NCBI RefSeq assembly: GCF_003073045.1
Contig: NC_037593.1
Coordinates: 10,898,735-10,962,734 of the forward strand
From: Pomacea canaliculata
Lineage: Eukaryota; Mollusca; Gastropoda; Architaenioglossa; Ampullariidae
Length of the DNA stretch: 64,000 nucleotides
Direction: 5' to 3'
Shown: positions 1 to 64,000 of the stretch, in pieces
Layout of the letters: the number at the start of each line of letters is the position of its first letter
Position numbering within the stretch: the stretch's first letter is position 1
Notes under the pieces: model-generated
Databases searched by the model: none
What the model saw: the letters and a program-made list of their open reading frames with translations, nothing else
What the model was told of the DNA's origin: nothing
Program-made: the position numbers and the translations under genes

Positions 1-1136
1 GTTTTAGAAAAAAGAGAAAGAAAAAAAATATTTACATTTACTGGTTTGAATGTCGCATGCAGCCATGTGCTCTACATGTAAAAAATTAAAACAGCAGCTA
101 TCATTACACAAAAATCCTGTCCTTCATTGATTATCTCATCTGATATCTTATTAGCTGCTGTTCCAGGTCACTTCTCTCTCCAGAAAGCGGATCAGTCAGG
201 GTTGTGCTCACTGAGGTGGAGACATCAATGCTGTACCTCGATCACGTGACACCGCGCGCGGGTGAGCATTAAAGAGAACAATGGTCAGCATCCTGTTTGG
301 ATCGTCACGATGGGCAACCGGATCGCAGCTGTCGGCAACTTACCCCCCGCCTCCCCCCACAGAATACCCGGGTGGTGACAATCAATTGGAAAAAACATAC
401 ACGCAGTACACACACACACGTATTGTCTTTCATCCGCACGCACGCCCACCAGCAGACATAAGCACCGTGCGTCACTAGGCAGCCACCGAGCGATGGTAGA
501 CTCGAGGCTATCGTCAGCTACAATGACCCCAGTTGAGCCTACAATGACCCTAGGAGCCTCGAGTTTCATCGGCAGCGAGTGCTACCCTCGACTCTCTGTC
601 TGAACATACGACACGATGTTTATGTCATCGCTCGTGGCACTGCATTTGTGACAATACCGTGGACAGCAGCAGAAGAAGATGTGATCGTCAACATCAACTC
701 TAGGAAACATATGCGACACTAGTAGCGACACTAAACCGGAAGTGACTATCGGGAGCTCTCATCACGCTTTTATTTCCTGGAGTAAAGGAGGAAAAGTGGA
801 TGAAAAGAGGTCGAGGACTTGAGTGCAACCTATTTATTCTTCAAAATCTTGAATTTACCATACAATGATGACGTGGGACACTCGTTTGTTGAGTCTTGTT
901 ACTGTCCACAGGAAAACTCACGAGGCTCGACTACAGTCGAGTGAACGAGGCGACGAGACCGGTGGTGTGGAGACGTCGAGTGTTTAGGGAGGCGTGAAGC
1001 CGTCTCGCACCAAAGGCAGGAAATCACGTGGTCGTCGACAGTCACAACGGTTGCTACATGACCTAATTAATGTGCAGCGTTCCGATCAGGACTGTGTCGT
1101 GAAGCATGCCGACACCGTAGACCCTTCGACTCGGCG
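1..1136. other. 5' flank of fucosyltransferase copy 1, no gene recognised
   Basis: No convincing coding exon is seen. The stretch holds a short GC-rich patch near 250-262 and a perfect 10-base inverted repeat (ACTCGAGGCT at 500-509, its complement at 555-564) that encloses two near copies of a short direct repeat (TACAATGACCC). Promoter elements cannot be assigned by eye. The first exon of the downstream gene begins at 1137. Confidence 0.5.
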
Positions 1137-2835
1137 ATGACGACTGTCACCAGATCTCGCAGCCGCCGGGCGCGCACGAGACTTGCAGGTCCTAAATGTC
1201 CGAGGAGACTCGTTGTGTGTAAGTGCGAACCTTTCTCCCAGCTTCATTGGTTATTCTTGTAAATAATGAATATTTCCAGAGGCTATTGATCCGGGTATGT
1301 TTGAAACTGTAAGAGAGTTCGAGGGTGAGTTAGTGCTATTTCGTGACTTCCAAGGTAGGTGTAGATTCACCTCCTGATCTTTAGTCGTTGGAGAGTACGG
1401 TGGGGTGTGAGAGACTATGCTTTCTTCGGGGCTAGTATTTTTTTTTTTTTTTTTGAGGGAGCGGGGTTGTTAGCGGATTCCCACACCTACAGAATCAGGT
1501 ATTTGTTCACATCTGGATCGACTGTGCGGGAGAAGGGGGGGGGGAGGCTCACTGCGCCACGTAAGTGAGCAATGTTTACAGTTTCCTTCATCATCGGGGT
1601 CATAATCTTGCAGATGGATTATTTTCCCGCGTGTTTCTGAAATCAACTTCTTCTTCTACCTCAACTTCTACGCTTTCGTCACATGCAATAATTTTGTAGG
1701 AATACAAATTTTACACAAACGCATTTATCTCCTCTGACTTTCAGCAGGGCTGGCTGTCTACAGCACCTTCTCCCTGGCGGCGCTCTGGTACGTGGCCTTC
1801 ACCGTGGACAGACCTACCTCGGACATTTCTCACCTGGACGAATCTCACCTGCCTGAAGGTACGATTGAGGACGCGCCGCCGGTGCCTCACATGTCCAGCC
1901 TGTCCCACCTTGCCTCAGACCAGCAAATATCGCAAGGATCAGGGACAACCGTGACATCATCCTTCGACAACTCATCCACGACCTCTGCTGGACCTGCACC
2001 TATCTGCACCGACCGCCTCATCTGCCATCACTTCGAGGAGCGTCTGGGCAACTGCCTCTTTCAGTACGCCAGTCTCCTGGGGGTGTCCTGGGCCCTCAAC
2101 CGCACGGCAGTGTTTTCCGGCAAGCCAGAGATGGACCAGGTCCTGCAGACGCCGCCCATGCGCCTCGATGGCCACCCGGACCTCGAGAAAAGATGCTCCG
2201 CGGCCAAAACCGTCTTCGAGAAATCCTGCTACAAGTTCGACGCAGATCTGCTGAAGCTGGACCCGTGTGTCGACTACCGCCTGGGCAGCTACCTGCAGTC
2301 GTGGCGCTACTTCGACCAGTTTCAAACGAGGATCCGCGAAGCTTTGACGTTCAGCCAATCCGTTCGCGCGGAAGCTCAAGGCATCGTCGACGCGATCCGA
2401 GCTCAGTATAGTAACTCGACGCTGATTGGTCTGCACGTTAGAAGGGGCGACTTCGAGAAGCCAATACACATGCGCGTGGGGTATCCCATGGCAGGACCAG
2501 ACTATTTAAACAGATCAGTGTCGTATTTCCAGACTCGCCATGCGGACAGTGTGTTCGTGGTGGCCAGTGAGAACGTCAACTGGTGCCAGGCCAACATGCC
2601 CGCCGGTGCTCGGGTTGTCTTTCTTGACGTGCACCAGCCGGAAGTTGACCTTTGCGTACTAAGTCTCACTGATCACGTCATCATAACTTTCGGCAGCTTT
2701 TCCTGGTGGGCAGGCTATCTTAATCCGGGTACTACAGTGTACATGAAAGATTTTATTAAGCCTGGTACTCAACTCGGTAAACTTTTCAATTTGAATGGTG
2801 AGGACTATGTGTACCCGGGATGGATTCCTTTATAG
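1137..2835 (+). CDS. alpha-1,2-fucosyltransferase-like (GT11), copy 1, intact
   Basis: Predicted Golgi type II glycosyltransferase that would transfer L-fucose from GDP-fucose to galactose-type acceptors; the function is inferred from family GT11. Two coding exons: 1137-1218 and 1748-2835, joined in phase 1 (donor GTAAGT at 1219, acceptor CAGCAG ending 1747), giving 389 residues. The first exon encodes a basic cytoplasmic tail (residues 1-27, many Arg). Residues about 28-47 form a hydrophobic signal anchor, followed by a Ser/Thr-rich stem. The catalytic region has RLGN at 126-129 (motif RLGNCLFQYA), the family signature HVRRGDF at 257-263, and DHVIITFGSFSWW at about 336-348. There are no internal stops or frame breaks. 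A possible poly(A) signal follows at 3317. Start choice: the ATG at 1137 gives the only short basic exon ending in a strong phase-1 donor. The large exon is certain; the first exon is likely. Confidence 0.88.
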
Positions 2836-3316
2836 TGTGCGTTTTGGGAGCGAGATCTGATCACTGATCTGGCGTTTAAGGGACATTTCTTTCCTTTTTT
2901 TTTTTTTTTTTTTTGTTATTCTAAACCGCAATACGAAGAATGCAATATCATATCCTTTTCATAATGTTTCTCTAAAACAATTTATAAATGGTTTGTCTAC
3001 TACATTTATAAACAATGATCATCAATGTTTACATTTAAAATATCAGTTTATCTATATCATATCTACCTGACGTTCGACATAAACATTTTCAACATCCTCA
3101 TTTCACATTCTCTGTTTTATTGACGTGATACTCGCGTTGTCAACAAGATACTCAGGCAAGGATCCTACTTATGGCTGCTGTTCTTTGATATTTTATTCGG
3201 TCGTGGTTTTTTCAATCCGCTTATTCTCCTTGTGTTACACAAAATTATTTATAATATCTTTGTATAGAGATACGTTTGTTTCAATGTCCATATATATAAT
3301 TATGCACTCTTGTGCG

Positions 3317-3322
3317 AATAAA
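3317..3322 (+). terminator. possible poly(A) signal AATAAA of fucosyltransferase copy 1
   Basis: AATAAA followed by a T/G-rich stretch about 480 bases after the stop codon of the first fucosyltransferase gene. Assigned by position only. Confidence 0.4.
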
Positions 3323-5393
3323 AATCTTGTTTATTGAAAAAACCTCGGAGTTTTATCTTTAGTAATAGAAGAAAAGCAACGCAGTGAGCTGTGTTTGATG
3401 TCTCCTGTATGTCTCCTGTAGGAGACTGCCAGTCTGCCCAGTAATAACGACTTTCCCAAGTGGATATGACAGGAGAAAGGTGAGTCTGTGTCAGGTCAAG
3501 TGTCACTAAACACTCGGGACTTGTGTGTTTTTTGAATAACAGCAAAACGATTGGCTATTAGTGTGACGAGTGGAGGACTCTGGACAACACAACATCAAAT
3601 GTTTTGACACACTCTTGTAATAACAGTCAACCAGCGTCTACCTTCAAAATGCACCTGGAATGTACACCAGACACACGGTGTGAACACTCCAGACAGAAGG
3701 ATGAACACACGAAAATGAAACTCGAATCATAATAATTAAAAAACAAAACAAAAAATTTTGAAGCTTGGTTTTACTTAAATATTGTCCTCAATTGATGAAA
3801 ATGAATAACACTTGTAAATAAACAGCATTCAACATTGTTTTGTTTTGTTTTTATCCCTTTGCATCCGCCTATGGTAGTCAAGGATTTCTGTTTTTAAAAG
3901 TGACATTAAAATGAAATAAAGGTTCATTCCTTACGAGTCTATTTTTTTCCTGTTGCTACCCGCTTTCTTCTTTTTCACTGATCAGATATTCTGTCATTCC
4001 TCATTTATTGAGTGATACTTAATTTTCTGACTTTTTTCAAAACAAAACATAGACATTCTCTCTCCTCTAACAACATACACATAGTCACAGACTTATTTAA
4101 GCGGAATCAAAAAAAAAAAAAATTAAATTAAAATTAAAAAAAATACAAACTGCAGCCTTGACAGTCGTCAATAATCGTGAGTCAGATGTTTGATTTTTAA
4201 AAGACAGGAACTGCTCGTGCATTGTTCACTAAGCTTACAAGGACTAATCCAGAACTCTTTAACTAAAATATTAAGTGAAATAAATATTTGTTTTTATATT
4301 GTTTTTTTTCGCAAAGAAATATTATTATTAAATTTGCAATTTAAGCTTAAAGTTGAAACATATTGTGATGGTTATTACCTGAATAGCCAAGTAAAACTGA
4401 TGCTCTACAGGCAGTAGTCTTTGGATATAGACAGATATTCACGTGTACTACATTCATATTCTGTTGACAAATAAACATGTAAAAGTCCGGCCTAGAGAAT
4501 CACAAACATATTCTCTGAGCTGTCAATACAGTGCTACTCACCAATAATCCTGTCAATATACTGCAAACATCTAGTAATCTGGTACACAAAGGTACAAAGG
4601 TAGAAGAAGGAGCAGGTCCATGCTGTCGACTGATTTGTTCTTAGAAACTTAGTCATGTGATAATAATACAAGTACAAACGGTGTGACAAAAGTCACAAAA
4701 GTAACCGGCGTCCCGCCATCCTTGCTTTGCAGAAAGACATAGCCGGTAGGTCAGCACGTGACATCATTACAGTATTTAGAGATAGAGAGAAGCAGGGCGG
4801 CTACGGATGTCCGGCTGATTATAATTATTCATTATTTTTGGATTTGGGAAGTTATTGTTTCTTCCGGCAACACAAGTAACAGAGGGAAGTAAATTACTTT
4901 CATCCAGACCTTACAACGTTGACTTGTTTGGTTGAACAATGATGATACCCATCATCAGTCGAAGACGAAGTGCAACAGTCACACGAGTATCCAGGCAACA
5001 TCTTTGGCAATTCCTTTTGTTTTCCTTTATTCTGCTGTTCTGTCACTCCACACAGTGTCTGGTGCGTAGTGGACGTTCATCTTCTTCGCCGAACAAACTT
5101 ACTCGGTGCCATGGCCGTTGACATTCAGTTTGTGACCACCTTCATTGCTGCCGACTTTTGCTGGAACTAAATCCTCCTCGTGACTGTAACCCGGGTAAGT
5201 CAGTTGTCTGTCACGTTTATGCTGGATGCTCAGTCGCTCAGCTGTCAGTTGTGTTACTTATATTGTTGTTATCAACATGTTGACAGGAAGTAACGTCCAG
5301 CTAATCCAGTGACTGTGCACCACGTCATAATTAATTGGTTCCTGCTTGTGGTCATCTGACTTTCTCTCTTTACTATCTACTCCGCGACATAAT

Positions 5394-5600
5394 CTAGTCA
5401 CGTTGTAGACGTAGTCGTAATCGGTCACGTGGTAAACGTAAAACCATGCTTCTGTCGTATGGTAAGTCCGAATATCTCACTGTACACAGACGTGGTCATG
5501 TTGAGGATGAGGACGTAATCCTGTCCCGCTGTAAACACAGTCACGTTGTGGGATGAGACGTAATATAGTCACGTTGTGTACGTCGCTGGAACGTAGTGAT
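5394..5600. repeat. degenerate direct repeats built around GTCACGTTGT
   Basis: The core GTCACGTTGT or a close variant recurs near 5398, 5530 and 5570, with weaker copies near 5430 and 5497. Each is followed by a segment like GACGTAAT or GTAAACGT. The spacing is irregular (roughly 30-70 bases), so this is a decayed minisatellite rather than a clean array. Confidence 0.4.
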
Positions 5601-7309
5601 GCTCTGGGACCGTCATCACTGCTGTGTACGTGACATATGTACTCACCAAGCCCTTCAGTACTGCTTTGTGGCAGTGACATGACATGACCCTAACACACGG
5701 AGGTGCAGTGATGGACATGGATGTAGAGTAAAATGAAAACAACAGACTGACACCAGTCCACGTCAACACAACATTGACCTCTTGCTGACATGACACGTGA
5801 CACAACTTCTGTCTTGAATGTCACTGAGATGGTTGAACGTCCTTACGCTTATGGATCGGAAGTGTTTATTTATCTAGAATTCCATCTTTGTGTAAGTTCG
5901 CGTGTTCTGGGTATGTTCACAAAGAAGATTACCCACAGACACAAGGCGCAGTGTCGTGAGACTGAGCGACATTTGAACGCAAACCGAAACGCAAACGGTC
6001 GTGATGCGGAAGGCACGAGCAATGTAAGGAAAAGAAAAGTATTTTTCTAGTGGACCCTGTGTGGCTTTTGCCGGTGGATTCCCCTGCAAGTGCCTGTCAC
6101 AACTCACAGCTTCCGGTTTCGTGTCGCGGGAGTGGATGAAGGAGGCGATTAGTTCAGCATCAGAAGACACCCGGAGGTATTACCTGGCGATGACAATCTG
6201 TCCTGAGTAGCGGGCTTGCACTGGGCGGGGCTGAGGTGCCATTACATGTCTTCAATCTTTCTCCTTTTTAAAATTACTCACTTTGTCTATTTAAGTCCAG
6301 TTTTATTGTTTGTAATCGACTTTTCACCCACTTGCCATTGTCGTAGACGACAGAGGAAAACGTATTTTACTCATTTTTAGTACATTTCAATTAAGGGTGT
6401 TTACATTATTTTAATCTTTTCTCCCTTTTTTTTCTTGTTTTTTTCCATGTTTTCATAGATGCATGATTGTGATTTTTTTCCTTTTTTTTCTTGTACTAAA
6501 TATTCTTGAAAGAATGACTAGAAGTACAAATCTTACTTTTGGTTTTTAGCATTAATATTATATTCCAGCCAAACTATGTCGCTGTCAGTGACAAATCTTT
6601 CTGGTCGATCCTTTGTACGTACATCTGCTGCCCATCTGTTTACAAATAGGAAAATAATGACAGCAATATTTTCTCAGATGAGTATTTAAATGATATAACT
6701 TAGCCTTGTATAATAATACCGTGGACTGTCGTGGTTTAAATTGACCGCACGCGCGCGCGCACAGAGAAGTGAAAGTTCCCAAATCAAAGAAAACGTTCTA
6801 ATCCTCACTAAAAATGATTACATAAATTAATACATATATTACCTGTTGCATTTTTATTCAGAACTTTTTGGACCTTATCATTTCTGTAAAAAACATTGTT
6901 ATTGAGCTCCAGGTACATATTTTTCTAACGAATGGCTAGCACGCACAGATGAAGGGAGTGTCAGGCAAAGGGAGGTCTCTACAGACCCCACGCTAACCCC
7001 AGAAGACCCCTCCTATCACTATCAGTCTTTAACAGCACTCCTACTCCCACCCCTATACAACACCCTGCGAGTTTTTCCTTTTTTTTTTCTCACGTGACCT
7101 TCACCACTCGAGCTCTTGCAGGTTAGTTTGTGATTGTATAGAAATAGTCTGATTGTCACGTGCACGTACACACACCTTGTTGTCGTTGCAGCATGTACAG
7201 TAGAAGTCAGTATAGTCCAGTAGTGTGTTGCTCTAAAAGTGTTTCTTCCTCAGGCCGTTACCTGCCACCCAAGGGGCACTTGGCTGACACCCGGGTACAA
7301 TAAAGGAAA

Positions 7310-9041
7310 ATGAGTCTACGACACAACATTTTCTGGCGTGAGTTGAACTTTACAACTTCTTTTGGTTGGAGATTCAGTTCCGTTGTTGAGAGCATCCTTC
7401 CATTTAACGTCAGGGCCACTAGACAAATAAAATTATTGCTACAACACAGCTGCCATCTTTTCTAACTTGTATGTTCATGCAGTCAGAAAGATGGCACATA
7501 AAATCATTTCAGACCAAATTTCAGCTGTTGCCCTCAGGCAGGTGCCACGTGAGCAAAAGATGCCTCCCAGAGGTCCTTCGTGCCAGTAGCCTTCACCATC
7601 CTAAATAAAAAACACAAGAAATAGTAGGGCTGTCACAGTACCTGACATCCTCCTTAGGAGGCTGACATGTATGTGTGAGAAGGTGTAGGTGTGTGTGTGT
7701 GTTGAGTGTCTTGGGATGTATGTCTTCCCATTATGTTGTATATATATATATGCTCATATTATGTTTGCATTTGTGGTTGAGTTTGGAGGAAAAAGAAAAT
7801 TTTCTTCTTGGACTTCTCGCTCAGACAATAAAGTTTGATTTGATTTGAAGTCGCCTCCTCGTCTGCCAATTGCTAAGAAATTCACATAAACACTCACATA
7901 CATAGATATACCGAACATACCCGCCCATCAATTGTACCACCGAAGCACATCCAAGCTTGAATCAGATCCCATGAACATGTATTATTTTCTTTTTTTTGGG
8001 TTTTCTTTATTTTTAATATTCTGACATTTTTTTTTCGATGTTGCAGGCTTTCTGGGATACAGGATCGTGTTATCTTTCGCTTTCCTTATAGTCGTTACGA
8101 TGACCTGGAAATTTTCGTGGAAGGTGGAGAAAGTCGTCCTGCCGAAAGACTTTGGGGTCAAGCAACAGGGCCAGCAGGACTACAATGTTTCCCGGTCTTC
8201 GACTGTGGCATCGCCTCATTCTTCACGTCTGCTTTGCCACAGGTTGGAGGGCCGAATGGGAAACGAAATGTTTCAGGTGGCCAGCATCCTGGGTCTAGCG
8301 TGGGCGATGAACAGGACTCCGGTATTCGTTGGAGAGCTCCGGATGAGCAGGTTTCTAGAGCGCTCGTTCAAGTTGCCCAATCAGGCCGAGTTGGAGGACA
8401 GGTGTCACCGTGCGCATACCCTTAACGAACGCAACTGCTACACCTTCGAACCCGCCTTTGCCAGCTCGATCCCACTCAGGACTTCAATCTCAGAATCTAC
8501 CTTCAGTCGTGGAAATATTTCGACAAGTTCGAGCGCAGGTCAAACAAGCGTTGGTCCTTCAACCAGAACGTGGTGAAGAAAGCGGCGAACCATCGTCGAG
8601 AAGATCAGGGACAGGCACAAGAAGGCCATACTCATCGGCGTTCACATCAGGAGAGGCGACTTTGAGGCGGAAGGACAAAAGAGACGCGGGTATCCGATGG
8701 CATCGCCGGGGTTTCTGAAAGCCTCCTTTACATATTTTCAAAGACTTTTTGCTAACTGCACTTTTGTGATTGCGAGCGAGAATACAAGATGGTGCCGAGA
8801 AAACACACCGCCGGGTGCTCAAGTGGAGTATCTGGATGTACACTCGCCGGCAGTGGACATGTCTGTGCTGGTCTCCATGGACCACGTGATAACAACGTTT
8901 GGCAGCTATTCGTGGTGGATAGGTTACCTGAACGAAGGGATTACCGTGTACATGAAGGACTTCATCGTGCCAGGCACGCACATCGGAAACATGTTCACAA
9001 ACCCTGACGATTACATCTACCCTGGATGGGTCCCTGTGTAA
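7310..9041 (+). CDS. alpha-1,2-fucosyltransferase-like (GT11), copy 2, frame disrupted
   Basis: Same family and predicted Golgi role as copy 1. A nine-residue first exon (7310-7337, MSLRHNIFW plus one base, donor GTGAGT) joins in phase 1 to the catalytic exon (8047-9041). That exon starts with a hydrophobic anchor (about 8049-8110), then a stem, then the RMGNEMFQVA motif and a CYTF segment near 8440. The HIRRGDFE signature (about 8646-8672) and the FGSYSWW motif (about 8898-8920) are both present. Compared with copy 3 the frame is disturbed by four single-base indels (near 8467, 8534, 8553 and 8588): two losses and two gains, so the original frame is restored before the catalytic signature. 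Either this is consensus error in a duplicated region or a young pseudogene. The 3' half is almost identical to copy 3. A poly(A) signal candidate lies at 9297. Confidence 0.75.
7623..7852 (+). repeat. interspersed repeat, copy 1 (retroelement 3' tail type)
   Basis: A segment starting with CATCCTCCTTAGGAGG and ending in AATAAAGTTTGATTTGATTTG matches, over its whole length and in the same order of blocks, the reverse complement of 12530-12735. The AT-rich repetitive end (TTTGATTTGATTTG) resembles the 3' end of a LINE or SINE. It sits inside the intron of fucosyltransferase copy 2. The family cannot be named. Confidence 0.55.
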
Positions 9042-9296
9042 CTGTGTTTAGTCTTCGTGAGTCAAGACTTACCCCGATTGAAATTTTATTTCCCTCTTTC
9101 TCTCTCCAAAAACCTGTGAAAACACGCATGTTGATGTAGTCGTCCATGCCATACAATAGAATGTCCTCACAATTTCTTAACCTACATAATTATTTTTACC
9201 TCATGGACATAGAGTTTCCAATTTTAATGTTTGTGGAAATGACCAAGCACACTTATCAGTAAATTCAATGTCGGTTACAGTTGTTAACGCCGAGGA

Positions 9297-9302
9297 AATA
9301 AA
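9297..9302 (+). terminator. possible poly(A) signal AATAAA of fucosyltransferase copy 2
   Basis: AATAAA about 255 bases after the stop of copy 2, in an AT-rich stretch. Assigned by position only. Confidence 0.4.
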
Positions 9303-10064
9303 AAGCAAGCAATAAGTACATATCAAAATATGAAGAGAAACAAATAAGTAAATGTAAGAAGGGATCAGTTAATAATAAACAGTTACTGGAGGTTAAGAAC
9401 GAGGTAATAATTTATGTTGTTCAATGTGTCTGTACGTACCTCACTGTCCACTGGCTGTAATCTTTCATTTATCATTATTAGTCTGCACAGCTACAACCTT
9501 TAACTCTTTTCTTCGATGATACAAAGTTCGCTTAATGCAACAGTTTAAATTTTGTGACGTACATGGGAAACGGATGTATATTTCCAATTGAAGAAATAAG
9601 CATTTATATCTCATTTGGATTGATAATCTCTTTAATTATTATAAACTACTTAAGAGACAATACATTTACTTTATTATATTTAAGTATCACTTAAGTACGG
9701 TTTGCTATGGAGACACAGGAAGTTCAGAGTCTGTTACATTGCTGTGACAACCTGAGTGAAGCAGACGTGTCGTGGCTCATGATGTTCTGTCGTCAGCAAC
9801 TGTTCAGCACTGGTCTTACTGTCGTCTTTGATGAGCCACCCCCACGCAGCAGTGTGTCGAGGACTCGCACTAGAAAGGAATTCACGGTCCAGGGAAGAGA
9901 ACCCCAGGATAAAAGCCTTCAGCTAATCTGAGCAAGAGTTTCCTCCCATCTAGAAAACAACGATTATCCCCCTTTTTTTGGTTTTTTGTGTATGATAGGA
10001 TCTCATGCTCTCCATTTCTCTCTTTCTTTTTTTTTTCTTGTCACACACGCACACGACCTCCCCC

Positions 10065-10142
10065 AAACAAACAAACAAACAAACAAACAAACAAACAAAC
10101 AAACAAACAAACAAACAAACAAACAACACACACACACACACA
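10065..10142. repeat. (AAAC)n microsatellite followed by (CA)n
   Basis: About fifteen uninterrupted AAAC units, then a short CA run. It creates apparent long open frames on both strands that are not genes. Confidence 0.95.
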
Positions 10143-10170
10143 GGGCTTATCGTGTTCACCAAGGGAGGCT

Positions 10171-10615
10171 GGTAAGTAACCTACACATTGCCGATGACAG
10201 CGATCTAATGGCGGGTAGAACAGCGAGTCACCAGCTTTAACCGAGCGAGCGGTTACGGGATAAAAATCAGTATGACGAGGGCAAGTTCATGTGGAAGACT
10301 ACCGGACCCCGTGGAGATCAGTATAAATGGAGGAGGTTCAGAGATTTAAATATCTGAGTGCGATCATCCCCAAAGACAGTAGTTATGCGGCAGACATTTA
10401 TCTCAGGATGGGTTGTCTCACAAAGATGTGACAAGCGAAGTATCAGCTTTAACACCAAAGTGAGGCTATACATGTCCCTCGTTGTCCTCAGCATGCTGTT
10501 TGACACGTGGACCTTCTTGCTTACACAGTCTTACCGACGGATCGAAACTTTTAAAGTGCTCAGGGGACTCTTCCGAATCTCCTACATCTCTACTGTTCTA
10601 AGAGATTTTATCTCT
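10171..10615 (+). mobile_element. LINE (non-LTR retrotransposon) reverse transcriptase remnant
   Basis: A + strand frame near 10180-10240 reads NLHIADDSDLMAGRTAS, a degenerate version of the reverse-transcriptase active-site block (F/Y-ADDIDLMAG) common in animal LINEs. Downstream, segments resembling the order FKYLGAII..., ...KVRLYMSLVVLSMLFDTWT (about 10455-10515) and RRIETFKVLRGLFRISYI (about 10537-10590) follow, as expected for the C-terminal part of LINE reverse transcriptases. Stops and frame changes show an old dead fragment. No ends or target-site duplications were found, and the clade is not resolved. Confidence 0.75.
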
Positions 10616-12104
10616 GATTAATATCTACTTAATCTGATTTAAGATATGCTGTGAGTCGGGTATGCCATCTAGTGCAGCAAGCTCTATTTTGCTTTCGAGT
10701 CTGTCCCAACTCTTTGCATTATTTTTATTGTGCTTTGCGGGAGGTAGACTCCATGGATTGTGATAGTATAGTGCTCAAAACAATGGAAATAAACAATTGT
10801 CAATCATCGTTCAGTTTAATAAAAACCACAGACAATAATGTTAAATCAAAGCATTTCTTTATTCATTCATTCACTACTACCCGAGTAGTTGATCTCGATC
10901 AGCTGTTCCAGTTTCTTTAGCACGAGAGCCAGGCAATTCCTCAAATGATTCCGAGAACATTGGTTCAGTGCAGGAGACAACGGTGCCTTCCTTCATTCAG
11001 GTGGACACACACGATACTGACTTTCTGCATCTGTGATACCACTTTCCTGAATTATGAAAACATGGGTTATGTCAGTTCGATTCTTGTTAAAATGTTTTGG
11101 TTCAATGAAATTGACTGTTTCATTGAATGCATAAAGAAATGCTTTGACAATACAGCTGGTCTTTTATTGTTTTGAGCAGTATACTGTCAAACTCCATGGA
11201 CCCTTACTCCTGTTAAAACACAACAAAAATAATTACAAGAGTGCACGCTTGAGAAAGAGTAGAAATCAAAAACGAGCTTGTTGCAGCAGATGGCGGATAA
11301 CTGATTCACAACACATCTTAAAATGAGAAGTCGATATTAATCGGAGAAAGAATCTACGATGACATTTTTATACTTCACAAAGATTACATACAGTTAGAAA
11401 CAGAAATGATGCAACAACGATACCTTTACATAACACGACATACTCAGACCATCCAGACCAGTGGCTATTCAATACATTTACATTTACATTTTCTATTATT
11501 TTAAATAATCATCGCCAAATACTGTACTGTCCATAATTTCATTTTATAAGACAGTGAATGGCTGTTAAAATATTGATATAGGTTGATTTTTTAATGTTAG
11601 TATTTTTATTTTTAAATTTGTGGTAGTTAGTGGCTTGAGAACTTACTGGGATAAAATTGAAAATAGATAAAAGAGAATAGCTTAGACTTCAGTAAAACAA
11701 AAGACGATGTTGCTGTTTCCAGGGTAAACATGATAAATATGTTGAGATTGTTGACACACGTATCTAAGCAGTTGTTTTTATTGTCAGCTGAAATGGTAAA
11801 CACTGAACATATTGTTAGATATGTCTTCGATATTATTCTCGTTCTTGTCCTTGTTATCGTCATTGCTGTTCTACATCTTTATCTTTTTTTCCCGTTTCTT
11901 CTTCGCCCTGTCACGCTCCTGTGTGTGCGGATTCACGACTTTTCTACATTCATCCACCCCTTCGTCAACTGACTGGATCTCTGTCTCTCACATGCACGCC
12001 CAGCTCTCAAACGTTTACGAAATTCCAACAAATTTCACATCATCAGGGCAAAGAACTCGATATAGTAAGCTGTTACAAACATCAGGAGTTACATGTTAGG
12101 GTAA

Positions 12105-12302
12105 GGTGACCAGACGTCCCGCTTTTGACCTCGTGTCCAGCCTGCTCATCGGGTGGGACGACCAATGTCCCACTTTCTGGCTTTCTGGCAAGTCCATCAA
12201 ATGTCCCGGTTGTCTTTAAAAATCACTTTTTCGGCGTTCTTTGACGGTGACGACACCATCATCGTCGCGTGTCCCGCTTTCGCCCCAGAAACGTCTGGTA
12301 CT
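12105..12302. mobile_element. possible non-autonomous DNA transposon (hAT-like MITE) remnant
   Basis: The left edge GGTGACCAGACGTCCCG is mirrored at the right edge by the complement of AGTACCAGACGTT, giving an imperfect terminal inverted repeat (about 11 of 13 positions). Internal blocks repeat GTCCCGCTTT and GTCCCACTTT. The edge resembles the GGTGACCAGA type edges of non-autonomous hAT-like elements I recall from other animals. No coding capacity. The target-site duplication is not clear, so the call is tentative. Confidence 0.35.
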
Positions 12303-12529
12303 TCTCTGACAGAAAACATAGGTGAGGCTAATTAGCAGGTGAGTAGTTACGAGATAGCATATATGATTGATATCGTTTAATGGAAGGGAAGATATAGTAG
12401 GATGGCTTTCTTACTGATAACAATCCTGTAATCTCTGTTTTTAAAGGTTGTAACAAATAGTTTAGAGTCTCCAACGCTTTGACAGGCCCGACATGCCAGA
12501 AACCATAAAGACACAACAACAAAATGAAA

Positions 12530-12735
12530 ATCAAATAAAATCAAACTTTACTGTCTGTCCCAGGAAGGTCAAGACAGAAACAGGTTTTTCTGCTCACAAA
12601 CCCAACGACATATACAAACATAAGTACATATTTATATGTACAACATAAAGGGCAAACTTTCAACACACATGCACATCTACACTTTTTACATGTAAACCTC
12701 CTAAGGAGGATGCGAGACATATAGAAAAAGCTTAT
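12530..12735 (-). repeat. interspersed repeat, copy 2 (inverted relative to copy 1)
   Basis: On the - strand this reads from CATCCTCCTTAGGAGG through a TGTAGATGTGC-type block to AGTAAAGTTTGATTTTATTTG, matching 7623-7852. Divergence between the two copies is substantial, so the insertions are not recent. Confidence 0.55.
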
Positions 12736-13463
12736 ATTACTTGTTCTGGTTATGTATGTTCAACAGTATGTTGTAAGGTTTATGTGGCATCACGCACAAA
12801 CAAACATAAGTCCGACATCCATACAATACCGCCGAGAAAAGGAATCAGGTCCTATTAACATTATTTATTTTATTATTTTCATGTTTTTCAATGTTGCTGA
12901 CTGTTTGAGCTACTGGATCGTACTTCGGTTTAGAATCTTTATATACAATCCTAAAGATTGCTTTTGTACAGACTGCTCCGTGGCCTGTGACCCGGGCAGC
13001 GATTGGCCAGTTGAGAGACATGGGAGCGTGTAGTGGAGGGCGTCAGATTGTACATCAGATAAAACATCTTTGTTTGTTGTGCCTCCGTTGGAATGATTAA
13101 CCACATGGGGTAACTAAGAGTGATACCAGGTCCAAGTACACGTTTCCTTATCTTTCTTTGAATTCGCTTCTGTTAAATAATTTTCTTTGTATTGCCAACA
13201 AGTAGATGTCTTTTTGTCCACTGAGGATCTGAGGTTGTTGCTCCTCGCGGGGAACCGAGTGCCCGCTGAGTGTACTGAGTTCAGGTGTGCTTGAGAGAGT
13301 TTATCGGCGAGAGATCGACAGCAGCAGCACGTGACACAATAAAAATATGTGTAACGATTTTTTTTTTGGTAGTTTATTTCTTAAGAAAGTTTTTTTCATG
13401 GTTTTGTCCTCTTCACACCAAAGAGATGCCTCATTCTGCGAATGTCAAGGAAGGAGCTCGGTT

Positions 13464-16400
13464 ATGCAAAGCGACATTTATATTCGTGAGTCTAAGCTTA
13501 CAGCTTTTATTTGTTTACAAAAATTAACTTTCTGTATTTTGTCTATTTCTGTGTGTATCTGTAGCGCATTATATAATTGTGAGCAAAATATCTTTCTTTA
13601 ATTGCATCCTAAGCACATGTTTAGAGCAATTAATTTCATTTCTTGAGTTTTGAACAATTAACAAAGTCAAAGATAATATTGGACTTGTTGAATAAAGGAC
13701 AAGAAATATTAAAGTAAATAGTATCTACGAAATGGTTAAGTCTAGAAGTCTAAAGGTCTCAACACTTGAAGTTAGATATCTGAATAAAAATTTAAAGAAA
13801 TGCAGAAAAAGACTGAATGGCGCAGAACTGCGAAAAAACCGTTTCACAATTTGAAACTTGTGGAAACAATAGATCAACTAGGTAGCACTCTGGTTTTTTT
13901 CCGATGGCTATCCCTTATGTTGTCTGCCACATAGTGTCGTCTGCCCATCACCTGTCTGAAAAGTGCGAGCATATTGGAGAATAACATCACGAACAGCGAC
14001 ATCACTTTCTTGCAAGCACTTATTTTTTTTAAAGATAATATTTAGTTACTTGAAAGTACAAATAAATGTGCAGATTCCCTTTGCCTTTCTCAAATTCCAT
14101 TCTATAGATCAAGATTCTTTTTTCCTTAACATTTGTTCAAAGAAAACTAAGCTTGCGGGGGAGCATGCTGGAAGCAGCAGTGAGCCGGTTTGATGCTGGC
14201 TTAGTTCAAGTTTCTGAAAGTTTATTCCCTGTCTACCTGTCAGCGAGTGAGTGGATGATTTATTAAGGGAACGAAGAAGCTGTGAAAATAGATATTAAAG
14301 TTCTCCCTTTACGACACCGTGGCTTAAAAATGCCGAACCTACAGACACCAGCCCACGACATCTTGACCAGATGTTACCACAGTGGTAACAATCCTTCTGA
14401 GCCCTGGACACAGGGTTAACCCTCAGTTTTGTTCTCACATTAACTAGAATCGTAACACTTGTAAGGCACCTTTAACAAGTGTTTTAACTAAATTTTGAAT
14501 AAGATTCAATTCTCGGTTAGATGGGATTCGTCAGCAGTCAGCCAATGTGCACGTGACTTCTGACGCGCCTGGATACACAGTCTTCCTTGTTTGCCATTGA
14601 TGGACAGACCTACGAACTCCAGTAGAGTACACGTTGTTGACTGTGGTCATCAAAATGAAATATTGTTACCAATAATTGTTTTTCTATCAAGAGAAGACAG
14701 TTTCTTGACCAAGTTTGGAAATCATTACTCATTAGTTTGTTGACGACTGTTTCGCTCCAGTTGGGAGTGCAACCCTGTGGTCTAATCCAATGTCCCCTAA
14801 AGTCTGCATCTGAAGCACTACTGAGCTTCTTCGTGTCTAGATGTGTATTTTCTTTCTTTTGTTCGTCCCTTCCCCAATGCTAATCTTCGGGCCCCTGAAT
14901 ATTCATAGGATTTAATTTGTGCAAAGTTATAATGTGCATATTTTGTGCACATTTATTCTCGATAAAATCCACTCCTCTGGCTTGATGGATCGCCGTCATT
15001 AAAAAAAACTGTTGCTTTTCAAATATGCCTTTTGTATTGTAAGGGCAACGTATTCATGACCCCATGAATATTGCTGTTCTAAGTGAAAAGGACAGTTTAC
15101 TTCCAAATGTTCATAGACTGTGATATGATGATTGATAAATAATGATAAATATAACTTTTTTTTTTAGTAGACTGATACTTTATATTCTTCCCTTGAGGGA
15201 CACATACCAGCTCGTTAAAGGTGTGAATCACGTACTTCGATAGCGGATAATTAATTAACGGTTATGGAGGCTGAAATTTACAGGCCATTAACAAGTCTAC
15301 TTACCGACACTGTAGGCCTCACCTACCAACACATGCTGACGTCTCACGTTATTCGCTCGTTGGAACGAGATTTCCAAGGACTTACTAACTACAGGTGCAA
15401 ATTACAAACTTTGAAATAAACTTCGAGAATATCTTTACATTATCGCTACCAACCAGAATCTGTTTATAACTTGGATTGATTAGTTAGGTCATTAAGTTTA
15501 TTACAACTCTTTCTGGCTATTGGAAGCATCGATTTAAATGTCAGTTTAGGTCAACTCATTAATTTAAATTATAATTTTAGAAAAAATTGAACATGAACAG
15601 TTGAACATAAAAAAAAATCACAACAAACAGCTATCGTGGGGAGTCCCTTTTTTTATTTGAAAAAGTCCTTCGCAAATAATTCCCAAGGCCTTTTAGGGTT
15701 ATGGATGGAATAGTTTCTTAACCCAAGTCTTTAGAATTTGTTGTAAGTAGAGAAAAACAGGGTTAATAAGTAGTCAAGATTTCTTCACGCACATGAGCTC
15801 ATGCAATCTCCCCCGTACACAATCTACATCCATGCATGCGCACACGCTCTTTTGCACTCCCTCACTCACACACATACACACACACACACGAACTTTGCAT
15901 TGTCCTAACGCATCAATTTACTCGTTTTCTTTCGCTATCACTTCATTTTGTCCACTTTGCAGGATCTCTGGTTTATGGGGTCATGGTCTGCTTGGCCATC
16001 CTTATGATGGTTATGGTGGTCTGGAAAGATTCTTTTCAAATCAGTGCCGTATATCAACCGGCAGCCACGTCCAACCCGCAGATCCAGCCAGAACTCAACG
16101 TTTCCCTGACAATGTCCACCCCTACGCCGACCACCACTATGCCTCCACCTCCTTCTTCACGTCTGCTCTGCCACAGCTTCGATGGCCGACTGGGTAACCA
16201 AATGTTTCAGGTGGCCAGCATTCTGGGTCTAGCATGGACGATGAACAGGACTCCCGTATTCGTCGGCGACTTCCAGCTGGAAAGGCTTCTAGAACACTCC
16301 CTCAAGTGGTCCAATCAGGCTGAGTTGGAGAAAAGGTGTAGCAAAGCGCAAGTCATCCATGAAGACAACTGTTACAGGTTCAAATATTCCTTCGCCGAGC

Positions 16401-16975
16401 TGGATCCCAAAATAGACTTCTCCCTTGGAACCTACCTTCAGTCGTGGAAATATTTCGATAAGTTCCGAGCGCAGGTCAAACGAGCGTTGGTCTTCAACCA
16501 GAACGTGGTGAAGAAAGCGGCAACCATCGTCGAGAAGATCAGGGACAGGCACAAGAAGGACCATACTCATCGGCGTTCACATCAGGAGAAGCGACTTTGA
16601 GGCGGAAGGACAAAAGAGACGCGGGTATCCGATGGCATCGCCGGGGTTTCTGAACTCCTCCTTTACATATTTTCAAAGACTTTTTGCTAACTGCACTTTT
16701 GTGATTGCGAGCGAGAACACAAGATGGTGCCGAGAAAACACACCACCCGGTGCTCAAGTGGAGTATCTGGATGTACACTCGCCGGCAGTGGACATGTCTG
16801 TGCTGGTCTCCATGGACCACGTGATAACAACGTTTGGCAGCTATTCGTGGTGGATAGGTTACCTGAACGAAGGGATTACCGTGTACATGAAGGACTTCAT
16901 CGTGCCAGGCACGCACATCGGAGGTCACTTCACAAACCCTGACGATTACGTCTACCCCGGATGGGTTCCTCTCTA
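13464..16975 (+). CDS. alpha-1,2-fucosyltransferase-like (GT11), copy 3, one frame break
   Basis: Third GT11 paralogue. The catalytic exon runs from 15963 (acceptor TTTGCAG) to 16975. It encodes a hydrophobic anchor (about 15965-16020), a Thr/Pro-rich stem, the RLGNQMFQVA motif, CYRFKYSFAELDP, the HIRRSDFE version of the signature (the usual Gly is Ser), then EYLDVHSPAVDM and FGSYSWW. One extra base near 16560, just before the signature, breaks the frame relative to copy 2; the rest is open to the stop. A possible first exon is 13464-13485 (MQSDIYI plus one base, donor GTGAGT), which fits the phase-1 junction shared by the other two copies; it is short and uncertain. The 3' half is nearly identical to copy 2. 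Function (Golgi fucose transfer) is inferred from the family. Confidence 0.72.
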
Positions 16976-17934
16976 GTTGCTCTCACAGCACCTTGTTTTT
17001 TTTTTCTTTTTTTGTTTATCTTTTCCTACCTAGAATAATGTTCTCGTCTCCATGGACTTGATGATATCCTCATATAATATTTTGCAAAACATAACCAGTA
17101 GAAAGGGTTAGCAAGTTAAAAAACGGGAAACGTGTGCATCCCTTCCTAATTTATGACTACCCTCGGGCCCAAAGGACATCAAACAGCAGCAGAGTATGTC
17201 TGTTGTGGTTATAGCCAGCTTCGATCAGCCAGCGAGCAAGTGTCCGTTGGCAGTGGCTGATGAGTGTCGTCACACATGTTGACGAGAGGTCTATAGATTC
17301 CGTCAGTCAGGCAGGTGGATGTGTGTGGGACCTCAGTGCATGGCGGATACAAACGCTCGGTTTTATTTCAAAGCACCTGTTGGCCAGGTGTGATGTTTGT
17401 CGAGGAAACGTTTTCACTCGTTTGTTATCTTGGTGGACGTAGCAAGTGTTTGCTGTACCAGTCCGGCGGGGTCTGGCCATTGCTTACTTAATCAGTTATG
17501 TTGTCTGTTATGTATCTTGGTAGCAGAAGGAGCAGAATTGTTAGTTTTTGTTGTTTTAATGTCAAATTTTATGATGGTTTACGTGACCGTCTGTATAATT
17601 TTGTTTTCAATTTCCCATTGTTTCATCAAAAACGTAGATGTTGGGTAGGCTTCATTCAGAGGGAGAGCTGAGAACTCATGTTTATGTATACAAAAGTACC
17701 CTCACAGTTTTGATCTCTTTTTGTTCATGGTTTCCTCAAATCTGGGAAAATAGCATTTTACTCCAAGCATGACCAAGTCATTAAACAAGAAATGCAATTA
17801 CTAGCAGGCTGATTGTTGGAGTTGTCATTCTTTACGAATTTAAATAATTCAGTAACGTGTTTTTTATTGTTTGTTTGTTTGTTTGTTTGTTGTTTGTTTG
17901 TTTGTTTTTGCGTTCGCCATGACACCCCAAACAT

Positions 17935-18040
17935 ACTTCAGACTCTCTTGTCTGTTACTTTCCTCCTCCAGTTAAAGTTTTATTTTTCAATAAGTTTCCG
18001 AAGCTACCTTAGTCTGGATCTCTCATCTGATGACAAGTAA
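17935..18040. repeat. dispersed repeat shared with 44285-44390
   Basis: Both places contain CAATAAGTTTCCGAAGCTAC preceded by a TTTTATTT block and a TCAGACT(C/G)TCTT(G/A)TCTGTT block in the same order. The element type is unknown. Confidence 0.45.
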
Positions 18041-19145
18041 CAAATGTTTTACTATGTCCACGCACCCGAGGAAGATTACTAAACAAAGCAGAATAGTAAT
18101 AATTTATTGTTATTTACCAGTTATAGAAATTATCAAAGGAATCACAATGTGTACACAATATATTGAAACAAACTGAGTGAAGCTATCTGTAAAATTATTT
18201 ACACAACTAATTGTAATAAGACCTCTGTGAAGGTTGTTGTGTGTAAAGTACGCGGTTAACTTTGACACATGAACTGTATTGTGTTGTTTCTCATATTGTT
18301 GTATTTTGTTGTTTTTTCTTTTCCATTAAGCAAGAACAGCATCACAATGAGAACGGGTTAAAAAGGGAGATAATTTGATGTGCCTAGAAAAAGGGGAGAG
18401 AACTGACTGGGACCCAATCACAAAACGATTTGTAGCAGTCTTTCTGTGAAATGAAGTGAGAGGTGTTGTAGTTGTCGTCACGGTGGTTGTACAGGACAGG
18501 GAGGATAACTCAGTAACCGTCTCTAGGTGCCGGAAGAGCTCTCGAGCTGTTAATTCTCAGAGAATAGTTTGAGGCCTTATTCCCATCCCCATGTGCCATC
18601 TTCAATGGAATCTCCTAGAACACAAACATAAACAGGGATGCATAGAAATAAAAATGAATATAAAACATATCAACAAACACGCACACACACACACACACAC
18701 ACGCATACATACACACACGTGCTTTCAAAGCTTGATATTAATATTTGTTGTAATGACTATGACATGTCGCTCTAAACTTTTGCATCAATGTGGGTGTTAT
18801 AATTCTTTTTTGAATACTGCATTTGACATATATTCTATCAAATCATTATTGTCCAGCTTTCTCTTCCTCTATCACGTGTTCGCTTTCTCTCACCCACAAC
18901 AGCAAGACAAGGGTGGGGCCACTGGAGGATGTGGCATCCCCCCCCCACTACCTTTTCTTATGCTATTACCATTGTTCCATGCAAAATCTTTATAGTTGCT
19001 ATACGGTCTCCCGGACTTCTCAGTCCTGAAACTGAGAAAGAAGAAATAAACTCAACGTCGTAGTAACCTCTCGTCTGCTCGTCGATTACGGCTGACTTCA
19101 TTAAAAAGGAAAGGGGGTTGCATATATATATATGCTGCTGCTACT

Positions 19146-19146
19146 A

Positions 19147-19177
<31 letters not shown>

Positions 19178-19205
19178 GGATGAGGATGAGGAGGAGGAGG
19201 AGGAG
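19146..19205. repeat. trinucleotide run (ATG)n to (GAG)n
   Basis: An uninterrupted run of GAT/ATG units grades into GAG units. It lies outside the coding exons of CadA. Confidence 0.9.
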
Positions 19206-19408
19206 AAATCTTTTCCAGAAATGATAGATCCAAATGTTATCTTACAAATCCTTTTCTGCCGGTCGAACCCTCGTCAGTGACTGTCGTTCCCTGAGAAATG
19301 TTTGAAAATCCAATGTTAGATATGGGCATGAAATAATTAAGCATAAAAATAATTTATAGTTTGATAGTCTGATTGATCTACGTGAGATGACGAGATTCAC
19401 AACAGATT

Positions 19409-21831
19409 TCACTCGACCAGAACTAGAAGCAAGACCTTACTGGGGTAACAGCAGCCGTTAAAGCAGCCCCCACCACTCGCGCAGCCCCCACCGCTGCAGC
19501 AGCACAGATACGCCAGCAGCGCCGCAAGACCCAGCGCCAGCAGCAACATCAGGATCGCAAACACCGCCACGAAGCCGCCGTCGTCCCAGATGCTATGTGA
19601 AGACGATGCCGTCGTTGTTGTGGTTGGTGTGGTTGTGGTCGTGGTGGTCGTGGTGGTGGTGGTACTTGTTGTAGTGACGTAGGTGAGGGCGAACGTGGCT
19701 GTCGCCGAGAGAGCGGGGGAACCTTTGTCCACGCACCTGACCTGCAGGTAAAATGTTCGCCCGCTCTCCGACTCCGGAATCTGCTTGCTGTACTGCACCT
19801 GAGGGGACACAACACGTTTACAAGTTTTCTGAGAGTGTTTCAGTGATGCCTGTTTGATGGAGCAATCTCAGGTCATGATTAATAATTAATGATGCATTGA
19901 AACACCGCAAGAGGTACGAGGCTTCAACTCGCGCTCACAATGCAAGGGAGGGAATGTCATGTATTAAAGCTTCAGTCAGGCCATACAAGAGTTCTCTCCC
20001 ATCTATCCGCTGCCTGTTTAAACTGGCAGTAATGCAGAAAAAAAGGAAACCCCTCTCCAAAAAACAAAAAAAAAAAAACAACAACAAACAACCAAAAAAA
20101 AAAAAAACAACAACAAACAAAGAAAAAACAACAAACAAATAAACAAAATAAAAACAAATTAAAAAAGTAAACAAAACAAAAGCAAGAGAAAAAGACAGCT
20201 GCACGCTAATGACCGTGTGAACATGCTATTGAATGACAACAGCTTGGCCTGAAATAGTCTTGTTAAGAAGCTTACCTGTCCATTAGAGAACAGATACAGG
20301 TATGAAGTATCACCGGACACAGTTTCAAACTTGATGTCGTTATTTGGTGACGTCAGATCGTCATCTGTAGCGTAAAACGTTCCCAGAGTTCCTGGGTAAG
20401 AGAAAAGGAACACAGCTGCTAATTACTGATTAGTGGGTTTTGCTGAGTAGTTGTCTATTTTTACCCTATCTCTCCTTTCTCAAATATGTGTGTGTGTGAG
20501 GTTAAAAGCAATTCGTCTATCCAGGTTCATTGATGCTTTCATGATCTACAGATGATAGAAAATAACAGGCAGAAGCACCAGTGTTAAATCCGTTATTGAT
20601 ACATCATTACATGGATTATATTAATACATCATGGAGACAGCAAATATTTGAAGCAATGAGCCACACGAGTCCCTAAATCCAGGGGACATGCTGCTAACAT
20701 TTGAAGACATGACAAGCAACACCAGCCACCCGAAGCACACACACACACAGATATCACCTGATGTCACCTGGCTGAACAAGACAGGATACAAAGGTGACGT
20801 AATAAAGAGGTACACCAACCCTGCCCTGCCCCTGCCTCACCTAGAGATGAGCCCTGGTTGACGGAAGCTGTCTGCACGTTGTTGCCGAAGTTGCACGTGT
20901 TGTCGTTGGCGTCCTGCACGTTGATGGTGATCTGTGATGTTCCCGTCAACCCTTGCGCGTCCTTGGCCTGGATCGTGACGATGACCTTAGTTGGCATGGC
21001 GCTGTTGTCAACGTCATAGTTCACGGCAAAGGTCAACCTGTTCGTGGAGGTCAAGTAGGTAAACCTCTCGCTGTTGTTGCCAGGCAACAGGCTGTACGTC
21101 ATGGCTTGATTTTCCGGATCTGTGGCGCTCAGCCCCAGACTGCATTGCGACACGCCAATCTACAGGTGAGAGGAATGTATTTTAATAGCATAATTCAAGA
21201 ATTCCATTTGTCCTGGTTATATTTAGACACAGCGATAATTTGTTGACACGGTTACAAATTGTGCAATAATTTTAAAATTTAGCATTTATAGTTATTTATA
21301 ACGAATCGTAAACTGACTTTGTGTAAAAGTCGTTGATAAATATTTGGTTGGATTTGATGTCAAGGCTTTAGTCCACTTGTAACTTGTAACTTTTGTCCCG
21401 AGTATCACAATGCCTTGCCTCGCATTAACCAAACTTTCCAATGGATTCCAAATACTTTAGAATATATCATACTTTTTCTGAATGTACGTAGGTAAGTGTG
21501 TAAGTATGTATGACTACGTGATTGTGTGTGTTCACACGTGTGCACCTGTGTGAAGACTTACATCGGACTCTGTCAAAGTGCAGTAGTACATCGGCTGGGA
21601 AAACACAGGAGGTTCGTTGACGTTTTCAACGTTGACGGTGAGAACATCACTCTGTTAGAGGGAATTGTAAAGGTTATTCTCGTTGACGTCACTAGAGTAC
21701 ACGAGGGTGTGCGCCACTTCGCTCTACGAGGGTTACATAACTTGAGTGTACAAGGGTGTACGAAAGTTCTGCTTTCCATTGTCGATTGTTCAACAGTCAA
21801 TCAAATATCAGCCAATCGTGTGTGTACTGTA

Positions 21832-21874
<43 letters not shown>

Positions 21875-21883
21875 GTGTACTTA

Positions 21884-21914
<31 letters not shown>

Positions 21915-24900
21915 ATGTGTATGTGTACATGGATGTGTTCAGGTATATGTTGCATGAGAATGTATGTATATGCACATAATTGAAGATGCTGAATTAAAAC
22001 ACTTAATTACAAGGAGTGAATTAAAGAAACTAGCAAACAGGTGACCTCCGATGTGAGGTATCCATCACTGGCCACACACGTGATGAGGTATTGATGGGTA
22101 CCCGAGTCGTAGTCCAGCAATGTCTCCCCAGTGGTTAGAGAGGCCAACTTAATTTGCTGGTCTAAAACAGAAGAATAAATATATACACACACATTGATAA
22201 GAGGCAAGTTAATATTCTGATATAAAAACAAAAGAATATAGATATATATATGTATACACACAGGTCGGTTAGAGAGGCCAGTTAATTTTCTCATTTATTT
22301 ATAATCAAACCAAATTACTCTTCTTCGTGACTGAACCAACATTTTCATTCGATGAGTAATATTAGTAAGTATAATTATACAGAATGGGCCACAAACGTGG
22401 GCCACATGCTTAATGCGCTTGGACGAGGGCTACTTGAGTGGTCCACCCTGTGTGTGTGCGCATGCGCGCCATGTGAGGGCTTTACCGACAGGTGACTCTC
22501 AAGAAGAAAACCGTCATTATCTACTTACTGTTGGTGTTGTATACAAACTTGTAAGACTCGTCGGCCGGTTTGACACTGCAGGTCGTCGTGACAGTCTGAC
22601 CATCGGGGTCAGTGATGGTCAACGTGCTCAGCACGTAGCCACCCGCCTTGTCCTCGTACACGGACACGGTGTCCGGCAGGTTTGTGATCAACGGCCGCTG
22701 GTTCAAATCTGCCACATAGACACGTCACCATGACAACATTCGCATTACAACGGCTGATGTCTGTTTTGTAGAACGAAAGTAAAATATAAACATCTTACTT
22801 AGGTCTTTGGTGGCATGAACCTGTTTATTCATGATATCTGATGTGAAAACAAGCTGCCAACTGTAATTTTTGATAGTTTAATCTGGTACTTACCTGTGAT
22901 AGGAACATTTAAGATAAAGGTTCCGGTAGACTTTGTGATGTCAGAGGCAACGATAGACAACTTTACCGTCGTCGACGTCAGCGTCAGGAGCGATTTAGCC
23001 ACAGTTATCTCCCCAGTTCCTGCAGAGATATATATATAATGCCTGTGTTATGGCAATATACTCCACACCATACATGTTACTGGTGCTATTTTCAATCATA
23101 CTTATTTACACTTTTTATTTACAAAATAAAAACCCAAATTGTTTGCCCATAACGAAACAGCGTCTCATTGTATGCCAATAGTTTCAGTTCTCTCCCTGCA
23201 ACTAGTAGCTAATGTATTAGAGCATAAATAATGGGCAATGACAGCAACAAAAGTAGAAAAAGATCCATAATTTTCAAAAAAAAGTGTCGACTATGTGTCA
23301 ATCATTACAGGATAAGCAATTTAAACATCGCCACTTCTAACCCGCCACTAAGATAGTTTTAAGAAGGAGAGACATGGCGTGGCTTTACTGTAACAAATAA
23401 CGGCACACGTGATTAGAGAAATGATTCTCACCGGAATTTATTTGAAAGTATCCGCTATTTGGATCCTGGGTCATAGAATAGGTGATGGAATTTTTTTCTG
23501 GGTCCGTTGCAGTCACCGTGTAGACTGTGTCCCCCACCTGGGCGGCAGTGGCGCTGATGGAGCTGGCGGTAGCTAGAAGACAATGTCACGAGTGTAAAAA
23601 CAAAAAAAGTGATATTGAAAATTTGTAATGTTCACAGTGAAAATGTGATCTTTAAAGGCCCTGAGATCTACATTTCTAACTGACAATGTATCATAATGTC
23701 TACATTGCTACCTGACAACGTGTAATACTGTAAATTACATCCTGTCTACATTTCTACTGAGTTACTGTACCATACCGTCTACACCACACCTTGTACATAT
23801 TTTTCACCTGAGTACTGCTCCATATTGTCTACATAAATCCTGTGTATATTTATACGCCTGATTTTAGCGCCATACTGTCTACATTACATTTTGTTTAATG
23901 TCTACCTGAGTTACTGTACCATACTGTCTACATCACACCTATCTTAGAGCATCACACCCTACCTGACGGCCAGACGGTGAAGACGGGTGACTGGTTCTCG
24001 ATGATGTTCACTGTACCCTGTGTAGTCGCCTTGTTGGTGCCATCTGAACATGCTACATTGAACTGTGTAACTGCTGGCAGTCTTGTAGCTCAGTCCTGTA
24101 CCGGTGTAGTAGATACGCTGGTCTGATGACAAGATGATAACGAGCACTGATGTAGAGATTTTACCTTTGGATTTCTTTTTTATTCATTAGTTTTTATAAA
24201 ATTAATTATAAGTAATTTATTCCATTTTTTATATTTCCCCTTCTACTTTTTGCTTCGTTTTTTGCATTTGTTCGTCTTCCTATTCATCATCGTTGAGGTG
24301 CTACGCTGAAGAGGGTGGCAAGCTTCTGATACGTCGAACAAATCTGAACAAAGACTGATTACAAATAAGGAAAGAGAGAAAGTCACTTTGTCCACTTCCA
24401 GATTACAGTTATTAAGACTGAAATATTATAGTCATTATATTTATTTATTTTTTTATTTTTATTATTATTATATTTTTTTTTGCCACCGAGACTGTCTGAC
24501 CACAACAACATAATAAATCACACCAATCAGAGAGTTAGGATGACGTCATACACGTGTCTCCGGTTTGCTGCTGCACGTTGAAAAGGACCGGAAGTAGGGC
24601 TTGTTGACGTCACTGTGCACGTGCATGTGGTGGTTGTTGCTGTGTTGTCGGTACAAACGAGGTCCATTAACCCAGTGGTTGCCACACTCCACTCTGAGAT
24701 GCTCGCTGGGTTCTGGGTCGTGTCGGGGCAACGTCGAGGTTGGCCTGCGGGTGCGAGTCATGACTTTATATAAGAATGTCATTGAAATGCTTTTAATGTG
24801 CCTCCAACTCTTTTTCAACTCTCGAAACTTCAGTAATTACATATGACAGCGATGAAGATTGCTTAGAAGCAAGACATGCGGTATACTGTATGGGGGTCCG

Positions 24901-25147
24901 ACATCTTGGGAAGTAAATAAATGTTAGTAGTCAAATATACAATTATACTGTCACGTAGATACGTTACTTTAGACACTAAATTATTTAAATTTTAAAACTG
25001 CATCACTGTTAACTTTGAGCAAAATCTATCAAAGAAGAGTAAATGAAATGTATTTCTGAATAACTAATTCTTCATTTGACACTTATAGGAACGGCGAAAA
25101 TGGAATAATAATAATGAAGCCTTTAGTTGTCAGCTTCTTCAACCCAG

Positions 25148-25179
<32 letters not shown>

Positions 25180-25572
25180 CTACAGTTTACTTAAACTGAT
25201 AGATGTGAGACATCAATAATCCGTTAAACATGTGGAAAGCAATCAAATAAGATTAATAACCAATTTGAAGAAGCAAAGAATGATCGTATCACGACTACAG
25301 CTTTTTCGAGTTTAGAAGAATGACCAGAACGGAATAAATATTGTCATTTAAATAAAACATTCATCTGCTCGTATTATTTCTTGCGTGACTGCCCTACCTT
25401 GTGTAGCCACGTATAACAAAAACTTATGGAGTCTATGATGTCTTTTCGTACCCTGACTTACCGCCGACACCGGAGTGAGGGAGAGAAGAATAAGAACTTG
25501 AGACACTGAGGTCCAGACACCCGTGAAGCCTGAGGTCAGACTGGTGACAGGTCCTGGCTTTGATCTGTTCAT
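19409..25572 (-). CDS. CadA: cadherin-like single-pass receptor with Thr-rich stalk
   Basis: Predicted cell-surface adhesion/recognition receptor; ligand unknown. Exons 5' to 3': 25572-25462 (signal peptide, 37 residues, phase 0), about 24712-24554 (N-terminal module with CTCTV), 24122-23963, 23572-23432, 23019-22894, 22708-22529, 22161-22046, 21651-21562, 21159-20841, 20391-20276, 19798-19441. If the last donor is not used, the frame runs to a stop at 19409; if it is, a candidate last exon starts at 19290 and stops at 19274. Junction phases match CadB and CadE. Cadherin-like signatures include NVENVNEPP, YDVDNSAMP and QDANDNTC (Cys where classical repeats have Pro). The membrane-proximal domain has DLTSPNND and VRCVDKG. 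A Thr-rich stalk, a helix (FVAVFAILMLLLALGLAALL) and a Cys/Gly-rich tail (CCCSGGGC) follow. One extra base near 24055 breaks exon 3, and the exon 2 boundary is one base out of phase; both could be sequence errors. Confidence 0.82.
21823..21945. repeat. (GTATGT)n microsatellite in a CadA intron
   Basis: Hexanucleotide GTATGT units with small interruptions lie between the seventh and eighth exons of CadA. The overlapping long open frames are repeat artefacts. Confidence 0.9.
23640..23945. repeat. degenerate tandem repeat in a CadA intron
   Basis: Variants of CATACTGTCTACAT and CTGAGTTACTGTACCATA recur roughly every 60 bases, about five times, between the third and fourth exons of CadA. The copies are diverged, which suggests an old minisatellite. 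Confidence 0.6.
25147..25173. repeat. (AAT)n microsatellite
   Basis: Short clean trinucleotide run in the first intron of CadA. Confidence 0.9.
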
Positions 25573-26928
25573 TTTCTCAAGATTCACTGACCACCTACTC
25601 CAGGGACCTTCATCGGTCACAGGACCACGACCAGACACGGAGTCGACATTCTCTCGTTCGTCTCTACCCAAGCAGCGGCAAGTACCCTCTCCTACGACTC
25701 TCCCAACCAACCAGTCAACTGTCACGATGGAACATTAGATACCTAACATCCAAACATAGAGTATTGCTGTATTGCCCGCCCTCGACTTGTTGACTTAACG
25801 CGTAAACAACAAAAGAAAAGCGATGAGTGAGAAACTTGCACTTAATGGCGGCACTTGGCGAGTGTGCTGAGAACACTTACATCTTTATCTGAAAGTCAAC
25901 ACAACATTGACGAGGACAAAATCACTTACCTTTTCTCTCTTTGGACAAATTCAAACTCAAATATTGTAGAAGATCAAGGGGCAGATAATATGTAGTCGAT
26001 AAGTGACAGGAGTAGATGTTTGAGTTGAGAGCTAATAGGAGAGTTTTTATCACAGTCAATATTTGGTTATATCGGGAAAGTGACCTGTACGTAAATAAGA
26101 AGTCTGTGTTTTGTGTGTGTGTGAGATATGTTCTCACACCGAGCGACTCATTGCTATAGTAGTACTCGTGACTCCAGCGGACCATTCAAGCCGAGTAGCC
26201 TAATTAGTATATAAATAATTAAAAACAACTTCGAAAACATATTTACAAACAAACATGGATGTAGATGTAGACAGAAAGGCAAATATAAGTGACTGAAAGA
26301 ACATGAATTAAGCATCAGGTGGTAAACTTACCATTTATATTATAAGAAAATAATGATATTTACATGACTTCTAAATATTAGATTAATAAAATACTTGGCG
26401 AAATATTTAAAACTGTCATATCAGCATTAAATACATAGTTTTTTTCTTTATGTCAGCAGGAAAATTGGATTGATTATATCTTCATGATATGTGTTATATA
26501 AGTATGTGCACACAGATATTTATAAAATATTTAAAAAAAAAAAAAAATTGACAGTCTGAACTAAAAAGACAGAAGGGTCATGCATAAAGTATTTTTAATG
26601 GACAAGAGAGTAAATATATACACAAATATAAAATATTTCCAATATATATTGTATTTAATTCTATTATGTAACAATTTACAAAAAGCAAAGACTGCAGCCG
26701 ATCCTATTAATTAATATAAATTATAAAGTGAAGATTAATATTCCTACTGTCACCATAAATATTGTGGGCCGTGTCGACACAATGACCAAACATATACATC
26801 AATCTCAATGTACAAGCTACATTGTCGATCAAGAATGTTGTTGTGATTAATGTACAGACATGTTTCTATGACGACTGTAGTAACACTGACGAACGTCTGT
26901 TGGTGTCTTCATTGTCATTTCTGCTTGT
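25573..26928. other. spacer between CadA start and CadB end
   Basis: Upstream flank of CadA and 3' flank of CadB on the - strand. AT-rich; no exon is recognised. It should hold the CadA promoter, but no element can be named. Confidence 0.45.
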
Positions 26929-29900
26929 CTAGACAGGTGGGGTAGGTTCCGGCGATTTAGGGGTGGCTCCAGTTTCTTTCCAGTCGGCTGAAAAATATCA
27001 GATTTATTATTTCAGGTACTTCATTGTTTTCCATCTGGTACACGTAACCCATCATGCACGCACATGGAGAAGCAGCCACGTGGACAAAAGACAATATAGA
27101 CAAGATGACAGACATGAGAACAGTAATGACACATGCTGCAAGTAGAGGACGCTGGGAAGTGGTCCAGTGTAACAAATGGTCAAAATAATCTCTTACTATC
27201 AATAAACTGTCACTTTAGTAAAGTAAATAACAAACACTATCAAGACAGTAAATCTTACATTCGGCCCAGGCGATGTTCTTGTAGTCTTTGTTTGTTGGTA
27301 ATTCTTCTTGCTCAGGACTGTAAGAGTAAACACTCTGTTATTTTTAGACGTTGAGGATTTAGAATCAAATAAAATAAATAACTGTAAATTTTGAACAAGC
27401 TCAAATGCCGTTTATAAAACTCTGGTCTGTTAGATACTTGACTCGCACTTGCCTATGTCCTGTCACGCTTACCTACACGTGCTAAGCAACTACAAGGTTG
27501 AGAGAGAAAACAGTTTTCAGCCATGAATTTATCTATATTGATAAGGATCGATGGAAGGACTAACATAAAATTTCCAAATACCAACGGGAGCAAATTATTC
27601 AAACAATCACAAGCAAGACAATCTTGCTTGATTTTGGAACAACGAATAAAAGTCACAAAATCTTTCACGTGAGCTATTTTCGATTGAGCAAAGCTGCTAT
27701 CTGTATGATAAATAAACGCGAATTATTTTGAAATAAATTACTTATATCGAGTAACGAATTTTGTTAAAAAAATGTAAAGAAATTCAATCATCCAATCAAA
27801 CAACTACTTACATCTCCAAATCCTTTTCTTTTTTTGTTTCCGTTGTGTCAGGAGCCGCGTGGTTGGACACACTGTTAGATTTTTTGGAGCAGCACACCTG
27901 GCAGCAGGTGTTTTCGGGAGGGGCTCACCTGGCGCCTTGGACCTCAAACAACATTTATAGAACAGGAATAATAGGCACAGAGACACGATCGCCATCAGGA
28001 CGGAGAACACCGCCAGGAAGACGGGGTTGTCCCACAGGGAGTCCGGGACAGGGAGGAAGTGGGCGGCGAACACGGCAGTGGAGGATCTCGGGAAGTGGCC
28101 TCCGTCCACACACCGCACCGTCAGGTAGAAGATCTGCTCCTCGTGGCTGGGGGACACGGCCTGACTGTACAGCACTCCTCCGTCCGGCATGATCCGCAAG
28201 TAGCTCGTGTCTCCTGCAGAGGTCTCGTACACCACGTCATTATTCGGTGACGTCAGATCTTTGTCGTCAGCGTGAAGAACGTCAATCACACCTGTGGAGG
28301 TCACGAGCTTGTATTACTGCACTGCTGGCAGACGATTGTTCCTGGCTAACTACTACAACGAGGCATGAGACTACAAAGCTTCCGGTTTATTCACATTTTA
28401 GATTAACTACTAAAACGAGGCATGAGACTACAAAGCTTCCGGTTTAGTCACATTCTTTGTACAGGCTCGCCGAGACTGGCAGCGGAGACGTTCACAAGAG
28501 GCTAAGCGTTGGTCTTGGCAGACAGACAGCAGTCCACCTATACATGTCCTTAGTGGAGATGATAAGCAAGTAAACAAGAGGATTGAGTTTAGTAACTCAA
28601 GTTTTAGTTAAATAAACAAACCTGAAAGCAGGGAATACAACATGGCGCTAGACTGTAATGAGAGAATTACAGAAAACTCGGCAAGCATTACTTATACCCA
28701 CCTGAACAGAAAATTGTATTTGATCAGTTTTAATTAATTTTAACAAACTACTCTGATTTTATTTATTTATTACTTGTGTCCCTTTAAATATTTTTCTGTT
28801 GCAAGATCTACTGACCCAGCGGAGTGCTGCTATTGAACTGCGTTAGGAGAGAATTGTTCCGGAACTTGCAGGTGTTGTCGTTGACGTCACGAATGCTTAT
28901 TTCTATCTTCGCTTCTGACGTCATGCCGATGTCATCGGTGGCGATAATCGTGAGGTTCGCCGCGACTGGTCTAACGCCTTCATCTACATCGTAGTCCGTG
29001 GCGAAGGTGACGTGACCTGTGGTGACGTTGAACCAGAAGAACGACTCTAGTCTGCTGGCCGAGCTTTTGAAGGCGTACGTCACGCCACGCCGGCTGTCCG
29101 GGGCGGTGACGTTTATGCCAGGGTCACAGTGGGACATCTTGGCCTGAAGAAGAATGTACTGAGCAACACTATCTACTTTTTCGAGTATTCTTTGTGAACT
29201 GCTTGAAAAAATATTTGTAAGTTTAGGAAATATGAAAGACTGCACGGGTATGAAAAGGTGTTTTACGAAAATATATATATATATTTTTGTTTGACGACAT
29301 GATCGCAAAATAATCTTAGTAAATCTTTCATCGGTTAGATGATAATAGAGATGAAAGAAAGAGATGACAAAGGAGGAGTAGAAAAGGCGCTTTAAAGAGA
29401 GGATAAAATGTCGACACCTGTTGTCTGTTTACGACCAAGAATGTTTATTTACTCCAAACAACAAAAGTGAGTCTACTTAGTTGAAACATCTAACGCAGTC
29501 TAATGCGCATCTCATTAAATCAAAACAGTGACTGAACATCTTAACGGCCGCAGCCACGTGACGTAATGTTTTACGTACCCAAGACTCGTCTAGAGTGCAG
29601 TAGTACACGTCATGGCTAAAAATAGGCGGTTCGTGCACGTTTTCTATGTCTATTATTACCACACCCTGGGAAAAAAGGAGACAGCGCACAAACATGTCAA
29701 AGTTCTACTAAACCACAGTATTATTTAAAGTAAAATGTGTATTTTGTTAAGTTGCTAACCAAGTGCTCAATAATAAAGACTAAATTGATAATGTCATTTA
29801 TAAAAAAATCGTCAACAAATGGTGATTAACGTTTCCAAATAATGTCACTAAGTATTTTTACATTTTCCTTAGTACAGGCTTCCACCTTACAAGATGGTAG

Positions 29901-32892
29901 TAAACGTTAAAAGCAATATCATAAAAATAAGTTGATTCACTACAATTTGTAAAATACCGAATAAAACAAATGTTTTTCTTAAAATTTTTTTTTTTTTAAT
30001 CTGCTAAGAGAATTCCTTTTTCACAGCCTGCTTCCTCTGAGATAACACACCAACACGACTAACGCTCACCATTTTATGGCAACCCACACGTACCACAGCT
30101 GACGTCAGATATCCGTCACTGGCAACACAATGGATGACGTATTGCCTGACGCCATCGTCAAAGTCAAACAGACTCTGGGCTCGCGGCAGTTGCGACACTT
30201 TTATTTCGCGAGCTGAGTAAACAACAGAGTAGTGACCTACCTTGGTGTTATTTTATCTATTTCTTTACCTGTAGACAATTACTCTATTCTATACATTTTG
30301 TAATTTTATTATATTTTGTATCAGAATAAGTTACATGTGTTGCTGTGAATATAAAACACTAAATATACCTACTTATATGGATTTTTGTAAATGTAGGAAT
30401 GTGTTTAGCTATATATAGACGAGAAGAGAAATCAAACTGAAAGTTAAGAAAAACTGTTCATTGAGGAAAAACACTTTTTTCAAACCAAAAATGTTCTCTG
30501 CAGTAATATACTACGTGACGTGTATTGGTCAGTGACGTCCTGCTTACATCTGATGTCGAAGTAAAACTTGTAGTTTTCTGCTGCAGGATAAACCACGTGG
30601 CAGTCAGTCGTGACGGGGTCATTATCCGGGTCAATGACGTCAAGGGCGGTAAGCAGGAACCCACCTGTGGTGTTCTCGAAAATACTGACGTTCTTGGGCA
30701 GGTTGTTGATGATCGGCTGATGGTTCCTGTCTGTCAGATAAAGTCTCAAATTAAAATGGTTGACAGCTCTCTCTCTCTCCCTCTCTCTCCCTCTCTCTCT
30801 CTCTCTGACACACAACAAAAAGCCCCGACGACCAAGTTACGAAAATGGACAAATCCAGAGGTGACCCAGAGACGTTTAGTTCTCATTGCAGTGGTGACAA
30901 GTGCCACCCTCCCTACCCAGTGTCGTAAAGACAGGACTGACGCTAACATTTATAGCTCTGTGATCATTGGGTATAAATACTGGCTGTTGAATGTTATCTC
31001 CACCTTGCCCCTGTCTATCTGTTGTGTGGTGTGTACCTCAAACAATTATCTTTTCATTTACTCTTAAACCTCTTTGTTACAGTCATCAGTTGTAGTTCAT
31101 TGACTCAACATTCATGAACTGGTTCTGAAGAGTTCAAATCATCCTATTTATTAAATGAAATCCATGAAATGTTGCTTGTCAGGGTAAGTTTCCATCAAAA
31201 ACGAGGATTGCAAAAACACTCACTTGAAAAGTCAACAAAGACGGTAAGAGAAACAGTGTTGGACACGTCCGACACGTCCACCTTGCAGACGACACGGTCA
31301 ACAGCCACAGAGGACGAGTGTACAGCCAACTCGATGCCACCAGAGGCTGAAAAAGATGCAATCACACCAGACACCAGAAAATCATCACTGATAGAGAAAC
31401 TCATGCAACCTCATGTCAGTTGAAGACATTGTTTCATATAAATCATTAATTATTAAATCAAGAAACAGTTATCTGGTGTTGGCAGTGGGGAGAAGCAGAC
31501 ATACAGATCACGTGACTCAATGACTAAGATTTAGGGAAGTCTCGGAAATACACGAGGTTATAACACAACGGTTATTACTTGCAGTTATAATACAAGGGTT
31601 ATTACTTACAGGTGATGCGTAAATAGTTGTCAGGAGGAAATTGCGTCATGGAGTAGGTCAGAGGCTCGTTTTCTACATCTGTGGCGACCACCGAGTAGAC
31701 CAAGGTTCCAGTAGGTTGTCCTCGTCCAACGACAGCCACATCTATGAGTTGTTAACAAAAAGAATGATTCAACTGCTGTAAATGTAATTATAAGCATTAA
31801 AATATTTGTAATTAGACATTAGATAGATCTTGTGACACGTGACACCTCTTGTCACAAGTGCAACGATTGGAGAGAACAATGAAGTCGTCGTAGTGACCAA
31901 AGTGACTCCCCTGATGGCCAGTTGGTGACAACGGGATGATGGTTCGGCCAAACGTCCACTTCTAGAAACACGGGGCTGGAGTCCACGTTGTTTTCACTGC
32001 AGACGACCTCCAGTCGGTAGGTGCTGGCTACGGTGTAGTTCACGAAGTAATGGCCTCGTTGTCCAACGTAGTGAACTTCGAACTCTGTCTCTGACAGACC
32101 AGGAATGTAGACAAGATGAAAAAACAGTCTTCTCGAAAAATCTTTACTTTGTTCTCTTTTGTGGATTTCCAAAGACAAGAATTATTGTCGTTGTAAAAAA
32201 AAATAAAATAAAACAATGGCGCATAACAATAATAATAATAATGGCGTGGCGAGGACAAAGGTCACAATGATGAGGACAGAGACCAAACTAACTCACGGGT
32301 CCCGGTCTTTGATCTCCAAACATCAAAGGGAGAGAATGGTGGCGCAGAAGAGATTATGTTGCAGATGCAAGATGTGGTGGCGCCACTTGGCAGACATTTT
32401 ACTGACGTCAGTAGTGTTTCCATCACCGCACCATCGCTGATAGTGACGTAAGTGTCCGCGAGGTCGGCGTGCGGAGTTTGCTGGAGAAAACGTCACGAGA
32501 ACTAAGAAAAAGATGGACGCTATCACGTGAACCGAACATTCACTTTAAATCTCACCCAGCCAATGACACGCCCTGCGGTTAGATGATGACGTCACACAAT
32601 AATAATAATCATGCTCGTTAAATAACTCATCTTTGATCCCTCACACAACTCTTTCTTTGTTTTCTTTTCTTTCTATCGATAGTTAGTAAACATGATAAGC
32701 AATGTCCGCTCTCTATGCATTGTTGGAAGATGAAAAGCACACACACACTATAAGAAAACCAAAATAAAAATTCTGAGTTTGAAGAAACAAGAAGATCCAT
32801 TATAGATATTTTTAGTACAAAAGTGAGACACTTACTTGGAACGAGAAACCAAAGAAAAAAGGAAGCAGGCAAAGTAGCAAGTTAATTGTCAT
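26929..32892 (-). CDS. CadB: cadherin-like single-pass receptor without stalk
   Basis: Paralogue of CadA, about 640 residues. Exons 5' to 3': 32892-32836 (signal peptide, 19 residues), 32480-32297 (N-terminal module with SCICN), 32090-31911, 31741-31610, 31346-31224, 30730-30548, 30212-30094, 29665-29579, 29143-28816, 28291 to 27943 or 27929, 27871-27812, 27317-27259, 26987-26929 (stop). All exons up to the transmembrane one stay in frame with matching phases. Cadherin-like marks: IENVHEPP, DYDVDEGVRP, RDVNDNTC, DLTSPNND, VRCVDGG. The membrane helix is at about residues 555-576, with no Thr-rich stalk before it. The tail carries TNKDYKNIAW, shared in form with CadC and CadD. Oddities: the donor after the third exon reads GG instead of GT at 31910-31909; two exons split in CadA are fused here; and the tail splice after the helix is uncertain, because the strong GTGAGC donor at 27928 is out of phase with the next exon. 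Confidence 0.85.
28346..28455. repeat. 57-base tandem duplication in a CadB intron
   Basis: Two adjacent copies with a period of 57 bases share GAGGCATGAGACTACAAAGC and the flanking TAACTACTA. They differ at a few positions and do not touch coding sequence. Confidence 0.85.
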
Positions 32893-35096
32893 AATGAAAA
32901 CGTGTCTTGATCTTCACAAAGTTCATCACAGATAATTACCAGTCTTTACAGTTTCGTTTGGCTAACTGCTAAAAGCTAAACCTCTCAGTACAAGCAAGCT
33001 AGCTTTTCTGTTTTCTTGCCACAACTGCCTGTTGCCGAGGGCAAACATTGCCTGTAATAAGAACGAATTGTTGTGTCAACCAGACTTTGCTAAGACGATT
33101 AGGACCGAGGCCACGGAGCTGAAGACAGAGGAATGAAATATTGTCCTGTGGTTTATTGCTGATTGAAAGTTCTCCCAGGTATCTCAAATACCTAACAAGA
33201 TTTTTTTCTGTCCCTGTTGTGTGAGATAGCAAACTTACTTAAAGCAATGGAACCCTTTTTGTAGGATGTATTTTCCTATTATATCTAATTTATATATAAA
33301 AGAATTGCAGCATTTCGATTAAAGTTCCTCTTGGCAAAACAAATAAGCAAAAAACAAAAATAGCAAAATAAACCAAAGAAACCTATTTTTCTTCTAAGCT
33401 TATACAGTTCGTAATCTGTAGTACACATCATCTTGTTATCTACATTCTTCAATACATACAAACCTTTGCCACTTTAGTCTTCTCTCATAGCTGGTGTCGC
33501 TCTAGCAAATATCAGAAACTGTATGTTTCACTAGTATATCTTTATAAGTTAATAAACTAACAAGAGGAGAGACGCTGGTGGCAATATTGGTGTTTTAATT
33601 AAATAATAATAATTATCATCATCCTCGTCGTCATCACCATCCTCCTCCTCCTCAGCAGCAGCAGCAGCGACAGCACTAAAAGCTATGACAAAAATTTGCT
33701 CATTTTTAGTCTAAACATAACTAAACATCATTATCTTAGTGTACTCTTCCTATAATCAAAAGTATATATATACACACTCACAATACTAGTCTGTGAGTGT
33801 AAGGACATGCATGTACAGCTCCATGACTACACATACAACACTAAACACTCGACAGAAGCCAGTCCTCGTGCTCTGGTCGTCAAGGAAAAAGACGAGGAGG
33901 GACTGTTGACTGTTGTACTCACCCAGTAGTTGTGTACAGTAGTAGTGTTGCTGTGATCACCTGTCCACCCTGCTACCGTTGGAGCCAGTGTTTGTCGTGC
34001 AGGTGATTTCTAACCACAATTGTTTCTGCCGGGTGTACGCTGGTCGTGGCGTGTAGCAGGAGAGCAAGGTAAACACACCGGCACGAGGTAGTCTTAAATA
34101 GCGGGTGGGTCACCTGTCACCTGCAGGTTAGCGTTGGCTGGCTGCATGAATAATTCTCTTCCACACACGTGTGCGTGTGTGTGAATGAATAATGTTCAAA
34201 TAATTAATAGATTTGGATAAATATTACGGAGCAAATATCACTAATCTGTTACAAAACATTCTGTCAATGGCGTTAGAGGAGACAACCACGTGACAGCTGG
34301 TGCTGAGAATAAAATACAGTGACAGAAGGGTAAAGAGAGCAAAAACGAATAAAAATACAGAAAATATCTACAGCAGCAGTAATAACAATAGGTGGCTTAC
34401 TGGAAATCTAATAAAAATTATCTTCCAAGTGTTTGTTAAGAAGGATGTTTACAGGAAACAACACTAAAAATAAAGTAAACCATTGTCAAGAATCTAGAAT
34501 TTTTTTTTATTTAACCATGACATATTACCTAGCAGTTATCACAGCTTATGCATAACATTGCAAGAACATGAAAATGATTGGCTTTAAAAAGTAATAAAAC
34601 TTTACTAAAAACAAGATATGCCAAATTGAATCAGGTCGGAAACATCATCAGTTGTACTTTAGCCATCATTTGTCTTGTCAGTTTGTGTGAGTAAATCAGA
34701 GGTACGCACCATGCGTGTAACGAGGTAATAATAGATAACAAGTAAATAATAATTTAAAGTATTAAAACACAGGAAAGTAGTACAATGATTCTTCTGCAGT
34801 TCAATGGGTGGAAAATGCTGTAATTAAGATTAAATTAATTTATCTAATAAAGGAAATAAACGAATGGGATGACAAGTGGAGGAAGGAAAGTGACTAAAGT
34901 GTGAATGAGGTAGATGAAAGAAGTGGAAGCCTTTATGTCATTAAAAACCTTACAGGTAAAAGTTCAATTTGTCTAAAAATAAGAATTTAATAACAAAACA
35001 AGAAAATAATTTATGACATTTCTGTCACACTGTGACTGCAAAAGAGAAGTTCAAATGTCCTCCAGGAACAAGACTGGAAGGTGAGTTCTGTCCTCT
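32893..35096. other. CadB 5' flank and CadC 3' flank
   Basis: No exon is recognised. Contents include cryptic trinucleotide runs (ATC, TCC, CAG) near 33600-33670. From about 34500 onward the sequence aligns by eye with 44880-45330, marking the left edge of a tandem segmental duplication. Confidence 0.5.
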
Positions 35097-35194
35097 GTGA
35101 GGACAGACTCACTGAGTCATCAGTAGCCATGTGAGGACAGACTCACTGAGTCATCAGTAGCCATGTGAGGACAGACTCACTGAGTCATCAGTAG
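35097..35194. repeat. 34-base tandem repeat, three copies, over the CadC stop
   Basis: The unit runs from GTGAGGACAG through ACTCACTGAGTCATCAGTAG to CCAT. Two full copies and most of a third are nearly identical; the third contains the CadC stop codon (35188-35190 on the - strand). Each unit contains a near-palindrome GACTCACTGAGTC and the heptamer TGAGTCA. The matching place in CadD (about 45530-45610) holds a degraded version. Confidence 0.9.
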
Positions 35195-38100
35195 GCAACC
35201 CTGGGGGCAGGCAGAGCCCGCCTGGCGCTGTTGCGAGTGAAGAAGATGCCAGACGCCGGGCGGCCGTTGTATCCGATTCCGTCCTCGAAGTTGTCATCTG
35301 TTAGAGGACAGAATGAAAATTTACGAAGCACAGTATTTCGGATAGGACAGGGAGGTTTAAGACGGAGATAATTCTCCTGGTTGCTAGGGTCGAGATTGGA
35401 CTTTTTTTGTGACAGCAACATATTTGAAAGAAGAGGTCACAATGCCAGCTGGCAACTGTGATGATGGCTGTGTAATCCTAACATTGTAACAGGCGGGTAG
35501 GACCTGGGTCAAGGCAGTCAGATTTCTGTGGATACCTGCATAATGTCACTCATCTCCCTTTGGAAGGCAGGATCAAGCTTAGCGATGGGGTGGCATGTGG
35601 AAGAGAGAGAGAGGAGTTAGGACTGTGTGATGTCGTATCAAAGTTTGTTATGTGTTGTTTGTTACTTGTCCATAAAAAAATATTTATAAAAGACGCAGTA
35701 GTTGTTGTTATTCAAAAAGCGAGAAATGCCTTGCTTGTTATAGTTGTTTAACTTTGTGTAACAGTACAGCAGCACAAAGTAATGACATGATGACACATTT
35801 CAGAGCAAATATTGCAGTGCACACAACATCCACATGTACATCAATGTCATCCTCACCTAAACCCCAGGCTATTTCACGGTAATTTGGAGATACTCGCGGT
35901 GCCTCTTGTCTTATGCTGAAATGAAAAAATCATCATAATCATCATCATCGTCATCATCATGATCATCATCAGCAGCAGCAGCAGCAGCATTATCAGGATC
36001 ATTCACTAGCCTAAGACTGTAAAGACTGTACAAAGCTATTAAGTTATACAAAGTTATAGAGATCCTCTAAAATGATCAGAATGCCAAAGAGAAACATCAA
36101 GATTGGTCCTTCTGAAACAGTTCGTACACACTGTAGCCTAATTAATAATAATAAAAGATAAATAACTAATGAAACAACATCAGGTGAAGTTTATTTTAGC
36201 GAATTAAGTCAACAACAACACAAAAAAATTCCTGCTGTAAATGTTAGAAACCGATGATTAAACAGATAATTTATAAATTGACTTTATTTAATACTATTCA
36301 GTGAAGAAGAAATGAAAAGAATCACAAAGAAAGTTTACCACTAATTTTTAGTTACACTGGATATGACTCAGACGTTAACATGTGACTAGAGACAAGAACT
36401 CACACAACCTTCAGTTTTCACTTATAAAGCTCCCCATCCTTAATGCTGATGATAAATGATGTACATATCGTTCGAAATAATTCATAATATTCTTAGGAAA
36501 AATAAATAAATAAATAAACAAAGTGAAAGCACTGCTAGAGTTCCTAGAGACCAGACGTCTGTCCAGACAGCGATGACACTCACAGGTTGTCTCTGCTGCC
36601 CATGTCCTCGCATTCTTCTACAGGACGAACTCGTATCGGCGGCTTTTCACTGAGAAAGAATATCATCAATGTCTACAGAGATGTTAGAAGAGATGTCTTA
36701 TTTTAAACTTTAAGCCAACAGATATGTCTTATTCTTAACTTGACGGATTACGCTTCCTACTGGACGATTTCGGAAGCTCATCAAACAACAAATATAATAA
36801 AACTACAAAAAGAAGAATACAAGGACTTCAGCTCACGGGCCGCAGATGTTGCTGAAGCTGCTGCCAGACCGTGTACACAGATACCAGATGCCCGCCACCA
36901 GCAGCAGCCCAGCAACGACATCAAGATGGCGAACACGCCAGAAGCCTGGGGTGCTCCAGATGCTGGTGCTGGTGGCCCTGCGTCGTGGTGGCGGCTGTGG
37001 TGGTTGTTGTTGAGGTGGTGGAGGTCGGGTGGTGGTGAAGTTGTGGTGGTGAGGTAGCCTGACGAGGACGGTGGCGGTGGCGGACAGGGAGGGTGTCCGT
37101 CCTTACATCGCACGATGAGAAGAAGCTCTTGCCGTGTTCAGTCTCCGGATGAGCACGTAGCGCACCTCCCGTTACGAACACTGTCAGGTAGTTGTACGAC
37201 GACGTGGGCAGCGCTGACGCACTGCAGCAACAGGTGTGAAAGATCAAACCTTAGGTGGGAGCTACAAAAAGTTTAGGTGCTAAAACCAGCTGCTAGAAAC
37301 AAAAATCAAGAATCAAACGCTTAAGGAGCCTAGAGAGTTACCGGCAAGAAAGGGAAGGACTCCACACTCGAACGTAACCACGTTGTAGGTGACGTCAGGT
37401 GGCGTCCGGGGACGAAGGTGCTATAGTCTTGAGGCTAGAACCTGGTCGAGGTCGGACTTCAACCACCCCACGTTGCCAAAGGTGCAGGTGTTGTTGAATC
37501 GTTGGCGTCCTGTATGGTGACCTGGATGGTGGCGCTGCCAGTTGCCCATCGCATCCACCGCCAGCAGCGTCAGCACAGCCGACGTGGGGTTGTTGAATGC
37601 TGTTTCGACGTCGTAGTCGATGTTGAAGCGTGAGGATGGTGGTGGAACGGATGTACGAAAGAGAGGTCGTTGTTGCCGCCGCTTGTAAGGCCACGCTGGT
37701 GATGGTGTTCTGCCTCTGGGTCGGTAGTCAGACCAGGTGACAGGAGCTGACGCCTGACTGCTACAAAAAAAAAACTAGTTGAGGTGTGGAATATTAAGTG
37801 AACAAGTCAGCAATTAACCTTTATTAAAAATACCTGAAGATAAGAAGATATGCCTATAGTCGAGCTGATCATGAAACAAACACAGACTCACTTTGGACTC
37901 CGCATGGTGCAGTAGTATGTTGCTGGAGTGAACAACGCGGCTCGTTGACACGTTAGTGATGTAGGTCAGCAGTCATGTGGAGTAAAGGTGTATTCAAAAA
38001 CACCGAGCAGGTGATGGTGTACTTGGTTGTCGCCTGTAGTCCAGCAACTTCTGGGCGCTCGTGAGGGGCTTGCGGTCAGTTGGGATAATCTGCAGACGAG

Positions 38101-41100
38101 AATCAAAGTAGGGTTTATCTAGGAAGGGTTGGAAAGAAGTTAGGGTATTGGAGATGATAATCACCAGAGAAAAAGGTCGATGTACTAGGTGTGTGTAAAG
38201 GTGAGAACGCAAGTCCTGGCGCGTGATTGAACTGTGATTGTGACGTCGAGGTATTAAAAGGAACAGACCGAGGTGAGATATAGTTCAGGGGTGTAGGGTT
38301 GTCGTGTATTCTAGTAACTGAACATAACCAATAAACCCAAAGTTTAGAGGGAAGGTTGCTTTTAATAATTTATCTTAAGTCAGTTAAATTCTAGCTCTTA
38401 AGTTATTTGGTACATAGTAGATTGAATTGTATAGCTGTAGGTCTAAGGGCGGATTGGGTTGGGTGAGTATAGGTGATGAGCATTTGGGTAGACGAGGAAT
38501 GAGCTTGTTATGAGAGATTGAGTCATTGGTTAAAGATTACATAATAGGCAGACTGTCATCGCAAATTCATGAGTGGTGCAAGGTTGGTGAAGAGATCGAC
38601 ATCAGTCAGATGTATACATGAATAAATTATCTCTGTGTCGTGATCGGACTTGATAGTGTTTTGTGTTTCAGCATGGGCTCAAGGAAAAGCAGAGATGGAG
38701 AGAGGTGGCTGTGAGGGTAGCATTGAGGGGTCTGATCTCTCGAAGGGGGTGTAAACAACTGTGGGGGGACTGAAGAGGGAGGCTTGTCGGTACGCTTCGT
38801 TTATTACGTTGACTTGTGTGGCTGGGAGTCGTTTTTGGTGATGGGATAGGAGGTGCGATGTAAGGATTTAAGGGGGAACGTCGTTGTGACAAAATCAGAT
38901 CGTGGTGATCGCACGGAGTGTTATCGTCCGAATGTGTAGATCTGTGTATTGATGGAGGGTTAAAAGATTGGGTAGTGCAGCACAAATAGCCAATTACACA
39001 CCGGATACGACTCACCTCAATAAATCACAGGACCAAATCGTCAGGCCACAGAGCTGAAGATCATTAGCTAGAAATCATTCTCGGTAGGGACCGCCAGGCA
39101 ATATAAGGTTTCGGAGAGAGTGAAAGAGCATTTATTTGCCAATCTTTGCATGTAACAGGGTGCGCCTGGAACAGTTTTGATGGTTGTGTGAGATGACATG
39201 ATGGCTCGTTGTGCTACGCGTTGTTGGTTGGCTGGGCATTTGGTAACTGTGTACCGGTCTGGCGAGCTTCGGACTGCGTGTTTGGTTTTGTGTTTTTATT
39301 TTGGTGACGTGGGCTGTTGAGGACTAGTTTGCAATAGAATATTTTTGTTAAATTTAATAGAATTTTAGAATTGTGAATGATGGATATTCTTTTAGTGAAG
39401 CGCGTAGATTCTCTGTAGAAAGATGCGAGGAATAGGCGGGACATGTGAGTGTTGGTGTGCGTTGGTTAGGAATAGCATTGTCAGGTATACAGAACGTGCT
39501 GATGATTGGTGTGTTATACATCTTTATTTATATTTCATTCGTAAGGTGTTCATGTCAATAATTATGTGATGGATGATGTATTGTCATAATGACTTTTACT
39601 AATCAATGCTTAATTTTTGATTGAATTTAAAGGAAGGAAGCCTATTGATAAAAAGATATGAAAAAATGTGACTCTGAGTTTGTTATGAAGTGATGTTTCG
39701 TGTATTGGTTTGTTCGATTAGTTAAGTTTGTGAGGTATATACAGAATATAGTGTCTAGGAAAAACTCTTAAGAATGGTTTTTATGAAAATTCTGTTGTAG
39801 TATAGTATTGATTTTTAAGTTAATTTATATATGATTACAAAGCAGAGATGTGCTGGTCTGTGGACGTATAAGTTTAGTTTCATCGTTGGGTTATGTTACA
39901 AACTTTCCGACAGATAGGCAGTTAAGATACGCATTATTTATTTTGGTACGAGAACTTCTTGTCCTTTGGGCTAGTTGATTGACAGAGGGTAGGTTGTCTG
40001 TCTGCTCTTGTCTGTCTGTTTCTGCTTTGTTGTTGTCTTCTGTTGTATTTTTGTTGTCTGTTGTTAACAAAGATTATCTCAATATGACTTCTGCTTCCGT
40101 TGACTGGTTTTTTTGGAATTTATAATTTTAGGAGATTTACATTTTGTTATTAAAGTTGTAGTTTAAGTTGGGGATTTGATGTGGTGTGTGGCTAGAATAT
40201 TATGAAGAGATTTGTGTTTTTTTTTAGAGACGGGTTTGTAATTGGTTTAGTGGGAATGATGTATGTGTTGTGTGTGATTTATGTGTATATTTTGGTAGTA
40301 ATTGTTTCAAAGTAAAATATAAGAGGATTTTGTTTGATAATTGGTTTATATTTTTTATGGGTAATATTGGAATAAAAGTTATTTTTTTATTTGTTAGCTT
40401 GATTGTAAAGGAGATGAAGTATTAATAGGTTAGAATTGATGTTGCGGTCGCGTTAAATGTTGGTTAATAAGTGATGATTGTGATTTTTAATATGTTGTGT
40501 AAAAAGTATTAGCTAGAAAGGAGAAATTATTGTTTATAATTGTTATAAATGAATGGGAAGTAGCGATTGTTCATGTGGGTTTTTTTGGGTTCATGGAGTA
40601 GCGGATCGGTATCCGTTTATCAGCGGTCAGTGGATAGGATAAGTTGTGTAGATTTGAGGAAAGAGCCGGTAATGGATGAACTGGATGGGGGCGTGGCCGT
40701 GTTATTTTCTTCTTGGTGTCATTGTAAGACACAGGCAAGCATGTAGGCATCGATAGTCCGAGGGTATCTCGATAGAGTTTTAGGTTATTAGTGGACTGAT
40801 GAGATGAGATGATATTTTATTATGTATAATATTATTATTCTTATTATTATTACTTGTATAGTTATTATTATTTATCTTATGTATTTATGCTTGAATATTA
40901 TTTATTATATTATTGTATATTACGGGAGAATTTATTGGTTTGGAGTATTATTGTTTTTATTTGGTGTGGTTGTTGTAGGTTGAAGAATGATAATTTTTTG
41001 GTTTTGTTATTAATTTTATGTTTTTTTGTTAGATTCTAAAATATGGGAGTATTTTTTACTGTTTCTGTAGTGTGTGTAGATATGAGACTAAGAATGTAAA

Positions 41101-43085
41101 GGTGGTGACTCTGTTAGAAATTAGTGCATAGATTGTATTCAGGTTGTGTTTAGTTGTGTATTATAGATGAGCTTTTATGTGTTTATCAATATGCAATTAG
41201 GTATTTATAACGGGTAGTCAGAGGACGTTTGGTGCTGAGATTGAGTGCCGATGAAGTAACTTGTACTGCGCAAACAAACACAAAGTGTACTATGACCATT
41301 GTTTTTTCTTAATGTGACTGTAGCCTTGTAGAGTAGAGTTATGACCTGACTTGCGTGGGGAGTAATGGTTTCTATATGGAAGAATGAGGGAAAGTTGATC
41401 ATTTAGAAGGATTGCCAAAATAATGAGATACGAAGTAGAAAAAAGTAGCATAATTCCTGGATTCTTGTTGCATTTGATTAATTGTCAAACAATCGAGATT
41501 TAATTTTATATGCTAAAAATAAATTTTTGTAAGATAGGTTTTTTCTCCCTATAATTAAGAGAGCAAATTTTGATGTTTTTCTTGGTTTCAAAATTTTTTT
41601 ATTTGGAACATAGATATGGGCGAGTTGGGTTGTTGTTTTTTTGGGTTTTTGTTTTCTTTTGTTATGTTTTTGTTTTGGTAAATAGTGGGTTTCTTAGGGG
41701 TAATGTGAGCAAAAGTAGTTAAATGTACTAATTTTACGTTTTTGTTTTATTTTTGTGATTTGTGTTTGTAAGTGGGAGTGGATTGAGAGGTTGCGCGCTA
41801 CAAACCTCAGAACACGCTGATTTTGTGCAAATCTTTATCACAGTGAAAATTAAAAAAATACAGACGCTACAAATGTTACGAGTTCAAAGCAAATAACTGT
41901 GTCTCGGCCGTGAGATACCTGGAGATTTGTAATTCCAACATTCAAAAGGAAGCGTTCACTGGCGATGGTGGGCGGATTATGTTGCAGACACAAGCAGTGG
42001 AGCTGTTCAGCAGGCAGACACGGAGCAGTTCTTGTCTTTGGTGTTCACAGGCAGCAACACGTTCGCCGATTTCACCTACAGTGAACACCAGAGAGTGAAA
42101 CACATGGGTCACGGCGGGGTCATTGGTAGACTGAACAGCAGAGAGAGTAGCATCCACAGCTTGTACGTCACTTAAAGTTCATACGTCACAGCTGCAGGTC
42201 AGTGTGCGTAGCAGCTGCACCGTGACAGTTTGTAAATGTCTAGTAGTGGCGAATTCTCTTTAGCCATGGCTTTAAAATAAATCCTTAATAATTTTTGCAA
42301 ATAAAATGTTTAACACGTGGGGTGTAAAATATGAGCCTCACTATTATATTTTGGCTTTTACTGTAAAGTGTAAACCATAGTCTGGTCCAGCCTTATCTCC
42401 TTCAACACCATTTACCCGTCATCCACCTTGTAAGGACAGGTAACAAAAAAAAAAAAGTCTTAATATATATATATAAAAGAATCACTAAAGTATTACTCGT
42501 AGAAACAAAACTTACTCGTGTAAAAAAACAAGGTTTTCTTTCTTGAAAAATAATGTTTTCTCGCACATTTTCTGAAAAACAGAGTTTTCTTCTTTAAGCT
42601 CAAAAAATAAGTTTTAAAGGTATAGTCAAGGCTGTGACGTGCTGTGTGACGTCAGCGAGGGACAGGAAGTGCCGGTCATTGTTAGGATTGGAACTCAAGT
42701 GATCGGTGGTGTGTCGTCAGTTTGATTAATGATAGATATTAGTGATAACAATCAAGATTGCTGTGAGCGATGTCCAACCATATCATGGCATCAGTTCACC
42801 CTGAGATCGAGCTGACGTCATCGGAGGACAAAAGAGTTCCGTGTAATTTCTGTTATTAACACACATCTTAAAAACATTTTAGTTTTTCCCAATAACAGAC
42901 ACGATAACGAGACGAGATTCAAGCTGACCCTATCTTTACGAGATCTTAAAAGCAGTTTATTTTAGTCTGTCGTACTGTTGTAACACACACAGCAATACAA
43001 TGTTTACTCACACGTGTAGGTGTCAACATGCCGGCGATCATCAGGATGGCGGAGACAGGATGATGACAAATGTAGTTCGGTCCAT
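35188..43085 (-). pseudogene. CadC: cadherin-like receptor copy, heavily disrupted
   Basis: Paralogue in unit 1 of the segmental duplication. Recognisable exons 5' to 3': signal peptide (start 43085, one base short compared with CadD), N-terminal module about 42150-41900 (contains TACVCNI), the beginning of the third exon near 41275, a faint fourth exon near 40590-40640, then about 38110-37990, 37950-37890, 37760-37440 (with a DxNDNTC-type region), 37430-37340, 37230-36837 (RCKDGHPP, Pro/Thr stalk, helix remnant), 36649-36584, 35915-35857 (SPNYREIAW) and 35297-35188 (ends RALPAPRVAY and stop). The last three exons are clean and join in phase (2, 2, 1). Many indels interrupt the rest, and exons five and six are not recognisable in the C-poor segment. 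Either a decaying gene or badly resolved consensus of a duplicated locus. Confidence 0.62.
38200..41800. other. C-depleted, G+T-rich segment inside CadC
   Basis: On the + strand C becomes very rare while G stays common: 40141-40560 has only 8 C in 420 bases. Across 40141-41100 a large share of the remaining C is followed by G. Remnants of CadC exons can still be glimpsed, so this is the duplicated gene with altered composition, not a separate insertion. The matching part of CadD (about 48110-50810) has ordinary composition. No other gene is seen here. Confidence 0.7.
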
Positions 43086-45711
43086 CTGGGACTCGAACAC
43101 ACATCCAAATACTCTGACTGCTTCTTCACAGTAGGATGTGATTCACAGCTTACTCGTTGATTTCTGTGAACTGTTGGTGAGGCGCTGTGGTGAGGCCAGA
43201 CAACAAAGAGAGAGGTTTGAGTTTGTGGTGAGAGTAAACGGTTTATTATGATTCTGGTGAAAACGGATGGTACATAAATATGCTCGGTGGTAAGAAGCCA
43301 ATGATTTAGTCCATCCGGCAATAACTGTCGATGTAAATCATCCAAATTAATCAATGAGTGATGTCTGTCGTCAAACGGGCTGAATGGGGAGTTATCTCTG
43401 TCTTCTCTGTTTTTTCTTTTTGTCTACATTGTTCTTGTCTTATTGTCATCAGCTGTAGATTTCATCTTCGTGTTATGCTTTTTTCTAACTTTTTCTTATA
43501 GAATGGTAAATTCGAAGGGATTTTGTATTGTTTCTTGGTTTTCATTGGGTTTTTTTTTTCTTTTTTTACTCACGGTCTCCGTATCTTGCCACTTCCTTCT
43601 TGGTCTGTGATTTGTACCATTCACTTCTACCATTGTCATGCATGCTTTGTAAACACTTGTTTTCACGGTATAATGGTTTAGTTATATCATTAAACCTGAG
43701 GGCAGCCTCGAAGTCGTCAACCCGCATAGAGAACTATATTTTATTTGTGTGTGTGATGTTACCGTTGCTGTTTGCGACCAGACAAATGTTTCAGGAGAGG
43801 AGACTATTTCATTAAATGTTCCAATCACTTATCCCGTTTGACATTTATTCAAGTCATTGTCGGTTCCGCCTTCCCTCCATCCACCCTACTCCCATCCCTC
43901 TCCAACTGTAATACTTTCTCTCCATTACTCTTCTATTTTCTGGACTTGATGCCCAGTCTGTCAGGGTTCAAACACGACACACACTGTATTCGCCAGGTGC
44001 AAAACTTCACAGGCCCCGTATGTGTCAGTAGGTGAGTTTAACTATCAAACTGAGTGGGGAAGGCGATTCTATCTTCTGATCGACAGATATCTCTTGTGAA
44101 TTGGATGCAATAGCGTTGAAAACTATTTCAAAACTATCTATGTCAGTAGCTACATGAAGACAAATATTTTCACGGTATTATTTTCTACTGATGCAATCTT
44201 TTAGGAAACTTTTACTATCATGTATGATTTGAACTGTAACATTTTTATGTGTATGAGTTGTGTTCACTTCCAAACACCACAAACATGTGTCAGACTGTCT
44301 TATCTGTTGCACATAGCCCACAGCTACAGTTTTATTTCCCAATAAGTTTCCGAAGCTACTTCAGATGTCGTGATAATCTTATCAGGTATGTCTCGTGTTA
44401 AAAGACATATCGCGAGGTTAAGTTCCAAACTGAAGTATGAACCTTGATCCTTTGTAATCTTATAGGTCTTGTCAGTCTTCTTTTTCTGCCATAAAGTCAG
44501 GCACTGCATTTTATTTCTAGATGTTTTTGATTTTCTTAACACCGCTCCTGGCTAAAATTTCTAATTCTTACTTACCAGTATTCAGCATTCATAAAGAGTG
44601 GTTAAATTGTTGTCCCGGGGTTAAACTGGAAACAAGTGTTGTTGTGTGCTTGTGGTGAGGTTGTGATCGTACAATTAAAATCGACAGCAATAAGCAAACT
44701 TTTCCTCTTAAACGTATAAAACAATTTAACTTCAACATCTACTTTTAAAAATCTTTAAAATCTTGTAAAAAAAAAATATCTTCCAGTTACAAGCGTTAGT
44801 CAAGGAAGACATTTACACAGCACAACTCATCAACTAATGAAGCCAACACTGTCAATCATACAGAAAATAACTTTATTTATTCATGACATATTGTCTAGTA
44901 GTTATCACAGTTTACACATAACATTGCAAGAACATGAAAATGATTGGTTGCAGCTTCGTCTGATTTCAAAGAATAAAAACGTTCTTAAAAAAATGTCAGG
45001 TCGGAAATAAAACATCAGTTGTACTTCAGCCATCATTTTATCGTCAGTTTGTATGTAAGTAAATAAGATGCACGCAAAATGCATGTAACGAGGTAGATAA
45101 AAGATAACAAGTAATAATAATTTAAGGTGTTATATATATAGCACGGGAAATTAGTATAATGATTCTCATGCAGTTCAAAGAGTTTAAAGGGTGAATAATG
45201 CTATAATTAAGATTAAATTAACTTATCTAAATAATGAAAATAATAATCAGAATGGGATGGGAAGCGGATGGAGTAAGGGGACTAATTGTGGATGAGGACA
45301 AAGTTAAGGAATGAAAATTTTGTTCAAGTTAAAAGTATAAGTAATAATATATGAATATACATAATAATATAATAATAATTAATAATAATTATAATAATAT
45401 AATATAATATAATAATAATAATCTGGAAAGCAAACAAATAATTTACGACAGTTTAAGCTGTCACACTGTGACTGCAAATGAGAAGTTCAAATGTGCTCCA
45501 AGAACAAGACTGGAAGTGAGTTTCTGTCCTTTGTGAAGACGGCTCAACGCGGTGCGTGAGTTATCATGAAGAACCTATTGAGGACAGACTCATGAGTCAT
45601 AACAGTAGCCCTTGTGGAAGACAGACTCAGTACCTTAGAACTGTTGATCGCTGCCAGTACTCTGTTTTCAGGGTGAGGCAGGGCCCCCATTCGCTTGCCG
45701 CGCTGGTGGCG
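43086..45711. other. CadC 5' flank and CadD 3' flank
   Basis: Includes the right edge of duplication unit 1 (to about 44090), a dispersed repeat at 44285-44390, and the left edge of unit 2 (from about 44875). An AAT-type AT-rich run lies near 45346-45425. No independent gene is recognised. Confidence 0.5.
44285..44390. repeat. dispersed repeat shared with 17935-18040
   Basis: Contains CAATAAGTTTCCGAAGCTAC and the same preceding blocks as the copy at 17.9 kb, in the same orientation. It lies between the two segmental duplication units. Confidence 0.45.
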
Positions 45712-48700
45712 TCAGGTGATGTTAGTCGCAGTCTGAGAAAGATGTTCCGTTAGACCGGCGCGGCCTCTAATTCCGATGCCCGTCCTGTATGTGGGGTCCC
45801 CTGCTAGAGGAAGAGGACGACTATTAATTGTCTGGACAGGCTTATGACAATCTGTAATGTTGTAATTACAGGTCTTGAAGAAGATACTGAACACGAATAG
45901 TACTCGTTCATGTCTGTTCACACTTACAACAAATATGTTTCTAATTAACGACAGACAACATCAAACTACAATCACGACAATCCTACTGAACGCCAGGCTA
46001 GTTCACGGTAATTCGGAGATAGTACGCGGTTCCTTTGTCTTATGCTGAGAATAAATAATAATTATCATTATCAGCAAAAAAATTCACAGAATCACTCATT
46101 CCCCTACAACTATAAAATGATAGAAAGTTATAAGAAGTTATAAAAATATAAAATAATCACAGTCCGAACAAAAACATAAATATTAACTCTTCTGAAACAG
46201 CTTCTGCAGTCTTTGATAGTAATTTTTTTTAATGAAAAAGCATCAAGCGAAGTTAAGTGAATAAAGAAATAATTTCATAGATGCCAAATGTTTGTCTAGA
46301 GAGCAGTAGAAGCAGTGAGCTGCACTCACAGGTTGTCTCTGCTGTGGACCTCCTCGTATTCCCGGACAGGACGAACTCGTGTCGGCGGCTTTTCACTGAG
46401 AAACAACATCATCAACGTCTACAGAAATGCTAGACGAGATGTCTAATTTTAAACTTATTATCAGCAGATATTTTTATTTTTACTTGATGCTACAGAGAGT
46501 CTTATTCTTGACCTGAATGAAGTAAAAGAGTGTTTGATTGTTTGTTTAGCAGAGACAATATATCTATATGTGTGTGTGCACATGGTCAACAATGGCCTGA
46601 ATTGAAACACCAACCCGTACACAATATAGATACAAATAATGAGCAATACGCAAAGGTAGGGACAGACGAGGACACACATACATATAATTATAGACACACA
46701 TGAATATTATTAATCTTTTATGGATTCTAAACCAGAAAGTCGTTAGTAGGGTTTGAAAGAAGCTGAAGTATGTCTCCTACTGGACATTTCAAAAGCGCTA
46801 CAAACCACGAAAAAATTTTTTTAAAACAAATACAAAGAAGGAGTTCAGCTCACTAGCGAGGACCGAACATGTTGCCGAAGCTGCTGCCAGACCGTGTACA
46901 CAGATACCAGATGCCGGCAATCAGCAGCAGCCCCAACAACGACATCAGGATAGCAAACACCGCCACGAAGCCTGGGTCGCTCCAGATGCTGGTGCTGGTG
47001 GCTTGTGTCGTGGTGGCGGCTGTGGTGGTTGTTGTTGAGGTGGTGGAGGTGGTGGGTGGTGGTGGAAGTGGGTGGTGGTGAGGTAGTGACGGCGGTGGCG
47101 GTGGCGGACAGGGAGGGTGTCCGCGTCTTACTATCGCACGATGAGAGAGAAACTTTGCCGTGTTCAGTCTCCGGGATGAGCCAGTAGCGTCAGCCTGCCG
47201 CTTAGAACTGTCAGGTAGTTTCCCAGACCGACGTGGGCAGCCGCTGACGCCATGCCCAGCAACAGTGTGAAAGATCAAGCTCAGTGGGAGCTACAAAACA
47301 TTTACTTCAGGTGAAAAATCTCAGGCATTTTTTCAAAACACAAACTCAGGCGTCTAGACGTTTAAGTTAAAATCAGAGAGTTTGCCACTTGCACCTCGAA
47401 CGTACACAGTTGTTAGGTGACGTCAGTCGCCGTCCGGCAACGAAGGTGCCTAGAGTCTGGAGGTTGGAGCCCTGGTTGAGGTTGAAACTGGCCACCCGCC
47501 GTTGCCAAAATGCAGGTGTTGTCGTTGGCGTCCTGTATGGTGACCTGGATGTGCGGCTTGTTCAGTAGCCCAAACGAATGCCAGCAGCGTCAGCAAGCCG
47601 AACGTGGGGGTTGTTGGTGTTGTCGACGTCGTAGTCGATGTTGAAGGTGAGGATGGTGGTTGGAGATGTACCGAAAGAGGTCGTTGTTGCCGCCGCTTTG
47701 TAAGGCCACGCTGGTGATGGCGTTCTGCTCAGGGTCGGTCACCGTCAGACCCAGGTGACAGGAGCTGACCCCTGACTGCTCAAAAAAAAAGCTGAGTTCA
47801 GGTGTCGGAGAAAGTGAACAAGTCAGCCATTACACTTTTATCACAAAATACCTGAAGATAAGAGATATGCTAATAGGTCGAGCTGATGGTAACAACACAG
47901 ACTCACTTGACTGGCATGGTGCAGTAAGTAGGTTGCTGGAGTCCGACACCGGCCTCGTTGATGTTGGGACACGAACACGGTCAGCACGTCAACTGTGGAG
48001 TACAGGTAGCATCGAACACCGAGCAGGTGATGGTGTACTCTGTTGGTCGTCTGCGTAGTCAGCAACTTCTGGCCGCTCGTGAGGCTGACCAGCTTCAGGC
48101 GACGAGCTGATGGACAAAGAGTCAGTGAGAGTATCTGAAGGGAGATAACTTAGGTGGAGAGCTGAGAGTGAAAATGCCAATGAGATTTTTTCAACCGAGA
48201 CAAGTCAGGCACTTGAGGTGACAGACAAACATGTCTGTGATATTATCATAAATGCGATGAATCAGGCGGCAGACTGAGAGACAAGGAGTTGATATTATCT
48301 GGTCAGACGTCAGGCGGCATGGCAAAGAACAAAGAAATAATGACATTTTTGTCAAAGGAGAAAATATTACTGTCAGTTCTGGAGGTGAAAGGATCAGGGA
48401 CATTATCTGATATGAAATAATCAAGGCTCCTATCTGAGAGGCGAAGAGTCGGTGCTTAGACAGCATGGTGAAGTAAAAGAGAAGATTTCTACTTGTTTTG
48501 CAGAGCGACACTTTTTTCATCACATTTGTATGACAATCTGTTGAATGTAAAATATATAGCTATTCACAATAAAAGAAGGGCGTTAATAAAAAAATAAAAT
48601 TCATATTAGTTATATCTATTTAATATTACACATTTTATTGGCGACAAGAAAAGGTTTTCTGCAAAATGAGATAAGGAATTTATTTACAATTAAAATGGTG

Positions 48701-50362
48701 TTTACGTACAGCAAAAAAGTGTAATTAAAAATACATAATTTGTTTGTTATGCTGACAACAACAGATGCTGAGAAATATTATATAATCGAACTATTTAAGA
48801 CATGTATAGTGATAGCGTTCGTACAGATAGAATATTGTAGTGTTTATATACTAATTACATTACAGACATGAATATACGTGCTACTTCACGATACCATATA
48901 TGTTTACAGAAATGTATTCTAAACACAAAATATTCGAGGGACTAATATATTGAAACGGGGAAAATTTTTTGTTTTCTCATTAAAAAAAACCCAACTCCTA
49001 TTCCACCGCAGACAAGAGTGAAGTAAATGTAATGGTGAGCAGTATAGAGGGAAAGGATAAACATCACCAGGCAAAATGCAAATCAAAAACTTATCGCTGT
49101 GCAACATCAAATTAATAAATGAAGAACATACTGTTAGTTTCATATGTAAACTTGTAGCTCTCGTCTGCTGGCTCCACAGAGCACTCAGGCACGAGAGTCT
49201 GGGTAGTATCCGGGTCAGTAAAGGTCAAGGTAGTCAGCGTGTACCGCCGCTGTGTTTCTGTCAGTTGACCGTTGCGGGTAGGTTGGTGATGGAAGGACGA
49301 GTGTTTAGGTCTGTTAACATAGAAGTTGCAAGTGATACCGGGTCGGTAAAAAATATTACATTCTGTGTATTATGAATTGCAAAAACAACAGGGAAAAGCG
49401 CGCACGCACGCACACACACACACTAAGGCTACTCACTGGACAGTTTGATGGTGACGATGAAATTTTTCACGGTGTTGATCCCGTCAGATACAGACACCGT
49501 GCAGATGACCGTATCTTCCGGCACAGTTTTCATGTCCACTGCTGTCCTGATGATCCCATCGCCTGAACAGCAGGAAGAGAAAATATAAACTGTCTACTTC
49601 AAAGACAAACAAACAAACAAACAAACAAACAAACAAACAAACAAACAAACAAACAAACAAACAAACAAAAACCTAAAGCAAGAAGAAAAAATTCACTCGT
49701 TATAGTTAAGTCTCTTAACCAATAACGATTGTCACTGGAATCCAATGGAAAGCGATGCACAGCTGTGACGTATAGCAGCTGTTCTGTCTACCAGGATCTT
49801 ATTAACGGCACCAGCTGTCTACTGGTCTTGTGTTAAAGGACGTCACCCCGAGGACTGCACCTCGCTGTCTGTAACCTCCACTAGATCATTCTTCAGCGAG
49901 CAGTATACTTCGCTGACCCCTCGCGACCTTTCAGTTTACACTCCATTGACGTCTTCAGAACGGAAAATTGGACTGTTCTCTTGAAAACATTGTTAGGTTG
50001 AAACCAAAGGTGTTAATAACTGTAATTCTGCCAGTGAGACTTTTTAATAACTATATATATATGTAGTTTATGAGTATCCGTGTCATTTTTACACACACAC
50101 ACAAGATGACTCACTAGGTCCGATGGTGAAGTAGCCACTGTCAGGTTTCTGGGTCATGGAGTAGGAGAGAGCATCCTGCTCATTATCAGTAACGGTCAGT
50201 GTGTAGACTGTAGTTCCAGACGCCGTGTTCTTGGCGTCTATAGTACTGGTAGTCACTGTCACAGAACCAAAAAAACCGTTAAACTTAACACTGCTCTCGA
50301 TAGTACTGGTAGCCGCAGTCAGATAACATCAAAACACTACGATAAATTCTGGTCGGCCCGAA

Positions 50363-50396
<34 letters not shown>

Positions 50397-52646
50397 TAAT
50401 AATAATATAATACATAATAATAATAATAATAAAATATAATAATAGTTGTTGTTGTTGTTGTTGTTGTTTCTTCTATCTCTTGTCTTTTTGCCTCGTGTCA
50501 CTTTTGTTTCGATTTTTTTAGAATTTGTAAAAACTGATTTTGTCTTTTTTCTCGGTTGTTTCTTTTGTTGTTGTTTTACTTATTTATTTTCTATTTCGTT
50601 TCTTTTGCCTCCTTGTCTGCTCAATCACCTGCTGGGTAACCAGTTATGATGGGCTGTTGGTTAGGCAAAATGTCCACTTCCAGATAGTTCGGTAATATAG
50701 TGTCACCAGTCCAATCTGTACACTTAATCTGTAGATAATACGGCGTGACATCAGAGGACAGTTTGGTGCTGCCAGCTTGAGTACCGATGAAGTACACCTT
50801 GTAATCTGCAAAAAAACAACAAAAATACAGTTTCAAACTTCCCTGCTTCTTCTTCTTGATTTACAATGTTGGGAACTGTACAGTGGTACTTATGTTCTGA
50901 GAGGAAGTAAGAGATTAGTTGCTCTAGAAAATTGCAGATTGAAACTGAGCACTAGGAAGCGTCAAAATTAACAGAATCACTTTTGTTAAATCGGTCATTC
51001 TGAAAACAGATTATTTAAACGTGCTTTTATTTATTTAAATTTTCAACCACATATTAAGCAGAGAGCGGTTGAGTTTCTGTTTCATAATTCAAAACAAGCA
51101 ATAGTGGGATGAGAGAGAATGTGGGCAACTGTACATCCTAAGATCCTGGTGTTGGTTTGTATGAATCATCCTTTCAGTGAAAATTCAAATTACAGAATAT
51201 TATAGAAACGTAGAGGAGTTCAAGCACAATAATAGATTCTCGGGGCCAGATCATACTTTCGTTTGTAGTCAGTCTCCAGCAATCGAAAGGAGCGTTGACT
51301 GGTATGGTTGGTGGGTTGATGTTACAGGTGCAAGAATATGGCGACGGAGTAGTCGTAGTTGTCGAAGAGGACGAAGGTGAACAGTAGACTTCAGTGATTA
51401 GTGTTCTAGGTTTTGTGTCCACAGGCAAGACGGCGTTCCCCGTTTGCAAACTCACAGTGGGACCCTGGTTGATTGAACAGCAGAGTAACACTAAAAACCT
51501 ATGTGTCACAGTTGCAGGTCTTCTACACTTTGACTATCACATTGCTGACACTCAGGTTTGTTGCTGGTTTGGTGATAGCGAGTGATCCCGTTATGCGGTG
51601 AAAAGTTGGTTTTTGACAAACACTGGACACTGTGTGCTCGCATCATGGTATATGGTTTATCTATGTTGCTCTAATTAGGTCTGGATGATAGTCACAATGG
51701 TCAGAGGTAGACAATGAATCATGTCATTTTTGGCGAAATCAATCCTTGAATATTTCTTTTACTGTGGTAATGATTAATGCAAAATTACCAACTGTCTGCC
51801 ATTCCCATACATACCCAAAGCCTTGGCTACATAGTAAAATTCTAACCTGAGAGGCCCAGGTAGACCTGCCTGCCTTATCTTGTAAACATAACATACTGTA
51901 ATATTGTATTAATTCTTATAAACATGTCAGATACAAGAGGAAAATTCCCCATTCACCCAAGGCTATATCATTTTAACATCCCTGCCTATTTGTAAAAATA
52001 ATTTACAGAGTTTTATTTGAACTTTCTCTATATCATTGTATTGTTTCCATCCCCAAATCTCAGATCCATACAGAAGAATAGGTTTATTTTTGTATCAAAT
52101 ATTTTAAAGATTATGTCTGTTGTAAGGTTCTTTAGTCTAAAATACATTTTATTGATTCCTGCAAAGGCTTTTATGAATTTCCAGATAAATTATCAGTACA
52201 TTTGACCCACTTTAGTGTAGATGGGAATGTAACGCCTAAATAGTTACAACTAGGTTCTTCAGTGATCTTATTTGCAGCATATTATTTTTTCACAATCGTT
52301 AATAAAGCCACCATTTAAAAAATATTTTTGTTTTATCCATATTAATTGTAAGTCTTCATTTGTTTCAAAATGTTTCTAGAGACATTTTACGCTGATGGTC
52401 AACAGGGGAATCAGCAACAATGACAATGTCATCAGCATACATCAAAAGTAAGATTCCAAGTGGATTAATCTCGTTTTTTTCTGACGAATAAGGTACATTC
52501 CCATATTTTCTGAAAAATGAGATTTTACTCACATGTTCCGAAACTGAAATACACATACAGAAACAAGGTTTACTCACAGCGTCAACATGCACGGTGAGCA
52601 TCAGGATGGCGGAGACAGTGATGATGACAACTGTAGTTTGGTCCAT
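45712..52646 (-). CDS. CadD: cadherin-like single-pass receptor, several frame breaks
   Basis: Paralogue in unit 2. Exons 5' to 3': 52646-52578 (signal peptide, 23 residues, phase 0), 51464-51257 (N-terminal module with SSSSTTTTTPSPYSCTCNI), 50805-50629, 50255-50115, 49562-49437, 49310-49132, about 48106-47990, 47970-47900, 47780-47470, 47460-47390, 47250-46854 (Pro/Thr stalk and helix FVAVFAILMSLLGLLLIAGI), 46395-46330, about 46045-45990 (SPNYRELAW) and a last exon from about 45805, where the frame read stops at 45712. The first five exons are clean and phase-matched to CadB and CadE. Exon six lacks one base near 49263, and later domain exons have several indels, so YDVDNTNNP and NDNTC are visible in different frames. 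Predicted surface receptor; ligand unknown. CadD shares the tail motif with CadB and CadC. Its start faces the CadE start, 4.4 kb away. Confidence 0.75.
49605..49669. repeat. (AAAC)n microsatellite in a CadD intron
   Basis: Uninterrupted AAAC units lie between the fourth and fifth exons of CadD. Confidence 0.95.
50366..50467. repeat. (AAT)n then (GTT)n microsatellite in a CadD intron
   Basis: AT-rich trinucleotide run followed by a clean GTT run, between the third and fourth exons of CadD. Confidence 0.9.
51780..52490 (-). mobile_element. LINE reverse transcriptase fragment in the first intron of CadD
   Basis: The - strand reads LLLMYADDIVIVADSPVDH (active-site block Y-A-D-D, about 52460-52400), then CNYLGVTFPSTLKWVK (about 52250-52200), KAFAGINKMYFRLKNLTTDI (about 52175-52110) and ILLYGSEIWGWK (about 52080-52045). 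This is the expected order for the palm/thumb region of an animal LINE reverse transcriptase. Frame changes and a few stops mark it as a dead, 5'-truncated copy. It lies between the signal-peptide exon and the second exon of CadD in the same orientation as the gene. The matching intron of CadC (about 42160-43000) has no such insertion. Confidence 0.85.
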
Positions 52647-55019
52647 CTGGGACTCGAACACACGTCCAAATACTTGGACTCTCCTCACAGCAGGACAGGA
52701 TTCACAGTCACTCGTGTGACTCCTTGGTGAGGCGCTGGCCCTGTGTGAGGCCACACAGAACACGACAACCCACGAGTTTAGTTTTCGTGGTAACAGTAAA
52801 CCCGGTTTATTATCAGGGACCACGGTTGTACATAAAAAAAAACCCGATCTGTTAAGAAGGCAATGATCGAGAGCCCACTCCGGCAATAACTGTCAACGGT
52901 AATGAAAAAAATTAAAGCAATGATGGATCTGGTCACGTGTGTTTAGCAAGCTTTACCAAACACCTCGCCACACGAGCTCAAAGCTTGTCTTGTCCAACTC
53001 CCGTTGTGACGCATAAACCACACAAACACACAAACGGGTATTTGGACACGGGTGGCTGCCTCCCTTGTCTGTCATTGTCTGATGAGCCTTCGGTCCCTTG
53101 AAAGCTTTCACATGCACCGGGGTGCTGTCAGTTGGGTTCTGGCTGGGTGGGTATGAGAATGGGTGGAAAGGTGAATGTGTGGGGGTGGGGTGGGGAAGGA
53201 AGGAATAAAGGGAGAAATGAGGATAGGTGTCTTTAGAAAACCGTTTTATAACGTTTAAGCGTTTTACGGGGCTGTCGTCTCGCTTTCATCGTTGTTCCGT
53301 GGCGAGAAAAGGGCAAAGTGTGGATGTGTGGAGGTCTGGGAGTGGCCGACTAGTCTTCACGTGGAGAAAGTCTGTCTCGCGCTGAAAGGCGGCGCCTGGG
53401 GACGGACAGGAACAGCCACTTTTATGGTAATAAACTCACGGTGGTGTAAACACGTCAATGAGACTTATTTTCGACAAGAATGGTGTTTACACATGGACTT
53501 AGTGCACGCTGGGAAACCATCAAAACAGCTTAGAAAGGTTGTTGCGTACTAAATGTCAGGTAATAGGAACAGAAAATATCTCACACACACACACACATAC
53601 ACACTTGTGGGTTACCCGTAGCTGTATTGAAGGAAAATGTACAATCTTTATGTTTTATTTTTAATTATTTTTCTGCTTTTTATTTACTTATTTGTTTTTT
53701 TTTTTCCTTTCTTTTACGTTTCTTTCGTTAATTTATATATTTAGAGTAAGAAATTAAGTGTATAAATACACTTAAGCAATAAAATATGACGTAAGAGAAA
53801 TAGCGTTCATAAATAATGATAAAAAAATTTTTTTTAATCAAGAAAAGTATTTTAATCATATTATACTGTAAACAGCTCTGTTTTTTGGTCAGTTGGAATA
53901 CTGCCTTTAAATCAAAGTAACTAATGTGGTATGAAAAAGAGTTCCACTGTCTGGATCACAGGTTGTCCATATGTGACTGTCTTCAAAGGAGGGATGGACA
54001 GAATGAGAGAGTCAGATGAGGAGCAAAGGTTCGAGCAGGAGTCTGGACAGACAAAAGATCAGAAAACCAGAGAGTGGGAGAAGTCAATAAACAATTCATT
54101 GCAGAGAGTTCAAAGTTTAGCCCATTTCTGCTTTAACTGGAAGCTGGTGAAAAGTGTACAAAAGTAGTGTCACGTGATCAGACCTGGGAGTGTGGAGAAC
54201 GAGGGCAGAAACCGACTTCTGGACTTGTTAAAGCTTGTCAATGAAGTCCTGTGGACATCCAGCAAGAAGATAGTTGAAGTAGACTAACGGGGATAGAGAA
54301 TCAAACGATATATAAGAATATTAGGGATTGACAGATTGTGGTGAATAAAGCTGATCATGCGAGGTTAGAGACCTCAGTGTCAAGACATGTCTGAGGTCAT
54401 CAAACCTGAGTTCGTGTTGAGGGCAACATCGGAGTTGCCAACCCAAACACAGAAAGGCAAATCAGGACGAGCTCTAGAACTCCTCTTAAAAGAAATTCTG
54501 TTTTATCTTCTTTTAGTTTTGTTTACTTTGTTCATCCGTACTTGAACATAAAAAAATAGTATAGAATGTTTTGGATCGCAAATTTTTAACAAAAGAAAAC
54601 ATTAGTTTCCACTATTGCTCAACAGCTTTGAAATTTAAAGAAAGGACAAACGAGTTTTTTTCAACCTCTGAAAGAATAAAAAATATACCACTGTAGGCTT
54701 TGTGATGAATGATATGCAAAAACTTGAGTAATACAAGATATATATTGCATTCCAGATAAGTGAATAGAGTTCACTTGAACCTTTGACATCACACAGGTTA
54801 ACCCCAATGTGTGAGAAAACCGAGTTGAACCGAGGGTTTAGCAAAGCAGAAGTAAACTAAAGCATGCACCTGTGTGTGTGTGTGTTGGTGTTGTTGTTAC
54901 CGTTGCTGTTTACGAACAAACAAATATTTAACGAGAGGAGAATACTTCATTAAACGAGTCCGTCACTCCTCCTGCTTGACGTTCATCAAAGTCATTGTCG
55001 GTTCCGGCTTTCCTCCGTC

Positions 55020-55135
55020 CACCCTACTCCACCCAGCCATCCACCCTACTCCACCCGGCCATCCACCCGGCCATCCACCTTACTCCCACCCTGCCACCCA
55101 CCCTGCCACCCACCCTGCCACCCACCCTGCCACCG
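55020..55135. repeat. C-rich minisatellite (CACCCTGCCACC)n
   Basis: About four near-perfect 12-base units, preceded by degenerate CCATCCACCCTACTCCACC units. The matching place in unit 1 (about 43875-43900) has only a single short version, so the array expanded after the duplication. Confidence 0.85.
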
Positions 55136-56068
55136 CAATACTTTCTCTCCATTACTTTTTATTTTGCGGGTTTGATGCACAGCATGTCGGGACCCGAAGC
55201 TCATTATATCGCCACATGTCCCCCTGTATCGCCAGGTGCAAACCTGCAGGTGCGCCGTTAGATGTCCCGCAGGTCGCAAGGTGTCAGGCTGAATGGCAGG
55301 TGAACTTTTGCTCCTCTGATCGACAGATAACACTTGTGGAATAGGATCGCAATAGAGCTTAAGATATGTGGTTACATCAAGGTGCACCTGTGTAAAGAAG
55401 CTTGTCTCCTACTCTCTTCCCGTCCTCCAGATAGCAAGAGCTTGTAGTAACCACGAATATGTATAAAGAAAACAATAAATAAATAAATTAATAAATTAAT
55501 TATTAATTAACAAACAGCAAGCTTGTAGACAGGTATACGCATGCCTTCCAGACGAGTTCAGAAAAATACGGAATCGTTGTGTGTGGCAACCATTGTTGTA
55601 CTAACCTGACTCTCTTGAATCCTCGGGAGACTTGGTTTGGTTGCGTGAGTATACCTGACGTGTACATTGAAGAACCAATATAGTTCGTTCATTTTGTTGT
55701 TAATATTGAAAGCTAAATTATTTATGTAAATAAGATATTGTTGCTGGTGCGAACGACACGTGACTCTTCGAAATCCGTCTGACATTGTCCTTCGATTTTC
55801 GTACCGCCTTTGTTTGCGAACAGGACATTATTTAAGAAAAAATATTTTGAAGCACAGCCATTGAAAAGAAAAATTTAAACAGTATTGTCACTACAAAATG
55901 AAAGTTGTCTCCCATGACGGCAAAAAAATCTTTCATTCCAGTTAGCGATTTAATAATGACTGGTTCCTTTAAACCGTTCTGTGTTTGCTTTTTTTAAATT
56001 CGCAGATCATAAATTTGCAGTTTACATTTTAAACTAAGTGGCTGACACATTGATCATTGAACAAATCA

Positions 56069-56162
56069 ACTCACTCACTCACTCACTCACTCACTCACTC
56101 ACTCACTCACTCACTCACTCACTCACTCACTCACTCACTCACTCACTCACTCACTCACTCAG
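56069..56162. repeat. (ACTC)n microsatellite
   Basis: About 23 uninterrupted tetranucleotide units in the CadD-CadE divergent spacer, roughly 850 bases before the CadE start codon. Confidence 0.97.
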
Positions 56163-57003
56163 CTCATTTAGCAAAGGTTAACATACTCACCTACTCGATG
56201 TGAATTAAAATAACCCCATATCGGTGAATATGATGATTAATCTGCTCGTGCGTCACTCAGAAAGGATCAACACAAGCCACAAAGCGCCAGATGGGTGTCT
56301 GTCTACCTGCACACCCGTGACTCCAATGCCAGTGTCGTGGACCTGTCTAACCGAGTCCTTTGTCAACGGCAGTCAACCGTTTTGAAGAAGCCAGGCAGAA
56401 GAATAAAGGAAGGAGAGATGATACTCTCACTTTCCAATGGCGAGACCGTGGACTCCGCACGAGTGACAGTCAGAGGGGTGGAGACCACTTCCCTCACCTT
56501 GGCACCCACCCTGTCAGATTAGACTTTTTTTTGCTCTTCCTGACACATCTGTAACTGTCATAACCGTGTTCGTGAAAAGAACAGGTTTGAGACCCGAGGT
56601 TTTGAATTGGATTGAGCTGTAAGCTTTCGTCTGTTGACGACAGTGTCAATGTTGTGGCAGGCAACACCATTTAAGGTGAATCAGGCGGACTGAGTTGTTT
56701 ATGGCCGCCACAGACAAGACCTGCGAAAGGTGAGTTGAAGGCGGGGTTATCTGTTATTGTAATTCTGTTTACAGACAAATAGGTTGGACCCATCCAAACA
56801 TATCACTCAACGTGAACTTCATTCTCTCTTGGCCTGAGTGTTCGCTCTCGGCAGTGTTCGAACCTGCTTGTGGCCATCTTAACCCACATGCTCTAAAATT
56901 TGAAAGTATCTGACATCTGTTTATCTTTTTAATTAGAAAAAAAAATCCCTTGAAGTTTGCAGCAGAATATGGGCAAGCAACCGATTGTTACTGGCATCAG
57001 ACA

Positions 57004-58683
57004 ATGAAGGACATCTTCCATCTCCTCTTTGGCTGCCTCCTGCTGGCTGGATCTCTGGATGGCGTGTCCTCAGTAAGTTGTTATTCTGTTCACTACTAGG
57101 TGTTATGTATATAATTGATGTGTTGGTAATATTACAGAGTATTTCTCTTGAGATGTTGTTGTGTCCGATGGGATTAACACACTGAAATGCTTTTGAATGC
57201 TAAGAGGAGTTGTTGACTTCAGTTCCATTTCAAGCCAGGCCAGTAAGATATTTATTCCTGCATTTGTGTGTTAAATGACACTTATATTCAGTCGCCTGCA
57301 TCAAGACATGAACATCCTACGTTGGTTACACAAAATCTGCATTTATTTAATTTGGTAGGTATCGTATGCACGCACGCACGCACACACACACGCACACCTG
57401 TACATGAGCACACACACAAACACTCTCTCGGGTTCATTGCCCTGTGGACAAGTACACAGAGACCACTGGGGTGTGGTGGTGTTCCAGGCTGCCCCGACCT
57501 TTAGCTCAGTACCACAGCCAGTGGTGGCGCTGAAGGAAACAGAAACTCAGATACAGGATCTGCTGACAGTGACCTGTACTGGCGATATACCTCTCGTCGT
57601 GTCGCTGGACTCAACGGTGCCGTCATCGCCATGCGGCACGTGCTTTCAGGTCTACCCCAGGTGTGGTGGAGGTAAGAGGAGACAGGGAGAGATGCTACAT
57701 GAACGCCATTGCCTTGAAAACGGCCATTTGTAGAACAGATTTCTCAGCAGAAAAATTCTTAATAACGGATGTAAAATTTGATTTGAATGCAGATCAATTT
57801 TTAGCTGCTTTCCACTAATTGTATTTATATACATGTATTTCTATATACTCTTGTCAGTATGTCTTTGTCGTCAGGATTTTTTTTCATTCGTTGATGGTCT
57901 GATACACTGTGTTTAGCTTCAGTCATTATTACCCACCGCATTGTAATTATTATTGTCTTGTTCGATGTATGATCTCACCTGTCTCGTCACTGTTGTAGGT
58001 ACCGGGTACTGTCTGAGATACTTGCCTGGTCAGGGCACCCTGAAATTCTCTCAGGTCAGCAACTACGTCATCACACTTTCCTGTAAAGACATCAACAGCT
58101 TGAGTGCTACCACCACAGTGAACGTTAGGATTGAACCCAACACCCCTCCATACCCGCTTCAAGCGACAAAGAGTGAGTGGTTGAGTATTTTTGTCGAGCG
58201 ACAAACCCACATGAGAAGCGATCAGAAAATGTCGTGAAAGCTGTATTCTACAAAATTTTCTTAACGAGATACATATTTTGATGCACACAACTGATTGCTA
58301 AATATATTTTCCCTGTGACCATCAAATAAAAATTGTCCGTTGAATAACATCACACCATATTGTATCTTCTTATGAAGTCGAAACCTCGCCTACCCGCCTC
58401 GCTCCATCTTTCTCAGATTTGAAGCTCATTGGCTCACTGATGTAATATGTATGTTTGATGCTGCACAATGTAGGGTGTTTTAGTCTGTTTAAATCCCTGT
58501 GACAACCAGGTTACACACTGGCTAACGCAAAGAACGCGGCCATCGGAACCTCCGTCACCAGCGCCTCCTGCAACGACGACGACACCGACGCGCTGTCCTA
58601 CTCCATGACATCCAGTCCATCCACATCAGTCTTTACGGTCGGATCAGGTGTGTATGCTTCGACAGTATGGACTGCATGTGAAA

Positions 58684-58735
<52 letters not shown>

Positions 58736-61700
58736 TGAGATAGACACACAAACTTATGTGTGTGAGTGTGTTCGCTCACATGAACAACTTCTCACCTTTT
58801 CTCACCTGAGCTCACCTTTGCTCTGCAGCCGACGGGATCATTCGCACGTCTGGTAATCTTGCCGCAGAGTGTCGCTCCCAGTTTGATTTGACCGTTATCT
58901 GCACAGACAACATTAACAGCGTCGTTGGAACTTCGAGAGTTTGGGTGACGTTGAGCGGTAAAGTACTTCCGGTCTATTCCCCCCCCCCATACAACCATAC
59001 AATTATTATCAATATTGTAGATCTTATTTATAGTAATAAGTATTGTTCAAGATGTGTATTACATTTAAGTATTGCAAATGAATATGGTGACGACGACGAT
59101 GATGACGATGATGATGATGATAGAAGAGGAAGACGAACAACAAGAGGGAAGCTTGTCCCGTTGGTCTTTTTACTGGAGTAAGAGTTTCGAGAAAAATTTA
59201 GCGAGGGCGTTCAAAGTAGTTGGAAGTCTGTGGTGTTGACGTTTATGATCTGACGTCCGTGCAGGCGGCAACGACAGACCTGCCATCAGCGGCATCAACT
59301 ACTCGCTGAACGTCAGGGAGGACAAGGCCGTGGGGAGCTCATTGGCCTCCTTCACCGTCACCGACAGCGACCAGACCTCCTGCACATTGGCGGCAAACCC
59401 AACTACCTCCCTCCAGTACTTCACCCTCAGCAGTGAGTGGTACAGTGTGTGTGTGTGTGCGCGTGTGCGTGCATGCGTGTGTGTGTTCAAGAACACCGAT
59501 GACTTGATTCTAAGTGGTTAACCCCGGGTTGTACAGCGGGTGGATACTTCTGGCTTGTCATCGCGCTTCACTTCAAGTTTTGTTTCCCTCTCTTCATTCA
59601 GCGTCCAACGTCATCACCGTTGGGTCAGCGCTGGACTACGAGCAGAGCTTGACCCGCAACACTAACCTCACGGTGACCTGCAGTGATGGCTACTGCACGT
59701 CATACGCCGGTTACCTCTACGTCATCGTCACGGACGTTAACGAACCCATCACGTTGTACCCGCGAGACTTCACGCTCAGTACATACGAAGGAAAGGTAAA
59801 CAAAAAAAATAAAAAGAAACGTAGACATCTTGAAAGCATGCAAACAACATCGGGTTGTCGATGTCACTTTGACCCCTGTGGATCGAACCTTGACACGTCT
59901 CCTTTTGTCTGGCTCAGATTTCTCTGGATCCCGGCTGGACGCCAATCGACCCTGACGAAAACGACTACCCTACCTACACCATTGTCGGCGGCAACAGCAA
60001 GAGCCGCTTTGCCATCAACCCAACGACCGGTCTGATCACCTCAACACTGGACTACGACATCGACCAGGGCGCCATGCCGTCAACCGACACCATCATCGTG
60101 CAGGTACTGATGGCCTCATCGCCGGCGTTGTGATGCCGCGAACAGCTTCTACACCAGAAAAAAAAAGAAACTCAAATTACAAGCAAAAAAGAAAAAGAAG
60201 GGAAAAAGAGAAACTTATCACCTGGACTACCTTGATCTTGTTTCAGGTGAAGGATGTGGCAGGTCACACGAGCACCACCACAGTGACATTGACCATCCTC
60301 GATCTCAACGACAACGCCCCAATCTTCAATCAGCAGACACAGGAAATCACCATCACGGACTGCACTACATCTCTCGGCGTCATCGGCACCGTCACCGCCA
60401 CCGACAAAGACTCCAGTTTTCAGGGTCAGGACTTGCAATCGTTCTCTCTGTCTTCCATTTAAAGGCACAAAGGATACGAGACGGAGGGAGGGAGACAGAG
60501 ATAATATGTGTATGTGTGTGTGTGTGTTGGTGTGGGTAGGCTCCCTCTTTGTCCTTATCGTGTTCTAGACACAGTGGACCGCTTTCACTGCTCCCTGTGG
60601 TGTGTTGGTCTTTACAGTTTTGTCTGCAGAATTAAAGAACATTTGAGTGAGTGATTGCAATTATGTTTGGCTGGCTGGCTGTCCGGCTGCCTTACTTGGT
60701 AGTAAGGAACATCTGTCCCTGTTCAGGCAACAACATCATCACCTACAGCGGCACCAACGGGCCCATCACCATCGGCTCCAGCGGCAGCATCATCGCCAAC
60801 ACGGGTATAGTGGGCGGTCACTCCTACACCGTGTCCGCGGTCGCCAAAGACGCTGGCCTGGTCCCCGGCCCCCTGTCCTCCACATCCGCCGCCATCACCG
60901 TTATCGTCACGGTAACCTGCACTTCGCTGTACATGAGTCCTAGCCTTATAGTTGGTGTGCGAATATTTTGCATGTAAAAATCAGCTGCACATGATACATA
61001 CGTGAATACATACTTAATACACAATACATACAAACGGTCACGAAAACCAACTAACCATTACTCTCCCTCACCAACAGCCTTGCCCCACTACCACAACGTC
61101 AACAACAACAACGACTACCAAGGCGCCCACTACAACGACTTCAACAACAACAACGACCGCGACCATCTCGTTGACCAACAGCAAGACGTCGGTGACGGAC
61201 AACCTCGGGTGGATCATCATGGCGGCCCTGTTGGGGACTGTCCTGCTGGCTCTGGCGGCCTTCATGGTGTGGCGCTACTGCGGCCACCTCGCCGCCTCCT
61301 CCTCCTCCTCCGGCGCCACGAGGGCTGTCTGGAGCGACTGTGCAAGCGCCGCGAGCCGTGAGTGGTTTACTGTTCCAAGCAATCAACTGTCCTGTCCACG
61401 CATACAACTGACCTTAGTTGCACTTGCAATGGATTTTCTACAGGATGTCCCCGCCACAACAACTTACACTCGCTTTATGACTCTGGTTTCTGGGTGCACT
61501 TGACTGAGACATAGTTCTGATCACCTTTGACACATAGAGACATGGTTCTGATCACGTGTTTGACACCAACACCAAACTACCGACAACAAATAAATCGACT
61601 TTTTTTTTTGCTCTATTCTTGTCTGTTCCTATTTGTGTGTCTTTATCCGATTTTGTACGACTGATTCGATGGTTGACAGACTGATGATGGCTTTTCTGCT

Positions 61701-62445
61701 GTTTTCAGTTTTTTTATTTGTATGTGACCCGAGTTTCTCTTAAGAACTTTTTCTATTCAAAAAAAAAAATTTTTTTTGCTTTGTGTGATTGCAGGCCACC
61801 CAAAATTCGAGAAGTCCAGCCTGTGAGGGGGTGAGTGCTTTAAGGAATTATTATTTAATGTGATGATGATGGTGGTGATAATAAATAAATGCTAGGCAAA
61901 TTATTCACTTATTCCAAGTGTCATTTAACTTCAACAATAGATTGACTGGATATGCTTGAAAGTATTTATTTTATTTCCAAGGCAACCACCACTCAGTGGC
62001 AACCAAGGCTTTTGGCAGGAACGTAAGTGTGATTTTGTTGTTTTCTTTAATCGTTTGACTACAGTGTGAATACAGTGTGAATATAGTGTGAATACAGTCG
62101 CTGTTGAATGCCTCTTGTAGTCGAGGAACACCAACACTTGTTTACTTTGTCGTCTTTTAGAATCGCTGTTGTGTAAACAAAGCTTTATCACTATGTAAGT
62201 TCACTCGCATCAGAAAATTTCGAAGTTTTGTAACTCCCAGAAAAGAAACCTATTCGAAGCTGTTTGCTTTTCGTTTTAAAGGTCTTCTTTTAACTCTTCT
62301 GTGTTCCCATTGGTTTGCAGGTTACCCAGACGACGACTACGTAGACCAGCCAATCCGTGACAGGACTCCAACTCCTGCACCAATCGAAGGCGATGGACCT
62401 CTAGCCTTGACCCAGCAGCCATGGAGGTCACGTCCGTTGTTCTGA
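57004..62445 (+). CDS. CadE: cadherin-like single-pass receptor, complete
   Basis: Complete 692-residue model with all junction phases consistent. Exons: 57004-57072, 57488-57671, 57999-58172, 58510-58647, 58829-58957, 59265-59432, 59602-59795, 59918-60103, 60247-60424, 60727-60911, 61078-61357, 61795-61822, 61982-62022, 62321-62445. Residues 1-23 are a signal peptide. Residues 24-84 hold the N-terminal module with a CGTC motif. Then follow roughly five short cadherin-like domains (to about 535) with SCTL/TVTCSDGY cysteines, LDYE, VTDVNEP, STLDYDIDQGAMP and LDLNDNAPIF (classical Pro kept). A Thr-rich stalk lies at about 536-563, a membrane helix at about 579-599, and a tail of about 90 residues with YPDDDYVDQP. 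It differs from CadA-CadD by lacking the three cysteines around the fourth domain and by one extra intron in that domain. Predicted adhesion or recognition receptor at the cell surface; calcium binding is plausible from DxD/DxNDN motifs, ligand unknown. Confidence 0.9.
58687..58731. repeat. (GT)n microsatellite in a CadE intron
   Basis: A clean GT run of about 22 units, shortly after the fourth exon of CadE. Confidence 0.95.
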
Positions 62446-64000
62446 ACTCATGGCTGATTCATGTTTTAAACTGCAATAAGCTTCTAGGGGCACATGCTGC
62501 TGAAGACGAACAGTGACAATGCTGTAGATGACAGATGGTTGATGTCAGACTTTTATCTCAGCAAATATTTATTACCCAGACACGCTTGAGCAAGTATCTT
62601 CTTTTCGATGGATCTACTTCGTTTGGCTGTATATAGTCTCCAATCAAGTATTTATTTTTTCGGACAAGTATCTGCTTCATAAAGAAAGTCTCGGTATCTG
62701 TTGAGTAAACATTTACTTCAAAGTGAGGCTTCGAGGGCTGAGTGTATGGCCACAGAGAGGACTGTGAGGAGGATTCTCGAGCTGCTACTGAGCGTCCATT
62801 CTTCAACGTCTGATGAGACTTTTGTTCTAGCCATGAACTGGTCAGCAGTTGATCCATCTTTAGTTTTTATAAAGAATTGTCTAACCAAATAATGGGTAAT
62901 GGATTTTTCTGTGATTCCGTAATTTACATTAATTATTGTAATGTAAAACTATCTCTTTCGTTTCCTCTTTGCAGTCATAGCTTTTGAAGCATGATGAAGA
63001 AATATTTATAAATATTTGACACGTGAAGCATAATGATACATTGGAGAGAGAGAGAATGTGAGAGAACGATTTAGTAACAGACACAGACTAGAATGTAGAG
63101 AGAACGAGAATGAGTGGATGAGGACAAAGAAATGTAGAATGATGAAGGATGTGAGACAGGGGTGGAGAGACTTACCTGTCCTCGTGTGTATGAAACTGTT
63201 TTCGGGTCTGTACTTCGCGTGTTTGAATTCTACACATGAACTTGACCTGACCCGGAATTCAGTCGTATATATCCCTCACTCGCTGGTAGATTGTGTTGGT
63301 GTTTACTGATATAAGTATTGCGCTATCTTTTCATAATAAGTATACGGGGAACAAAATAAAGAAATAAATGAGACAAAAGGAATATTGTGTGTGCCTGTCG
63401 TCCATGAATATTTGAATTTAAGTTCCATGCTTCCACTCTCCAGATATATACAACATACATCAACCTCATTTTCTCAGTTGAAGACACTTCATTTAACACA
63501 TTATCATATTTCCTTTTAGTTTAACTCAGTGAGAATAAATTTTCGATCTCTTGCATACATTACATTCGTCATAAAATCCTCCACCCGCAGTCACACCCGT
63601 CACCCGCTGACATTTCCTTCCCAACGCCGTAAATATTTGTCTTCTGCTTCTTCACCCGGAGTGTGCTGGTGTAACATACCCGTCTACACAGGTTTCGGTA
63701 GACATGACAGGACAGGGACTGGGGTAGAGAAATCCTGTCTGAAGACGTTGGACACCGCGCCTCTACGTCTCTGCGTCACGAGGTCGGCAACAGCTACGTC
63801 ATTTCCGTCGCCTGGCTCCGCCTCTCGCTGCCGCACCCTTCAGAGAATGTACATTGACGATGAAATCGTGGGTCTGATATCTCATCTTGATACAATCTTC
63901 ACTCTTATATTTCCTCCATAAACTTGTAACTGTCCCTTTCTCCGGGTGGTTTATCTTCACCTGACGTCACCCTTTCCCCCCAAGAACCGCGCCTACACAG
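62446..64000. other. 3' flank of CadE, no further gene recognised
   Basis: A candidate poly(A) signal AATAAA lies at 63355-63360, which would give a 3' UTR of about 0.9 kb. An open frame at 63529-63921 has no recognisable family and no clear splice context. Nothing else is seen up to the window edge. Confidence 0.45.

What the first reader, a model, noticed from the sequence alone, without database searches (positions are those of the whole stretch)
19409..62445. Five-member cluster of short cadherin-like receptors with one shared exon plan
CadA-CadE share the same order: phase-0 signal-peptide exon, an N-terminal non-cadherin exon ending in phase 1, then domain exons with matching phases, a stalk/helix exon and short tail exons. 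The exon length 184 is identical in CadB and CadE for the N-terminal exon. Classical cadherin repeats are about 110 residues with Pro after NDN; here the domains are shorter and carry paired cysteines. This looks like a lineage-specific receptor family that expanded by tandem duplication, a pattern expected for recognition or immune-type genes.
Basis: partly seen in the sequence, partly recalled or inferred. Interest (0 to 1): 0.72.

Follow-up and report, generated by a model that had tools for sequence, protein, structure and literature searches.

The report
Tandem cluster of five-domain short cadherins
Five neighbouring gene units look like one mostly old tandem family of short cell-surface cadherins with five cadherin-like domains; this is a known kind of gene with an unusual divergent tip domain, and an immune role is not shown.

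Summary
The cluster is real: units A-D on the minus strand, E on the plus strand. B and E read open from signal peptide to membrane helix. A, B and E pass the Pfam cadherin cut-off; D falls below it; C was too broken to scan.

Main correction: the "N-terminal non-cadherin exon" is the first half of a divergent, cysteine-bearing cadherin-like domain (EC1); the next exon is the other half. Readable members thus have five cadherin-like domains, a stalk (Thr-rich except in B), a membrane helix and a short tail. A, C, D and E share a PPxRVRPV-like tail motif.

The exon plan is shared but not identical, and the 184-nt match of B and E is not a family constant. Duplication is mostly old: cleanly readable domains are 22-48% identical; C and D form a tandem pair of about 10 kb.

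C and the 3' half of D are full of small indels; poor consensus and decay both remain possible, so five functional genes are not established.

Best filed as atypical cadherins. Adhesion or recognition is inferred; an immune role and lineage-specificity are untested, since no animal genome could be searched.

The parts
19242..25572 (-). Gene A: signal exon 25572-25462; EC1 exons 24744-24554 and 24122-23963 (one frame break each); EC2 23572-23432, 23019-22894; EC3 22708-22529, 22161-22046, 21651-21562; EC4 21159-20841; EC5 20391-20276; EC5 end + Thr stalk + TM 19798-19441; probable tail exon with TRVRPAEKDL, motif at 19274
   Evidence: exons 4-11 join open, PF00028 9.6e-28; tail exon limits read by eye
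27929..32892 (-). Gene B: ten exons open from signal peptide to TM (585 aa); no Thr stalk; exon 3 donor reads GG; tail not settled
   Evidence: PF00028 5.9e-11
36580..43085 (-). Unit C: partner of D; signal exon near 43085; many frame breaks; exons 4-6 not recognisable; tail exon with EKPPIRVRPVEE, motif at 36636
   Evidence: signal exon and outer limits read by eye; no tblastn hit in C
46326..52646 (-). Gene D: signal exon 52646-52578; EC1 51464-51257, 50805-50629; EC2 50255-50115, 49562-49437 (open); EC3-TM 49310-46853 with frame breaks; tail exon EKPPTRVRPVREYEEVHSRDNL, motif at 46382
   Evidence: outer limit read by eye
57004..62445 (+). Gene E: exons 1-11 open from signal peptide to TM (57004-61357, 628 aa); tail exons 61795-61830, about 61982-62022, 62321-62445 in a frame one base off
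   Evidence: PF00028 1.6e-28
57488..58172 (+). EC1 of gene E, encoded by the supposed non-cadherin exon (57488-57671) plus the next exon (57999-58172)
34410..55355 (.). Head-to-tail duplication of about 10 kb holding C (34.4-44.1 kb) and D (44.8-55.4 kb)
   Evidence: six aligned blocks, 68-83% identity, from 34410-35179/44768-45629 to 43873-44113/55101-55355

Best explanation
This is a mostly old tandem cluster of atypical, short, single-pass cadherins. Each readable gene encodes a signal peptide, five cadherin-like domains, a stalk (Thr-rich in A, C, D, E; short in B), a membrane helix and a short tail. SHOWN BY SEQUENCE: domain order, shared intron positions, cysteine pattern, tail motif in four units. 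INFERRED: calcium stiffens the membrane-near part, because the EC3-EC4 and EC4-EC5 linkers keep NVNEPP/DANDN-type motifs, while the EC1-EC2 and EC2-EC3 linkers lack most of the acidic residues and are probably flexible. The cysteine-bearing, most diverged EC1 tip then binds a partner on a neighbouring cell (same protein, sibling or other ligand), and the PPxRVRPV-like tail recruits a cytoplasmic adaptor. The likeliest role is cell-type-specific adhesion or recognition, not an adherens junction. Structural class about 0.9; adhesion/recognition through EC1 about 0.5; immune role about 0.2.
For: PF00028 in A, B, E; EC2, EC3, EC4 of E each pass the cut-off alone, EC5 of B reaches 4.8e-5 below it. 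PDB: the 60 shown of 133 matches for E and all 50 for B are cadherin-superfamily chains by their names (that the MCG133388 chains are gamma-protocadherins is borne out for one, otherwise recalled). EC1 profile: the only PDB matches below E 0.01 are 4 of 10 listed, all protocadherin-1, over positions 8-107 or 8-110 of 113; hhalign of EC1 against EC2-4 scores 27.4, above 60 of 60 column shuffles (best 16.8) and the reversed profile (15.4); against EC3 alone 33.0. Tail motif: 5 pattern hits in six frames, 4 in the 3' exons of A, C, D, E, none in B. Tails of B (read on), D and E have no Pfam match up to E 10. Linkers and identities.
Against: Scanned alone, EC1 of B and E and EC3 and EC4 of B give no PF00028 match, EC2 of B and EC5 of E only 0.057 and 0.026. 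EC1 against EC4 alone gives no match (E 0.12) and against EC2 alone only E 0.0062; hhalign probability against EC2-4 is 40%. The AlphaFold model of EC4 is poor (mean pLDDT 52.8); Foldseek finds nothing at E 0.001, best 0.021 for mouse CDH23, mixed with Ig, PKD and bacterial folds. Tails of A and C were not scanned. The motif pattern was written after seeing the tails. No expression, ligand or cross-species data. C and part of D may not be functional.
Confidence: 0.62

Rival explanations
1. Diversified recognition (allo- or immune-type) receptors: EC1 varies between copies and individuals, and copy number is polymorphic.
For: EC1 is on average the least alike domain over the pairs A-B, A-E, B-E; tandem C/D duplication; glycosyltransferase family 11 genes lie beside it.
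Against: No population data; domain ranges overlap (EC3 B-E 23%, EC5 A-E 26%); A's EC1 was read past two frame breaks; PTC2 single-pass proteins of Biomphalaria have no known domains (passages of PMC7494358), so they are no precedent for cadherins.
Confidence: 0.2
2. Ordinary conserved invertebrate adhesion genes, with one-to-one orthologues across the phylum, happening to lie side by side.
For: Most paralogs are old (22-48% identity in cleanly readable domains), so each may predate the species; B and E are open through the TM.
Against: C and D are a younger pair, and read-through D is closer to A (37 of 57 residues in exon 6, 50 of 100 in exon 8); orthologues could not be searched.
Confidence: 0.25
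3. C and D are decayed pseudogenes rather than badly read genes.
For: Read-through of C exons 7-9 needs 16 frame shifts and meets 2 stops in 236 codons; D exons 6-9 need 9 with 1 stop in 308 codons; C exons 4-6 are not recognisable. Only 13 of 78 gaps in the C/D exon block lie in homopolymer runs of 3 or more, which is not typical homopolymer error. Three other C/D blocks are also gap-rich (0.26-0.31 per mismatch).
Against: Gap openings per mismatch reach 0.50 in the C/D exon block (51 of 78 gaps are 1 base), above the other 11 blocks (0.03-0.31); D exons 1-5 are open; FUT2 and FUT3 also carry frame breaks; the C and D tails keep a clean motif.
Confidence: 0.35

Closest known systems
Atypical cadherins (as defined in passages of PMC10734073)
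   Same: Cadherin repeats in varying number, TM, no catenin-binding region detected in the three tails scanned
   Different: Small five-repeat genes in a tandem cluster, with a cysteine-bearing EC1 and a shared PPxRVRPV-like tail motif; no named orthologue found with these tools
Vertebrate classical cadherins
   Same: Five cadherin-like domains and a TM
   Different: No match to any Pfam model in the three tails scanned; tip linkers lack calcium-type motifs
Octopus clustered protocadherins (PMC6339937 passages; single-exon ectodomain recalled)
   Same: Clustered cadherin-superfamily genes of an invertebrate
   Different: Five repeats rather than the 6-7 given for protocadherins in PMC10734073; ectodomain split over about ten exons
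Biomphalaria GRC/PTC2 single-pass transmembrane clusters (PMC7494358 passages)
   Same: Clustered single-pass TM genes with low paralog identity (PTC2)
   Different: PTC2 genes contain no known domain; these are cadherins

Membership tests
Cadherin superfamily | At least two cadherin repeats | tested here: met
   PF00028 above cut-off in A, B, E; three single domains of E pass alone
Cadherin superfamily | TM helix and relatively short tail | tested here: met
   Read by eye from A, B and E models; no predictor run
Classical cadherin | p120- and beta-catenin-binding tail | tested here: not met
   No Pfam match up to E 10 in 3 of 5 tails (D, E, and B read on past its presumed donor); E read past one frame break; A and C not scanned
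Protocadherin | 6-7 cadherin repeats | tested here: not met
   Five domains, EC1 by profile comparison; definition from the abstract passage of PMC10734073
Protocadherin | Ectodomain in one large exon (recalled) | tested here: not met
   About ten exons
Atypical cadherin | Variable repeat number and no catenin-binding motif | tested here: met
   with the tail limits above; definition
Atypical cadherin | Phylogenetic placement with a named atypical family | not testable with these tools
   No animal genomes or protein sets searchable
Biomphalaria PTC2-type cluster | Single-pass TM proteins with no known domain | tested here: not met
   Cadherin domains present; definition
Immune or allorecognition receptor | High polymorphism and recognition phenotype | not testable with these tools
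   No individuals compared

The most novel reading that the evidence does not exclude
An undescribed cadherin-based recognition family: a disulphide-stabilised, calcium-independent EC1 tip diversified between tandem copies, carried on a calcium-stiff EC3-EC5 stem, signalling through a new short PPxRVRPV tail motif.
Probability: 0.15. Interest if true: 0.65.

Novelty: new variant of a known kind. Interest (0 to 1): 0.36.

Why it matters
If EC1 is the recognition tip, this would add a cadherin-based clustered receptor family next to the clustered protocadherins, with a simpler five-domain layout and a short motif to trace its signalling. If not, it remains a useful correction: the odd N-terminal exon is a diverged cadherin half-domain, and part of the cluster is too broken to count as working genes.

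Tried and rejected
Rejected: a single directed base conversion as cause of the skewed C region. Reduced-alphabet comparison raised C/D matches for G>A, but also for C>T, C>A and A>T, so no conversion stands out; a forced alignment of C 38-42 kb to D gave 43.5% identity against 41.2% for reversed D, so that stretch cannot be compared. Rejected: the 184-nt exon as a family mark (A 191, D 208). Weak: the AlphaFold model and Foldseek search of EC4 add little. A first frameshift alignment with a lenient penalty gave 4 false breaks in open B exon 10; the stricter rerun still gave 2 there, so counts for C and D are approximate. Literature: nine searches; their listings, several of them capped, showed no title or abstract start describing such a cluster. 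Passages were seen in PMC6339937, PMC7494358, PMC9210306, PMC10898136 and PMC10734073; other papers only as listings. Rfam: no match in the window at gathering score.

Full report
What is there. The window holds five paralogous cadherin-like units, A-D on the minus strand and E on the plus strand. I built exon models by hand from the sequence. B joins ten exons into one open frame of 585 aa, and E joins eleven into 628 aa, each from signal peptide to membrane helix. In B the donor after exon 3 reads GG, and in E the end of exon 9 was chosen by homology, so both models still rest on judgement. A joins open from exon 4 to exon 11; its exons 2 and 3 each show a frame break. D is open over exons 1-5 and broken over exons 6-9. 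C has no tblastn hit at all to the readable domains; it is known from DNA similarity to D, from its tail exon and from frameshift-tolerant alignment of exons 7-9, with short pieces of exons 2 and 3, while exons 4-6 were not recognisable. The same tblastn search showed no further unit, but since it missed C it could miss another broken one.

Domain identity. PF00028 matches E at 1.6e-28, A exons 4-11 at 9.6e-28, B at 5.9e-11 and D exons 1-5 at 4.9e-5, the last below the curated cut-off. Scanned one by one, 3 of 5 domains of E pass the cut-off (EC2, EC3, EC4) and 0 of 5 of B do, EC5 of B coming nearest at 4.8e-5; EC1 of either gives no cadherin match. Weak matches to other Ig-like models (Big_9, He_PIG) stay below their cut-offs. 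Against solved structures, the 60 shown of 133 matches for E and all 50 for B are cadherin-superfamily chains by name.

The N-terminal exon. Exons 2 and 3 together make a domain whose four-sequence profile has only protocadherin-1 chains below E 0.01 in the PDB (4 of 10 listed, E 0.00065-0.0019, positions 8-107 or 8-110 of 113). hhalign against EC2-EC4 gives score 27.4 and probability 40%, higher than 60 of 60 column-shuffled controls (best 16.8) and the reversed profile (15.4); against EC3 alone 33.0, EC2 alone 20.6, and EC4 alone 14.0, which is no match; the positive control EC2 against EC3/EC4 gives 65.4. So it is most likely a diverged cadherin-like EC1 split by a phase-1 intron, and each readable protein has five such domains.

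Exon plan. The signal exon ends in phase 0 in A, B, D and E. Exons 2-6 end in phase 1 in B and E and, where the frame is intact, in A and D. Three differences exist: A and B carry an extra phase-0 intron where D and E have none; E splits the EC4 exon; B fuses EC5 with the TM exon. The 184-nt exon 2 of B and E is exact but not shared by A (191) or D (208).

Tail motif. Beyond the given claims, 4 of 5 six-frame hits of a PPxRVRPV-like pattern fall in the 3' exons of A, C, D and E; the fifth, near 12129, is elsewhere. The pattern was written after seeing these tails, and C and D share theirs by duplication, so this is consistency and not an independent test. In A the motif frame does not follow from the exon 11 donor found, and B's tail could not be settled. 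The tails of D and E, and B read on past its presumed donor, have no Pfam match up to E 10; A and C were not scanned.

Age and mode. Identities between cleanly readable domains are EC1 22-32%, EC2 26-44% (A, B, D, E; A's EC1 read past two breaks), EC3 23-48%, EC4 34-39%, EC5 26-46% (A, B, E). Over the same three pairs A-B, A-E, B-E, EC1 is lowest on average. Read-through D is closer to A: 37 of 57 residues in exon 6, 50 of 100 in exon 8. C and D lie in a head-to-tail duplication of about 10 kb with blocks of 68-83% identity.

Sequence quality. Of 12 repeated blocks, the C/D exon block has the most gap openings per mismatch (78 to 155, 0.50). The five other C/D blocks have 0.27, 0.08, 0.31, 0.04 and 0.26; A/D 0.20; FUT2/FUT3 0.06, FUT1 pairs 0.03 and 0.05; two other repeats 0.22 and 0.14. 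In the exon block 51 of 78 gaps are one base, yet only 13 of 78 lie in homopolymers of 3 or more. In C, minus-strand G is 0.05-0.15 from 38 to 42 kb, against 0.13-0.25 from 48 to 51.5 kb in D. Read-through counts at the stricter frame-shift penalty (stops at -4) were 16 frame shifts and 2 stops in 236 codons for C exons 7-9, 9 and 1 in 308 for D exons 6-9, 2 and 0 in 248 for open B exons (both false), 2 in 283 for FUT2, 1 in 290 for FUT3. Poor consensus and decay both remain possible.

Mechanism. From the alignments, the EC3-EC4 linker (NVNEPP, NVHEPP, DVNEPI) and the EC4-EC5 linker (DANDN, DVNDN, DLNDN) keep calcium-type motifs, whereas EC1-EC2 (NQSP, NHHP, NQQP, NTPP) and EC2-EC3 (LNQRP, RNHQP, LNTRP, GNDRP) mostly do not. 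I infer a flexible, cysteine-bearing tip on a calcium-stiffened stem. Reading these motifs as calcium sites rests on general knowledge of cadherins. Binding partner and signalling are unknown.

Filing. By the definitions in passages of PMC10734073 these are atypical cadherins: no catenin-binding tail detected where scanned, and five repeats rather than 6-7. They are unlike Biomphalaria PTC2 proteins, which contain no known domains (passages of PMC7494358). Nine literature searches listed no equivalent; the library lacks most subscription journals and several listings were capped. Species and phylum were not established.

Noticed in passing
1738-2835, 8025-9041, 15797-16976 (+): Three tandem glycosyltransferase family 11 (alpha-1,2-fucosyltransferase-like) genes; the first and part of the third match PF01531, the second was not scanned but aligns to the first; the second and third carry frame breaks and are 89% identical in DNA over 825 columns.
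   Followed up: partly
38000-42000: Strong strand skew: minus-strand G is 0.05-0.15, against 0.13-0.25 in the paralogous D stretch 48-51.5 kb; cause unresolved.
   Followed up: partly
52365-52892 (-): Weak reverse-transcriptase remnant (RVT_1, E 0.012, below cut-off) in an open stretch that overlaps D exon 1 and intron 1; the matched part lies in intron 1.
   Followed up: partly
31911/31910 (-): B exon 3 is followed by GG instead of the GT donor in an otherwise open gene.
   Followed up: no
35096-35194: Perfect 34-bp tandem repeat, 2.9 copies, between B and C.
   Followed up: no
28347-28454: Nearly perfect 57-bp tandem duplication in a B intron.
   Followed up: no
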